From Cystobacterineae bacterium (GTDB lineage: Bacteria > Myxococcota > Myxococcia > Myxococcales > Myxococcaceae): a DNA stretch of 54,900 nucleotides. The notes under the pieces are model-generated. The model worked only from the letters and a program-made list of their open reading frames with translations, had not been told where the DNA came from and searched no databases. Both the position numbers and the translations under genes were made by a program. The stretch lies in assembly GCA_009782175.1 (NCBI GenBank), contig WRKR01000018.1:1-54900 (forward strand), in the 5' to 3' direction. The first letter of the stretch is position 1; the number at the start of each line of letters is the position of its first letter. This document shows positions 1 to 54,900 of the stretch, in pieces.

Positions 1-10
1 GCTCAGGTCA

Positions 11-24
11 TGCACTTAAGTGCA
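11..24. repeat. 14-bp perfect palindrome
   Basis: The bases TGCACTTAAGTGCA read the same on both strands. The palindrome lies upstream of the first gene and could be a binding site for a dimeric regulator, or chance. Nothing else is recognisable in the first 80 bases. Confidence 0.3.
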
Positions 25-82
25 CTCCCATCGCGCCTGACCCTCGGGACTTAGGCCTCGCCCGCCTCGACCTCATGCCAAA

Positions 83-700
83 TTGAAACCGGTCTGGAGA
101 ATCAAATCAGTTCTAAGTAAAATCGGTCTATATGTCCTCCCCCTATTTAAGCCAAGAGGCCCCCTTTTGAAAAGCTATAGCATGCATTCCGTTATGGGTG
201 CCGCCAACAGGGCTGTCGCGCTCGCATGCCAGTGGATGCGCCAACAATGCCCGACAGCCTTCATCCACAATGTGCAGGAGGAGCCGCGCTTTCAACGCCT
301 GGGGGTCGACCTGCTCTGGGAAAAACAGGAGGAAACTCTCGGTGTGGAGGTGAAGGGCGACCGCAGCCGAGGCCAACGCTTCTTCTTCGAGTTGGTCAGC
401 AACTTCGAAAAAAATACGCCTGGCTGCTTCCTCTATTCCAAGGCCGATTGGATGCTATATGTCTTCCTCCCCTTGCGCCGCCTCTATGCTCTACACCTCC
501 CTTCAGCCAGAAACTGGCTCCTCCCTCTGGCCAAAAACTTTCCCCTGCACAAAACACATACCCGGGTGGGCCCCATTGCTTATACTACCCTGGGCTTGGC
601 CGTCCCCGTTAAGGCCCTCTTGCAAGCCCTCCCCCATACCCGCGCCTGGCAACAACACACAGAAGCCTTCTCCCCCTATGGGCCCTCAACCCCTATGTAG
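83..700 (+). CDS. PD-(D/E)xK nuclease-like hypothetical protein
   Basis: A 205-residue protein if it starts at the TTG at 83, or 172 residues from the ATG at 182; neither has a convincing ribosome site. A helix (about residues 40-55) is followed by strands carrying D76 ('GVDLLW') and E89-x-K91 ('VEVKGD'). This D...ExK arrangement fits the core of the PD-(D/E)xK fold used by restriction-type and repair nucleases, and a Trp/Tyr-rich half follows. The fold is inferred from motif spacing; substrate and role are unknown. It lies 67 bases upstream of clpS on the same strand with no shared function evident. It could also be a degenerate, non-catalytic member of the fold. Confidence 0.5.
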   Translation: MKPVWRIKSVLSKIGLYVLPLFKPRGPLLKSYSMHSVMGAANRAVALACQWMRQQCPTAFIHNVQEEPRFQRLGVDLLWEKQEETLGVEVKGDRSRGQRFFFELVSNFEKNTPGCFLYSKADWMLYVFLPLRRLYALHLPSARNWLLPLAKNFPLHKTHTRVGPIAYTTLGLAVPVKALLQALPHTRAWQQHTEAFSPYGPSTPM

Positions 701-767
701 CCCTCAACCCATAGGCAGCCCTCAAAAACCCGCCCAAAGCGCATATAAAAAAAGCTAAAAGGCCCCT

Positions 768-1097
768 ATGCCCATTTCCTCTCCCACCAGCCCCAGCATT
801 GAGACGGCCATTGAGGTTGAGCAGAGGGCTCAACTTAAAAAACCCCCTCTCTATAAAGTGCTCATCCACAACGACCATTATACCACCATGGATTTTGTCG
901 TCCGGGTTTTAATGGACATTTTCCATAAACCCGAAAATGAGGCCGTTGAAACCATGTGGAAGGTGCACCTCAAGGGCATTGGCCTGGCGGGCGTTTATAC
1001 TCGAGAAATTGCTGAAACCAAAGTGGAGTGTGCCCAGGCCTTGGCCATCGCACATGAGTTCCCCTTGCGTTTGAGCATGGAGCCGGAGGAGCCTTAA
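768..1097 (+). CDS. clpS: ClpS, adaptor of the ClpAP protease
   Basis: ClpS is the N-end-rule adaptor that binds N-terminal aromatic or Leu residues of substrates and delivers them to the N-domain of ClpA in the cytoplasm. The 109-residue protein has the normal length and the family core: 'YKVLIHNDHYTTMDFVV' around residues 29-45 (the N-D-x-x-T-T/M region lines the N-degron pocket), then 'VHLKGIGLAGVYTREIAETK' where most homologues have H-x-x-G-x-x-x-x-G-x-Y/F-x-x-E-x-A-E. The N-terminal 20 residues are variable, as usual. clpA follows 2 bases after the stop, and the end of clpS carries its ribosome site, so the two are co-translated. Identification is secure. Confidence 0.97.
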   Translation: MPISSPTSPSIETAIEVEQRAQLKKPPLYKVLIHNDHYTTMDFVVRVLMDIFHKPENEAVETMWKVHLKGIGLAGVYTREIAETKVECAQALAIAHEFPLRLSMEPEEP

Positions 1098-1099
1098 GC

Positions 1100-3364
1100 T
1101 TGTTCTTCACCGAAGAGTTGCATAGGGGCATAGGCAAAGCCCAGGCGTTGGCCAAGGCCATGCGGCATGAGTATCTCACGCTGGAGCATCTGCTGTGGGG
1201 CTTGCTTTCTTCCACACGCTGCGCAGAGGCACTTGGCGCTTGCGGTGTTAAAATTCCAAAACTCTCAGAGCGCCTCTCCACCTTCCTTGAAAATACGGTG
1301 CAAAAGCTTCCTCCCAACTCAAAACGTGGGCTGCAGCATACGCCCAGTGTGGAGCGCGTCTTGCAACAGGCCGCCTTGCACTCCCTCTCGGCCAACCAAA
1401 AACATACGGAGGCCACGGACGTCCTCATTGCCCTCTTCCAAGAGAAGGACTCGCACGCCCTCTATTTCCTTGAGGAGGAGGGCCTTAAGCGCTTGGCTCT
1501 GCTCAACTATGTCTCCCATGGCTATGTTTCCCATGGCATGGCCGCCGCCTCCATGGCCAAAGCAGAGGCAGAAAAAAAAGGCGCAGAAGAAAATGAAAAG
1601 CCCACCCACTCCCCCTTGCAAAACTATTGCGTGGACTTGGTGGCCCAAGCCAAAGCCCAAGGCATTGACACACTCATTGGACGCAAGGCAGAGCTTCAGC
1701 GGACTTTGCAGGTGCTTTGCCGAAGGAAAAAAAACAACCCCCTCTATATTGGGGAGCCCGGTGTGGGCAAAACGGCCATTGCAGAGGGCCTGGCCAAAAA
1801 AATTGCTGAAGGAGAAGTGCCTGAAACTTTCAAAAATGCCCACCTCTTCTCCTTGGATTTGGGGGCACTCCTTGCCGGCACCCAATTCCGCGGACAGTTT
1901 GAAGAGAGGCTTAAGGCCGTTATTGCGGCATTGTTGGCTAAACCCAATGCCATTTTGTTTGTGGATGAAATACACACCCTTGTCGGCGCAGGCTCCACCC
2001 AGGGCTCCTTGTTGGATGCTTCCAACCTCTTAAAGCCCGCCCTCAACCAAGGCAAACTCCGGTGCATTGGCGCTACCACCTATCAGGAGTATAAAAATGC
2101 CTTTGAGCGCGACAAAGCCCTCTCCAGAAGGTTTCAACCCATTGAGGTGGCCCAGCCTTCCATTGAAGAAACCATTGCTATACTCCAGGGGCTCCTCCCT
2201 CAATATGAGGCCCACCACGGCATCCCCTATGAGGCCGCTGCCGTTGAAGCCGCAGCCCACCTCTCTGCCACATATATGAATGACAGGTTTTTGCCCGACA
2301 AAGCCATTGATGTGGTGGATGAGGCCGGCGCCAGAGAAAAACTCAAAGCCCCCAAGGAGCGCGCCCGCAGCATTGGCGTGCAACACGTTGAAGCTGTGGT
2401 CGCCGACATGGCCAAAATCCCCCCGCAAACAGTGGCCGCTGATGAAGCACAAAAATTGCGCGAGCTTGAGAATACGCTCCAAAAAACCATTTTTGGACAG
2501 GATGAAGCCATTGCCAGCCTCTCTGCCTCCATTAAATTGGCCCGCTCCGGCCTGCGTGCTCCCCATAAACCCATAGGTTGCTTCCTCTTTTCAGGACCTA
2601 CGGGCGTTGGCAAAACAGAGCTTTCCAAACAGCTGGCGCAGGCGCTGGGTGTGGAGTTTCTGCGCTTTGACATGTCCGAGTATGCCGAGCGCCACACGGT
2701 TTCCAGGCTTATTGGCGCGCCTCCAGGCTATGTGGGCTTTGATCAGGGGGGCTTGCTGACGGATGCCGTGCGCAAACACCCTCATGCCGTTCTGGTGTTG
2801 GATGAAATAGAGAAGGCCCATGCGGAGCTCTATAACCTGCTGCTGCAGGTTATGGATCATGCCACGCTGACCGACAACAACGGACGCAAAGCGGACTTTC
2901 GCAATGTTGTCCTCATTATGACGACCAATGCGGGCGCCAACGAGGCCCAATATAAGTCCCTCGGCTTTGGACAACACAGCACGCACAATATGCAGCTGGC
3001 CAAAAAAGCCATTGAGCAGACTTTTTCCCCCGAGTTTAGAAACCGCTTGGATGCCTGGCTGGTGTTTTCCGCCCTCTCCATGGACTCTATTTTTAAAATT
3101 GTCGACAAAGAGTTGGCTCAACTCAACGCAAAACTGCATGAGAAAAACCTCCGCCTCCACCTGACGGACGCCGCACGCCTTCACCTTGCCCAAACAGGCT
3201 TCCAACCCGAGTTTGGCGCAAGGCCCCTCTCCAGAGTTATAGAAAAACAACTCAAACTCCCCCTCGCAGAAGCCATTTTGTCTGGAAAACTCCAAAACGG
3301 AGGAGAAGCCCTCGCCTATATGGATGAAGAGAAGGCCAACATTCAACTTAAACTCTCTCCATAG
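1100..3364 (+). CDS. clpA: ClpA, AAA+ unfoldase of ClpAP
   Basis: ATP-driven hexameric unfoldase that threads substrates, including those handed over by ClpS, into ClpP. The 754 residues have the ClpA length and order: N-domain (about 1-140), D1 AAA+ with Walker A GEPGVGKT (218-225) and Walker B 'ILFVDEIH', and D2 with GPTGVGKT (499-506) and '[11 protein letters not shown]', ending in the '[10 protein letters not shown]' sensor-2 helix. It lacks the long middle domain of ClpB. Translation starts at TTG 1100, preceded by GGAGGA inside the clpS end. An oddity is the doubled pentapeptide YVSHG (137-146), a 15-bp tandem duplication in the N-domain/D1 linker. All tyrosine codons I checked are TAT. 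No clpP is in the window. Confidence 0.97.
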
Positions 3365-3450
3365 CTGCTACTTGAAAAACATGCGCGCCGGCACTCTACC
3401 TTTAAGCTGAGGGTTTTATTGTTTTTGGGTTTGGGTTTGGTTTTTGCTAC

Positions 3451-3525
3451 ATAATGTCATCAAATATTGACATTTTGTCGCTTAAAACATAACATAATGT
3501 CAGGTTTTCTTGACATTTGGGTGCA
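3451..3525 (+). repeat. Dispersed TGACATT/AATGTCA repeat, copy 1
   Basis: The convergent gap between clpA and the next gene holds a string of alternating AATGTCA and TGACATT heptamers. From 3468 to 3525 it matches the reverse complement of 53443-53500 at about 50 of 58 positions by hand alignment. The left part (AATGTCA, 7-8 bases, TTGACATT) is an extra inverted pair. It encodes nothing. It could be a small non-autonomous mobile element, a recombination site or a protein-binding array. Confidence 0.75.
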
Positions 3526-3533
3526 GGGGAGCC

Positions 3534-5120
3534 TCAAGTGGAAGCGGCCTCATTTTTCCCGAGTGGGCATAGGGGTAGGCCTTCCAGGGGCAAGCCAAAA
3601 AGCTCCTGTGGGGAGTTGGCGGCGTCGAGTTCTGCGTGCAACAGCTCCAAGCAGCTCAGCGCCATTTCCCTGGCTTCTTCAAACAAGGGCTCTTTCAGCA
3701 GCATGGCCTGTGCAAACTCCGTTGAAAGCGCTGCAAAAGCTGAAGCATATAGCTTGGCTTCCAGGCTTTTGAGGTTTTCTGTGGGGAAGGGCTTGGGCAG
3801 CACTTTTCCCTCAACAACAAAATGGGCCAGGGCTGAGCAAAAAAAACGCTCAGGGCGCAGCAGCTTCAACTCCACGCCAAAAGGCAGCAGGGCTTTTTGT
3901 GGCTCATTGTGGTGCAGGGCTGCCATTATGGCCATTTGTCGCTTGGCTTTTTCAAGCTGTGCTTGGGCCAAAGCAATGTCAGCCAAAGTTTTAAACATCA
4001 CTCTCTTCCCCTCTTTCCACAGCAAAGGGCGCTTTAAACCCAGGGCAGAGAGGCTGGGGTATAACGCCTCCAGAGTCCACCACAGGCCTTGCCATTGTGC
4101 CAGGTGTTGTGCATGAGGCGCCTTGCCTATGCCATTGAGGCTGTATTTTAAGTCCAATGTTAAAGAGAGGCCCACCTGAAAAATTTTCTGAAGCCCAAAC
4201 TGCCGGCATGCTTTGTCTATCCAACAGGCTTGGCCTGAGGTTATATAATGCAACCCCAAGTTTAAATAGTCGCGTGCTTGGCAGCTTAAGTCATAAATGG
4301 TTTCAGCATCCCACAGCTCTGTCTCTTCGGCCACCAAAAAGCCATTCACCAAATAGCGGGCCTCCGCTTCAAGCTGAATGCGCTGCTCTCCAGAAAGCGC
4401 TTTAAACCCTTCTTCAAAAAAATTTTCACTCACCTCCACCAGGGAGGGTGTTTGAGGAGCCAAAAGGTATTTTTTTATATCCACCCGGGCAAAGAGGGAG
4501 GCTGCGCGTTCCCTGGAGGGGAAACCCAAATCCGCCAAACGTGCGTTGCGGAAAAAATAAGCCCCCTCCTCCAACTCAGAAGGCAAACTCCAACGCACCG
4601 CCTCCAAAAAACGCCTAAAGCCCAGTGCGCTCCTCCCCATCCATATTTCAATCATGCGGCGCATAACATGCTGCGCATCCCCCGTCACCAAAAACTCCAA
4701 ACGCAAATGGCCATCCAAGGTTTCCATAAACTCTAAAGAAGGATCTTCCTCGTCGCTTTCTGCCTGCTTTATGTTGAGCGATCTCAAAAAAATAAGCTCT
4801 ATAAACTCTGCACCCAAAGCCTGTATTTTGGCCCAAAAAGCCTCTTCATCCTCACCCAATGCTGCCCTAAGCCACACCATGAGCGGGTTCAGCTGAAACC
4901 TGTCTCCCCGCCAGGCCACAAAATCCATAAGGGCAGAAAATTGCCCGGGCGCCATGCATTGCACCAACTCCAGAGCATCTTCAAGCCCCAGGCTGTTGAT
5001 CAGCCCATATAACTCCTCTGGTGGAAAACGCTTGAGTTGCTCCGGGTTGTCAAGCAAAGCATGGGCTTGGGCCCTGAGGGGACGTTTCCTTTGCTGAGGT
5101 TCTAAATGGCTATTGTCCAC
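3534..5120 (-). CDS. DUF6178-family-like cytoplasmic protein
   Basis: A 528-residue, Leu- and acid-rich helical protein with no signal peptide or membrane segment. The opening, where 'LLDNPEQLKRFPPEELYGLI' leads into a 'GLEDALELV' block and a 'FMDF..WRGDRF' stretch, resembles from memory the DUF6178 proteins that are common in deltaproteobacteria. No catalytic motif is visible and the function is unknown. The gene is monocistronic on the minus strand, convergent with clpA, and followed downstream by the dispersed repeat at 3451. The family name is my recollection; the alternative is an unassigned lineage-specific protein. Confidence 0.6.
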   Translation of the reverse strand: MDNSHLEPQQRKRPLRAQAHALLDNPEQLKRFPPEELYGLINSLGLEDALELVQCMAPGQFSALMDFVAWRGDRFQLNPLMVWLRAALGEDEEAFWAKIQALGAEFIELIFLRSLNIKQAESDEEDPSLEFMETLDGHLRLEFLVTGDAQHVMRRMIEIWMGRSALGFRRFLEAVRWSLPSELEEGAYFFRNARLADLGFPSRERAASLFARVDIKKYLLAPQTPSLVEVSENFFEEGFKALSGEQRIQLEAEARYLVNGFLVAEETELWDAETIYDLSCQARDYLNLGLHYITSGQACWIDKACRQFGLQKIFQVGLSLTLDLKYSLNGIGKAPHAQHLAQWQGLWWTLEALYPSLSALGLKRPLLWKEGKRVMFKTLADIALAQAQLEKAKRQMAIMAALHHNEPQKALLPFGVELKLLRPERFFCSALAHFVVEGKVLPKPFPTENLKSLEAKLYASAFAALSTEFAQAMLLKEPLFEEAREMALSCLELLHAELDAANSPQELFGLPLEGLPLCPLGKNEAAST

Positions 5121-5188
5121 ACCTCAACCCTATCCCAATTAAAAAGGCATGTGGGGGCTTTCTGCCACGGGAAGCCGCTAACAACAAG

Positions 5189-5830
5189 CTAGGCCACCGT
5201 TTGCAAAATGCTTTCCCAAAGCAACTCAAGCCCCTGCTTTTCTCTGGCAGATATGGCAAAAACAGCTTCTCGAGGCAGGCTCAACATGCGGGCAATGCGC
5301 TCCATCTGCAGCTTCCTTTGCACCTTGGGCAGCTTGTCCATTTTCGTCGCCACAAGCAACAGGCGTGCCGGGCTTTGCTCAAGCAACTCTAAAATGCGCA
5401 AATCCGCTGCCGTCAACCCTACCTTGGCGTCTATAAGCCAAACCATCAGCTTCAGGCAAAAGCTGCGCTGCATATAGGCGCTGAGCATGTGCCGAAAATG
5501 TTTTGCTTCAGCTTTGGAAACTTTTGCATAGCCATAGCCGGGCAAATCCACCAAACGCAGACAATGCTTTTGGGGGCCTCTATATAACTCCACCTCAAAA
5601 AAATTAATGAGGCGCGTCCTCCCCGGAGTACGTGAAACACGCGCCAGCTTGGAAGCCCCTGTCAAAACATTCAACAGGGAGGATTTGCCTACGTTGGAGC
5701 GCCCAACAAAGGCAATTTCGGGCAGCACAGAAGCAGGAAAATGCGTCTCTTGGGTGGCTGACAAAACAAAATCCGCCCGCACCACCCTGGGTTTATGGGG
5801 AACGTTTGTGTCCATGCGTCCAATGCTCAA
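5189..5830 (-). CDS. engB: EngB/YsxC ribosome-biogenesis GTPase
   Basis: A small essential GTPase that acts in assembly of the large ribosomal subunit. The 213 residues show all G motifs: G1 GRSNVGKS (43-50), the switch region 'SRTPGRTRLINFF', G3 'DLPGYGYAKV' typical of EngB, and G4 'ATKMDKL'. An alternative start ATG lies at 5815. The 5' end overlaps the end of the upstream cytochrome gene by 38 bases (or 23 from the second start), so translation is probably coupled although the functions are unrelated. Confidence 0.96.
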   Translation of the reverse strand: MSIGRMDTNVPHKPRVVRADFVLSATQETHFPASVLPEIAFVGRSNVGKSSLLNVLTGASKLARVSRTPGRTRLINFFEVELYRGPQKHCLRLVDLPGYGYAKVSKAEAKHFRHMLSAYMQRSFCLKLMVWLIDAKVGLTAADLRILELLEQSPARLLLVATKMDKLPKVQRKLQMERIARMLSLPREAVFAISAREKQGLELLWESILQTVA

Positions 5831-6254
5831 TGGCCTTCAATTTCTTTTTAAAGTCAAACTCCTCCAGGGAAGGCTCAAAACCATCATGGCAGTTGCGGCA
5901 TGTCTTTTCGGATGGATCTACCAGCCCCACCAAACGCGAAAGCTCCTCATCCTTCATCACAAAACTCTTGGAATAGTGCTGGCCCCCTCCATGGCAGGAC
6001 TCACAACCTACACCCGGTTGGGCTTGGCTCGTCCAGGCAGGTGCATGGCATGAGAGACAGCGCGGATCCTTTCGCTGCTCAGGTTTGAGCCCCTCCATGG
6101 CACGCGCGTGTGCAGAGCTTTTCCATTGAGCATAAGCCTTGGGGTGGCAAGATTGACATGTCTCCGGGCCTACAAACTCATCGGCCAAAGTCGACGGCTT
6201 AAAACACAAAAGCAACCCAAAAAACAAAGCCAAACGGACAAAACGCATCCTCAT
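5793..6254 (-). CDS. Exported tetrahaem c-type cytochrome
   Basis: A 153-residue protein starting at the ATG at 6254 (another ATG at 6248); a longer reading to 6320 would put junk ahead of the signal peptide. The N-terminus has a signal peptide ('RLALFFGLLLCF') cleaved around 'TLADE'. Four CxxCH haem-binding motifs follow: CQSCH, CLSCH, CESCH and CRNCH. The pattern 'ETCQSCHPKAYAQWKSSAHARAM' is like the cytochrome c-554/multihaem family of deltaproteobacteria. It is probably a periplasmic electron carrier, partner unknown. The 3' end overlaps engB. A secretory gene driving an essential GTPase is unusual. Confidence 0.88.
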   Translation of the reverse strand: MRMRFVRLALFFGLLLCFKPSTLADEFVGPETCQSCHPKAYAQWKSSAHARAMEGLKPEQRKDPRCLSCHAPAWTSQAQPGVGCESCHGGGQHYSKSFVMKDEELSRLVGLVDPSEKTCRNCHDGFEPSLEEFDFKKKLKAIEHWTHGHKRSP

Positions 6255-6372
6255 GGGTTTAGCAATGAGTTGACAAAACAGCAACTCGCAAATAACCCAT
6301 AAAACCCAAACTTGCCTCATAAGGAAAGCATGTCAAAATAAAGTCGGCCCACAATATAATGGAGGCGGCTTT

Positions 6373-7050
6373 ATGCTTAACAGCCCTCAACAATCCGCAC
6401 CCTGCCCGCATGAGCACGCCATGCGTACCCTTGTTATTGGGCTTACGGGGGGGATCGCCACGGGAAAAACAACGGCAGCTCGCTATTTGCGCCATTTCGG
6501 GTTTGGCATTATGGATGCAGATGGCTTGGCCAGAACGGTTTTTGAGGAGCACTTTTCGGAAATAAGGCGCCTTTTCCCCAAAATTGCAGCACACTCCATG
6601 GACGCGTTTCGCCAACACCTGGGTGAAGAAATTTTTGCAAAACCAGAAGCACGGCACACCCTCAATGCTTTCATGCTTCCGGCCATTCGCAGGCTTATGC
6701 AAAAACAACAGCAACAATTTGAAGCAGAAAATGTGGCTATCGCTTTCTATGATGCGCCCTTGCTTTTTGAAACAGGCGGGGATGCGCTCCTCAAGGCCAC
6801 TTTGTTAATTTATGCGCCCTATCCAATGCAGCTTCAGCGCCTCATGGAGCGCAATGCCTATTCCAAAAAACATGCCCTTGAGCGCATTGGCGCTCAAATG
6901 GACATTGAAAGCAAAAAACAGCGCGCAACCTGGGTTGTCGAAAACCTCACCAGCCCGGAGGAGCTGCACCGCAAACTTGACCAATGGAGAGAAAAAGAGT
7001 TGAGCGCTTTCCTTTTGAAAGAAAAAAATAAGCAGCCCAAAGCGGGCTAA
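6373..7050 (+). CDS. coaE: Dephospho-CoA kinase
   Basis: Last step of coenzyme A synthesis: phosphorylation of the 3'-OH of dephospho-CoA by ATP. The P-loop GGIATGKT is at residues 26-33, followed by the substrate-binding 'DADGLAR', the 'DAPLLFETG' segment and a lid region rich in Arg ('QRLMERN'). Length 225 is near the family's usual 200-210. GGAGG at 6361 sits 7 bases before ATG 6373, supporting this start over ATG 6421, though the first 16 residues are not conserved family sequence. The gene overlaps the convergent next gene by 4 bases at the stop. It is divergent from the cytochrome gene across a short promoter region. Confidence 0.95.
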   Translation: MLNSPQQSAPCPHEHAMRTLVIGLTGGIATGKTTAARYLRHFGFGIMDADGLARTVFEEHFSEIRRLFPKIAAHSMDAFRQHLGEEIFAKPEARHTLNAFMLPAIRRLMQKQQQQFEAENVAIAFYDAPLLFETGGDALLKATLLIYAPYPMQLQRLMERNAYSKKHALERIGAQMDIESKKQRATWVVENLTSPEELHRKLDQWREKELSAFLLKEKNKQPKAG

Positions 7051-7697
7051 CGGGCAATGTCAATAACGCCCTTCTCAAACAGCTGGACGAGTATACGCGC
7101 TAGCTCCAAACGCGGTATTTCAGGAAGAGAAAGCAAATGGCTCAAACTCGTCCGCCCATCCATCTTGCCCAAAACAAAACCCGCTTTGCTCTCCAGGTTG
7201 AGCCACAGTATTTCTTCATCACGCAATTTAACAAAAGGAATGGCTTCCAAATTCCCCAACCTGGATTCCAACATCACCAACAAAGTCGCCTCCGTGCGCA
7301 ACCTCAGTTGCAATATCTGCGGGTGCTCCGGAACCAACTCCGCTGCTTTGAGTATAAGCTCCATGGCGCCACTGTGGTTATCCAACTCCAACATCCTTGT
7401 CGCTTTTTCCAATAAGGCATTTGCCTCATTCAGTCGATCATCCAGCCACTGCACCGCAGGGAAGCGATCTGTGGGAAACCCCTCTGCAGCTAAACCGGGT
7501 GTCATCAACACAGCTTCACCAACCTCCTCCATGGCCGGCACCTCCTGGGCTTCAACCACATGTGGCTCCTCTCGCTCTTCAACCTTCTCCAAAGCCACAT
7601 GAAAAACCTTCCGCTCACTCACCCAGTCTTCTGGTGAAACCTCCTGGATAACCGCATTCACCTCACCCGGGTTGCTTAAGTGTTTTTTTTCGGGCAT
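7047..7697 (-). CDS. Myxobacterial-type hypothetical protein
   Basis: 216 residues, soluble, no signal. The first 85 residues are acidic and of low complexity. A helical TPR-like piece ('LLEKATRMLELDNHSGAMELILKAA', split over helices near 93-118) follows. The C-terminal 50 residues contain 'GFVLGKMDGRTSLSHLL...RILVQLFEKGVI', a module I recall at the ends of many uncharacterised myxobacterial and deltaproteobacterial regulatory proteins. The function is unknown; the module might bind partners in signalling complexes. It converges on coaE with a 4-base overlap of stops. The 153 bases upstream to argD show nothing recognisable. Confidence 0.6.
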   Translation of the reverse strand: MPEKKHLSNPGEVNAVIQEVSPEDWVSERKVFHVALEKVEEREEPHVVEAQEVPAMEEVGEAVLMTPGLAAEGFPTDRFPAVQWLDDRLNEANALLEKATRMLELDNHSGAMELILKAAELVPEHPQILQLRLRTEATLLVMLESRLGNLEAIPFVKLRDEEILWLNLESKAGFVLGKMDGRTSLSHLLSLPEIPRLELARILVQLFEKGVIDIAR

Positions 7698-7850
7698 ATA
7701 AAACCCTCATTCGCTCTCTCGTTGATCTCCCCAACTTCACACAACACGGCTTCCTCCAGCAAAGTGGAAAAGCCTTAAGGCTCCATTCCAACAGGCTCCA
7801 TAGCAAACCACCTCAGCCTCAATAGCATATTCAACTTTCACAAAAAACTG

Positions 7851-9062
7851 CTAAAGCTGTGAAAGCGCCCTTTCAAAAGCCACCATCCCCTCTTCCAACT
7901 CCCGCTCCTCAAGCAGCAAAGAGGGTGCGAAACGGACTGTGTTTTCCCCAGCCGGAATGGCCAAAAGGGAAGCTTCTCTGCAAAAAGCAAGGGTTGGGCC
8001 TATGGGGAAATAAAACTCTATGCCCTTGAGCAACCCTCTTCCGCGCACCTCTTTAATGAACTTTGGAAACCGGCGCTGAGTCTCAAGCAAACGCTGCTGA
8101 AACACTTCTCCTTTGCGCGCAACCTCTCCAAGCATACCCTCTTGCAACAATATGTCCACAACCGCAGAGCCCACAGCCGTCGCCACGGGGTTTCCTCCAA
8201 AGGTGGAGCCGTGGCTCCCCGGAGGAAGCGAAGCCGCCAGCTCTGCATGGCAAACCATGGCTCCTATAGGAAGGCCATTGCTTAAAGACTTTGCCAAAGA
8301 AAAGGCCGAAGGCAAAACCCCCTCATGCTGAAAACCCAGAAACTCGCCTGTACGCCCTATGCCTGTTTGGATTTCATCCACCAACAAAAGCAAGCCCCGC
8401 ACCTCACACAGCTGGCTTAAGGCTTTTAAAAACCCTGCTGGTGCCTCCCTCACCCCGCTCTCACCTTGAATGGGCTCTACCAAAATGGCCGCCGTCCGAG
8501 GAGTAATGGCCGCTTCTAGTGCCCCTATGTCGCCAAAAGGCACATGTATAAAACCCGTGGGCAAAGGCTCAAAACCCTGCTTGTGCTTCTCTTGCCCCGT
8601 CGCCGCAACCGTCGCCAAAGTCCGACCATGGAAAGAGCCTTCAAATGAAATAACCTCATAGCGCTCCGGGTTTCCCCTGTCCTTGTGCACGCGGCGCGCA
8701 AGCTTCAGCATGGCTTCGTTGGCTTCAGCTCCAGAGTTGCAAAAGAAAACAGCAGCCTTGGGAAAACCGGAAGCCTTCGCCAACTTCTGGGCCAACTCCA
8801 CTTGAGGCTGCGTGTGGAAGTGGTTAGAAGCGTGCCACAACAACTCCAACTGCCGCTTCGCAACTTCAACAAGCTGGGGGTGGCAATGCCCCAGGGCGCA
8901 TGTGGCTACGCCGCCCATAAAATCCAAATAGCGCTTCCCCTGCGCATCCCAAACATAGGCGCCTTCACCACGGAGCAGCGCCACAGGCTGCCTGGAATAG
9001 TTGTGAAGCAAATATTCGTCCGCTTTCATCATAATGCTTGGGTTGTCAGCCATGGAGATCAC
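7851..9062 (-). CDS. argD: Acetylornithine/succinyldiaminopimelate aminotransferase
   Basis: PLP-dependent class III aminotransferase of arginine (and possibly lysine) synthesis, converting N-acetylglutamate semialdehyde to N-acetylornithine. The 403 residues carry 'NSGAEANEAMLKLAR', 'EGSFHGRT' (141-148), 'VDEIQTGIGRTG' (228-239, PLP-pocket Asp) and the Schiff-base lysine K258 in 'SLAKSLSNGLPIGAM'. The GTG at 9062 gives the full frame; an in-frame ATG three codons later (9053) is an alternative. It begins 6 bases after hslU ends, so argD is the third gene of an hslV-hslU-argD unit. ArgD and ornithine aminotransferase are hard to separate, but the length and motifs favour ArgD. Confidence 0.9.
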   Translation of the reverse strand: MISMADNPSIMMKADEYLLHNYSRQPVALLRGEGAYVWDAQGKRYLDFMGGVATCALGHCHPQLVEVAKRQLELLWHASNHFHTQPQVELAQKLAKASGFPKAAVFFCNSGAEANEAMLKLARRVHKDRGNPERYEVISFEGSFHGRTLATVAATGQEKHKQGFEPLPTGFIHVPFGDIGALEAAITPRTAAILVEPIQGESGVREAPAGFLKALSQLCEVRGLLLLVDEIQTGIGRTGEFLGFQHEGVLPSAFSLAKSLSNGLPIGAMVCHAELAASLPPGSHGSTFGGNPVATAVGSAVVDILLQEGMLGEVARKGEVFQQRLLETQRRFPKFIKEVRGRGLLKGIEFYFPIGPTLAFCREASLLAIPAGENTVRFAPSLLLEERELEEGMVAFERALSQL

Positions 9063-9068
9063 AAAAAG

Positions 9069-10439
9069 TTAGAGTATATAACGAGAAATGTCTTCGGATT
9101 GGATCAGCGGCTTTAGCTTCTCCTTCACATAATCCACCGTCACCCTAAACCCTTTCTCCGTCATTTCTGAGGCTGAAAATGAAACCTCATCCAACAAACA
9201 TTCCATAATGGTATGCAAACGGCGCGCACCAATGTTCTGCATGCGCTCGTTGGCTTGACATGCCATCAACGCCAACTCCTTTATGGCTTCATCCTCAAAC
9301 TCAAGCACAATGCCTTCTGTCGCCAAAAGCTCCGTATATTGACGGACAAGAGAGTTTTTGGGCTCTCTTAAGATCATCTCCAGATCGTTCCCCGAAAGCG
9401 CCTCCAATTCCACGCGGATGGGAAACCTCCCCTGCAACTCCGGAATTAAGTCCGAAGGTTTGGCAACATGAAAGGCCCCCGCAGCAATAAACAAAACATG
9501 GTCCGTCTTCAAACTTCCATATTTCGTCGTCACCGTGCTGCCCTCTATAATGGGCAAAATGTCGCGTTGTACCCCCTCCCGTGAAACATCAATTCCACTC
9601 GTGCTTTGCCCCGTTGAGCGACTGGCAATTTTGTCAATCTCATCAATAAAAATAATGCCGGATTTTTCTGCCCTGGAGAGGGCTTCACTTTGAATGTTGT
9701 CCTGATCCATTAAGGCGGAAAGCTCTTCCTTCTCCAGCACCATCAACGCCATGGGCGCACTCATTTTTTGTTTTTTGGTGCGCTCCATCCCCGGGACGTT
9801 GCGAAAAAAATCTTGAAGGTTGATGCCAAACTCTTCCATGCCCTGGCCTGAAAAATTTTTCATGAAGGCCAACTGCGTCTCTTTCACTTCAAGCTCTACA
9901 AATTCATTGTCCAAAGTCCCCGCCCGAAGCCGGGCTCTCAACTTTTCGCGATCAACCTCATTCAAAATGGGAGGTGACGAAGGCATGGCACCTCCAAAAT
10001 GCCGAAGCGGTTGAGTGGATTTTCCAGGGTTTGAAAGCAAATCAGCCAGTTTGTCTTCGGCCAACTCTTTGGCCTTTAATCGAAAATGATCTGTCTTCTC
10101 TTCGCGGATGAGTGCAATGGATGCCTCTACGAGATCTCTCACCATGGAGTCCACGTCGCGCCCCACATAGCCCACCTCCGTAAACTTGGAGGCCTCTACT
10201 TTGACGAAGGGTGCCCTGGAAAGCTTCGCCAAACGCCGCGCAATTTCTGTTTTTCCAACCCCCGTCGGCCCAATTAAAATAATGTTTTTGGGCTGTATCT
10301 CATCGCGAAATTCCTCTGCAACACGCTGCCTGCGCCATTGGTTTCTCAGCGCAATCGCCACAGCTCGCTTGGCGGCTTTCTGCCCAACAATATAGCGGTC
10401 TAACTCGCTGACAATTTCTCGAGGCGTCAAAGAGGCCAC
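9069..10439 (-). CDS. hslU: HslU, ATPase of the HslUV protease
   Basis: AAA+ unfoldase that caps the HslV peptidase. The 456 residues include '[16 protein letters not shown]' (Walker A), a 'VGYVGRDVDSMVRDL' pore region, a family-specific I-domain insertion (about 110-240), 'GIIFIDEIDKIA' (Walker B), the 'GRFPIRVEL' arginine-finger region and a C-terminus 'LIQSEDISRYIL' that docks into HslV. The start is GTG at 10439, directly abutting the hslV stop (TAA then GTG), so the stoichiometric partners are translationally linked. Confidence 0.97.
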   Translation of the reverse strand: MASLTPREIVSELDRYIVGQKAAKRAVAIALRNQWRRQRVAEEFRDEIQPKNIILIGPTGVGKTEIARRLAKLSRAPFVKVEASKFTEVGYVGRDVDSMVRDLVEASIALIREEKTDHFRLKAKELAEDKLADLLSNPGKSTQPLRHFGGAMPSSPPILNEVDREKLRARLRAGTLDNEFVELEVKETQLAFMKNFSGQGMEEFGINLQDFFRNVPGMERTKKQKMSAPMALMVLEKEELSALMDQDNIQSEALSRAEKSGIIFIDEIDKIASRSTGQSTSGIDVSREGVQRDILPIIEGSTVTTKYGSLKTDHVLFIAAGAFHVAKPSDLIPELQGRFPIRVELEALSGNDLEMILREPKNSLVRQYTELLATEGIVLEFEDEAIKELALMACQANERMQNIGARRLHTIMECLLDEVSFSASEMTEKGFRVTVDYVKEKLKPLIQSEDISRYIL

Positions 10440-10967
10440 TTATAGCTCCTCAAAAGAAAGGTTGTGGTTGGTATAAATGCAAATGTCCGCAGCAATTTTA
10501 AGCGCATTCTCCACAACCTGCCGCGCATCCAAAGGAGAATGCTCCGCCAAGGCCCTCGCCGCTGCAAGCGCATAGGAGCCTCCAGAGCCAATGGCCGCAA
10601 TGCCATGCTCCGGTTCCAAAACATCGCCTGCACCCGACAAAATAAAGCTGTTGTCCTTGCTGGCCACAATCATCATCGCCTCAAGCCTGCGCAAAAACCT
10701 GTCCGACCTCCAATCCTTGGCCAACTCTACACAGGCCCTTGGCAATTGGTTTTGGCACTCCTTCAGCTTGCCTTCAAAACGCTCAAACAACGTAAACGCA
10801 TCCGAAGTGGAGCCCGCAAAACCCGCCAATATCTGCCCCTCTGCCAGCCGACGGATTTTTTTGACGTTCCCCTTCAAAATGGCTTTGTCGACGGTTACTT
10901 GGCCATCACCCCCCAGCACAGTATGTCCGCCCTTTCGCACGCAAAGAATGGTTGTTCCATGAAACAT
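10440..10967 (-). CDS. hslV: HslV, peptidase of the HslUV protease
   Basis: N-terminal-nucleophile threonine peptidase forming a double hexamer. The start is ATG 10967, giving 175 residues beginning [14 protein letters not shown]. The catalytic residue is expected to be T5 after removal of a four-residue propeptide. 'GGDGQV', 'GNVKKIRRL', '[17 protein letters not shown]' and 'LAKDWRSDR' are family hallmarks. A longer in-frame reading to 11207 is rejected because its first 80 residues are a Pro-Leu repeat and intergenic DNA. It is first in the hslV-hslU-argD unit. Confidence 0.97.
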
Positions 10968-11062
10968 GAAGCGAAGCTTTAGCAGCCTTAAAGCCAAAAC
11001 CTCAACCCCTTTGCTAAAGTTGGCGTTTGAAATGTGCCAAGCCCTCCACGGTGCCCTCCCCC

Positions 11063-11094
11063 CAAAAGGTGTGCTCTGCACGGAGAGCACACCT
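11063..11094 (-). terminator. Rho-independent terminator of xerC
   Basis: An 11-bp perfect stem (AGGTGTGCTCT paired with AGAGCACACCT) with a 6-base loop is followed on the minus strand by TTTT. It lies between xerC and hslV, so xerC transcription probably stops here and hslVU-argD has its own promoter between about 10968 and 11062. Confidence 0.7.
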
Positions 11095-11148
11095 GCACTG
11101 TATGCCCTGAGCAGAAAACTCACCCCCAACGGTATGAGAGCAAAAGGA

Positions 11149-11207
11149 GGCAATGGCAATGGCAATGGCAATGGCAATGGCAATGGCAATGGCAATGGCA
11201 ATGGCAA
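11149..11207. repeat. Hexanucleotide tract (GGCAAT)9
   Basis: Nine perfect copies of GGCAAT plus five bases of a tenth, starting 11 bases after the xerC stop and upstream of the hslV promoter region. Perfect short repeats of this length are prone to slippage, so copy number probably differs between strains and would change spacing between xerC and its terminator. Confidence 0.95.
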
Positions 11208-11217
11208 AAAGGAGGCC

Positions 11218-12198
11218 TTAGGCGCGGGGGTGTGTCAAGTCATAAACTTTTTGGAGCAACTCAAAAGAAACCTGCGTATAGCGCTGTGTCGTCGACAAAC
11301 TCGCATGCCCAAGCAACTCTTGGATGGCACGTATGTCCGCGCCGCCGGCCAACAAATGCGTCGCATAGCTATGGCGCAGGCTGTGCGGGGAGAGCCCTGC
11401 GTTCAGCCCAAGCTTTTGCACATAGGCTTGCAGCAGGCGGTGGACGCTGCGCACAGAGAGCCTCCCGCCTTGGTTGTTGAGGAATAAGGCCTGCGTGTTT
11501 TTTTTGCGCTTTTTTAAGAGTTGCTCGCGGTGGGCAAACCAATGTTGCAAAGAAGCCAGCGCGGGGGTGTGGATGGGGCAAATGCGCTCTTTGCTCCCCT
11601 TCCCCAAAACGCGGACCAGCCCTTGCCGCATGTCCACACCTGAAATGTCCAACCCACACAACTCGCTGACACGAAAACCCCCGCCATAAAGCATTTCCCA
11701 CATGGCCTTGTCTCTGGACTGCAAAAGCTTCTCCTCTGCCGGCGCATTCACCAAAGCAAAAGCCTCATCCACCGACAAAATATGGGGCAAGCGCTTGGGT
11801 ACCTTGGGTGTCTTCAACTTCTCCCCTATGTCCACGGCCACCTTGCCCGCCTTCACCAAATAGCGAAAAAACATGCGCAGCGCAGCCACGCGGCGCGCGC
11901 GCGTCGCCGGTGCGCGGCACGCTTCCTGAAGCCCCAAAAAACCCCGCAAATGCACATGCGTCGCCTTTGAAAAACCAACCCCCTGCTTGTAGAGGTAGTC
12001 GCTTGCCAACCTCAAATCCGCAGCATAGGCCTTGAGTGTACGCGGTGACATGCCGCGCAACACACGCAACTCTGTCAAAAAAGCCTCAATCTCCCCGGCG
12101 TCACTGCGCTGGCACGCCCTGTCTCTGTTTTCCGCGGCTCTGTTTTCCGCGTCTCTCTTCTCCGCCGCTCTGCTCTGCGCGTCTGTGCTGCTTGGCAT
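11218..12198 (-). CDS. xerC: Tyrosine recombinase XerC
   Basis: Chromosome-dimer resolution recombinase that acts at dif with XerD. The 326 residues contain the complete catalytic set: R176, K200, H272, R275, H298 and nucleophile Y307 ('TTQRYTQV'). The N-terminal SAM-like core-binding domain spans about 36-120. The first 35 residues are an unusual charged repeat ([17 protein letters not shown]) from short tandem duplications and are not family sequence; the true start could be further in. Synteny with trmFO, hslV and hslU is the same as in many bacteria and supports XerC rather than a phage integrase. Confidence 0.93.
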
Positions 12199-12260
12199 GG
12201 CACCACTCTAAGGCCAGAGTGGTGCGCCGTCGAGTTTGAGGCTTTGGGGAAGGCAAAGCC

Positions 12261-13847
12261 CTAGGGCTTCAACTCACTCAAATAAAGCCCTTCCTGCTGG
12301 AGGTGGTTTGAAATATAGAGGAATTTTTTTCCCGTCTTGTCAATGGCCAAGGGGGGGGGCAAATGTACATGATCTGCCAATTTTTGAGGGTTGGCAGGGG
12401 TGTTCGCCTCTTTGGCCCCAATCTCCCTGGCCCAAAGCTGGTTTTGCACAGGCGCCACCGGCGTCACGTGTAGCCAATAAACAGCTTGTCCATCCGCGGA
12501 TTGCAGAAAACTGAAAACACCTTCTGCCAACTTTTCTTTAGGGGCATCTTCTTGCATGGTTGAAGACAACAGCTCGCAGCTGCGCCCTTCTCGTGAGCAA
12601 TTGGCTCTAAAGAGAATTTTTTCACCATCAACGGAGAAGGCATAGTTATAAACCCAAGCATGCAGCTTGGTGGGCGCTTTGTCCCCCAGGCGGAATGAAA
12701 ACAAATCCACGGACACCCCCGCATTCGGCGTGGGTACTGTTGCTGTATAGGCCAAAGCATTCCCCTGTGGGCTCCACTGCCAATGCCGTGTGCGGGGCGC
12801 CAGCCACTTGGGCTCCAAATCCCCCTGCAGCACAACAATGGACAACAACCCATCATCCCCGGAATAGCCTTCACGCCAGGCCAAAGCCCCGCTGTTGGAA
12901 GCAAAGTCAAAGTCCCTCATCCTTACTCTTTCGCCCAGTGCTTTGGCCTCCCCTGCCCCTGTCAGAGGCCTGAGCCAGAGGGTGCCGGGCCTTTCGGGTT
13001 TTTGGGTTTCCACATAGGCCACAAAGCGCTCATCCGGGGACCAGAGGAAACGAAATACTTCTTGAGAGAGCAGCTTGGGTGAGGAGGCTCCTCGCATATC
13101 CACAAAAAAGAGTTGAAAGGCCATTTCCTGAGGCGTCTTTCGCGCCGTAAACAACAGCTTCTTCCCATCCTTGCTGAGGCGATAGTCTCCTGTATATTCT
13201 GCCATAAGGCGAGGCTTTCTCTCCGCCTCTTTGAGGTCGACCACCCACAGTTGGCCCTTGTCCTCACCTTTCTTTTGGAAGGCCAGCGTATTTCCGTCTT
13301 GTGAAAATTCCGCATTCGCTATGCCTTTGTCAACCTCGTGGAAGGGGCCTTCAGGCAATGGGCCCACTTTCAAAATACCCTTGTCCACAAAAGCCAAGCG
13401 CTGCTCCTGCGCGGAAACCACAAAAAAGCTGACTTCCTCTCCCAGGGCGTTTCCGGCAACCGCGCTGGCAATGCCTGCACAATGCAAGCTGCCTGTTTTG
13501 GTTTTGGGGTTAAACTGATCGAGAAAAACGAGGTATTTCCCGTCTTCCGTCGCATGCTGCGTCTCCATGAGGCTGGCAACTTGCTGTCCAATTTGCGTCA
13601 GCTGTCGGGTTTGCAGGTTATATAAATAGAGTTTTCCAAGCTTCAGCGAAGAAGCTGTTTCCTTCAGGTTGGGGCTTTTGGCATCCGCCAAAAAGCGTAC
13701 GTGCGTTTCGCCAGGCAGCAGCCGAAGCTCGCTGATGTGGCCGGCAACCAGGCGCTCCCCCAAGGGTTTGGAGGGGGACGAAGAGGTGGGCTTGCAAGCT
13801 GAAAAAGCTGCAAGCAACAAGGCAAAAAACAACCAGACATGCTTCAT
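12261..13847 (-). CDS. Lipoprotein with TolB-like beta-propeller
   Basis: 528 residues from the ATG at 13847, preceded by AAGGA; the longer reading to 13883 runs into trmFO. The N-terminus is a lipoprotein signal ('[16 protein letters not shown]') with the lipidated Cys after FSA. The rest consists of repeated beta-blades of PD40/WD40-like type ('DGKYLVFL', 'DGNTLAFQ', 'DGKKLLFT', 'DERFVAYV', 'QGNALAYT', 'DGEKILFR'), consistent with a seven- or eight-bladed propeller in the periplasm. The ATG overlaps the trmFO stop as ATGA, indicating coupled translation. The role is unknown; it may be a scaffold or binding protein related in fold to TolB. The lipoprotein at 45605 has the same general design. 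Confidence 0.8.
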
Positions 13848-15190
13848 ATTTTGTCCTTCAAGCAATTTATATTTCTCTTCCACATTTGAAACCCCGCCCT
13901 CGCCCTTGCAAGCATAGCCATTTTTTTGTCGCGTTTGTTGAGCCTATCCGGAATAGGGGGAAACAACCCAAAATTTATATGCGTGGGCTGAAAACATTTT
14001 CCTGCAGCATATAACTGCCCCCTTAAATGTCCATAGAGGGCGCCCAGGGCCGTCTCCGGGGGGGGAGGCACAAAAGCCCTCCCCTCAAGCCGCGCCTGCA
14101 CCGCCATGGCCGTCAAAAGCCCCGAGGCCGCGGACTCTGTATAGCCTTCTACCCCGGTTATTTGCCCTGCAAAAAATATAGGGGGGGCCTCCATCAGTGA
14201 CATGTCCGCCCCCAAAAGGCGCGGCGCATCCATAAACGTGTTGCGGTGTATTTGCCCAAGCCTCAACCATTGGGCCTTTTGCAAGCCGGGCAAAAGGCCA
14301 AACACCCGCTTCTGCTCGGGGAAAGTGAGGCGGGTTTGGAAGCCCACCAGGTTATAGGCGCTGCCGGCCTTGTCCTCCTGGCGCAGCTGCACCACAGCAT
14401 GGGGGCGAAGGCCTGTGCGGGGGCAGCGAAGGCCTATGGGCTTGAGGGGGCCAAAAGCCAGCGTATTCTCACCGCGCTCAGCCATGGCCTCAATGGGCAG
14501 GCAAGCTTCAAAATAGCGCAACTCCTCAAAGGCATGGGGCTGCACTTTCTGGGCGCTGCGCAGGGCTTGTACAAATTGTATATAGGCCTCTTTGTCGAGG
14601 GGGAGGTTGAGGTAGTCATCCCCTTTTTGGAACCTCCCCTGCCTAAAAGCCACCTCCATGTCAATGGAGTCGGCCGCCACCACCGGCGCAATGGCATCAT
14701 AAAAATAAAGCCTCTCACCCAAAAGTGGCGCCAAGGCTTGGCTGAAAGCCTCTGAGGTTAGAGGGCCTGTGGCCACAATACACAAACCCTCCGGCAGGGC
14801 CACCGCCTCCTCTCGCCTCCAGGAGAGCCCCGGCATGCCCTCAAGGGCAGCGGCAACCTGCTGGGAGAAGGCAAGCCTGTCAACGGCGAGAGCGGTGCCG
14901 GCCGGCACGCGGGTTGCGTCGGCACAGCGCATAACGAGGGAGCCCAGGCCTCGCAGCTCCTCATGCAGAAGGCCTATAGCTGTTATGGGCTCATCCGAGC
15001 GCAGGGAGTTGCTGCAGACAAGTTCCGCGGGCAAGTTGCTTTGGTGGGCGGGGGAGCGCCTGAAAGGTTTTTGCTCAACGAGGGTGAGGGCATGCCCATG
15101 GCGCACAAGCCAGAAGGCGGCCTCCACGCCGGCAAGCCCCGCGCCAATGAGGCTAACAGGGGCAGTGGCAGCGAGGTGGGCATTTGTCAT
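13844..15190 (-). CDS. trmFO: TrmFO, folate-dependent tRNA U54 methyltransferase
   Basis: Flavoenzyme that makes ribothymidine at position 54 of tRNA using methylene-tetrahydrofolate and FAD. The ATG at 15190 gives 448 residues. Visible are '[15 protein letters not shown]' (FAD dinucleotide fold), '[11 protein letters not shown]', '[10 protein letters not shown]', '[11 protein letters not shown]', 'GPLKPIGL', '[17 protein letters not shown]' and '[20 protein letters not shown]', all typical of TrmFO. The longer frame to 15256 is not TrmFO but the frameshifted tail of a dprA copy. The stop overlaps the lipoprotein start (ATGA). Confidence 0.96.
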
Positions 15191-15195
15191 ATATA

Positions 15196-15414
15196 AGCAC
15201 TCATAGCGCTTTCTGGGCTTTTGCACCACCTTTCCCTCACACAAAGCACGGCCCAAATGCCCACGGCGTCCATGCGGGTTGTGGCCGGCAATGCTTCAGA
15301 GAGGTGGGCTATAGCCCGTTGTGCCAGCACCCGGCGCGCCTCCTCACTCAGCGCGGCGAGGGCTGCGGCGGCGAGGGCAGCGGGGTTTGTGCGGAAGCTT
15401 CCACTGCCTCTCTC
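15196..15414 (-). pseudogene. Duplicated, frameshifted 3' end of dprA
   Basis: Read on the minus strand, 15360-15241 encodes the C-terminal winged-helix segment of DprA: 'LSEEARRVL' against LSEEARHVL in the intact gene, 'ATTRMD' against ATTGMD, and a matching 'VLC'. A net loss of about 10 bases then shifts frame. The last part, '[11 protein letters not shown]' against 'GRVVQKPGKRY', is read in another frame that runs into trmFO. An in-frame stop occurs at 15415-15417. The intact dprA is 4.2 kb away at 19433-20707 on the same strand. The fragment therefore marks an insertion or duplication boundary. Confidence 0.85.
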
Positions 15415-15465
15415 TCACTCGCAACCCGCAAAAGTATTTCCCCCGCCCAGAGGGCACAAAAAAAC

Positions 15466-15520
15466 CTGCCGGCAGGCGAAAAAGAAAGCTCTTTTAAGCC
15501 TCGCCGGCAGGCGAAAAACC
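15466..15520 (-). terminator. Doubled GC-hairpin, possible terminator
   Basis: The 16-base string GCCGGCAGGCGAAAAA occurs twice about 34 bases apart. On the minus strand the distal copy forms CCTGCC/GGCAGG followed by seven Ts, just past the stop of the GLUG lipoprotein gene. The stem is short, so terminator strength is uncertain. Confidence 0.45.
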
Positions 15521-15531
15521 TCTCTCTTCGT

Positions 15532-17457
15532 TTATGGAAGGAGCGGTTTTAGGGTGTGGTTTTGCTTTCCAGCAAGATCTTTCAAAATGGGCAGGTTGGT
15601 GTTGGAGTTCCATTCCCACGCACCCTCAAAATCCTCAAACACACTCTCCCAGAAGGTTTTTGCGGTATATGCGGCGGCGCCCACCTCAACACCATTCTCC
15701 GGCCCCATCGTGGGCACATAGACGCTGGCGCCGTTGTTATAGCTTAGCTTCATGCCATAGCGCGCGTTGTTTTTCTCCACGGTGCTGCTAAGCTGCACAA
15801 TGTTTGCTGCCACACGGCCCATGAGGGTGTCGTCGTCGGCGGTCAGCATGAGGTTTGCGTTGAGCGCCACGTTGTTTCTGACTGTGCCGGTGCTTATCCG
15901 CCCCACCAGGCCGCCAACATGCTTGTCGCCTTCGACGTTGCCTGTGGCATAACTGGTTTGCACTGTGGCACCGTTATGCCCCACCAGCCCGCCTACATTC
16001 TCGCTGCCTCTGACGTTGCCCGTGGCATAGCTGTTTTTCAAGGTGGCATAGTTTTCTCCCACCAGGCCGCCGACCTTCTCAATGCCTTCAACGTCGCCCG
16101 TGGCATAGCTGTTTTTTAGTGTGCCATAGTCGCCAATCATCCCCACGAGGCCACCAATATAGCTGGCGCCTTTCACATGGCTCGTAGCATAGCTGTTTTG
16201 CACGGTGGTGTAGGGGTCGCTGTGTCCCACCAGGCCACCAACCTTCTCAGTGCCTTCGACACGGCCCGTGGCATGGCTGTTTTTCACTGTGCCACGGATG
16301 TTGTTTATTCCCAGCAGGCCACCCACAAACATGTGGGCTTCGACGTCGACCATGGCATAGCTGTTTTGCACGGTGCCCTCATTCTCCCCCACCAGTCCGC
16401 CGACAAAATTGTAGCCTTCCACACTGCCCATGGCATAGCTGTTTTGCACTGTACCACGGTTGAGCCCCACCAGGCTGCCCAGCTTGAGGCCACCCGTTAT
16501 GTTGACGTCTATGAGCCCAATGTTTTCCACCACGCCGTCTGTGCTTAGATAACCAAACATGCTGTCATATAAACTGAGCTCGTCAGCATAAAGGGTGAGG
16601 CCCGAAAGGGTGTGGCCATCGCCGTCAAAGCTGCCGCTGAAAGTACCCAATTTTCCAGGAGACAGCATATGGCCGCCTATAGACGTCCAATTGCTTTCTC
16701 CCGGCTTAACGGACTCAAGCTTAATGTTTTCTGTCAACTTATAGTGCAACTTCAGCCCCTCTTCCGTGTTTGCATAGGCGTTGAAGGCTTGAAGGTTGGC
16801 TTTGCTCACGGGGATGGCACGCTCTTTTGCCTGCCCATCCACAATGGCAAATTGGAGGGTTTGGGCCTGAGCAAAAGAATGGCCCTCCGGAATGTTTTTG
16901 AGGCTCAGCTGAATGCTTGCCAAGCCTTCGGGGAATGCTGTCTCCCCGTCATATTGAACGGTGAGGCTGAAGGTTGGGGTGCTGCCATGCCCATGCTGCC
17001 TTGCTTCCACCTGGGCATATAACCCGTCGTCCACATGGCTTATTTCAAGCGCTACACCACTTGCATCCGCTTCACTGCCAAACCCTACAACCTCAACAGC
17101 AAAGGTGGCCAAGCGCTCACTATAGGCGCCACCTTTCCGCACGGTTGTGCCATTGAGCTCAACAGGTGTGAGAAGGAAGGTGTTGGAGACTATTTCCACG
17201 CGAAGAGGGAGGGGCTCACCTACATTCTCCCCTGGTCCATTTTCCCCTGGTATATTCCCTCCGGGTATATTCCCTCCGGGTATATTCTCTCCTGGTCCAT
17301 TCTCTCCTGGTCCATTCTCTCCTGGTATATTCTCCCCGGGTATATCCTCTCCTGGGTTGTTGGGAATGTTTTCGGAAGAGCACGCACTCAATGCCGCGCT
17401 CAACACAAAAAAGCACAATGTGCTCAAAGCAATTCGTTTCCTGAATAAATATTCCAT
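15532..17457 (-). CDS. GLUG-repeat surface lipoprotein 1
   Basis: 641 residues. A lipoprotein signal ends at 'LSAALSAC' (about residue 26), followed by a low-complexity stretch of P-G-E/G-N tetrapeptide-like repeats (about 30-78, from short DNA repeats at 17220-17350). An Ig/cadherin-like beta region and a linker with 'VDGQAKERAIP..AFNAYANT' come next. Eight GLUG repeats then follow (GGLVGxNxGTVxNSYATGxVxG, about residues 330-530), which fold as a beta-helix in adhesin-like proteins. The C-terminal 110 residues end in 'WEWNSNTNLPILKDL', typical after GLUG arrays. It is probably surface-exposed and adhesive. It is a clear paralogue of the protein at 51434-53368 and lies inside the segment inserted between trmFO and dprA. 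Confidence 0.85.
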   Translation of the reverse strand: MEYLFRKRIALSTLCFFVLSAALSACSSENIPNNPGEDIPGENIPGENGPGENGPGENIPGGNIPGGNIPGENGPGENVGEPLPLRVEIVSNTFLLTPVELNGTTVRKGGAYSERLATFAVEVVGFGSEADASGVALEISHVDDGLYAQVEARQHGHGSTPTFSLTVQYDGETAFPEGLASIQLSLKNIPEGHSFAQAQTLQFAIVDGQAKERAIPVSKANLQAFNAYANTEEGLKLHYKLTENIKLESVKPGESNWTSIGGHMLSPGKLGTFSGSFDGDGHTLSGLTLYADELSLYDSMFGYLSTDGVVENIGLIDVNITGGLKLGSLVGLNRGTVQNSYAMGSVEGYNFVGGLVGENEGTVQNSYAMVDVEAHMFVGGLLGINNIRGTVKNSHATGRVEGTEKVGGLVGHSDPYTTVQNSYATSHVKGASYIGGLVGMIGDYGTLKNSYATGDVEGIEKVGGLVGENYATLKNSYATGNVRGSENVGGLVGHNGATVQTSYATGNVEGDKHVGGLVGRISTGTVRNNVALNANLMLTADDDTLMGRVAANIVQLSSTVEKNNARYGMKLSYNNGASVYVPTMGPENGVEVGAAAYTAKTFWESVFEDFEGAWEWNSNTNLPILKDLAGKQNHTLKPLLP

Positions 17458-17638
17458 CCCAAAGTCTAGTAGAGAAACTTTTGGGGCGCTTAAAAAAAAG
17501 CAAACTACTTTGCTTTAGAAGCTATACAAGGCCTTATATTTATGTAGGTTTTTTAATACCCCCCTGTGCACCTCACTACAGGTGCTGTGTCGATCCCCCC
17601 TTCAAAAACAAAGCCTGAAGGCAGGCGCTGTCAAAGGC

Positions 17639-17656
17639 TTGACTGAACACACTCAA
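17639..17656. promoter_or_regulatory. Possible TetR operator
   Basis: An imperfect 18-base inverted repeat with TTGA...TCAA ends (six of nine positions pair) touches the first base of the tetR start codon, in the 198-base divergent gap between the GLUG lipoprotein and tetR. The position suits an autoregulatory operator. The evidence is only symmetry and location. Confidence 0.3.
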
Positions 17657-18258
17657 TGAGTATGCTCACCAAAATGAAACGTGCAGAGCACAAGGAACGC
17701 ACCCGCCAGGCGCTGTTGGCGGCAGCTGGAAAAACAATGGCTGCCCAGGGGTTTGCTGCTACGAGGGCGCGGGAGGTGGCGAAGGCGGCCGGGGTCGCTG
17801 TCGGGACTGTATTCGCCCATTTTCCGACAATGGCTAGCCTGGCCGAGGCGCTGTTGGACGAGCTTGTAGGCGAGGCGCTGGCCCGGGCCGGTGAGGGGCC
17901 GCCGGGCAACCTCATAGAGCAGCTGCTGCATGTCAGCGCCGCCCTCTATGAGGCCTATATGGCAGCTCCTGAGTTGTCCCGCGAGGTGGTGTCCGGCTCG
18001 CTCTTCGAAGCCGCACCCGGCGGCCCGTCCCGACGCCGCATGGCTGAATTTTCCGCATGGGTTGGGGCGCGGGTGGAGGCAGCGGTGGCCGCCGGACACA
18101 TAGAGCCCATCCACCCGCAGGACGCCTTCCTGGCCTATTTCGCGCTCTATTTCGGCGTCCTCGTCCTCGGGCTGCGCGGCGAGTTGGACGTCGCCGGGCA
18201 AATAACGCTGCTTGAGCGACAGCTGCGCCGCGCATTCCGTCCGGCGGTGCGCCCGTGA
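17656..18258 (+). CDS. TetR-family transcriptional regulator
   Basis: 200 residues. The helix-turn-helix domain lies at about 10-60 ('TRQALLAAAGKTMAAQGF', then 'VAKAAGVAVGTVFAHFPTMASLAEAL'), with a divergent helical ligand-binding domain after it. ATGs at 17662 and 17674 are alternative starts. The stop overlaps the monooxygenase start as GTGA, so the regulator and a flavin monooxygenase form one unit; such regulators usually repress the adjacent gene until a small-molecule ligand binds. By eye the GC content is much higher than in neighbouring genes, with Ala/Arg/Gly-rich coding, pointing to horizontal acquisition. The ligand is unknown. Confidence 0.93.
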   Translation: MSMLTKMKRAEHKERTRQALLAAAGKTMAAQGFAATRAREVAKAAGVAVGTVFAHFPTMASLAEALLDELVGEALARAGEGPPGNLIEQLLHVSAALYEAYMAAPELSREVVSGSLFEAAPGGPSRRRMAEFSAWVGARVEAAVAAGHIEPIHPQDAFLAYFALYFGVLVLGLRGELDVAGQITLLERQLRRAFRPAVRP

Positions 18259-19376
18259 GTGCCGTGGCCGTCGTCGGGGCCGGCATAGGCGGGCTGTCAA
18301 CAGCATTGGCGCTGGCTGCCGACGGGCACGAGGTGAGCGTGTTGGAGCGGGCCCCAAGCTTTAAGGCGGTGGGTGCCGGGCTCATTCTCACCCCCAACGC
18401 TGTGCAGTCGCTCGCCCGGCTCGGCATAACGCTGGGTGCCGAGGGGCAGGTGCTGACGCGGATTGAGTTATGCGGCCGGGGCGGGCGTCCGCTCAGCACC
18501 CTCCACCTGGAGCGCCTCGCCTGCACCTATGGCCCAAGCTATGCGCTCGCCCGGCCCAAGCTGCACGCGCTTTTGGCCAAGGCTTTGCCTCCTTCGGTGG
18601 AGGTGCTGCTTGGCACGCAAGTTATGGCAGTCCGTGAGTCCGGCCAGGCGGTAAATGTCAGCTGGTCCGGAGGCGAGCGGCGTTTCGAGGTGGTGGTTGC
18701 GGCGGATGGGCTGCGCTCAGAAGTACGCAGGGCGCTTGGCGGGTCGGGGCGGCTGCGCTATGCACACAACACCTGTTGGCGCGGCATTATGCCGTTGGAA
18801 GCGGTGGGCTCAGTGGCGGTAGAGTCCTGGGGTGAGGGCAGCCGCATAGGCATAGTCCCACTCGGAAATGCTCAAGTTTATTATTATCTGGTCCGCGTCT
18901 CTCCTCAGGGAGCTCAGCCTCCGGCCTCGGTGGAAAAACTCCAAGCCCTCTTCGCCGGCTATGGGGGGACGGCCGGGCGCTTGGTGGAAGCGCTCTCGCA
19001 GCTGCCGCCGCTGTACAACGAGCTATTTGAGCTTGACAGGCCGTTTTGGGGGCGGGGCCGAGTGCTGCTTTTGGGCGATGCTGCCCACGCTATAACGCCA
19101 AACCAGGGGCAGGGCGCGGCCATGGCCATTGAGGATGCGCTCGCCCTCACGCGCGCACTGCGGGCCGGGCCGGACGAAGCACTGGGGCGCTACCGGGCGC
19201 TCCGCGAGCGACGGGTACGGCGGGTGCAGTTGGCCTCGCGCCGCATAGGCACCCTGGCCAACCTGCGCGGCCCCGGCATTGCAGCGGTGCGGGAAGCGCT
19301 GATGCGGCTTTCCCCAGCAAATGCCTCCACGGCAGTGATGCGGCGACTTATTGCCGCCGGTTTGCCGCCCCCCTGA
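18255..19376 (+). CDS. FAD-dependent monooxygenase (aromatic hydroxylase type)
   Basis: 373 residues of the UbiH/salicylate-hydroxylase class A flavoprotein monooxygenase fold, using NAD(P)H and O2. 'VVGAGIGGLSTALALAADGHEVSVLER' (split: GxGxxG at about 8-13, ribose-binding Glu at the end of the second strand) binds FAD. A mid-chain 'VVVAADGLRSEVR' is the DG motif, and 'LLLGDAAHAITPNQGQGAAMAIEDA' holds the GD motif. GTG start at 18255 inside the tetR stop. Like tetR it is clearly GC-richer than the surroundings and uses some TAC tyrosine codons, which ClpA here avoids. The likely role is hydroxylation of, or resistance to, an aromatic compound; the substrate cannot be told. Confidence 0.9.
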   Translation: MSAVAVVGAGIGGLSTALALAADGHEVSVLERAPSFKAVGAGLILTPNAVQSLARLGITLGAEGQVLTRIELCGRGGRPLSTLHLERLACTYGPSYALARPKLHALLAKALPPSVEVLLGTQVMAVRESGQAVNVSWSGGERRFEVVVAADGLRSEVRRALGGSGRLRYAHNTCWRGIMPLEAVGSVAVESWGEGSRIGIVPLGNAQVYYYLVRVSPQGAQPPASVEKLQALFAGYGGTAGRLVEALSQLPPLYNELFELDRPFWGRGRVLLLGDAAHAITPNQGQGAAMAIEDALALTRALRAGPDEALGRYRALRERRVRRVQLASRRIGTLANLRGPGIAAVREALMRLSPANASTAVMRRLIAAGLPPP

Positions 19377-19432
19377 GGCCTCAACCCAACGCCCACAAGA
19401 ATAAGAGAGTCAGCAGCGAAGGGGGGGGTTGT

Positions 19433-20707
19433 CTATAGGCGCGCATAGCGTTTTCCGGGTTTTTGCACCACCCTCCCCGAAAGCTCCAACTCACAAAGCA
19501 CACCCAAGAGGCCCGCGGAATCCATGCCGGTTGTGGCCAGCAACTCTTCAAAGAGGCACTCTGTTTTGAGTTGTTCCAGCACATGGCGCGCCTCTTCGCT
19601 GAGTATTTCAAGGGCCTCCTCATTTTCGGCGGGCTTCTCTCTCTGCTTTTCCGCTCCCTCACAAACAAAAGAGGTATTCTCAAAAGCGACGCATTCCATT
19701 TTTCCCTCTCTCTCTGGGGAGAGGAAAAAGGGAGCAGCGCTCTCCTCCCCTTTCAGTGGAAGAGGAGAAACATGGGCTTCCCCTTGGGCCCGCGGAAAAA
19801 GGGAAAAGTGTGGAAGCTTTTGAGCAGGCGGGAGCGGCAGAGAGAGTGAGCTGATAATTTCATCGGGGTTTTGGGCCAGGTGGGCTTCTTTTTTTTTCAA
19901 GAGCTGCAAACACCCCTCGGTTTGGGGGTTGTTTATTTCTCCAGGCAATACCCACAAGGGGCGCCATTGCTCGAGGGCATAGCGGGCCGTAATAAGGCTT
20001 CCGGATTTGAGGGGTGCCCGCAGTACCACCACGGCATCTGCCGAGGCAGAAATGAGGCGGTTTCGGCGGGGGAAGGTGCTTTTGTCGGACTGTACTCCCG
20101 GCGGATATTCCGTAAAATAAGCCCCGCCTTTGCACATGCATTTTTCCCAAAACTCCCTCTGGGAAAAGGCCAGACAATCCAGGCCGCAACCCACAAAGGC
20201 CCAGGCCTTCCCCGCCACCCCCATGGCGGCCCGCAGGCAGATCTGATCGACCCCATCGGCTGCCCCGGAAACCACCAGGGCTCCCGCCTGGGCTATGCGC
20301 GCAGCAAACCAGCTTGCCGTCGGCAGGAAAGAGGCCTCCGGATATCGCGTACCCACCATGGCTATTTTGGGGGTGGCCACAGCAGAAGTATCCCCCCAGG
20401 CAAAGAGGACGGGGGGAACATCCCCCAGCACCTCCAGGCCTGCCGGGAAACCCTCCTCCCCGCGAAACAGCAGCTGCATATGAGAGCGCTGCGCCTCCTC
20501 CTGCACGCGCTCCCCCATGTCCTGCAAACTCAAATGTTGCGGAAAGCTCAAAGCCAACCCTGAGGGCAAGGCCAAAGTATTCAGCCATTTTTTGCATGGC
20601 AGCTTTGCAATTTCCCCAAGCGGAGCAACGGCCTGAAGCTTTCTCAACCGCACCGCCCCAAAGCCGCGCACACTCCACAAACCCAACAACGCCAGACGTT
20701 CGCTCAC
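19433..20707 (-). CDS. dprA: DprA, DNA-processing protein of natural transformation
   Basis: Loads RecA onto incoming single-stranded DNA. 424 residues, GTG start at 20707. The N-terminal helical region (1-80) is followed by the Rossmann-like DprA domain with 'MVGTRYPEAS', 'LVVSGAADGVDQICLRAA', 'AFVGCGLD', 'FPRRNRLISASADAVVVL', 'GSLITARYALEQWRPLWVLPG' and 'GCLQLLKK'. A long low-complexity linker (about 285-365) precedes the C-terminal winged helix, which is the part duplicated as a pseudogene next to trmFO. The usual topA neighbour is absent between dprA and trmFO. Confidence 0.93.
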   Translation of the reverse strand: MSERLALLGLWSVRGFGAVRLRKLQAVAPLGEIAKLPCKKWLNTLALPSGLALSFPQHLSLQDMGERVQEEAQRSHMQLLFRGEEGFPAGLEVLGDVPPVLFAWGDTSAVATPKIAMVGTRYPEASFLPTASWFAARIAQAGALVVSGAADGVDQICLRAAMGVAGKAWAFVGCGLDCLAFSQREFWEKCMCKGGAYFTEYPPGVQSDKSTFPRRNRLISASADAVVVLRAPLKSGSLITARYALEQWRPLWVLPGEINNPQTEGCLQLLKKKEAHLAQNPDEIISSLSLPLPPAQKLPHFSLFPRAQGEAHVSPLPLKGEESAAPFFLSPEREGKMECVAFENTSFVCEGAEKQREKPAENEEALEILSEEARHVLEQLKTECLFEELLATTGMDSAGLLGVLCELELSGRVVQKPGKRYARL

Positions 20708-21012
20708 ACAGCTTTGTTAACACAACAAGCCCAAGGCATGTGGTTTTTTCTGTTGAAGGCATGAGGCTCCACAAAGGAGCCATGGAAACCCACATGGAAA
20801 CTCACATGGAAACTTATAGGCCAGACCGTTTTCAAACATGGGCTTGCTGTTTTCCCGTAACACCTGTGTCCCTCCATCGTCTGAAAGGGTGGTGAGTTGT
20901 TGCGAGTTATGGCGTGAGTTATGGCTTTTGCCATCTTCGCTGTTTGAAGGGCGGTTTGGGGTGCAGGGCTTTCATTGTGGAAATTGTTTTTTCTTCTCAA
21001 GAGGAGTTTAGA
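20708..21012. other. Divergent intergenic region dprA / Sel1 gene
   Basis: No gene is supported in these 305 bases. They must hold both promoters. At about 20778-20815 the 12-base unit ACATGGAAACYC occurs three times in tandem. No riboswitch or RNA gene is recognised. Confidence 0.5.
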
Positions 21013-22185
21013 TTGAAACCTATTCAACCATGGGGGTTGGGAGTTTGTCTGTTTTTATGTCTGCCCGGTTTTATGAGAGCGGAGGCTAAAAACAATTCAA
21101 ATGCAGCTGAAAACAATAAAAGCTCTGTGGAGCAGCTGACAAAAGCCGCACAGCAGGGGGAGGCAGAAGCTCAATCCATGCTTGGCCTCATGTATTTTGA
21201 AGGCCGGGGTGTTCCGCAGGACTATAAAAAAGCCCTGGAGTGGTTTTCAAAAGCCGCAATGCAAGGGTTTGCTCCGGCCCAAGGCAAGCTCGGTTCCATG
21301 CATATGAATGGTCGTGGCGTTCCGCAGGACGAAAAAAAGGCTTTGGAATGGCTCACAAAAGCTGCAGTGCAAGGGTTTGCTCCCGCTCAAAGCAACCTTG
21401 CACTCATGTATAGCAACGGCCTTGGTATAGCTCAGGACGACAAACTGGCTTTTGAGTGGTATAGCCAAGCTGCAAGCCAGGGGCTTTCTGAGGCTCAATT
21501 TAACCTTGGCCACATGTACCTCAATGGCCATGGCACCCCCAAGGACAGCAAAAAAGGGGTGGAGTGGCTTGAAAAAGCCGCAAACCAAGGAAATAGACGT
21601 GCTCAATTTAACCTTGGGGAAATATATTATACAGGCCGGGAGAGCATTCCTCAGGACTATAAAAAAGCTTTTGAGTGCTTTTCAAAAGCCGCACAGCAGG
21701 GGGAGGCAGAAGCTCAATCCATGCTTGGCCTCATGTATGGCGAAGCTCAAGGTGTCTCTCAAAATTATGAGGCAGCCGCCCAGTGGATAGAAAAGGCTGC
21801 GGCTCAGGGTTTTGCTCCGGCCCAATATAACCTGGGCGCCATGTATGCCTTTGGCCGTGGTGTAGCTCAAAGCAGCCCAACAGCTGTGCAGTGGTTTGAA
21901 AAAGCCGCAGCGCAAGGGTTTCTTCAGGCTCAAATCAACTTGGGCATGCTTTATTATCATGGCGCTCCCCTCATGGCTCAGGACTATAAAAAAGCTGCCC
22001 AGTGGTTTGAAAAAGCCGCAGCCCAAGCGTTTGCTCCAGCCCAATATTATTTAGGCGAAATGCACCTCCATGGAAAAGGTGTCCCTCAAAACCAGAAAAA
22101 AGGCTGCGCGTTGTTAAATGCCTCGGCCCAGCAGGGTTTTCCCCAAGCCATGGAGTTGCACAGCAAGGCCTGCCCCAAGCAATAA
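21013..22185 (+). CDS. Secreted Sel1-repeat protein
   Basis: 390 residues from a TTG start at 21013, chosen because GAGGAG lies 6 bases upstream and a signal peptide ('GLGVCLFLCLPGFMRAEA') begins right there; the upstream ATG at 20914 would bury it. After a short Asn-rich linker come nine Sel1-like repeats of 36-37 residues of the form A-x-A-Q-x-x-L-G-x-M-Y-x-x-G-x-G-V-x-Q-D-x-x-K-A-x-x-W-x-x-K-A-A-x-Q-G, then a partial tenth. Such TPR-like solenoids act as protein-protein scaffolds, often in the periplasm. Several repeats are nearly identical at DNA level, suggesting recent internal duplication. The partner is unknown. Confidence 0.92.
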   Translation: MKPIQPWGLGVCLFLCLPGFMRAEAKNNSNAAENNKSSVEQLTKAAQQGEAEAQSMLGLMYFEGRGVPQDYKKALEWFSKAAMQGFAPAQGKLGSMHMNGRGVPQDEKKALEWLTKAAVQGFAPAQSNLALMYSNGLGIAQDDKLAFEWYSQAASQGLSEAQFNLGHMYLNGHGTPKDSKKGVEWLEKAANQGNRRAQFNLGEIYYTGRESIPQDYKKAFECFSKAAQQGEAEAQSMLGLMYGEAQGVSQNYEAAAQWIEKAAAQGFAPAQYNLGAMYAFGRGVAQSSPTAVQWFEKAAAQGFLQAQINLGMLYYHGAPLMAQDYKKAAQWFEKAAAQAFAPAQYYLGEMHLHGKGVPQNQKKGCALLNASAQQGFPQAMELHSKACPKQ

Positions 22186-22243
22186 AAAAACAGGCCCCAA
22201 AAACGGCCCCGCATTCCCTGCGCCAGGCCGGCAAGAGAGCCAT

Positions 22244-22294
22244 GGCTCATTCATAAATGGCTCATTTATAAACCCAGGCTCATTTATAAACCCA
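22244..22294. repeat. 18-bp tandem repeat at the toxin gene 3' end
   Basis: GGCTCATTTATAAACCCA occurs twice in tandem (22259-22276 and 22277-22294) after a diverged 15-base copy. The last unit carries the toxin stop codon, so the repeat extends the 3' end of that gene into the gap. Confidence 0.85.
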
Positions 22295-22835
22295 GCAGCT
22301 TGCGCAGTGCGGGCTTGGGCCAGTGGGTGCTGGGAAACATTCCTGTATATGCATTCTCCTTGCTGCAAACAAGCGTGGGCATAACGGAGTTGTCATAAAT
22401 GAGGATTTTGTCACACAGCTTCAGCAGTTGCGGCAGAAGTGCCAGTGCGCGGTGAAAACGGGCCCTTATTTTGTCCTCCGGCACCTCATGCCCTCCGGCT
22501 GCATGGCGCGCTTTAACGCGGGCAACATTAATGTCCTCGTTGCAGGTCAGCACATAGATGCATTGTATCTCATAGCCGCGTTTTTTCGCTTCTTTTAACA
22601 GCAGCAAATTCCGCTCAGTGGATAAAACGGTTTCAAATGAAAAGTCCGCGCCCTTGTCCAGAAGGTTTTTTCGGAGCATTTCTGCCTGGTTGGCAGCTTC
22701 AAGGTGGCTTAGGCCATGTTTCTTTTTAAGGTCGTCCGCGTTGACATAAACGCCGAATGCAGGGAGGCTTCGCGTGAGTGTGGTTTTCCCGGAGCCATTG
22801 GGGCCTGCAAAGGCCAGCACAACGGGTTTGCGCAT
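22284..22835 (-). CDS. Zeta-toxin-like P-loop kinase
   Basis: 183 residues from the ATG at 22835, one base after the antitoxin stop. Walker A 'AGPNGSGKTT' lies near residues 9-18, followed by 'VNADDLKK', 'FSFETVLST' and an Arg-rich lid ('RVKARHAAGGHEVPEDKIRARF'). These features match the COG4185/zeta-like family, whose studied relatives phosphorylate UDP-N-acetylglucosamine or related sugars and poison the cell wall. Downstream of a RHH-type antitoxin gene, it is probably the toxin of a type II module. The exact substrate is not predictable from sequence. Confidence 0.85.
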   Translation of the reverse strand: MRKPVVLAFAGPNGSGKTTLTRSLPAFGVYVNADDLKKKHGLSHLEAANQAEMLRKNLLDKGADFSFETVLSTERNLLLLKEAKKRGYEIQCIYVLTCNEDINVARVKARHAAGGHEVPEDKIRARFHRALALLPQLLKLCDKILIYDNSVMPTLVCSKENAYTGMFPSTHWPKPALRKLLGL

Positions 22836-22836
22836 G

Positions 22837-23190
22837 TTATGGCCTATGGATATATTCCCGCAACCCGTCGGCAAACTCTAAATAGGCTTGTTGTTTTTCC
22901 GGATCATAATGCGCGGTTGGGAGTTTTTGTCGCTGGTTTTCTTCAAGCTGGCTTTGGACTGCGGCCTGAAAAGCGCTGCTCACTTCAGCGGGCAAATGGC
23001 CTGTCCCAAAACCGGCATTTTTCGCACTGACAGAGAAGGGAATGGCAGACTCGTCCACCGCTTTGCGCAAAAAAACGTTGAGTGCGGTTGTCATGTTCAT
23101 TCCCAAGCGCTCAAACAGCGTTTCAGCACGCTCCTTCAGCCCTTTTTCAATGCGTATGGTCACCCGCACATCACTTTGCGCTTTCATCAC
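22837..23190 (-). CDS. RelB/DinJ-type ribbon-helix-helix antitoxin
   Basis: 117 residues. The N-terminal half 'VRVTIRIEKGLKERAETLFERLG' leading to 'MTTALNVFLRKAVDESAIPF' is the ribbon-helix-helix pattern of RelB/DinJ antitoxins, which bind their own promoter. The C-terminal half is acidic and probably wraps the toxin. The gene precedes the zeta-like kinase by a single base, so they form one operon. Pairing of a DinJ-like antitoxin with a zeta-like kinase rather than a RelE/YafQ nuclease is the unusual point. A second ATG follows immediately at 23187. Confidence 0.82.
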   Translation of the reverse strand: MMKAQSDVRVTIRIEKGLKERAETLFERLGMNMTTALNVFLRKAVDESAIPFSVSAKNAGFGTGHLPAEVSSAFQAAVQSQLEENQRQKLPTAHYDPEKQQAYLEFADGLREYIHRP

Positions 23191-23704
23191 CGCATCTCCT
23201 CTCTAATGCCTTCTTCTTTCATATGCCATGCTTGCCAAAATTTCAACCCGTAGATGGCTGCTGTATGCATTTTGGTGTATACCTTGCATCCTTGGTGCTT
23301 CTCTTCAAACAAGCTAGACCCAACACGCTTGGCTTTTTTGAAAGCAAACGCCCTCCATGCTCCCCACCGCGCACCCCCCCCAGGGTGCTCCCCACCACCG
23401 CCATTCGCTGCATGTGCGTTTCAGACCCATCCCCCTCTGAAGCCCATAACAAAACTCTATGTGCTGAAAATCACATTTTATGAAACAATTTTATAGAGTT
23501 ATATGGCTTGTTTTTAGATTATCTGTATCTTTCTTGCAAAGTTGCTAAAGCTTGAAGAAAAAATTTTAAACATATAAAATAACTGAATATTTTTTTCATA
23601 CCGGGCGGGGGTTTTGAAGCCAGCGAAAGCTTGCCAACGCTCCGCTCTGTGGATGTCTATTTATCCATGTCTATTGAAGAGGGAGCAACTCAAGGCAACA
23701 GGCT
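23191..23704. other. Intergenic region with no supported gene
   Basis: 514 bases between the antitoxin start and the stop of the downstream DUF4386 gene. The left part must contain the toxin-antitoxin promoter. The part from about 23470 to 23620 is strikingly A/T-rich. No RNA, repeat or intact gene is recognised; the open frames here lack family sequence. Confidence 0.4.
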
Positions 23705-24421
23705 CTAAACTGCTGGTTTCAATGGGGGAATTCCCGCTTTTCTGCCTTGGACAAGAAGCCAAATGGGCAACAATATTTCCAGCCAACCCACGTAGTTCGT
23801 CACAACAGTCGTGTTATAGCCGGAAATAAGAATTTGACTAAAACCGTCAAACAAATAGCCGGCAGCGGCAAAAATCAACGCAATGCCAAGCCATTTTTTG
23901 ATATATAAAAACAGATAGCCGCGCAGCAGCAGATGAATGCCAAATAGGATGAAGCCGGCTTGCCATGCCCAATGGAAAGCATCTATCGCCGTTGCGGCCT
24001 GAGCATGAAATAGGCTTGCGTTAAATGACAAATCTGCCACGGCGCGGTTTGCCATATGGAGCAAATCCGTCAGGTTTTTTATCGACAACAGCCCAACGAC
24101 AACATGCATGAGGCCAAATAAAAGTGCAAGAAATGATATGCTTTTGCTTGTGAGTTTTAAAAAATAATACAGGGCCCAAAACACAAAAATATCCGCTATA
24201 AAATTGAGCAGCAAAAGGCAAATGGCCATGCGAAATGCTTGCTCTGACGCCATAACATTGCCGAAGGCTAAAGCCGCATCTCCTGTGCCCATAATTCCAG
24301 GCAGCACACCGAAAAAAACCGCTGATGCCACAATAATGTTGGCCAACAAGGCCATGGCCGCAACAATGGCCGCCTTGCTTTGAGTTAATTCCAATGAAGG
24401 GGGAGGGGCTCTATTGCTCAT
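23705..24421 (-). CDS. DUF4386-family membrane protein 2
   Basis: 238 residues from ATG 24421, which overlaps the end of the preceding gene by 11 bases; a longer frame to 24484 lies wholly inside that gene. Six to seven hydrophobic segments, with 'LLNFIADIFVFWALYYFLK' and 'FHWAWQAGFILFGIHLLLRGYL' as the most family-like parts, fit the DUF4386 family of inner-membrane proteins of unknown function. It is translationally coupled to a second DUF4386 gene, so the two may form a heteromer. Confidence 0.75.
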   Translation of the reverse strand: MSNRAPPPSLELTQSKAAIVAAMALLANIIVASAVFFGVLPGIMGTGDAALAFGNVMASEQAFRMAICLLLLNFIADIFVFWALYYFLKLTSKSISFLALLFGLMHVVVGLLSIKNLTDLLHMANRAVADLSFNASLFHAQAATAIDAFHWAWQAGFILFGIHLLLRGYLFLYIKKWLGIALIFAAAGYLFDGFSQILISGYNTTVVTNYVGWLEILLPIWLLVQGRKAGIPPLKPAV

Positions 24422-25040
24422 CTGTCCTTGGCTCCTTTTCAGAAAATCCTTTAGCAAAAAGCCAGACTGGGAAGGCCAACTCAAACAATCCGCCTGGTAT
24501 AAAAAACAGAATGCTCAGCGTCGACAGGCCCAAAAAGGCCAGCCATCCGCTCATAAACAAGGCCATATAGCCCACCATTCCCAAAAGGGAAAGCATGGGT
24601 GGAATAGCGCGGCTTTTAAATAAAACCCAGCAAAACAAGATGCTTCCTGCGCCTAACACCACCATCGCCAGTTGAAAAAGAATCACCCTGAAGCTCATGA
24701 ATGCCTTGCCTGTTAAATATGACACTTCGGGACTGAAAAGCGGCAATAGCGCGCACGCGGAGGCAATCAACAACAGCACAGACTCAAAGACTCTGGACGC
24801 AACATAAGCAAGCGAAGCCAACTCATTGTGTTTTTTCAAAATGGGGAAAAGCAATATGGCAATGCCCACAACAGTGGCAGAGTTAATAAATTCCAAAAAT
24901 ACGCCGAAGATGAGTTGCTTTGAAACCTCATTTGAAATGTCATCATCCAACGACGAAGTGATCAGATGGCTGCCCAGCGAATAAGAGCCCATCGCCAGCA
25001 AAAATAAAATGCCGATGGCTATGCTTTGTTTTTTATACAT
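24411..25040 (-). CDS. DUF4386-family membrane protein 1
   Basis: 209 residues with about six transmembrane helices. 'GSHLITSSL', 'SATVVGIAILLFPILKKHNE' and 'ASRVFESVLLLIASACALL' are typical of DUF4386. No catalytic motif is present. First of a two-gene unit; the 155 bases upstream form the divergent promoter region shared with the serpin gene. Function unknown. Confidence 0.75.
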   Translation of the reverse strand: MYKKQSIAIGILFLLAMGSYSLGSHLITSSLDDDISNEVSKQLIFGVFLEFINSATVVGIAILLFPILKKHNELASLAYVASRVFESVLLLIASACALLPLFSPEVSYLTGKAFMSFRVILFQLAMVVLGAGSILFCWVLFKSRAIPPMLSLLGMVGYMALFMSGWLAFLGLSTLSILFFIPGGLFELAFPVWLFAKGFSEKEPRTDEQ

Positions 25041-25213
25041 TGTTTAAAGCAAAGTAGCACGCGCATTGCCCATTCCGGCAGATAAATGAACTTATATGCA
25101 GAACTTGCATAACAAAAAAATCTGCGTTGCGTCTGGAGAAGGCTGATGATAAAAAGGTGCCTTAAACTGCAAACCGCAGCTCAAAGAGGGGTTCAATGAA
25201 AATAAGAGGTTCA

Positions 25214-26473
25214 ATGAAAATAAAGCGCATATCTGCTTTTCTGCTGCTCTCAAGCCTCGTCATGCTCTCTGGAGCATGCACAAAAGAGAATGACAACCAG
25301 ATCAACGCGGTCGATCTGATGAGCGGAATATTGCCCAACAAAACAGAGGGAAAAGCTGCGGATACCCTGTTCATTGAGAATTCGGCGGATTTTTTTGTTC
25401 AACTCTTTAAAAATACAATTAACCTTAAAGACAAAAAAAACGCCCTCATCTCCCCTGTTTCTGTTTGGCTTGCGCTCTCAATGACAGCCAATGGTGCCGA
25501 TAACAACACTTTGTCAGAAATGGAAAAAGTGCTTGGCGGAAGCATTCCCATTTCTGAGTTAAACCGTTATATATACACTTATGTTAATGGATTGCCCAGT
25601 GAGGAAAAATCCAAATTGCACATTGCCAACTCCATTTGGTTCAAGGAAGGTTTTCAAGTTAACAATAATTTTTTGCAAGTCAACGCTGACTATTTTGGCG
25701 CCAAGGCTTATCAGTCAGCATTCGATGACATGACACTGAAAGACATCAATCTATGGGTGAAGCTCAATACTTATGGAATGATTGATGAAATATTGGATGA
25801 AATCCCTCGAGAGGCAATACTCTATCTGATCAACGCCGTTGCCTTTGATGCTGAATGGAAAAATATATATAATAAAACTGCAGTCGGCAAAGGTGAATTT
25901 AACAATATGGATGGTGAAAAACAAACAGTGGACTTTATGGCTTCAGAAGAAGGTGTCTATGTGGAGGACAATCAGGCCACTGGGTTTATAAAGCCATATG
26001 TTAATGACACATATAGCTTTGTGGCTTTGCTGCCCAAGGAAGGTGTTTCAATTGAAAGTTATATTGCCTCACTTTCAGGAGCTGGGTTTATGGACACCCT
26101 GAAGAATGCTCAACAGGAAACGGTCACGGTGCGCTTGCCAAAATTCTCTTATCATTATGGGATAACCATGAATGATGCCTTAGAAGCCCTTGGCATGCCT
26201 GAGGCTTTTGACGGGGAAAAAGCCGACTTTAGCAAAATGACGGCTCTCTCAATGAAAAACCTCTATATCTCAAAAGTTTTGCACAAAGCATTCATCGAAG
26301 TCAATGAGCGCGGCACCAAGGCTGGAGCGGCTACGGCTGTTGAAATACGGCCAGCGTCAATGCCTCCACCTCCTAAAAAAGAAGTTATTTTGGAGAGGCC
26401 TTTTGTTTATGCCATTGTCGACAATACGACAAAACTTCCTATTTTTATGGGGGTTGTGCTCACCCTTGAATAG
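25214..26473 (+). CDS. Serpin lipoprotein (serine protease inhibitor)
   Basis: 419 residues from ATG 25214; an ATG at 25196 in the same frame is equally usable because the ribosome site plus start was duplicated. The signal ends at 'MLSGAC', so it is a lipoprotein. The rest is a complete serpin: 'NALISPVSVWLALSMTANGA' at the shutter, 'LHIANSIWF', 'LYLINAVAFDAEW', 'YSFVALLPKEG', a hinge 'NERGTKAGAATAVEI' with the small residues needed for loop insertion (so probably inhibitory), a loop with 'RPASMPPPP', and the C-terminal 'RPFVYAIVDN...PIFMGVV'. The cleavage residue is probably Ala, Ser or Met of the loop, which would favour elastase- or subtilisin-like targets. The coding DNA is more A/T-rich than the neighbours, suggesting transfer. 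It overlaps the convergent gene by 14 bases. Confidence 0.93.
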   Translation: MKIKRISAFLLLSSLVMLSGACTKENDNQINAVDLMSGILPNKTEGKAADTLFIENSADFFVQLFKNTINLKDKKNALISPVSVWLALSMTANGADNNTLSEMEKVLGGSIPISELNRYIYTYVNGLPSEEKSKLHIANSIWFKEGFQVNNNFLQVNADYFGAKAYQSAFDDMTLKDINLWVKLNTYGMIDEILDEIPREAILYLINAVAFDAEWKNIYNKTAVGKGEFNNMDGEKQTVDFMASEEGVYVEDNQATGFIKPYVNDTYSFVALLPKEGVSIESYIASLSGAGFMDTLKNAQQETVTVRLPKFSYHYGITMNDALEALGMPEAFDGEKADFSKMTALSMKNLYISKVLHKAFIEVNERGTKAGAATAVEIRPASMPPPPKKEVILERPFVYAIVDNTTKLPIFMGVVLTLE

Positions 26474-27356
26474 GCCGGTTTTGGGCAAAATAAACCTGGG
26501 CTTGTCGGAACAACTCCATACCGTTGAGTTTGTCATAATAGGCGGGGAAGTGTTCTCTTATTTTTCGCAAGAGGGCGGCACAAAGCATTTTTCGCTGCTG
26601 GAGGTTGTGGCGTGCAATGTCTTTGCCGCCCCATATGTGTGAAAAACGGTTGTTGTCTTTCTGAAAGGGGTGCTCCAAAAAGTGGTGGATGGGAATGCCC
26701 ATCTTCTTGGCACACATGGCGACAATGCGCTGCTCGGCAAACACCATCTGCGAAACCAGCTCCATGGCGTATTCAAAGTTGCCCGTCATGAAGTCAATGG
26801 CAGAGTCCGTATAGTATTTTTTGAAGTCGGCATGCGCGAAATATGAAAACGCCATGTTGCAGGGCCGCACGCTCCAGTCCCATTCAGAGTCAAACAGGTA
26901 GCCCTCGCGCCTCTTCAAAAAGTCGCCGCGTATATAGATGGATTCCATGAGCTCCTCGCGGTGCAGCACCGCAAAGGCTTTGGAAGCCAACTCCGGCGCG
27001 AGGTTTTCCCATATAATTAAGTCCGTGTCGAGGAGGGCGATGGGCACGGCCTCATTCTGCAACGCAAATATTTTCGCCGCCGCCCAAAATATGTGCTGGT
27101 TGATGGTTTTCGGAATGCTTTCTATCACCGAGGTGTCAATTCCCCCGTCCCACAAGTCCAACAGCCCCAGCGAAGCATAGTGCTCATATCCTCTGTTGTC
27201 GGTATAAAGCTTGAGGCTGCCATTCGTCTTTCGCCACATCAGCGCGGACAAAATGGTCGAAAGCAACTCGAAGTCATCTATGCCATAGGGCACACCCTTG
27301 TTTTTTAGCGCGAAAGGGGCCGTGCTGTTAATCTGCATTCCCAATGTGCGCTTCAC
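26460..27356 (-). CDS. DUF6734/glycosyltransferase-like protein
   Basis: 298 residues, GTG start at 27356 with GGAAAG upstream (an ATG at 27338 is the alternative). A D-x-D motif sits in 'ALLDTDLIIWENL', the usual metal and nucleotide-sugar site of GT-A glycosyltransferases, and 'KLYTDNRGYEHY' precedes it. From memory the layout resembles DUF6734 proteins. It is the last gene of the giant-protein operon, 33 bases after the 758-residue gene, so it may glycosylate one of those proteins or an associated glycan. Activity is inferred only from the DxD and its context. Confidence 0.6.
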   Translation of the reverse strand: MKRTLGMQINSTAPFALKNKGVPYGIDDFELLSTILSALMWRKTNGSLKLYTDNRGYEHYASLGLLDLWDGGIDTSVIESIPKTINQHIFWAAAKIFALQNEAVPIALLDTDLIIWENLAPELASKAFAVLHREELMESIYIRGDFLKRREGYLFDSEWDWSVRPCNMAFSYFAHADFKKYYTDSAIDFMTGNFEYAMELVSQMVFAEQRIVAMCAKKMGIPIHHFLEHPFQKDNNRFSHIWGGKDIARHNLQQRKMLCAALLRKIREHFPAYYDKLNGMELFRQAQVYFAQNRPIQG

Positions 27357-27389
27357 GCGTCTTTCCGCTTTCTGTCATGTGGCGTCAGC

Positions 27390-29666
27390 TTAAGTTTTGC
27401 TTGGCCCCTGGAGGGAAATGGCCTTGTTGCTTTTCTTCTCCATAAGCTCGTCAAACATTAACCCACTGTTGGCCTGGTATTGGCTGATGAGTTTTTTCGC
27501 TCCTCTCCAGGTGAAACTCCTTCCCAAAAACCAACGCGTGCGCTGCGCCGTCAGCACGAGTTTGACGCCATAGCCCCTCACCTCTTCCTCGTTGATGAAA
27601 CGTGGAATAACTTCTCCGTCCACCGCTTTGCGGATTTGCATGGGGGCATAGCCGCCCGCGCAGAGGCAGGGCACAACCTTGTCTCCCACCAGCAAATGGC
27701 CTCCAGGGAATTGCTCGAAAATAGAATCTCCCTGCAAAACATGGCCGCTTGAAACATAAGCAACCAAAGAGCCGCTTGAAACATAAGCAACCAAAGAGCC
27801 GCTTGAAACATAGCCCATTGAAGAATAGCTGCTTATGGGTGCTTGGCCCACAAGCTTTGGCAGCACAGTCGGCACATTCTCTTTGTCTGCGAGCTCGCTG
27901 CCAAAGAATGAATTTTCGAGAATAAAACTGCATAAGCAGCTGCGGACGGAGGACTTGCGGGAAACCAGGCTTGCAAACTTCAGCAACTCAGTTGAGGGGC
28001 GTACCGAGTGGTAGTTGCCGTTGAAGAAAAGGGGCATCCTCCCTCTGCGGAATTGTATTTCTCTTATTTCTCCCTCTATTTTTTGGGGAATAAACGGAAT
28101 CCAATGCAGGGGCACTCTGTTTTGCGCAAGGAAAGAATAGTCATATTCCTCTTCCTCTTTTTCTTTTTCTAATTCATTCCTCTGGGCATCCACAGCGGAA
28201 AGCACGGCGTTGGACAACGCCTTCCCCTCCCAGGTGCCGTCACATCCATCCTCCATAAGCGTTTCTATGCCCCAAAGCATGTTGGCCATCTCGTCGCGCA
28301 GGAGTTGCACTTCTTCAATGGCTTTGCTCTCTTCGGTGCGGCGCAACGTCGGCGGAAAAAACAAACCCTTTTGCGGCATGAAATGGTTGCTCTCATAGGC
28401 ATCCAGCCTTGCCGTCCCAAACAGGCTCCAGCGCTCCGTAAATTCGACATGGGGCGAAAGCTTGTCTGTTTGCTCGGCAGAGCTGTCGATGAAGAGGCGC
28501 TCCCCGAAGGTGTCTGTGACGAGAATGCCTTCCACGTCAAGCACCGTGCCGGCCTCCGCCTCCATCGGCGTCAAGAGCCAGTCGCCACCATACATGGTGA
28601 CGTATTGCATGACGACGGCGTTGGCCAAAAGCGAAAACGTGTCATTCGACGCGTGTCCAAACTGGACTTGGGTGTCTTCAAATTCCCACAGGCACCTCTT
28701 CGGCGCGCCCGGGAAATCCGCAGGCGTTGGAAAATAGGAGAGCAGTTTTTCTTCTTTCTTTCCGCCTTCTTTAAAATTTCCTACGCCGTCGAAGGAATAC
28801 CAGGAGAGCCTCCCGGTGTGGTAGTCCTCCGCTTCATAGGTGTTGGCATTCTCCCCTACCCCCACCTCATAGGCCATTTTTCGCTCATTCCAGCAGTTGT
28901 CCTCCGCCCTCTCCAGGGGAAGGTATTTCTTTCTAAACCACTCTCTATATTCACCTAAGGCATTTTGCAAAAAAACCAGGGAGGGGTGCTGTTGGAAAAC
29001 CTCCCGGTCTAAAGCTTCAAACAATTGATAGCCGTCAAATATTCGCTTTCCATAGGTGGCATAGAGGCGATGCAGGTTGGCATTCTGCTCTGCTTTCAAC
29101 GTCTCTATGGTTTTGTCTTGCTCGGCAACAACAGGGACAAAAGGTTTGAGCGGGAACAGCTGCAAAAGCTGTTTGAAAAGCGTGCTGCGCTGCTCCCTCA
29201 TCTCTTCCACCGCATTGGGGTTGAAGCATTTCTTCTCAACAAGTTTTTTGAAGTGGAGTGCCGACTCTATTCTGACGAAGGGGCTAATGGGCCTGTTGGT
29301 TTTTTCCACCTCATATTCCATCGGCGTGTCTGTTGAATAGTCCTTCCGCGCACTCCCATTGCAACGGGGATAGATGCTGTCCAGCCTTCGCCGGCTCACT
29401 TTGACTTTTGTTATGACGGCAGAGCCGCAGTCTTCGCCTTTGAAGCGGCCGAATTGCCACTGGCGAGTCAGGCTCCAGAGCGGATCATACACCTCGAAGG
29501 AAAGCGCATTCGCAAAGTCTTTCTTGCGCGTCCTCGTCTCAATCCGCGTGTAGAGGTTGCAATTCTCCTTCTCCAACTCTCTGGCTTTGAGCAGTTTCAG
29601 GTATTCATCACTTTTGCTCGGCAAAGCCTCGGTGAATATCCAATGTGTTGACTTATTCAGTGCCAT
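27390..29666 (-). CDS. Conserved large protein of the giant-gene operon (758 aa)
   Basis: No named family is recognised. Cytoplasmic-looking, with no signal or membrane segment. Residues 61-84 hold a block D-P-L-W-x-L-x-R-Q-W-Q-F-G-x-F-x-G-E-D-x-G-S that I recall, with small changes, near the N-terminus of uncharacterised large proteins from actinobacteria and others. The remainder alternates Trp/Tyr-rich and acidic stretches with no catalytic signature. An in-frame 27-bp tandem repeat (27744-27812) encodes YVSSGSLVA two and a half times, a recent expansion. It starts 13 bases after the 1618-residue gene and is followed by the DUF6734-like gene. The ribosome site is weak. Confidence 0.75.
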   Translation of the reverse strand: MALNKSTHWIFTEALPSKSDEYLKLLKARELEKENCNLYTRIETRTRKKDFANALSFEVYDPLWSLTRQWQFGRFKGEDCGSAVITKVKVSRRRLDSIYPRCNGSARKDYSTDTPMEYEVEKTNRPISPFVRIESALHFKKLVEKKCFNPNAVEEMREQRSTLFKQLLQLFPLKPFVPVVAEQDKTIETLKAEQNANLHRLYATYGKRIFDGYQLFEALDREVFQQHPSLVFLQNALGEYREWFRKKYLPLERAEDNCWNERKMAYEVGVGENANTYEAEDYHTGRLSWYSFDGVGNFKEGGKKEEKLLSYFPTPADFPGAPKRCLWEFEDTQVQFGHASNDTFSLLANAVVMQYVTMYGGDWLLTPMEAEAGTVLDVEGILVTDTFGERLFIDSSAEQTDKLSPHVEFTERWSLFGTARLDAYESNHFMPQKGLFFPPTLRRTEESKAIEEVQLLRDEMANMLWGIETLMEDGCDGTWEGKALSNAVLSAVDAQRNELEKEKEEEEYDYSFLAQNRVPLHWIPFIPQKIEGEIREIQFRRGRMPLFFNGNYHSVRPSTELLKFASLVSRKSSVRSCLCSFILENSFFGSELADKENVPTVLPKLVGQAPISSYSSMGYVSSGSLVAYVSSGSLVAYVSSGHVLQGDSIFEQFPGGHLLVGDKVVPCLCAGGYAPMQIRKAVDGEVIPRFINEEEVRGYGVKLVLTAQRTRWFLGRSFTWRGAKKLISQYQANSGLMFDELMEKKSNKAISLQGPSKT

Positions 29667-29679
29667 GGTTTTTCGCTTT

Positions 29680-32600
29680 TCATTGAAGGATGATGGAGCT
29701 CAGCAAAGGAAACAGCGTGGACAACTCCGCGTCCTCATAAATATGGCTTGGCTCAACAGCGCGATTCATCAGCATAAACCGCGTGGAGTCGAGCAACTCC
29801 AGGACACTCTCTATGTTCCACTTCTTCCCTGCTGTGTTGAATTCAGGGTGCAAGGCCAAAAGCAGAGCCTGCGGGGCCTCGTTGCCGGGTTGCTTGCACT
29901 GAAACACCATGCCGGCTGTCTGTTTTTTATAGGGAATGAATTCAGGCCAGGCGTCAATGACAATGGCCGCATTATAGGAGGCCTCCTCGTCTTCTGTCCC
30001 CCACCTGGAAATGGCCTCGCTGTTATAAAGCACCAGCGAGTCAACGTCGTGCAATTCGGACTCTTGCTCCACATGGCAGCCAAGCCACTTTTTGAGTGAA
30101 GTGTCGCCCTCACTCGTCGCTTGCAGAATGGACACTTTTCCGGTGTCGGCATTGCACATGTTTTGAAACATGGAAATATGGTGCCAGCGTTTCATGCCTT
30201 CGCGCACCTCGGCCAACTCGGACTGCCACACTTCAAAACCTGTGTCGCTGAGGTTTTCATAGCGGCCGATGCCCTGCTTCAATACTTCGTCATATTCCTT
30301 TCGCTTCTCTCTGGGCAATGCATGGTGCAAGGTGAAGCGCGGAAACACTTTGAAGTTGTCCAAAGTCAGCTTTTGGATGGCCTGTATACATTGGGCCAAG
30401 GTGCATATTTCGCCACTCATTATTTTTTCGGCTTCACAAATGCGCTCCTCCAATTGCTGGTGGGCATAGGTGAATGCCTCAATAAAGGAGTTTTGTATTT
30501 CGAGGGCTTTGTCGAATGCAGGCCTTTGGAAAATGGGGTGGAGGTGGTATTCTTCTTCGTGGGTGTCCGCGTTTTTCCGGAAAACAAACATGTCCGTGTT
30601 GTGCTTGGGCAGGCTGTTTATCAACCCTGACTCCACACAGCGGCACAACAAGGCATGGACTTTTGCAAGCGTTTCGTCGTCACACGCCTCTTCTTGGTTT
30701 TTAAGGCCCTCCAGGCAGGAGTGCATTTCAAAGTGGAGTTGCGAAAGGCAGGTGTGCAGTGAAGCATGGCGCGCTTTCAACTCCTCCATGTCCACCGCCA
30801 TTTCGTCCTCAGCATCGCTGTTTGCCAAGGTTGTCAGATCGTTGGCCTTCATGGCTCCGCCCTGCAAAACGAGGCTGCGCAGGCGGCTTATTCTCAGCTC
30901 GTTCTCATAGAGGCTGAAACTTTCTGCTTCGTCCTCAGTCTCGTCAACACCACCCCCCTCTTCGTCATTCAACCCCACCTTGTTGACGTGCAAAGTCAGC
31001 TTGTCTGTCCAGCCATTGTTTTTCAGCCTGAAGAGGGTTTCCAAATAGGAGAGGAAGAGGTTGTCATTCGACGAAAAATAAAGGTATTCAATGGGGCTAA
31101 CCCCCAGCTCCCCCAAGGTGCAGCGGGTGTAGAGTGCTTCTTTCTCTTCGCCTTCTTTTTCCACATAGAAATATATTTTCTCTAAGCCCCCCATCAGCTC
31201 CTCAAGCCATGCATTCAGCGAGGGTTCCGCAAGACACATGGGGCGGGCAGGCGGGGTTTTGCACTCGGGGAGGGCGATGGCCACCTTGTTGGACACCACC
31301 ACATATTCCATGGGCGTATCCAGGACGGAGGGCTCGGGGAGGGCACCCTTCCCCTCGGCCATAAACTGGCTGATGGCGGAGAAAGAGGCCCTGTCCCCCT
31401 GCACCAGGCGGTGGACACCTTCGGCGAGCAGCAAGTCGTTCAGGGCATCATAGGAGTCCACGAGGCGGGCAATCAGCTTAAACAGGCATATGCGGTGGTT
31501 GGTTTTTGTGTCAATGTTTGTGGCGCGGTTGAGCTCTGAATACCAGGGCAATGAATAGCGGTTTTTTTCAAGCCAGTGGGCAATGGGCTCTGAATAATTC
31601 CATTTCTCCATGAAGGTGTTGAGCAGCGCCTCCCCATTCACCACCTGCATGACATGCTCCCTGGCCCTCTCGTCTTCGGCGTGCAGGTTGACGGTTTGGG
31701 GAAAGAGTTTTCGGAGCGGATAAACATATGCATCCATCTCGTTTCCCGTCCTATAGGCCTCGTGCAGATGGCGCTCCAAGTCCGCCCCCAAAACAATTCC
31801 CGTCGACATTCCCTCCTGAATGCCAGAAACCATACGCAGCGCCTGGCGCGCACGCATGGACGAGAGGTTGATGCACATGTGCGAGTCGCCTTCGCCCCCT
31901 TTGGTGTTTATATAGGCGCCTCTCAAAATGGCAGCCGTAATGGCATGCTGTATGGACGGGGCGACAATATATTCCCCTTTTCTGCTCCCTAAGTTTTGGG
32001 CTGAGTTTGCATATATGCGCAACTCATCCGACGCGTCCTTGGGCTTCAACTTCATCTTCTGAATAATTGCCGAGCGCTGCTGGCTGCTGACTTCTGTGCG
32101 CGCATTCTCTTCAAGGTTGAAGACCCAACCGAAGGCCCCAAGCCTCGGGGTTTTGTGTCCGGGCTTTGCGTTTTGTGCGTTTGGAGTTTGGGCTTTGCTG
32201 CGCAGCAAAAAGTCCAAAAGCCCCGAAAACCAGGCATCCAGGCGATGGGTGAAAATGTCTAAAAATTCGCTGACGAGCAATTGGCATTCTTCGTCGCTCG
32301 CCTCTTGTTTGGAAAGCGCGGCCCTGGCGACTTCTGCCAACCCGGCCAAGGCATAGGGTCTTCTTCGCGTGCCGCTGGGCATTGCCGTTGGAAACTCAAC
32401 CTCCTTTTCGGAGCCGCTGACAGGCAAGGGGTTGAAAAACCCATGCCCATCCAACGAGGCGAAATAAGGCGGCACGGTGGCATGCTTTGGCGGCAGCAAT
32501 ACATAGCCACCCCAATATGCCTGAGCTTCCGAGAAATCATCCCTTCGGGGCAGCAGGGGCGAGTCAATGAGTGTACGCTCATAGAAAGTGGTGGAGCGGG

Positions 32601-34536
32601 GGGTGAGGCCAACCATCTCCAGGTATTTCGCAGCAGCGTCGCCGCCTTTCAGCGTTTCTGAGCTGAGCACTTTGGCATTGCGAATGCTTTTCCATTTGTC
32701 GGCCAAGGAAATGAGCAACTCGCTCAGTTGTTTGAGGTGGAGCTCATTCTGGGGAATGTGGGCGCCCAATTTCAGAAAGTCTGTCACCGGCAAAATGCCA
32801 TAGGGCTTCCTGCCTATTCTGAATGAAGGCAAAACGCCCCTGGCCTTCACGTGGCTGGTGACAAACTCTCCGACAAAGTCCAGCAAGCTGTTTAGCTTTG
32901 CGTCATCCGTTAGCTTTGCGTCATTCGTCTGCAGGTTTTTTCTGAAATGGCTCCACAAAGCCTTGTTCACCTTTTCGGCATTGCTCATCTCGCGGTTGTC
33001 GAATTTTGCTGCATGCCCCCAACATTCGTCATGGTCCAAATGGAGAATGGCCGACAGCCTTCGGGCGTCATGGTCCGCATGGGGCTCACGCAGAGAGGCT
33101 TCCTTCACCTCTATCTCATAGCGGTGGCGCATCTCCTCTTCCGGGCTAAAACGAATGGCTGCATTTCCCCCTTCCACAATGTTGGTGGGGGTGCCGGTTT
33201 TAAGCATTTCCAACCCGGAGGTATAGTTGTGGCTGTTGAATACATTTTCAAGGCATGCCTCCATTCTGTCGGCATCCTTCACCCCCAGGACATAGACATA
33301 GTTAAATGTTGTAGTCCCCTCCAAAGGTACCGTAATCGCCAACCCCGCCTTCTCCGCTTTCTCATAGTCCACCATCCAGGAAATGCCGCCGCTGACTTCA
33401 AGCTCTCCGTCCGCGTTAATTTTATAGGGCTCCTCCTCCATGTCTTCGCCGGGGTGTATTCCCATTTGAAGGTTTTGGTTTATTTTTTGTCCATAGCGAA
33501 TGAGTTTCTGGTTTTCTTTCCCCTTTATTTCGCCAACAAACATAAACCTGTCAGGAAAAATATTGGAGACGGGGATGTCCGGCTTCTCAGAAGCATTCAA
33601 GCTGCCCATGAAGAAAACGTCGTGCCGTCGCTCGTCGGTGTATTTTTGAACCAAGGCGTCCAGGGAAATCCGCTTCTCTGTGGACAACTTTTTCAGGAAT
33701 TCGTCGACTTCTTTCCTGAAAGTCATCAGCATGGTTTGGTCCACATCCCAAAGCTCCAATGGCCGGTTGTTGCCGCCATAGCCCCCGGGGTATTTCTCAT
33801 AGAAGGCAATAAATGCGTCCAGGCGCCTGCTTAAGTATTCAACGGTGGATTGAATTTCGTCGAATAAATAGTCGACAATCCATTCGCAAAACATGACGTC
33901 GCAGTCTATTTGGAACAGCTTCTCTTTCACCTTGCCCAGGTGCTCGCGTATTTTGCGCTCAATCTCCTTCTCGCCCGTATCCATTTCTGAGCGACGCGCC
34001 AGCCCCCCTGTTTTCTTCTCGTCGAGCGAAATATGAGAAAGCTCCCTATAAATGTCCTCGCAGGCCTCTTCTATTTCCGCCATTTTGGGATAGGGGCGGC
34101 GATAGAAGAGGGGGCCGTCTGTTTTGAAAAATTTGCGTATGACGCCTGGCTTCACCTGCCGAACAATCCACGCCGCACGGTGTGCCGGGTATTTGGTGCA
34201 CAACACCTGCCATGCTTCATATTCGCGCTTTGGGCTTCCGCTGGCGATAAACCATTGCATCCAAAAAAACCTGCCATCGAGAAATTCGCCTTTCGTCAGA
34301 TTCTTTGTCAAACTGTCGATGAATATTTCGTCAGGAAATATTCTCACGCACAACTCTTTGGGAGCACTTAGAGGTTGGCCCGTTCTGTCAAGAGAAGCCA
34401 TGAAGGGCTTGCCTTTGCGAAAATGCGTTTCAATTCTCAGCGGGAAAAGCAAAAGAGGCGTGTCTGCGGAAATGGAGCTCAACAACTGGTTGAATTCCGC
34501 TTCCCTTGTTTTTTGAATGTCGTCTGCAGCGCTCAT
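29680..34536 (-). CDS. Conserved giant protein of the operon (1618 aa)
   Basis: Unrecognised function. No signal peptide. Conserved-looking blocks: 'LLLFPLRIETHF' (28-39); 'LCVRIFPDEIFIDS' (62-75); 'EYEAWQVLCTKYPAHRAAWI' region (105-124); 'RIGRKPYGILPVT' (573-585); 'RRPYALAGLAEVARAAL' (725-741); 'GAFGWVFNL' (800-808); 'IVAPSIQHAITAAILRGAY' (857-875); and 'LGADLERHLHEAY' (916-928). I recall close versions of several of these (R-x-G-x-x-P-Y-G-x-L-P, APSxxHAxTAAxLRxGY, RFERxLHE) from very large uncharacterised bacterial proteins. The C-terminal third is helical and acidic. An 18-bp in-frame duplication gives DAKLTDDAKL near residue 540. Third gene of the operon. Confidence 0.75.
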   Translation of the reverse strand: MSAADDIQKTREAEFNQLLSSISADTPLLLFPLRIETHFRKGKPFMASLDRTGQPLSAPKELCVRIFPDEIFIDSLTKNLTKGEFLDGRFFWMQWFIASGSPKREYEAWQVLCTKYPAHRAAWIVRQVKPGVIRKFFKTDGPLFYRRPYPKMAEIEEACEDIYRELSHISLDEKKTGGLARRSEMDTGEKEIERKIREHLGKVKEKLFQIDCDVMFCEWIVDYLFDEIQSTVEYLSRRLDAFIAFYEKYPGGYGGNNRPLELWDVDQTMLMTFRKEVDEFLKKLSTEKRISLDALVQKYTDERRHDVFFMGSLNASEKPDIPVSNIFPDRFMFVGEIKGKENQKLIRYGQKINQNLQMGIHPGEDMEEEPYKINADGELEVSGGISWMVDYEKAEKAGLAITVPLEGTTTFNYVYVLGVKDADRMEACLENVFNSHNYTSGLEMLKTGTPTNIVEGGNAAIRFSPEEEMRHRYEIEVKEASLREPHADHDARRLSAILHLDHDECWGHAAKFDNREMSNAEKVNKALWSHFRKNLQTNDAKLTDDAKLNSLLDFVGEFVTSHVKARGVLPSFRIGRKPYGILPVTDFLKLGAHIPQNELHLKQLSELLISLADKWKSIRNAKVLSSETLKGGDAAAKYLEMVGLTPRSTTFYERTLIDSPLLPRRDDFSEAQAYWGGYVLLPPKHATVPPYFASLDGHGFFNPLPVSGSEKEVEFPTAMPSGTRRRPYALAGLAEVARAALSKQEASDEECQLLVSEFLDIFTHRLDAWFSGLLDFLLRSKAQTPNAQNAKPGHKTPRLGAFGWVFNLEENARTEVSSQQRSAIIQKMKLKPKDASDELRIYANSAQNLGSRKGEYIVAPSIQHAITAAILRGAYINTKGGEGDSHMCINLSSMRARQALRMVSGIQEGMSTGIVLGADLERHLHEAYRTGNEMDAYVYPLRKLFPQTVNLHAEDERAREHVMQVVNGEALLNTFMEKWNYSEPIAHWLEKNRYSLPWYSELNRATNIDTKTNHRICLFKLIARLVDSYDALNDLLLAEGVHRLVQGDRASFSAISQFMAEGKGALPEPSVLDTPMEYVVVSNKVAIALPECKTPPARPMCLAEPSLNAWLEELMGGLEKIYFYVEKEGEEKEALYTRCTLGELGVSPIEYLYFSSNDNLFLSYLETLFRLKNNGWTDKLTLHVNKVGLNDEEGGGVDETEDEAESFSLYENELRISRLRSLVLQGGAMKANDLTTLANSDAEDEMAVDMEELKARHASLHTCLSQLHFEMHSCLEGLKNQEEACDDETLAKVHALLCRCVESGLINSLPKHNTDMFVFRKNADTHEEEYHLHPIFQRPAFDKALEIQNSFIEAFTYAHQQLEERICEAEKIMSGEICTLAQCIQAIQKLTLDNFKVFPRFTLHHALPREKRKEYDEVLKQGIGRYENLSDTGFEVWQSELAEVREGMKRWHHISMFQNMCNADTGKVSILQATSEGDTSLKKWLGCHVEQESELHDVDSLVLYNSEAISRWGTEDEEASYNAAIVIDAWPEFIPYKKQTAGMVFQCKQPGNEAPQALLLALHPEFNTAGKKWNIESVLELLDSTRFMLMNRAVEPSHIYEDAELSTLFPLLSSIILQ

Positions 34537-34621
34537 AGGGGTTTGCTTTTTTCTATTTTGAAGTGGCTCTCAGAGCGGGTTCAATTGAGGCAAGCTGAGG
34601 CTTTCCTCAAGTGAAACCGCT

Positions 34622-37600
34622 CTAGGGGAGGAAGAGGGACAAATGTTTGCCATAGAGGGTGGGTTGGTTTTTCAATGCCTCCGCCACCTGGGCGGCGTTG
34701 TCGGCCTTCTCCCACTTTTCCAAATGCTCCTTCGAGGCCTCCTTTTCTGGGAATTGGAAATTCAAGTCTTGGATGTCCTCCTGGAAAGCAAGGAAATAGC
34801 CAAAGTCCCCTGCCCTGGGGTTGCCAAGCAACTCACCAAACTCTCTTTTAAAGCCCACCAAAAGAATGTCTTCCCGCAAAAATGCCTGAATGACGGGCAA
34901 GACAATGCCGCCGTTTTCTTCTGTTGCACCCAAGTCGAATTCGAGGCTTCCCTGCGGGGCCATTGCCTTCTGCAAGAAAACCTGTGTGCTGGGGTATTGG
35001 CGCATGAGCTTGCCTTTGAGTGCAAACAGCAACAAGCCTGTTTTGGACTCGGGGTGGTTGTCGCCAAGCCCCCCTTTCCAGGTATGCAGGGGGGCTATGT
35101 CGAAGAAGTTGCCGCTGTGGATGTCGGCGGCGGTGGTTTCAGAGTCCCAGAATTTGCGGAAATAGGAGCCGCGCTGGTCCGTCGGATATTCCCTCCAGAG
35201 CAATTCTCTGCCCATTTCGGTATTCATCCCACAGAGGTAGGCCTCGACGAAGGAGGGGTTGCTTTGAAAGAGGGCGACAGAGTCCTCCGGCAACGCATCC
35301 ACGCAGGGGATGATCCATTTGTCGGAGAACATTTTGAGATAGTGATAAACCGGCTCAGGAAAGAGCGGGTAGGCGAGGATGGGGTATTTTGAATGCAACA
35401 ACTCGTCGATATAGCCCTCGCGCAGCTTTTGGCCTTGCTCGTCGCCACCAAAAAATTCGGCATAATAGGTTTCTGCCACCTGCCGCATCCGCTCATAGGC
35501 CTCGCTGTCTTCAAAACCCGCTTGCAATTCTTTCGCGTCCTCGGTGTTGATGGAGGCTTGCTGCGGCTTTTTGTCGACTTTTTCGGCCTCAATGCTTTTC
35601 ACACACGCATCAAGTTGCAGCCATTCATTCAAATATTTATTTGCGGTGCCGGGATTTTTTTTCAAAAACTCAACATAAGAATGCATGGAAGGAAATTCTT
35701 GAAGGAGCCCAAGCTTTTTTATAATATTTAAATCCACAACCATATAACACAGAGTGTTGCTGGATTCGAGTACCCACGCGCCTGAGCTTGCTGGAGGCCG
35801 AAAGCCAGGAATAAGCTTATCGGTTTCAAAGTCATAATCTGCCTCGGCAACAACCCTGCGGCCAGAGGGGATTGAGCCTCCGCGCCCCTCAGCCTGGAGA
35901 GTTCTGCCCCTATAGACAACGGTGGTTTCAAAATAAGCTGCCCTCTTTTGGGAAGACGGCTCTTCCAATTCTATAAGCGCTTTTATTTGGCTTTGGGCTA
36001 TAAAACAGCGAAGTTGTTCATATCCATCTTCTGTTCCTATTTGAGTGACTTTTTTCTCACTTGTTCCGAAGAGGTTTTGATATTCAAGATCGTCAATAAC
36101 CAAAACACATGGTGTTTCTAAAGGAGTTATATCTTTAGCATGGCCACTGAGCATGGTATAAACGGGGCGCTCCTGGGGATGGGGGCCCAAGCGAAACCCA
36201 TAAAGCTTATAATGTTCCTTTGAGACGAGCTCAGGCCCATAGGAAAGCGGAGGGAGGTTGTGAATTTCCTGGACTTGAGAAGTCATATATTCGTCAAAGT
36301 CATCCGTTATTTTTTTCGGACGCAGCGCATATAGTGTTTGGCTTCCTGGTGTGTTGTCTTTGGCAAAGTCAAAATATTTGGACAGGCTTTTGCATATTTC
36401 CTCAAACAACATGAAATATATTCTATCCGTAGCCTCTCTCAGCTGCTCTATGGTTGGCGCGTTATAAAATACATGCTCTCTCATTTTAAATGTTTGGCGT
36501 TCAGCAATGCTTTCCATCACCGAGGTGGTGTCCAGGTTTTGCACCAACTTGGCAACATTGTCTGTCAAATGTTGGAAGGAGGCGGAGGCAAAGGCCTGGG
36601 GAATGTGGCTGTCTTTCAAAATGGAGGCGAGGGAGGTTTCCCCTTCCGTCTCGGCATCCTTCATGGAGCCAAGGTATTGCATCATCCTCGCGATGAAATA
36701 TTTTTCCGTTTGAGAGAAGGTATTGACGGTTTTGCCTTTCAGTGACTCGTTGACATGGACACTCAGCAGGCGTTGGTGAAGCTCGCGGTTGAGTGCGTTG
36801 ATAGCCTCCACCTGTTTCCAGGCGCGGTTGACGAATTCCTCCTGGTGCGTTTGCACAGTCCTCTTGCCCAGGCCGGCTGCCGCGCGGTGGTGGATGTCGA
36901 GGTTGAGTTGTGACAGCCAGGGCGTGCCGCTTTTTTGGTTGGTGGCCTCGTCGAGAGAAGTCGAAAGCAGGTGCTTGCCGCCATAAATGGGAGGCACCAC
37001 CCAGGGGTCGTCCTCGCCTGCCGGTACACGGCTTGTTTTTGTGGAAATTTCGTCTTCATTCTCCAGAAACACGGGGCTTTTTGAAAGCAAGCTTTTCAGG
37101 CGGCCATAGAGTTCCGCTTCGTCCGCGTTGGCAGAATTTGACGGGAAGGGCGTGCCCTGCACATAGCCTGGCGGCTGTGTCGCCACGGACATGCCTATGC
37201 GTTTGCGTTTGGGCACTTTCCCAAGCACCGCATAGTCCAAACCTTCGCCCATGCGGGTAACATCCACTTGAATGTCCGCCGCGTGCCCTCCGGTGACATT
37301 CAGCTTCTCCACCAATTTGTCAAAACTGTCTGTGCCCGTTTTGAAGTCCCATGAATAATAGACGGGAAAGTCGAGCGCCTGCTTTGGGTGTTGGCTTTTT
37401 TGCCTCTCGAGGTTTGTTTCCCAGGAAGGCTTTTGAGCGGCAATGCCTGAAAGCGCCTCGTCGTCATAGCCTAAGCCGCGAAGCCTTCCTGTTTCAAAGG
37501 CGGGGACGAGGAAGGCGAAATAGTCTGTCTCGCTTTCCAATGCCTCTGTCGTCCGCAGTGCAAACAACCGGGAAAATTCAGGGGCCGCCTCCGTCACTCC

Positions 37601-38137
37601 CTGGGCATGTGCAGACTTCCAGCTGTCTTCGGGAGAAGGAAATATTTTTTCATATTGCGCGTTGCTTTCAACAAGCAGGGTGACATAGGGCTGCCCGTCC
37701 TGAAGTTTCTTGAGGGAGCAAAGCGCTTGGGGGCACACCAGGAGGGCAAGCCAGGGGCGAAGCTTGTCACCGCTTGGGCGCGCAGGCGTATAACGCCAGG
37801 GAAAGTCCGCCTCCCAAAACTCCACATAGGGGTGGAATTGAATGGGAAAACCAGCGCTGCCCTCTTTGGGCGCCACCCTCAAAATGGCCTCCGCGCGCAG
37901 ACTTGCAACATCGCCCGGGCTGACGAATTGTATTTTTTTCGTCTCGGACAATGTGCTGTATGCCGCGCCATCCGCAGCAGGTGTCAACTCGCATTCTGCC
38001 GTCACCAACAAAAGAGGGCGCTGTGTGGCTGGCGAGATGGCACCTGCTTTGCCGAGCGTGTCGGCCTCTGAAAGGAGGTTGCCCAGGCCCTTTCGCGCCC
38101 ACGAGAAATAATATGCGGTTTCTGTTTTTTCTTCCAT
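34622..38137 (-). CDS. Conserved giant protein of the operon (1171 aa)
   Basis: Unrecognised function. No signal or membrane segment. Residues 112-134 read 'DFPWRYTPARPSGDKLRPWL' and then ALLV, followed near 172-180 by 'SWKSAHAQG'. This pair of blocks (F-P-W-R-x-T-P-A...LRPWL-x-L-x-V and S-W-x-x-A-H-x-Q) resembles what I recall from unannotated proteins that accompany the other large proteins elsewhere. Later parts include 'AGLGKRTVQTHQEEFVNRAWKQ' (an R-x-V-Q-x-x-Q-E-x-x-x-x-x-A-W-x-Q pattern). Second gene of the operon, 29 bases after the DUF6603-type gene and 85 bases before the 1618-residue gene. Confidence 0.75.
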   Translation of the reverse strand: MEEKTETAYYFSWARKGLGNLLSEADTLGKAGAISPATQRPLLLVTAECELTPAADGAAYSTLSETKKIQFVSPGDVASLRAEAILRVAPKEGSAGFPIQFHPYVEFWEADFPWRYTPARPSGDKLRPWLALLVCPQALCSLKKLQDGQPYVTLLVESNAQYEKIFPSPEDSWKSAHAQGVTEAAPEFSRLFALRTTEALESETDYFAFLVPAFETGRLRGLGYDDEALSGIAAQKPSWETNLERQKSQHPKQALDFPVYYSWDFKTGTDSFDKLVEKLNVTGGHAADIQVDVTRMGEGLDYAVLGKVPKRKRIGMSVATQPPGYVQGTPFPSNSANADEAELYGRLKSLLSKSPVFLENEDEISTKTSRVPAGEDDPWVVPPIYGGKHLLSTSLDEATNQKSGTPWLSQLNLDIHHRAAAGLGKRTVQTHQEEFVNRAWKQVEAINALNRELHQRLLSVHVNESLKGKTVNTFSQTEKYFIARMMQYLGSMKDAETEGETSLASILKDSHIPQAFASASFQHLTDNVAKLVQNLDTTSVMESIAERQTFKMREHVFYNAPTIEQLREATDRIYFMLFEEICKSLSKYFDFAKDNTPGSQTLYALRPKKITDDFDEYMTSQVQEIHNLPPLSYGPELVSKEHYKLYGFRLGPHPQERPVYTMLSGHAKDITPLETPCVLVIDDLEYQNLFGTSEKKVTQIGTEDGYEQLRCFIAQSQIKALIELEEPSSQKRAAYFETTVVYRGRTLQAEGRGGSIPSGRRVVAEADYDFETDKLIPGFRPPASSGAWVLESSNTLCYMVVDLNIIKKLGLLQEFPSMHSYVEFLKKNPGTANKYLNEWLQLDACVKSIEAEKVDKKPQQASINTEDAKELQAGFEDSEAYERMRQVAETYYAEFFGGDEQGQKLREGYIDELLHSKYPILAYPLFPEPVYHYLKMFSDKWIIPCVDALPEDSVALFQSNPSFVEAYLCGMNTEMGRELLWREYPTDQRGSYFRKFWDSETTAADIHSGNFFDIAPLHTWKGGLGDNHPESKTGLLLFALKGKLMRQYPSTQVFLQKAMAPQGSLEFDLGATEENGGIVLPVIQAFLREDILLVGFKREFGELLGNPRAGDFGYFLAFQEDIQDLNFQFPEKEASKEHLEKWEKADNAAQVAEALKNQPTLYGKHLSLFLP

Positions 38138-38166
38138 AGTCCGTTTATTTTTCCAAAGGCATCCGT

Positions 38167-41100
38167 TTATTTTTCGAGGAGGTGAGCCACTGAGGAATTC
38201 AAGTTGTTGTCCAACTCGCGCCTATAGCGTTTAAAGCCTGTGTTTGTCCTTCGCCGCGACGCCCGCGAAACCTTCACTGCGGAAGGCGCTTCAACCATTT
38301 TTCTGGCAAGGCATCTTAAGTCACCAAACCTTGCCGGTGTTTGCGCAGAAAGCCTGGAGGCTTCGGCCCGCTGTGCGCGGGTGCCTTTTGTCCGGGAAGC
38401 GGCGTTGTCGGCGGCATATTGCGCCCATTTCTCCCAGTTGACGTCCTGGCATATTCTCTCGCATTCCGAAGTCACCTCCTCCGTGTCGCCGTGTTTTTCG
38501 TCGAAGCTTGCCTTCAGCACAAACCCGGCATTCATGTCCTCATAGGAGGGTGCCTTGAGTTTTTCATCGTCTTTAAGCATGCGGATGAGGGTGGGAGAAA
38601 AAGAGGCTTTTGTCTCCTCAAACTCCACCGCCTCATTCTCTATTGTTATGGACTTCAGCTTTATTTTTTTCGCATCCCCTGGGAGTGCCTCTCCATAGCG
38701 CGCCATTTCCTGGTTAAGGGGAATGGCATTCTGGCTGAAAGAAAGCCTGTCCGAAGGTTGCATGACAAGCTCCTGGGTATTCATGGGAGCCATGCCAATG
38801 AGGCTGTCGGCCACATCGCCTGAAACCAGCTTCCAGTTGCCATTCTCATGGAAGTTTTTTGAATAGAGCGGTTTAATTTCGATGTATTTCTGCGTGCTGC
38901 TCTTCTGTTTTTTTCCCCATGTTTGGTTGAAGGCCACTTTAATTTTAATAAAGAGGAACCAAAAGCTGGCGCTGCCTTTTGCATTCCACGGTGCAGGCCC
39001 GCTGAGTGCAAAAGACAAGTTGACAGCAAACAAAGTCCACCCTGCGCATTTGACACAAACGCCCGCGCTGACATCCACCATAAACATGAAAGGGTTGAAT
39101 TGGAAGAGTGCGTTGAAGCTTAGGTTTCCGGAGAGTCCGAATTTTTCCCAGCCTATTTTCAGCTGCACCGCCGCCCCAAATTGCACGGTGTTGGAGGTGA
39201 GGGCGAAATAGGTTTCGAGGGAGAGTTTGAGAATGCCATAGTTAAGCTTCAGGCCCAAGCGTTTCATTTGGCCAAGCCTAAAGCCCGCTTCTGGTTTATA
39301 TTGCGGGTGGAAACCGCCTGCCGACAAAATGAAGCCTTTGGTGTTGCCCGCCCAATAAATCCGCAAGGCCATGTCCCCATAGAGGCTGATGCCCACAATA
39401 TGAGAGTCCACCAATGAAGCGTCGAAAGAGAGCCCCTTTGAAAAGTCTATTTCCCCCATGAAATGGACGTGGATGGCAAGCAGACTTTCGGTGGACTCGG
39501 AAATGGACAGGTGCACTCCGCCCGCAAGCATGAGGGTGACAGGCTCTGGGGCCTGGATGAAGAGGCCCACGTCCACTTTGAGAATTTCCGCCCACGTTAT
39601 TTGCGCGAGGAACCCAAAGAAGAGTTGGTTTTCCTGCACGGGATAATAGGAGGAAATGTTGCTGAGCACGCGCTCTAAGTTTTTGTCCAAATCCTTCGCA
39701 AACAGAATGGAATTAAGGGAGCCGTCACGCACGGCGTTGCGAAGTTTTTCGGTGTCAATTCTGCGGTTGATGCCCAGGGAGCCGCCAATGGCCGTGAGTG
39801 AAAACCCCATCCCCAACTGAATGCCCATTTTGAAAAAAACACTGAGGGCCCCCATGAAGCTGAAGCCCTTGCTCCCATCCGGCATTTTCATGTTGAAGAG
39901 CAAAAGCGCACTGGCTCCGCACAAGTCAAGAATGTTCAGCTCAGCGGCGCCGAGAAATTCCCCCTTCTCTTTATTCCAGTTAATTATTCCCGTCCCCTTC
40001 ACCGCCTCCAGGTTGATGGAAACCCCAACGCCCGTGGAAAATTGAAATTCGGGCGAAAAATCCAAGTCTCCAAACCCGCCGGTGGGCTTCATATAGTTGA
40101 CGTCAACCCCAAAACCCAGCTCGGGAAAGGAGAGGGCGATGCCTTTGAAGTCAACGGAGAGGTTTGTCAGCAGCTTGGCCTCGATATTTTTCAAGTTGCC
40201 ACCACCCAACTCGAAACTCATGTTGCTGAGTTTGAGTGCTGACAAATGAAGCTCGCTTTGAATGGGTATGCGAAGCCTATATTCACCGTCAAACTGAAAA
40301 CCCTTCTTCAGGCTATAGCCCAAGTCGAGTTTTTCGAGGCTGACTTCAATGTCGTTTTTGAGGATGACAGCGAAGAAGTCGTTCAGCTTATGCAGGCGGA
40401 GCTTGAAGAGAAGGCCCCTTAAGCCCCCGAGGTAGCCAAAGTCAAAGCCGCCCCCTGCATAGCCTGCAAACAGTTTCTGCGGATAGTCCTCAAGCGTCAA
40501 CCCGGCAACGTCCGTTTCAAATATTGTCAGCGGGAAAGCACCCGCACTGCCCACCTGCCCCCGCCTGAACAGAAGCTCCACATAGGCAGAAGCAGCTTCC
40601 TTGCTGCTCAGCCACTTTGCCTCAGGAAAGTGCTTGCCATTGGGCGTGCAAAAGAAAAAACCGAGGGCGTCTTCAGCCAGTGCGTCCTTGGTTTTTTTGT
40701 CGCTTTCGGATTTTTGCGTGGCATCATCATTCAGCGCGGCGTTGGCGCTTAAGCTCAACCAATGGCTTTCGCCCAAGTTGAAGCCCGCATCAAAATTCCC
40801 TCGAATGGCAGGCAACACATAAAGCCCGGACTCAATCAGCGCTTCTCCGTCTTCGCCTGTCCCAACCTTTCTGTCGCCAACGAAGGCAAGCAGTTTAATG
40901 GAAACATCGGCAGAGAATTGGCCTCCTTTGAGGCTTCCACTTTCATAGAGGGTGAGGGCGAGGAATTTGTTTTCTATGTCCAGCTTATATTCAGGAAGGC
41001 CAATGCCTTCAAAATTCCAGTTGGGAAAGTCTATCAGCTCGCGCAGGTGGTTTTTGAGCGTGGAGGGAATCAGCTTATAGAGTTTCAGCGCAAACTGCAG

Positions 41101-43788
41101 CCCGTCGCTCCACGCGTCAATGTCTTTTGTTTCTGCGGAAAGCATCAACAGGTTTCGCGCCATTGCGACGGCGTTTTCTGCCCAGGCTTTAGCCTGAAGC
41201 GCCTGCGAAGCTTCGTTGCATGCTTTCTCCGCCTCCTTGGAAAAATTTTCGACTTCGCTGAATATTTGCTGATAGGCGCCAAAGTTCAGCTCGCTGGCAA
41301 TGTTGCTTTCAACATATTCAAGCACGCGAGGAATCAGCTTTTCCTTCACCCATTTTTTCACCGTCTGCTCTATCAACGCCACAAATGGGCGAATGAGCAT
41401 TTTATAGAAGCTTGCTTTCAGCTTTGGCCAATAGGCAACAAACACCTCCCGCGCAAATGCGCCAAGCTTTTCATTGTCGAGTTTTCCTTTGAGGGCCGCC
41501 AAGGGAGCTGTGGAAGTGTTTTCCACCAACATGCACAAAGCGTCGACGGTGGCTTCCTGAAACTTCACAAAATAAAACTCTGCATTGTTGGGAAGCATGC
41601 CTTTGAGTTTGTCGGCAAAGGCTTTAAAATATGCAGAAAAGTCAAACGCTGAAAACGGGTTGCTCAGTTTTTTGCCAGAAATAAGCTCGTCCAGTGAGCC
41701 TTTGCAGAAGTTTTTTATGCCCTCAAAGTCATCGGGCACTTTGGCTGTCTGCCTTTTAAATTCATTTTGAAGCTCGGCAATGGCGCCTTCAAACTTCGCC
41801 TCCCATGTGCCCGATTCAAACAGCGCTGTGACGTGTTTTTCCGCCTCCTCCAATATGCTCTTGTATTGGCCGATGAAACTTTGGCCTATATTTTTTGAAA
41901 TGGACTCTTCAATGGCGGCCTTCCACGCGTCGGCGCTTATGCCGCTCAGCAACTCGTGCTCTTTTGCTTTCTGGGAAAGGACAGCAATGAATTCATCTGC
42001 AAACAGGTTTTTGAGAAAAGAGGTGTCGAGGCCTGAAAGCCTTCTGAATTGAATATTCGTGTTGGGGAGGGTGAAGTTTTTGAGCTTGCCACCTGCATCC
42101 TTGAGTTGCCCCACCGCTTCGCCAAGTCCGCTCTTTAGCTCCCCTATCAGCGAGTCCTTCTTCGACTCAAAATTTTCATAGGCCGCACCCAACTCTCTCT
42201 TCAACCCAATGGCAAATTTCTCGAGGACTTTGAGCAAGTCGATGATGAAATTTTCAAACTGAGCAAACTTCGCTTTCACCTCGCTTGCCAGTGGGTTTAT
42301 TTCGTCGCGAATTCTCTCTCGAATGCGAATGAAAAACTCATAGAGCAACGCTTTGAGCGAGCCGAAATGCGGCAGCTCGAAGTGGAAAGCGCTGGCGAGT
42401 TTCTGAATTTTTTCAAGCAAGGCCTCGGCATCGTCAAAGTCCTTGAGAGGGAAAAGCGCCTTAAAATAGGGGATGGGCTCAGAGAGGAGCTGCTCCAGGT
42501 TGGGCCAGCAAATGACATAGAGCTCAACCGTTGGACAAAGCGATTTGAGCGTTTGGATGGCGCTTTCCGCTACATCTTTTGCTGCGCCGTTCGCCTGCAC
42601 AATGAGGTTGTTAACTTCTGCAATGTTGACTTCGGGAAACGCCGGCGCATTCGGAATATATTTGGCAAGTTGAATGGTTTCTTTGTCAACCACCTTCAGA
42701 AATTCGAGCACCGCATATATGTGGTGGAAGGTTTTGCCGATGCGGTTATAGTCGCCCAACACCTCGCCCAGCAGTTTGTCCAGCTTCGCCTTCGCAAGTT
42801 TGAGACGAACCCGAAGCTCCGCGGAAACCTCTTCGACAAGCGCCTCGCCCGCCGCTTTCGCCTCTTCAGCGAGCTTTTTTGCCTCCGCTGCTATTTCAGC
42901 TTCTATTTCTCTTATTTCGTCCCGCAGGGCTTTTATTTTGTCTTTTGCCTCTTTGCTGAGGCTGCTTTTCACTTCGTCCAGGTGCTCAACAATGGCATGT
43001 ATGTCGTCGGCGAAAACTTCTTTGGCATGGCGCAGCAGCACCACAAAAACATGGTTGAAAACACGCTCGGCGAATTTTTTGGAAAAATAGGTTTCCTGAA
43101 GAAAGCGACCAAACGCTTCATTCTCCCGCGCTATTTTCTCCCACTCCATGTCGCGGAATTTGCGGATGAGGGAAACCAATTCCAAAATCAGCTGAAAAAC
43201 AGCGGAGATTTTGTCATTGCCCAAACTCAAGGAAGCTGAAACAGCATTTTTTCCTCCGCCTTCCAAAAGCTCTCCAAATAACTCCTTCGCCTGGGGCCCC
43301 TCGCCGCCTGCCGCCTCTATGAATTTCTTCGCCTCCCCCATCCAGTCGGTTTCGCCGTCAAATAACTGCTGGATGCTTTCACCCAAAGAAAGCGTCGTGG
43401 CAAGAATGGCGCGGATGTTGTCCGTCAACGTTTTGTTTTTCTCAAACGCGGACAACTCATAGCCCAGCCGCCTAAAGAGGCTTTCAATGAATTTCTCAAG
43501 GAGCGCTTTCCCCTCTAAGTCGGCTTTGAATTCTGCATAACCATAGCCCTCGGCGGCAGGCACATAGCTCGGCATTTCCGCCAGAAAGTCCTTCAGCAGA
43601 GACTCTTGGGTATGTGCGAGGACAATGCCTATGTTTGAAATAATTCGGCCAACGGAAGTTTTTAACAGCTGAGCGGTGTCGCTTGTCTCTTCACTCATGG
43701 CACAACGCTTTGCCTGCTTTGCGGGTGAATTTTGTCTCGCTGCCACAACCCGTGAAAAGCCACCCGCCCCCGGGTGCGCTGTCGTCAT
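38167..43788 (-). CDS. DUF6603-type giant protein (1873 aa)
   Basis: First gene of the operon. The start is uncertain: ATG 43788, or ATG 43698 (MSEETSDT), neither with a clear ribosome site. Three parts are visible. Residues 1 to about 910 are almost wholly amphipathic helix, including a charged Ala/Glu/Lys coiled-coil segment near 275-350. About 920-1650 is a long run of amphipathic beta-strands, containing the DUF6603 signature 'GGSLGINRRIDTEKLRNAV' (about 1330-1350), 'LSNISSYYPVQENQLFFGF' and 'DASLVDSHIVGISLYGDMAL' (about 1455-1475). The last 80 residues are basic. DUF6603 has no known function. No signal peptide or membrane helix is visible. The gene begins about 130 bases past the 3' end of tRNA-Arg. 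Confidence 0.8.
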   Translation of the reverse strand: MTTAHPGAGGFSRVVAARQNSPAKQAKRCAMSEETSDTAQLLKTSVGRIISNIGIVLAHTQESLLKDFLAEMPSYVPAAEGYGYAEFKADLEGKALLEKFIESLFRRLGYELSAFEKNKTLTDNIRAILATTLSLGESIQQLFDGETDWMGEAKKFIEAAGGEGPQAKELFGELLEGGGKNAVSASLSLGNDKISAVFQLILELVSLIRKFRDMEWEKIARENEAFGRFLQETYFSKKFAERVFNHVFVVLLRHAKEVFADDIHAIVEHLDEVKSSLSKEAKDKIKALRDEIREIEAEIAAEAKKLAEEAKAAGEALVEEVSAELRVRLKLAKAKLDKLLGEVLGDYNRIGKTFHHIYAVLEFLKVVDKETIQLAKYIPNAPAFPEVNIAEVNNLIVQANGAAKDVAESAIQTLKSLCPTVELYVICWPNLEQLLSEPIPYFKALFPLKDFDDAEALLEKIQKLASAFHFELPHFGSLKALLYEFFIRIRERIRDEINPLASEVKAKFAQFENFIIDLLKVLEKFAIGLKRELGAAYENFESKKDSLIGELKSGLGEAVGQLKDAGGKLKNFTLPNTNIQFRRLSGLDTSFLKNLFADEFIAVLSQKAKEHELLSGISADAWKAAIEESISKNIGQSFIGQYKSILEEAEKHVTALFESGTWEAKFEGAIAELQNEFKRQTAKVPDDFEGIKNFCKGSLDELISGKKLSNPFSAFDFSAYFKAFADKLKGMLPNNAEFYFVKFQEATVDALCMLVENTSTAPLAALKGKLDNEKLGAFAREVFVAYWPKLKASFYKMLIRPFVALIEQTVKKWVKEKLIPRVLEYVESNIASELNFGAYQQIFSEVENFSKEAEKACNEASQALQAKAWAENAVAMARNLLMLSAETKDIDAWSDGLQFALKLYKLIPSTLKNHLRELIDFPNWNFEGIGLPEYKLDIENKFLALTLYESGSLKGGQFSADVSIKLLAFVGDRKVGTGEDGEALIESGLYVLPAIRGNFDAGFNLGESHWLSLSANAALNDDATQKSESDKKTKDALAEDALGFFFCTPNGKHFPEAKWLSSKEAASAYVELLFRRGQVGSAGAFPLTIFETDVAGLTLEDYPQKLFAGYAGGGFDFGYLGGLRGLLFKLRLHKLNDFFAVILKNDIEVSLEKLDLGYSLKKGFQFDGEYRLRIPIQSELHLSALKLSNMSFELGGGNLKNIEAKLLTNLSVDFKGIALSFPELGFGVDVNYMKPTGGFGDLDFSPEFQFSTGVGVSINLEAVKGTGIINWNKEKGEFLGAAELNILDLCGASALLLFNMKMPDGSKGFSFMGALSVFFKMGIQLGMGFSLTAIGGSLGINRRIDTEKLRNAVRDGSLNSILFAKDLDKNLERVLSNISSYYPVQENQLFFGFLAQITWAEILKVDVGLFIQAPEPVTLMLAGGVHLSISESTESLLAIHVHFMGEIDFSKGLSFDASLVDSHIVGISLYGDMALRIYWAGNTKGFILSAGGFHPQYKPEAGFRLGQMKRLGLKLNYGILKLSLETYFALTSNTVQFGAAVQLKIGWEKFGLSGNLSFNALFQFNPFMFMVDVSAGVCVKCAGWTLFAVNLSFALSGPAPWNAKGSASFWFLFIKIKVAFNQTWGKKQKSSTQKYIEIKPLYSKNFHENGNWKLVSGDVADSLIGMAPMNTQELVMQPSDRLSFSQNAIPLNQEMARYGEALPGDAKKIKLKSITIENEAVEFEETKASFSPTLIRMLKDDEKLKAPSYEDMNAGFVLKASFDEKHGDTEEVTSECERICQDVNWEKWAQYAADNAASRTKGTRAQRAEASRLSAQTPARFGDLRCLARKMVEAPSAVKVSRASRRRTNTGFKRYRRELDNNLNSSVAHLLEK

Positions 43789-43916
43789 GTTATTGAGTAC
43801 GCATACAAAGCCATAGTGAAATTTTAATCCACGAAAATATGCGCCATTCCGTCAAAAAACTGCTTTGCGCTGCAGTTGACGGGCAGGTGGTTGTAGCGGC
43901 ATTCCCTGATAAGAAA

Positions 43917-43990
43917 CGCGCCCAGAGGGATTCGAACCCCCGACCCTTGGCTTCGAAGGCCAATGCTCTATCCAGCTGAGCTATAGGCGC
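43917..43990 (-). tRNA. tRNA-Arg (anticodon TCG)
   Basis: A 74-base cloverleaf. Acceptor GCGCCTA pairs with TGGGCGC; D-arm 'AGCTCAGCTGGATAGAGC'; anticodon loop CTTCGAA with TCG; T-arm 'GGGTTCGAATCCC'. CCA is not encoded. It reads CGA (and by wobble CGG) arginine codons. The 3' end faces the giant-protein operon. Confidence 0.95.
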
Positions 43991-44057
43991 ACAACTCTCT
44001 GACGGCTCTCCTGCTCCACCCACAGCCAAGGGCTGCTTTTTCCTTTCACAACATATG

Positions 44058-44130
44058 GGCGGCCTACCGGGCTTGAACCGGCAACCCCTGGAGCCACAAT
44101 CCAGTGCTCTACCATTGAGCTAAGGCCGCC
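44058..44130 (-). tRNA. tRNA-His (anticodon GTG)
   Basis: Cloverleaf with the extra G at -1 opposite C73 that marks tRNA-His, anticodon loop TTGTGGC with GTG, and T-arm 'GCCGGTTCAAGCCCGGT'. 67 bases from tRNA-Arg on the same strand, so the two are probably co-transcribed. Full CCA is not encoded. Confidence 0.95.
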
Positions 44131-44339
44131 ATGGCATGGCTTGCGCTCCTAACTGAAAAACCCCTCCCAGGTCAACCGAACAAACGCATGTACAGGCAAA
44201 AATACCTGGAGCTTCACCTCCCCCATCCACCCCTCAACCCTGGCAGAAGCCAAGCTGAAAAATAAACAGCTATATATAACGTGTTGGAAAACCAAATTTC
44301 CTGTCGGCTGAGCTTAGAGGGTTTTGCTTTATATATTGA

Positions 44340-44416
44340 GTTTTGAGCAATGCTGGGTTTTGAGCAATATTAGGTTTTGAGCAATATTAGGTTTTGAGCA
44401 ATATTAGGTTTTGAGA
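44340..44416. repeat. 17-bp tandem repeat, 4.5 copies
   Basis: Unit GTTTTGAGCAATATTAG with starts at 44340, 44357, 44374, 44391 and a partial copy at 44408. The middle copies are identical and the first differs at a few bases. It ends 5 bases from the permease stop codon. No spacers are present, so it is not a CRISPR array. The 209 bases between it and tRNA-His show nothing else recognisable. Confidence 0.92.
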
Positions 44417-44420
44417 AGTG

Positions 44421-45464
44421 CTAACCGCTTTGGGAGAGCGGTTTTTTAAGCCACAGTGCAAAAAAGAGGGGGCCTCCCAGCAGGGCCGTAAGCGCCCCTA
44501 CGGGCAACTCTGTGTGCAGGGCGCGGAACAGGAGGCGGCTGAGCATGTCTGCCAAAATGAGAAAGGCTGCCCCCAGGCCCGCGCAGCCTGGCAAAACTTT
44601 GCGCATGTCCGCGCCCAAGAGGCGTCGAGCCAGGTGCGGAATTAAAAGCCCTATAAAACCAATAAGCCCCGAAAAAGCCACCGCGGAAGCCACGGAGAGG
44701 GAGCAGAGGAAATAAAGCTGGCGGTGCAGGCGGCGTACATGGATGCCCAGGCTTTGCGCATCCTCATCCCCAAGGCTGAGTGCATTCAGCTTGTTGGCCA
44801 AAGCCCACAACAAGCCAAAACTCAAAAACTGTACCCAGGCCAAGCCCCAAAGCGCTTCAGCTGCCTCATAGCGCAACATGCCTGAAAGCCAAAACAACAA
44901 CTCCCCCAACTTTCCAGGCTCCGTCAACGCACGCAAAAGCGAAATAAGCGCCATGGAAAAAGCATTAAACATGACGCCCGCCAGCAAAATGGAGGCGCCC
45001 GGCCCCAGGCGAAAACCCACCCAGAGGATAAACAGGGTGGCCAACAAAGCCCCCAGCAAAGCCAACACCGTAGCGCTGGTTAAAAAACCAATGCCTGACA
45101 AACCCAGGGACATGGCCAGGCTTGCACCCAGGGCAGCCCCGCCTGAAACCCCCAAAATGAAAGGGTCGGCCAATGGGTTCCTCAAGGAGCTTTGCAAAAC
45201 AGCGCCGGATACAGAAAGCCCCATGCCCACCAGCCCGGCAAGCACCACCCGCGGAAGCCGTACAGAGAAAAAAATTTCGGACTCGGGGCTTAGCCTGTTG
45301 GCCAATTGGCTTAACTCCAAAGCGGTTTCCCCAAAAAACAAAGCCGCCAACGCGGCTGCCAAAGCCACCCAAACACTGAGGACAGCAACACCCCAAGGGC
45401 TTAACAACCAACGGCTTAATAACGAACGGCTGAGCAACGAACGGCTGAACAACGAAGGGGGCAT
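44421..45464 (-). CDS. FecCD/BtuC-type ABC transporter permease
   Basis: 347 residues with about ten hydrophobic helices. Family blocks: 'RLPRVVLAGLVGMGLSVSGAVLQ' (start), 'NPLADPFILGVSGGAALGA', 'LLFWLSGML', 'LGIHVRRL' and the ATPase-contact loop 'AFSGLIGFIGLLIPHLARRLLG'. It belongs to the inner-membrane pore family that imports iron siderophores, haem or cobalamin. No ATPase or binding-protein gene is adjacent within the window on this strand; the next gene is divergent. The N-terminus contains S-L-L-S-R repeats from a 15-bp tandem duplication, and this ATG may not be the native start. The substrate is undetermined. Confidence 0.92.
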   Translation of the reverse strand: MPPSLFSRSLLSRSLLSRWLLSPWGVAVLSVWVALAAALAALFFGETALELSQLANRLSPESEIFFSVRLPRVVLAGLVGMGLSVSGAVLQSSLRNPLADPFILGVSGGAALGASLAMSLGLSGIGFLTSATVLALLGALLATLFILWVGFRLGPGASILLAGVMFNAFSMALISLLRALTEPGKLGELLFWLSGMLRYEAAEALWGLAWVQFLSFGLLWALANKLNALSLGDEDAQSLGIHVRRLHRQLYFLCSLSVASAVAFSGLIGFIGLLIPHLARRLLGADMRKVLPGCAGLGAAFLILADMLSRLLFRALHTELPVGALTALLGGPLFFALWLKKPLSQSG

Positions 45465-45604
45465 GGCCCATGCTTAGCGCAACTGGCCCCCACCTCAAAG
45501 TGCCTATGCCCACACCAACCGCCTTCGCTTCAAGTTTTTTCTCCAAAGGCAAGCGGTTGTGCGTCTGTTTGGAATTTGCCCCCCCAGGGCGTTATGTTGA
45601 GTAT

Positions 45605-47071
45605 ATGCGTTTTTTTATTCCCCCGTGCACGCTTTTGTGGGTGGTGTGGGGTGCGGCCCTGCTGGGTGCTTGCCAACACTATACATGTGAGGCGGCGCTG
45701 TGCCAGGGCTGTTGCAGCCCTGAGGGCATATGCCTGGAGGGGACAGAAGTTTTGGCCTGTGGAGCGGGGGGTGAGGCCTGCATGCGTTGCAGTGGTGGAC
45801 AAAGCTGCTCCCTGGGTATTTGCCTGGGTGGAAACCCCAACAGCAACCCTGGCAGCAGTGGTGGTGGCCAGGGGAATGGAGAGGCAGCTGAGGCCTCTGC
45901 ACTCTGGTGGGTGGAGGACAGCTCGGCCAGGCAAAGCACCTTAACGCGCTATTTGCCCAAGCTGCAAAAACAAACCCAATTCCCCTTTGCTTCTCCTGTG
46001 CTTTTGTTTGAGGCAAGCCCCAATGGGGAGCGTTGGGCCGTTGTGCTGGCCACCTCTCCCACGCAATATGCGCTTTTGCATGCCACAGGGGACAAAACCA
46101 GCACGCTGCAAACGGGGAGCGGTATACCCCAAAAAGTGGCCTTTGCCGAAAACAGCCAGGGGCTTGCTTTTCTGCTCAACAATGGCCATGGGCAAGGCCT
46201 GTTGTTTTATTCTGCCCATGCCACAGAGGGCTTGCGCCGCATTTCTTTCTCCAGCTGTGGGCTTGCGGACACGGAGCTTAACGTGTTGGCCTTTGCCCTC
46301 TCTCCCAACGGCTTGCACGTGGCCGTATTGGCTTTTGTGGGGAGTGCGGATCCTCGCGCGGGGGTTTGGCTGCTTGGCACAGCGCAGCCCGGCACTTGCA
46401 TGGCGGTGGTACACCCTGAGGAGGCCATGGGCATGGGCCCGGCATGGGGGGCCTTTGGGCCTTTGCAGTGGAGCGGCAACAGCACTTTCTATTTCAGGGC
46501 AGCCCTGTTGCAAGACCAGCCGCAGCTGTATTCCTCAAACCTGGATGGAATGCGCAACCCCATTGCCATTCCCAACAGCATTAACATTCCGCTGCTCAAC
46601 TTTGCCATAAACCCCTCCCTCTCCCTGCTTGCTTTTTTGCAGGAGGGCACGTTGAGCTTCCTCTCTCTGCGCCCACCCTTCACCCTTCGCTCCACCACCG
46701 GTTGTAACCTGGGGGCCCACCCGCAAAACAATACTTTGCTTTTCTCCCCCAACAATGCGTGGCTTTTGTTGAGGGAGGGTGCTCGCTCTCAAATGCTATA
46801 CCTGGGCAACATGGAAGGGGGCAACATGGAATGCAGCCTCACACCAACGGCCCATGTTATGGAGGCTGTCTGGTCCCCCAGCGGAAATTTTTTGGCGGAG
46901 TTGTCCTCTGCTGGCTTGCCTTGCCAAAGCCCACCTTGCGAAAATTCTGCAAGCCATGTCGTTTCTCTCAGCCAAAGCGAGGGGAAAACCATGTCAAATC
47001 CAAACATTATAAGTATAGGCTCCCAACGTTTGCACCAGTTGAAGTGGACGCGTTATGAGGGGGCGCCTTAG
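45605..47071 (+). CDS. Cys-rich beta-propeller lipoprotein
   Basis: 488 residues from ATG 45605, where a lipoprotein signal begins ('TLLWVVWGAALLGAC'); the upstream ATG at 45470 would precede it by 45 unconserved residues. The mature head is Cys-rich, with the pattern C-x4-C-x2-CC-x4-I-C...C-G-x-G-G-x-x-C-x2-C-x4-C-x3-I-C, common in myxobacterial surface lipoproteins. A Gly/Ser linker and a WD40/TolB-like propeller follow ('PNGERWAVVLA', 'NSQGLAFLL', 'PNGLHVAVLA', 'PSGNFLAEL'). Outer-membrane or periplasmic; ligand unknown. It is divergent from the permease and could supply a binding function to it, but nothing in the sequence proves this. Confidence 0.82.
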   Translation: MRFFIPPCTLLWVVWGAALLGACQHYTCEAALCQGCCSPEGICLEGTEVLACGAGGEACMRCSGGQSCSLGICLGGNPNSNPGSSGGGQGNGEAAEASALWWVEDSSARQSTLTRYLPKLQKQTQFPFASPVLLFEASPNGERWAVVLATSPTQYALLHATGDKTSTLQTGSGIPQKVAFAENSQGLAFLLNNGHGQGLLFYSAHATEGLRRISFSSCGLADTELNVLAFALSPNGLHVAVLAFVGSADPRAGVWLLGTAQPGTCMAVVHPEEAMGMGPAWGAFGPLQWSGNSTFYFRAALLQDQPQLYSSNLDGMRNPIAIPNSINIPLLNFAINPSLSLLAFLQEGTLSFLSLRPPFTLRSTTGCNLGAHPQNNTLLFSPNNAWLLLREGARSQMLYLGNMEGGNMECSLTPTAHVMEAVWSPSGNFLAELSSAGLPCQSPPCENSASHVVSLSQSEGKTMSNPNIISIGSQRLHQLKWTRYEGAP

Positions 47072-47196
47072 GGCTTTTGGGGGAAATTCTTCTTTTTCTG
47101 CAATAGCGCTTGCCAAGGTTGTCCAATCCAAGGATGGTGCGAGCGGACAGCCCCATTTTCTTTCTCAACAATTCCACCCAGAAAGGGAAAACCCCT

Positions 47197-48303
47197 GTGC
47201 ACAAGTTAATGTTTATTTTTGCTTTTGCTGTGGCCACACTGTTTGCTTGCAAGGAAGAAGTCAAAAAAACGGAAACTCCCGCGCCCAAAGCTTTGCCGCC
47301 ACCACCACCTCCTGCGGCAGCCAAGGCGGAGCCTGTTATTGGCGAGTATACGCTCACCTTCTTCCAGTCGCCCAGCCTGGAGTCCTTCATCCAAGAGGGC
47401 GCCAAACTCCCCGAGGAGTTGGTTAACCTGGGTCGCATGCTTTATTATGAGGCGCGCCTCTCAAGAGCCCATGACATCAGCTGCAACACCTGTCATGAGT
47501 TGGCCAACTTCGGTGTGGATGGCAAAGCCTTAAGTGCCGGACACAAAGGCCAGCTTGGAGACCGCAGCTCCCCCACCGTCTATAACTCCTCTATACAGTT
47601 TGTTCAATTTTGGGATGGGCGCGCCAAAACCGTTGAGGAGCAAGCCCTGGGGCCCATAACAAACCCTGTGGAAATGGCCATGCCGGAGGATGGGAAGCTC
47701 GTCATCGCCACGCTGGCGTCCATGCCTGAATATGTTGAGGCCTTCAAAAAAGCTTTCCCCGGCGAGGCCAACCCCATTTCCATGGACAACGTGGGCAAAG
47801 CCATTGGTGCTTTTGAGCGTCGCCTCATAACGCCTACGCGCTTCCATAAATTCCTCGCGGGCGATCAAACGGCGCTGACGGAAGAGGAGCAACGCGGGCT
47901 TGAAACCTTCCACCAAGTGGGTTGCACAAGCTGCCACGGAGGCCCTGGCGTAGGCGGCACCAGCTTCCAAAAACTGGGAGCCCTAAAGCCCTGGCCTGAG
48001 CTCCATGACAAGGGGCTTGGAGCCATTACGCAGAAAGAGGAGGATGACTATAAATTTAAAGCCCCCATTCTGCTGAATATTGCCAAAACAGCCCCCTATG
48101 GCCACGACGGGAAAATGGCTACGCTGGAAGAGGCGGTGAGGATGATGGCGGAATACCAACTCGACAAAAAAGTAACAGAGGAAGAAGTCAAATACATCGT
48201 CAGCTTTTTGAATGCGCTGACAGGTGAAATTCCAACGGACTTTATAAAAATGCCGCAGCTCCCCAAAAGTACAGCCAAAACACCCAAGCCCAGCAAAAAA
48301 TAA
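47197..48303 (+). CDS. Dihaem cytochrome c peroxidase-like lipoprotein
   Basis: 368 residues from GTG 47197 (AAAGGGA 8 bases upstream; ATG 47209 also possible). The signal ends 'VATLFACK', so it is lipid-anchored, followed by a Pro-rich tether. Two CxxCH sites: CNTCH near the start and CTSCH in the second domain, with 'GRMLYYEARLSRAHDISCNTCHELANFGVDG' (first half shown split) being the peroxidase N-domain signature. 'NSSIQFVQFWDGRA' and 'YGHDGKMATLEEAVRMM' are typical of bacterial CCP/MauG proteins. It reduces periplasmic hydrogen peroxide using electrons from cytochromes. A strong terminator follows. Confidence 0.9.
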   Translation: MHKLMFIFAFAVATLFACKEEVKKTETPAPKALPPPPPPAAAKAEPVIGEYTLTFFQSPSLESFIQEGAKLPEELVNLGRMLYYEARLSRAHDISCNTCHELANFGVDGKALSAGHKGQLGDRSSPTVYNSSIQFVQFWDGRAKTVEEQALGPITNPVEMAMPEDGKLVIATLASMPEYVEAFKKAFPGEANPISMDNVGKAIGAFERRLITPTRFHKFLAGDQTALTEEEQRGLETFHQVGCTSCHGGPGVGGTSFQKLGALKPWPELHDKGLGAITQKEEDDYKFKAPILLNIAKTAPYGHDGKMATLEEAVRMMAEYQLDKKVTEEEVKYIVSFLNALTGEIPTDFIKMPQLPKSTAKTPKPSKK

Positions 48304-48328
48304 ACCCCTCCTTTTTTGAGGCATAACC

Positions 48329-48373
48329 CACCCCCCCTGCCCCCTTTTTTTCTGCGGCAGGGGGTGTTTTTTT
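48329..48373 (+). terminator. Rho-independent terminator after the peroxidase gene
   Basis: CACCCCCCCTGCC pairs with GGCAGGGGGTG (two Cs bulged) across a T-rich loop, followed by seven Ts. It ends the plus-strand unit containing the propeller lipoprotein and the peroxidase. Further poly-T and a run of ten Gs follow. Confidence 0.85.
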
Positions 48374-48522
48374 GTTTTGTTTTTGTTTTTGTTTTTTTCC
48401 CTCCGGGGGGGGGGAAAAACCTTATTTAAAATGTACACCGCGCAGGCGGAAAAACGGTTTTGAAACGCTCCCGGAGGTTTCGGGAAAGCTTTCGCAACGC
48501 TGCGAAAGTTTCCCAGAGGTTT

Positions 48523-49938
48523 CTAAAACACCAGCAAGGAAATAATGAGGAACAACGGGAAGAGTATTCCAAGCGACCAGAGCATATAGCCGAAAAAGCT
48601 GGGCATGGGCAGGCCCTGCTCCTCGGCAATGGCGCGCACCATAAAGTTGGGCGCATTGCCAATATAGGTGGCAGCGCCCATAAACACGGCACCCGCGGAA
48701 ATGGCCAAAAGCGTCTGGGACAAGGGGCCCATCAGCTGCACAGCATCCCCGCCGGCAATATTGAAAAAGACGAGGTAGGTGGGCGCATTGTCCAAAAAGG
48801 CCGACAAAACACCCGTCAGCCAAAAATACATGAGGTTTGCCGGCTGGCCGTCCTTGGAAACCAGGTGGATGAGCGGAGCCAGCGCGCCGTTGGTGCCGGC
48901 CTTGAGGATGGCAATAACGGGAATAATGGAGAGGAAAATGCCCAGAAAAAGCTTGGACACCTCCTGAATGGGCCACCAGGAGAAACCGTTTTTCTCCCGA
49001 CACTCCCGGGAAGTCAGCTTGAGAGAAAGTCCGGCAATGGCCAGCAAAATAACGTCACGGGCAATGTTTTGCCATTCCAACTGGCTCCCATAAACATGGA
49101 GTGGCTCCATTTCCGGCTTCCACGTGCCGGACATAAGCACGGCCAACACCACGCCTACAAACAAGAGCAGGTTTAGCTTGCCTTCCAAGCCAAGTTTTTC
49201 TTCACCCTCTGCTTCAGGCGGCCTGGGCCGGCCTTCTTTGGCAAAATACCGGCTGTCCAAAATAAAATACAAAACCAGCAAGGCCACAGAGAGGGAAGCA
49301 GACATGGGAAAAAGGTGGGTTGTCGTCCAAAAAAAGTGGACGCCTTTCAAAAAGCCGAGAAAAAGCGGGGGGTCGCCCAGAGGGCTCAGCGAGCCTCCAA
49401 TATTGGCGACCAGAAAAATAAAGAAAATGACGGAGTGGACTTTATATTTGCGGTGCTTGTTGGCGCGCAGCAGGGGGCGTATAAACAACATGGCCGCACC
49501 GGTGGTGCCCATCCAACTTGCAAGCAAGGTGCCTGCGGCAAGAATGCCGGTGTTGACAGCGGGCGTGCCTGCCAGAGTCCCCTTGAGGCGAACGCCTCCG
49601 GCTACGGTGAAGAGGGAAAAAAGCAGGACGACGAAGGGGACATATTCCAAAAGCAGGGTGTGCAGCAACTCATAGAAGGCCACGGAGGGCCCATATATAA
49701 ACAAGCAAGGGACAAGAAAACCAAAGCCCCAGAAAAGAGAAATTTTTCCAAAATGGCGGTGCCATAGGTGGGGAGTGGCCAACGGCATAATGGCAATGGA
49801 CAAAAGCATACACGCAAAGGGCACAGCCCAAAGCCACGACAGCTCCGCCCCCGGAATGGCGGGGGCGCCAACAGCGGCGAAGGCCAAGCGCGGGCTTAAC
49901 AAAAAAACAGCCAATAAAAACCAGCGGGAAAAATTCAT
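48523..49938 (-). CDS. NhaD/CitM-type sodium:proton antiporter
   Basis: 471 residues, about 12 hydrophobic helices. The first segment ('WFLLAVFLLSPRLAFA') looks like a cleavable signal. 'IAIMPLATPHLWHRHFGK', 'NTGILAAGTLLASWMGTTGAAMLFIRPLL', 'ANIGGSLSPLGDPPLFLGFLKG' and 'SAFLDNAPTYLVFFN' match the ion-transporter superfamily branch usually annotated as sodium:proton antiporter, with the paired conserved Gly/Asp-Pro and Asp-Asn-Ala-Pro re-entrant loops. Monocistronic. Ion versus dicarboxylate specificity cannot be told from sequence. Confidence 0.85.
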   Translation of the reverse strand: MNFSRWFLLAVFLLSPRLAFAAVGAPAIPGAELSWLWAVPFACMLLSIAIMPLATPHLWHRHFGKISLFWGFGFLVPCLFIYGPSVAFYELLHTLLLEYVPFVVLLFSLFTVAGGVRLKGTLAGTPAVNTGILAAGTLLASWMGTTGAAMLFIRPLLRANKHRKYKVHSVIFFIFLVANIGGSLSPLGDPPLFLGFLKGVHFFWTTTHLFPMSASLSVALLVLYFILDSRYFAKEGRPRPPEAEGEEKLGLEGKLNLLLFVGVVLAVLMSGTWKPEMEPLHVYGSQLEWQNIARDVILLAIAGLSLKLTSRECREKNGFSWWPIQEVSKLFLGIFLSIIPVIAILKAGTNGALAPLIHLVSKDGQPANLMYFWLTGVLSAFLDNAPTYLVFFNIAGGDAVQLMGPLSQTLLAISAGAVFMGAATYIGNAPNFMVRAIAEEQGLPMPSFFGYMLWSLGILFPLFLIISLLVF

Positions 49939-49972
49939 AAAACGCTCAAATGTTTAACGTGCAGGCGCATGA

Positions 49973-50222
49973 GGCGGCAGACACACTCTGGAAGACGAAT
50001 ACTCCCCCATACCTTTCAAACCCAACAACCACAAAATTTTTATACATGCCTATGGCTTTCCACCTTGGGTTTGCCCAACTGCCTTCATTCATAATGACAA
50101 CGTTGCCCATAACAATGTGGATAATGACAACGTTGGCAATAACAATGTGGGTAACAACAATGTGGGCAATAACAATGTGGGCAACAACAATGTTGTGCCC
50201 TCACGCCGTCCCAGCTTCCGGT
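49973..50222 (+). repeat. Asn-rich NNNVG repeat, possible gene remnant
   Basis: From about 50096 a 15-base unit of the kind AAYAACAATGTGGGC repeats, and in one frame reads N-N-N-V-G five times. The same frame is open from 49973 to the TGA at 50220-50222 and its upstream part looks protein-like ('YSPIPFKPNN', 'IHAYGFPPWVCPTAF'), but it has no start codon. It may be the tail of a decayed secreted protein gene. The rest of the 386-base gap to 50324 shows nothing. Confidence 0.5.
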
Positions 50223-50324
50223 GAGTTATTTGCATCCGCAAAGCAACGGCAAGGTCAGCCTGCCCGCAGCCTTAGCGCCCATTGACATATGCCCCCGTAT
50301 GCAGCTATGTTCTGAGGTTTTGGA

Positions 50325-50702
50325 ATGCTCGTCACTATCGCCACTTTCTCCTTCCTGCATGAAGCGCGCCTTGCCCAAACACAGTTGGATGCCTTGGACA
50401 TTCCTTCGTTTATTGCGGATGAGTATACCTTAAGCAATTTGCAGTGGCCTTATGAGAATATCATCGGTGGGGTGCGGCTTCAGGTTTCGGAAGAGTTTGC
50501 TGCTCAAGCTCAGGAAGTCCTCAATGAACCTGTCGAGATAGTGCCGACTCCTGAGTTAGAGTTAGAGCCAGAGCCATGCCCATACTGTGGTGGAACACTG
50601 GGTGAGCCCTATATTGCAAAGCCTCCTCCCATTATAGGTTGGTTTTTCCTAGAGGTTTCGGTGCGCCAATGCATGGCCTGTGGCAAAACAACCCAAGCAT
50701 AA
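50325..50702 (+). CDS. DUF2007-type small protein with Zn ribbon
   Basis: 125 residues. The first 70 ('TIATFSFLHEARLAQTQLDA', then 'IPSFIADEYTL..LQWPYENIIGGVRLQV') match the DUF2007 'putative prokaryotic signal transducing' pattern of a small ferredoxin-like fold. The tail has a zinc-ribbon pair CPYC...CMAC. Soluble, function unknown. Convergent with the TM2 gene, 49 bases between stops. Family assignment is from memory of the motif. Confidence 0.7.
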   Translation: MLVTIATFSFLHEARLAQTQLDALDIPSFIADEYTLSNLQWPYENIIGGVRLQVSEEFAAQAQEVLNEPVEIVPTPELELEPEPCPYCGGTLGEPYIAKPPPIIGWFFLEVSVRQCMACGKTTQA

Positions 50703-50751
50703 CAAGCCAAAGCCGCTTTCCGAATAGCTCAGCATTCCGGTTTGGCTTTCG

Positions 50752-51066
50752 CTAGCCATATTTGGCGGCGAATGATTCATCCGACATGCACAAATAAACA
50801 ATGAACTCAATGAAGGCGATGATTCCCGGGATTAGAGTCCAAAAGAATAGAAGATAAATGATTCCCTGGAATGGGCGCCCAAGATAGAACTTGTGGATAC
50901 CAATTCCACCGAGAAAGAAGGCAAGAAGGGCTGCGGAACCTCGGCTTTTGGTTCCCGTGGCACGTTTTTGCCGAACACCGCATTTTGGACAAATTTCCGC
51001 ACGGGCATCTATCGCTTGTCCGCAAGCAAAGCAAAAGGCACCTAAAGCTACTGCGGCATCTCGCAC
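50752..51066 (-). CDS. TM2-domain membrane protein with Zn ribbon
   Basis: 104 residues from GTG 51066, preceded by AAGGAG; the longer frame to 51246 lacks family sequence. An N-terminal zinc ribbon CFAC...CPKC is followed by the TM2 domain: 'ALLAFFLGGIGIHKFYLGRPFQGIIYLL' (first helix with the G-x-G-x-H-x-F-Y-L-G signature) and a second helix 'LIPGIIAFIEFIVYLCM'. Such proteins sit in the inner membrane; function unknown. Confidence 0.87.
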   Translation of the reverse strand: MRDAAVALGAFCFACGQAIDARAEICPKCGVRQKRATGTKSRGSAALLAFFLGGIGIHKFYLGRPFQGIIYLLFFWTLIPGIIAFIEFIVYLCMSDESFAAKYG

Positions 51067-51433
51067 AAGGACTCCTCCTTCGTTTTTCAATGCTCGCGCA
51101 TCTCCACCACAACAGGAAACAAATGATATATTGGCGGCTGCGTGCAGCGATGTCCACGACCTTCTGAATAAAAAACGCAGTGTCTCCTCAATTCGCTCCG
51201 CGTATTTTTGTGCGGTCTTGATGGGCGTTTTTGAAACCCACTGCATTCAAATGAAGGCATCCGTCAAACTGAATGGCCGCGAAAACATTCTCCAGAAATT
51301 GAAGCCGCGCGCCAGCTGCGCTGGTTTTTGGAATGCGCATATGCTAAACACAACCCATAACTCTGGCCGGCTGGCCGTGCTGGCTGTGGCGGGGGAAAAT
51401 GGGCGCCCAACTCTTTTCCAGAAAGAATTTTCC
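51067..51433. other. Divergent intergenic region TM2 / GLUG 2
   Basis: 367 bases that must hold the promoters of both flanking genes. Open frames extend both neighbours through it but carry no family sequence. No repeat or RNA is recognised. Confidence 0.4.
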
Positions 51434-53368
51434 ATGAAAGCCTTTGCTCGTGGCACGCTCTATATTTTAACTCCATATGTTGTGGCCCTGGCCACAAGCT
51501 TGTGCGCCTGCTCCTCCGCAGAGCCACAGCAGGAAAACATTTCGCTGCCAGAGCAGGAAAGCATTTCGCTTCAGGAAGCTCCCCCCGGCCTGAGTGTGGA
51601 GGTTGTTGAAAACACAGCCATACTTACGCCTATGGTGGCGGGGCAATATAGCGAGCGCTCCACCACCTTCACCCTCCGCGTCAGCGGGTTTATAAACAAC
51701 ACCGACGCAGGCAAACTGGGGCTCAACATAGCCCCTGTGGCTGGGCTGCACTTTTCCCTCGAAAACCCGCCCGCCTCGGAAAATACCAAAAGCTTTGGCC
51801 TCACCGTCAGCTATGACGGTACAACGGCTTTCCCCGAAGGCTTTGCAAACCTCCAACTCCACCTCACAAATATACCGGAGGGCTATGCGCCTGGCGCTGA
51901 AAACCAAAGCCTCCGCCTTGTTGTTGTGGATGGCCAGGCCAAAGCCCGCTCCATTCCCATTGGGCAGGCCAATGTGGAGGCCTTTAATGCATATGCAAAT
52001 ACGGTAGCCGGCTTGGCGCTGCACTATAGGCTGACAGAAAACATTTGGCTGAAAGAGCCTGTGTGGCCAGAAACAAACAATTGGACGCCCATAGGCACAG
52101 CTTCCAGGGCGCCTTACCCGTATACTATTGAGGACGCTTCCCCTTTTGTGGGTAGTTTGGATGGTGGCGGCCACACCCTCTTCGGCCTCCGCCTATATAA
52201 CATTGAATATACGCAACCCTTCCAGGGCTTGTTCGGCTATATTGAAGGCGCCACGCTGGAAAACATTGGGCTGGTGAATGTGCAGGTTTTCGGCAGCTAT
52301 ACCGATGCGGGCAGCCTGGTGGGGCAGAATGCCTTTGGCACCGTGCGCAACTGCTATGCCGCAGGCAATGTTTCCAGCTCCAAAGTTGCTGGCGGCCTGG
52401 TGGGCATAAACCAAGGCACAGTGCAAGACAGCTATTTTTCGGGCAACGCCATCAGCAACGCTGGCGGCGCTCATTCCTTTGCCGGCGGCCTGGTGGGCAT
52501 AAACGAAGGCACGGTGCACAACGGATATGCCACGGGCACGGCCTCCGCCGGCTATGGTGCAGGTGGCCTGGTGGGGCAAAATGAAGGCACAGTGCACAGC
52601 AGCCATGCCACCGGCAATGTCACCGCCGTCGTCTTTTATGCCTCCGTAGGCGGCCTGGTGGGCATAAACACGGGCACAGTGCACGACTGCTATGCCACGG
52701 GCAGTGCCACCGGAGACTATTATGCAGCGGGTGCCGGTGGCAGCGCAGGCGGCCTGGTGGGCGCGAATAACAGCGGCACCGTGCGCAACTGCTATGCCAC
52801 AGGCTATGCCGCCAACAGCATGTCCGTCGGCGGCCTGGTGGGCAGCAGCAACGGAGCCATAGAACACAGTTATGCCACGGGCATGGTTTCAAATGAAGGG
52901 GCATATGCAGGGGGCCTGGTGGGCTATAACAACGGAAGGATAGAATACAGCTATGCCACGGGCAGTGCTTCCAGCAGGATTTCTGCAGATTCCAATGCAT
53001 ATTTTCCTTCCGTAGGCGGCCTGGTGGGGCGCAACGACAACAGCGGCATCGTGCGAAACTGCATGGCGTTGAATAGCTCTGTTGGGAGCATCGTGGATGC
53101 AGTTAGCCGCGGACGCGTGCTGGGAAGCAACGAGGGTTTCATTTCCAACAACCATGCCTTCAGCGGCATGCGCGGCAATGCGGGCAACACAACCTGGCTC
53201 AACATAGGCGAAGGTGAAATAAACGGCGCCAACCTCAGTGCCGCCGCCCTGCAAATAGCCAATGGCTTCCCAAGTGTCTTCACCACCACCCCATGGACAT
53301 ATGTGGAAGGCCAACTCCCGGGTTTGGGGCAGACGGTGGATATGCCTTCGCACCTTGCTTCTCCATGA
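51434..53368 (+). CDS. GLUG-repeat surface lipoprotein 2
   Basis: 644 residues from ATG 51434, where the lipoprotein signal begins ('ALATSLCACSS'); a frame to 50891 upstream is not real. The layout matches GLUG protein 1 at 15532: a short Glu-rich linker with an ENISLPEQESISL doublet, a beta region ('SLRLVVVDGQAKARSIPIGQ' and 'AFNAYANT' shared with the paralogue), 'HYRLTENIWL', then nine GLUG repeats (GGLVGxNxGTVxxxYATGxA). The C-terminal cap differs ('WTYVEGQLPGLGQTV'). Predicted surface beta-helix, adhesin-like. It lies just before the second copy of the dispersed TGACATT repeat. Confidence 0.87.
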   Translation: MKAFARGTLYILTPYVVALATSLCACSSAEPQQENISLPEQESISLQEAPPGLSVEVVENTAILTPMVAGQYSERSTTFTLRVSGFINNTDAGKLGLNIAPVAGLHFSLENPPASENTKSFGLTVSYDGTTAFPEGFANLQLHLTNIPEGYAPGAENQSLRLVVVDGQAKARSIPIGQANVEAFNAYANTVAGLALHYRLTENIWLKEPVWPETNNWTPIGTASRAPYPYTIEDASPFVGSLDGGGHTLFGLRLYNIEYTQPFQGLFGYIEGATLENIGLVNVQVFGSYTDAGSLVGQNAFGTVRNCYAAGNVSSSKVAGGLVGINQGTVQDSYFSGNAISNAGGAHSFAGGLVGINEGTVHNGYATGTASAGYGAGGLVGQNEGTVHSSHATGNVTAVVFYASVGGLVGINTGTVHDCYATGSATGDYYAAGAGGSAGGLVGANNSGTVRNCYATGYAANSMSVGGLVGSSNGAIEHSYATGMVSNEGAYAGGLVGYNNGRIEYSYATGSASSRISADSNAYFPSVGGLVGRNDNSGIVRNCMALNSSVGSIVDAVSRGRVLGSNEGFISNNHAFSGMRGNAGNTTWLNIGEGEINGANLSAAALQIANGFPSVFTTTPWTYVEGQLPGLGQTVDMPSHLASP

Positions 53369-53399
53369 AGGAACACAGCTCAAGTGGGGGGTGGTTGTT

Positions 53400-53437
53400 G
53401 GGCTGGCGGTGCTGACATTCGGGTTTTTCGCCAGCCC
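53400..53437 (+). terminator. Hairpin after GLUG gene 2
   Basis: GGGCTGGCG pairs with CGCCAGCCC across a 20-base loop, 31 bases past the stop. No T-run follows, so termination would be weak or factor-dependent. The dispersed repeat begins right after it. Confidence 0.45.
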
Positions 53438-53438
53438 A

Positions 53439-53510
53439 TGCACTCAAATGTCAATAAAACTTGACATTGTGTCATGTTTTAAACGGCAAAATGTCAACAA
53501 AAACCGACAC
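53439..53510 (-). repeat. Dispersed TGACATT/AATGTCA repeat, copy 2
   Basis: On the minus strand 53500-53443 matches 3468-3525 at about 50 of 58 positions, with all TGACATT/AATGTCA heptamers kept and no gaps. Like copy 1 it sits between the ends of two convergent genes. Confidence 0.75.
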
Positions 53511-53591
53511 TGTTGGGGAGCGAAAAGCGCGCCTTGGGACAATGCCGTTATTTTCACTTAAGCAAGTGCATTTTCTTCCTTCATGGAGTGC

Positions 53592-53611
53592 AGGCAAGCT
53601 TGAGCTTGCCT
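53592..53611. terminator. Short perfect hairpin between convergent genes
   Basis: AGGCAAGC and GCTTGCCT with a TTGA loop, 8 bases beyond the stop of the minus-strand gene. There is no T-run, so a terminator role is only possible. Confidence 0.4.
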
Positions 53612-53618
53612 CTTGAAA

Positions 53619-54080
53619 CTATTTGCGCTCCAAAATGCGGTCAGAAATTCTGGCCAGAACGCCCAGCATTTTGTCAATGCTGAGCTGCTGCTCCATAACC
53701 ACCTTGTTGAGTATTTCTATTCTGCAATGCAACGCCCCATTGCTTTGCTCCCCCTTGCCCAACTCTACCCAAAACTCTTCCAAGCGTTTCTCAATGCGCC
53801 TGGGGGCCAAAAAAGGTTCCAGCAGTTTTTTAAAAAAACTTTGGCGCGGCAAAACCCTTGCTTGTTTGAGAGGTGGCTGTGGGGGCCTTGGGGGCCACAC
53901 TCTTTGAGGTGGGGGTGTTGTTTCAGTTTCAGCTTCTTCTTCAGGAGGCTCCACCGCTTTGAGTATAACTGTGTTTCTCTCGTGTATACCCCTGCATGTT
54001 TTGTTGGGGTATTTGCCTTGCAGGTTTTGTCTGTTGTGCAAGGGCTGCTCCGCTTTTCTGTTTTCTCCATTGTCGGCCAT
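53619..54080 (-). CDS. Unrecognised small acidic/coiled-coil protein
   Basis: 153 residues from ATG 54080, chosen because GAGGAAGG lies just upstream; an ATG at 54134 is the longer option. The first 80 residues are polar and Pro-rich ('PPEEEAETETTPPPQ'), probably disordered. The C-terminal 70 residues ('FFKKLLEPFLAPRRIEKRLEEF' region onward) form amphipathic helices suited to a coiled coil. No family, signal or catalytic motif is recognised. Convergent with the GLUG lipoprotein gene. Confidence 0.6.
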   Translation of the reverse strand: MADNGENRKAEQPLHNRQNLQGKYPNKTCRGIHERNTVILKAVEPPEEEAETETTPPPQRVWPPRPPQPPLKQARVLPRQSFFKKLLEPFLAPRRIEKRLEEFWVELGKGEQSNGALHCRIEILNKVVMEQQLSIDKMLGVLARISDRILERK

Positions 54081-54193
54081 GGTGCCTTCCTCTTCCTTGT
54101 TGGGGGTTAAATTTTTCCACCCTGTGGCCGGCACCGTTTGGGCTCAAAAAGCAGCCCAAACCCTCGTTTGAGACGCACTTATGGCGGCCCAAA

Positions 54194-54351
54194 CGAGTTA
54201 GTAGACCGGAAAATATATCTAAAAACCGGCGAGCCTCTGCGGGCTCCCCGCTTGGACCACCAGGAGTCACGGGGGCCCTGAAGGGAAGAACGACAGGGGC
54301 TCGCCCCCGCACTCCAGCCCTTAGATATATTAACGCGAGCTACTAAGCTCG
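54194..54351. repeat. Element bounded by imperfect inverted repeats
   Basis: Left end CGAGTTAGTAG...AATATATCTA and right end TAGATATATT...CTACTAAGCTCG are inverted copies: 10 bases match exactly at the inner side and 11 of 12 at the outer side, with an unmatched middle. The 100 bases inside are GC-rich with local hairpins (for example GAGCC/GGCTC). It fits a MITE-like element or a folded RNA. Only fragmentary frames cross it. Confidence 0.55.
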
Positions 54352-54470
54352 ACCACACGATGTTTTGTGCGGCACGAAGAACATAGCATTCTTTGTTTAT
54401 TGGAGGGAACAAAATTGTTTCAAAACTGTTTTTTCGCCTGCGCGGCGGGCAATTTAAATAGGGTTTTTTT

Positions 54471-54683
54471 TGTCGCCTCCGGCGAAGGGTTTTTTTGCCC
54501 TCCCGGGCAGGGTTTGTTTTGCAGAGTGGGCCTGCGGCCCGGCTATTTTCAAAGGAAAAAGTTTTTTTGTGGGGGTTTTGTTTTTTTTCTCTTCCAGGGG
54601 GGAGTGTCGCCTCCGGCGAAGGGTTTTTTTGCCCTCCCGGGCAGGGTTGTTTTGCAGAGTGGGCCTGCGGCCAGGCTATTTTC
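54471..54683. repeat. 80-bp direct repeat of hairpins
   Basis: 54471-54550 recurs at 54605-54683 with one base missing and one changed. Each copy contains three small hairpins (CGCCtccGGCG, TGCCCtcccGGGCA, GGGCCtgcGGCCC) separated by T-runs. No gene is supported from 54081 to the window end; the frames here are repeat translations. Confidence 0.85.
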
Positions 54684-54715
54684 GCCCTACGGGCGCACCT
54701 TGCCTTCGGCAAGTC

Positions 54716-54741
54716 ACTTTTTTTGTCTGGACAAAAAAAGT
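54716..54741. repeat. 26-base near-perfect palindrome
   Basis: ACTTTTTTTGTC and GACAAAAAAAGT flank a 2-base centre, followed by AACCAAAAAA. It is preceded by two more tri-loop hairpins, CGCCCtacGGGCG and TTGCCttcGGCAA. It could act as a bidirectional terminator or be part of an intergenic repeat family. Confidence 0.7.
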
Positions 54742-54900
54742 AACCAAAAAAAACCACTCTCCGAGGGCCCTGCGGGGCTCATCGTCGGTTGCTTCCTAGT
54801 TTCTTCCTTGCTGCACCAACTGTTTTTGCCACGTCGGCGGCGGCGAATATTAGTGTCTAGAAACACCTCCGCAAACACCCATTACATTGCCCTAAGCTGC

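What the first reader, a model, noticed from the sequence alone, without database searches (positions are those of the whole stretch)
26460..43788. Undescribed operon of four giant proteins plus a glycosyltransferase-like gene
Five same-strand genes with gaps of 13-85 bases encode 1873, 1171, 1618, 758 and 298 residues, about 17.3 kb devoted to soluble-looking proteins with no recognised catalytic or secretion signal apart from the DxD protein. Seen: spacing, lack of signals, intact frames over 5,700 residues. Known: DUF6603 is an uncharacterised domain. Recalled, not verified: similar blocks of the other three occur in other phyla. Inference: they form one large complex or delivery/lipid-handling machine conserved as a unit.
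Basis: partly seen in the sequence, partly recalled or inferred. Interest (0 to 1): 0.88.

Follow-up and report, generated by a model that had tools for sequence, protein, structure and literature searches.

The report
Undescribed four-gene giant-protein machine, swappable enzyme
Four very large, unnamed proteins are encoded side by side in the same order in bacteria of many phyla and in salt-loving archaea, usually behind one interchangeable cutting enzyme, which points to an undescribed modular molecular machine whose job is still unproven.

Summary
The four giant genes (D = DUF6603, A, B, C) are a real, widespread unit. In all 75 contigs where all four were found they lie on one strand in the order D-A-B-C, 2-12 nt apart at the median, across about a dozen bacterial phyla and haloarchaea; cores are only ~30% identical yet co-diverge (Mantel r 0.83-0.92). 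A, B and C match no Pfam, NCBIfam, PHROG or PDB family. The glycosyltransferase-like E (DUF6734) is not universal: it is the accessory of one gut clade to which the window belongs.

Outside that clade, the gene touching the 5' end of D is an interchangeable enzyme without an obvious signal peptide: PhoD-like phosphatase, subtilase, trypsin, zinc peptidase, caspase-like protein or phospholipase D. Enzyme class changes at least 23 times on the core tree. D is modelled as ~30 consecutive amphipathic strands, resembling giant beta-barrels and the ApoB lipid belt. In four genomes the core abuts an eCIS (contractile-injection) cluster.

Best reading: a modular machine in which a membrane- or lipid-engaging D plus scaffolds A-C handles a swappable hydrolytic effector. 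Unit status is shown; mechanism is inferred. No described system was found.

The parts
38167..43788 (-). D: DUF6603 protein, 1873 aa. The C-terminal ~720 aa (res. ~1064-1783) are the family core (long beta-meander); res. 1-~1060 are a clade-specific, mostly helical/coiled N-terminal extension
   Evidence: PF20248 E 2.4e-95; profile made without the window matches only res. 1064-1783; model of a homologue
34622..38137 (-). A: 1171 aa, unnamed family; C-terminal motif TNPxFVEAxLxGLNHEMARELLWREYPTDxRGxYFRxFW
   Evidence: no Pfam/NCBIfam/PHROG match; 253 relatives in the genome collection
29680..34536 (-). B: 1618 aa, unnamed family
   Evidence: no Pfam/NCBIfam/PHROG or credible PDB match
27390..29666 (-). 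C: 758 aa, unnamed family; N-terminal motif DPLWxLxRQWQxGEFxGxDxGSP; residues ~565-683 are a low-confidence insert with a repeat (VAYVSSGSL)
   Evidence: AlphaFold2 model pLDDT 72, pTM 0.70 with no PDB match
26460..27356 (-). E: DUF6734 glycosyltransferase-like accessory, 298 aa, invariant DTD motif (res. 110-112); gut-clade specific, not part of the universal core
   Evidence: PF20508 E 6e-15; directly after C in 7 loci only; alignment

Best explanation
D-A-B-C is the fixed core of an undescribed modular effector machine. D supplies a long amphipathic beta-sheet that engages or crosses a membrane or lipid; A, B and C are large scaffold/regulatory subunits always made with it. In most loci the gene abutting D's 5' end encodes the effector, an interchangeable hydrolase (peptidases of several folds, PhoD-like phosphatase, phospholipase D) with no obvious export signal, which the core stores, controls or delivers to a membrane or another cell. 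In the window's gut clade that slot is empty and the role has passed to the closely coupled glycosyltransferase-like E and/or to the ~1060-residue N-terminal extension of D. Shown: the unit, its breadth, the swapping of the slot enzyme, the modelled beta-meander of D. Inferred: that the proteins form one complex, that the slot enzyme is its effector, and that D acts on membranes.
For: Unit: 75/75 loci same strand and order, median gaps 2, 11.5 and 4 nt; Mantel r 0.83-0.92, 0/999 permutations, still 0.70-0.83 for pairs under 45% identity; 20/20 C copies beside a D. Slot: 58 loci have a same-strand ORF ending within 400 nt of D; of 48 scanned, PhoD 11, S8 4, PLD 4, Nal1/trypsin 4, M64 3, more trypsins and subtilases by single scans, and a caspase-like His/Cys motif by eye in 9 more. 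Slot class needs at least 23 changes on the core tree of 48 labelled loci (11 classes, minimum 10). In a Leptolyngbya copy whose order is A-B-C-slot-D the slot gene, related to a PhoD-type one, still sits directly before D, so slot and D travel together. Two haloarchaeal slot proteins carry Gly-rich hydrophobic hairpins. D: ~30 consecutive strands, pLDDT mostly 80-93, Foldseek E 3e-5 to 1e-3 to giant barrels (SDBC, FimD, SprA, LptD), VIA Z 16 to ApoB100 and 11-14 to porins/VDAC, side alternation 3.11 vs 1.27 expected, 0/2000. Delivery context: core abuts an eCIS cluster in three Chitinophaga and one flavobacterium; the sister D'-A' systems carry phage tail-collar genes upstream.
Against: No function, interaction, export or toxicity was tested. 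The structure matches have low TM-scores (0.13-0.16) and ~11 A rmsd, and D's overall model is only pTM 0.48; any large beta-sheet gives some such matches and alternation. The eCIS link holds in a minority: the window's genome has no Pvc16, and about half of the carrier genomes lack it. Hydrolases could be metabolic partners rather than effectors. The window itself lacks a slot hydrolase. Part of the slot classification rests on motifs read by eye.
Confidence: 0.45

Rival explanations
1. Gasdermin-like self-killing or defence system: the slot protease cleaves D (or A-C) on a trigger such as phage infection, D's beta-sheet inserts as a large pore and the cell dies.
For: Proteases of several unrelated folds, including trypsin-like, subtilase-like and caspase-like ones, next to a protein with a long amphipathic beta-sheet resemble the layout reported for bacterial gasdermins (PMC9079055; references in PMC12799240). 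Sporadic, partly plasmid-borne distribution.
Against: PhoD and PLD slots are not proteases; about 5000 conserved residues are far more than such systems need; no credible PADLOC match in the core; flanking genes are not rich in defence genes (only scattered single hits among 74).
Confidence: 0.2
2. Lipid- or lipoprotein-handling machine: D is an ApoB- or bridge-like lipid carrier, and PhoD/PLD/proteases process its lipid or protein load.
For: Best structural match of D's core is the ApoB100 belt (Z 16, 322 residues); amphipathic strands; PhoD and PLD slots; an LCAT-like match (E 0.0017, under the cut-off) upstream of D' in L106.
Against: Most slots are peptidases; porins match nearly as well; rmsd ~11 A; sporadic distribution is unlike a housekeeping lipid pathway.
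Confidence: 0.15
3. eCIS cargo or accessory module: D-A-B-C and its slot enzyme are loaded on, or released with, extracellular contractile injection particles.
For: eCIS cluster directly downstream of C in four genomes of two Bacteroidota lineages; pairs within 50 kb 4 observed vs 0.54 expected; Pvc16 in 23 of 43 carrier genomes examined; in the window's phylum 10 of 13 D+ genomes vs 56 of 180 others.
Against: Three of the four adjacent cases are one genus; the marker was chosen after it was seen; large genomes carry eCIS more often; the window's genome and half of the carriers have no Pvc16.
Confidence: 0.12
4. Structural or surface/matrix assembly (adhesin, coat) whose variable neighbours are unrelated passengers.
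For: Giant sizes; annotated VCBS, lamin-tail and BGTF surface domains within some A/B/C homologues; no catalytic residues known in the core.
Against: No signal peptides or anchors seen in the core; the neighbour is drawn mostly from hydrolases and is coupled to D within a few nt, even when the gene order changes.
Confidence: 0.08

Closest known systems
DUF6603 (PF20248) proteins
   Same: D matches over the cut-off; the D copies located in carrier genomes do too
   Different: Pfam name only, function unknown; no held paper mentions DUF6603 or PF20248; its constant partners A, B and C are not described
Bacterial gasdermin-protease systems
   Same: A beta-rich, putatively membrane-active protein encoded next to varied proteases
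   Different: No gasdermin match; ~5000-residue four-protein core; phosphatase and phospholipase slots; no shown cleavage or pore
Extracellular contractile injection systems (Afp/PVC/MAC)
   Same: Neighbour in several Bacteroidota; both associate with varied effectors; sister D' systems carry tail-collar genes
   Different: D-A-B-C contain none of the eCIS component domains and occur without eCIS in about half of the carrier genomes
Tc (ABC) toxins and other giant soluble delivery complexes
   Same: Several giant proteins without signal peptides in one operon, variable enzymatic part (from general knowledge)
   Different: No TcA/TcB/RHS Pfam match in any core protein; order and sizes differ
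ApoB / giant beta-barrels (porins, FimD, LptD, SprA)
   Same: Long antiparallel amphipathic beta-meander geometry of D
   Different: Low TM-score and high rmsd; no signal peptide; D also occurs in Gram-positives and archaea, which lack that type of outer membrane

Membership tests
DUF6603 (PF20248) | Score over the curated cut-off | tested here: met
   320 bits vs 27, res. 1182-1710
DUF6734 (PF20508), GT-like | Score over the curated cut-off; DxD motif | tested here: met
   55.8 bits vs 27; D110-T111-D112 invariant in the aligned rows; activity not tested
eCIS | Sheath, tube, baseplate and Pvc16 genes | tested here: not met
   Pvc16_N absent from the window's genome; no eCIS domain in the core proteins
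Bacterial gasdermin system | Gasdermin domain in the beta-rich protein | tested here: inconclusive
   No Pfam gasdermin match; fold comparison does not list one, which does not exclude it
Bacterial gasdermin system | Adjacent activating protease | tested here: inconclusive
   Protease adjacent in many homologous loci, phosphatase or phospholipase in others, none beside the window's D
Tc toxin complex | TcA/TcB/RHS domains | tested here: not met
   No such Pfam match at E up to 1 in the five proteins
Known anti-phage defence systems | Match to a PADLOC-DB model | tested here: not met
   Only coiled-coil chance matches of D (ZorA E 8e-5); none for A, C or E; B was not scanned
Outer-membrane beta-barrel | Closed barrel with signal peptide | tested here: inconclusive
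   Barrel-like meander in the model but no signal-like N-terminus; closure not determined
Modular effector system (works like) | Fixed core with an interchangeable enzyme gene in a constant position | tested here: met

The most novel reading that the evidence does not exclude
A cross-domain (bacterial and archaeal) four-protein machine of about 5000 residues, unrelated by sequence to any known secretion, toxin or defence system, that loads interchangeable hydrolases next to a giant amphipathic beta-sheet protein and delivers them onto or across membranes, sometimes together with contractile injection particles.
Probability: 0.3. Interest if true: 0.95.

Novelty: categorically new. Interest (0 to 1): 0.85.

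Why it matters
Few conserved four-gene modules of this size that span about a dozen bacterial phyla and archaea remain undescribed. It defines three protein families with no Pfam model, gives DUF6603 its constant partners, and offers a testable hypothesis: a fixed core plus a swappable enzyme. If it is a delivery or killing machine it would be a new class; cultivable carriers (Chitinophaga filiformis, Nannocystis exedens, Streptomyces, Natrinema) make it directly testable.

Tried and rejected
Viral origin: no relative of A in IMG/VR; the one 'Bacteriophage sp.' record with A-B-C is an unverified fecal scaffold and gives no support for a phage. Defence island: window neighbours are Clp ATPase, DUF6178, CitMHS, Sel1 and FecCD-type genes, and flanks of homologues show no enrichment. 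Homology among A, B, C, D: none by profile comparison. Foldseek on C: no match, VIA Z at most 4.1. Viral structure library on D: only weak tail-fibre-like hits. The first alignment attempt timed out. Literature searches for DUF6603, DUF6734, PF20248 and co-terms found nothing on this system. A B-family search of whole genomes failed on alignment width.

Full report
What is in the window. Five intact minus-strand genes lie at 43788-26460: D (1873 aa), A (1171), B (1618), C (758), E (298), separated by 29, 85, 13 and 33 nt. Pfam recognises DUF6603 in D and DUF6734 in E; A, B and C match nothing in Pfam, NCBIfam or PHROGs and nothing convincing in the PDB. No N-terminal signal-like segment is seen in the window's proteins or in any homologue of the core (a hydropathy screen only). 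GC of the operon (about 0.50-0.54) is within the range of the window.

A conserved unit. tblastn of A and B against plasmids gave hits that pair up in the same records: Streptomyces, Rhizobium, Gemmatirosa and haloarchaea, and the annotated regions show DUF6603-A-B-C in that order. A genome-collection scan with an A profile found 253 relatives; the best 80 were fetched, from Bacteroidota, Fibrobacterota, Pseudomonadota, Actinomycetota, Cyanobacteriota, Chloroflexota, Planctomycetota, Verrucomicrobiota, Nitrospirota, Acidobacteriota, Myxococcota and Bacillota. With profiles for the four families, all 75 contigs on which all four are found at 60% coverage or more have them on one strand in the order D-A-B-C, with median gaps of 2, 11.5 and 4 nt; the incomplete ones are mostly contig ends or genes called in two pieces. 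The families are mutually unrelated. Their distance matrices correlate at r 0.83-0.92. In 18 carrier genomes all 20 C copies lie near a D; five of 25 D copies have no C. One copy in Leptolyngbya is rearranged to A-B-C-slot-D.

A sister system. Several D copies without C, in genomes of the window's phylum and in some of the 18 carriers, belong to a second type: a diverged D', an A' that is a remote relative of A (profile comparison probability 97.4, E 1e-11 over 194 columns) and an unrelated 1200-1340-residue B'. Upstream of D' lie tail-fibre-like genes, two with a Phage Tail Collar domain. D and A therefore look like the most widely shared pair.

The slot. In 58 loci an ORF on the same strand ends within 400 nt of D, usually overlapping or within 50 nt. 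Among 48 scanned: 11 PhoD-like phosphatases, 4 subtilases, 4 phospholipase D, 4 Nal1/trypsin-like and 3 M64 peptidases; single scans add trypsins and subtilases. Nine more show a His...Cys pair in caspase/CHAT-like surroundings (for example FIAGHGNPQG...LLSCRAG), read by eye. Two haloarchaeal slot proteins have glycine-rich hydrophobic hairpins. Mapped on the core tree, slot class needs at least 23 changes for 48 labelled loci. The slot position is constant and its enzyme is swapped, as expected of a modular effector or a regulated enzyme. Core loci also lie on plasmids and the tree needs more changes than the phyla would, so lateral transfer is likely, though the tree alone does not prove it.

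The window's subtype. Window and L020 are sisters inside a gut clade with Bacteroidales and Fibrobacter. L020 is a MAG labelled Crenarchaeota, probably mis-binned. This subgroup has no slot hydrolase, a D whose first ~1060 residues are a clade-specific extension, and E directly after C, often by a 4-nt overlap. E keeps an invariant DTD and is 48-56% identical across the group. E is thus an accessory of this clade, not of the system. The window's genome holds only this copy, and the two genus mates sampled lack D and A, which fits recent gain.

Structure. AlphaFold2 of a full-length D homologue (L029, 1153 aa) gives a helical N-terminus and about 30 consecutive antiparallel strands (res. 233-888), mean pLDDT 79, pTM 0.48. 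Strand faces alternate strongly between hydrophobic and polar (3.11 vs 1.27 expected, 0/2000 shuffles). Foldseek's best PDB hits are giant barrels (E 3e-5 to 1e-3, TM 0.13-0.16); VIA-align ranks ApoB100 first (Z 16.0, 322 residues, rmsd 11.2) then porins and VDAC (Z 11-14). I read this as a membrane- or lipid-engaging sheet; closure into a barrel is not determined. The window's C (758 aa, pLDDT 72, pTM 0.70) has no structural match. A and B were not folded.

Context with injection systems. Pvc16_N, an eCIS marker, is found in 16 of 30 and 16 of 22 carrier genomes (overlapping sets; 23 of 43 distinct). In three Chitinophaga genomes Pvc16 lies about 1 kb from C, and in a flavobacterial genome about 4 kb from it; the stretches read in C. 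filiformis and the flavobacterium show sheath-, tube-, LysM-, VgrG-, gp25- and baseplate-like genes on the same strand (identified from sequence motifs by eye apart from Pvc16). In a Catalimonadaceae genome the eCIS lies about 50 kb away. Observed pairs within 50 kb: 4, expected 0.54, but three are one genus and the marker was chosen after it was noticed. In the window's phylum D+ genomes carry Pvc16 more often (10/13 vs 56/180, Fisher p 0.0015), without adjacency and without control for genome size. The window's genome has none.

Conclusion. Shown: a real, widespread, co-inherited four-protein unit with a constant slot for a swappable hydrolase, and a DUF6603 protein predicted as a long amphipathic beta-meander. 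Inferred: a complex, an effector role for the slot enzyme, and membrane action. Delivery, gasdermin-like killing and lipid handling remain rivals. No description was found in the searched literature, which covers only open-licence papers.

Noticed in passing
window 25196-26473 (+): A serpin-like lipoprotein gene converges on E and overlaps its 3' end by 14 nt; a protease inhibitor beside a system that elsewhere carries proteases, probably coincidence.
   Followed up: no
L102-L114: Sister system D'-A'-B' (DUF6603 plus a remote A relative plus an unrelated 1200-1340 aa protein), with tail-fibre-like genes upstream of D', two with Phage Tail Collar domains.
   Followed up: partly
L116, L117 (G196, G210): eCIS clusters (Pvc16, sheath, tubes, LysM, VgrG, gp25, baseplate) directly downstream of the core C gene on the same strand.
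   Followed up: partly
L118-L119 (G194): Between an eCIS and the core in a Catalimonadaceae genome lie DUF4157-like, caspase-like, MBL-like and NTPase-like genes (read by eye), resembling a conflict-gene cluster.
   Followed up: no
L026/L037, contig JAGCYZ010000107.1: Two complete, diverged D-A-B-C systems in tandem on one rumen Bacteroidales contig; only the first has E.
   Followed up: no
L115 (G200, Leptolyngbya PCC 7375): Rearranged order A-B-C-slot-D: the slot gene moved together with D.
   Followed up: yes
window 15532-17457 (-) and 50891-53368 (+): Two large GLUG-motif proteins, one in each half of the window, probably surface proteins.
   Followed up: no
window C, residues ~620-650: In-frame repeat VAYVSSGSL in a poorly modelled insert (res. 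565-683) of C that most homologues lack.
   Followed up: no
L020, JAAZFA010000316.1: A contig labelled Crenarchaeota carries the window's closest full-length relative (54% identity over the core); probably mis-binned.
   Followed up: no
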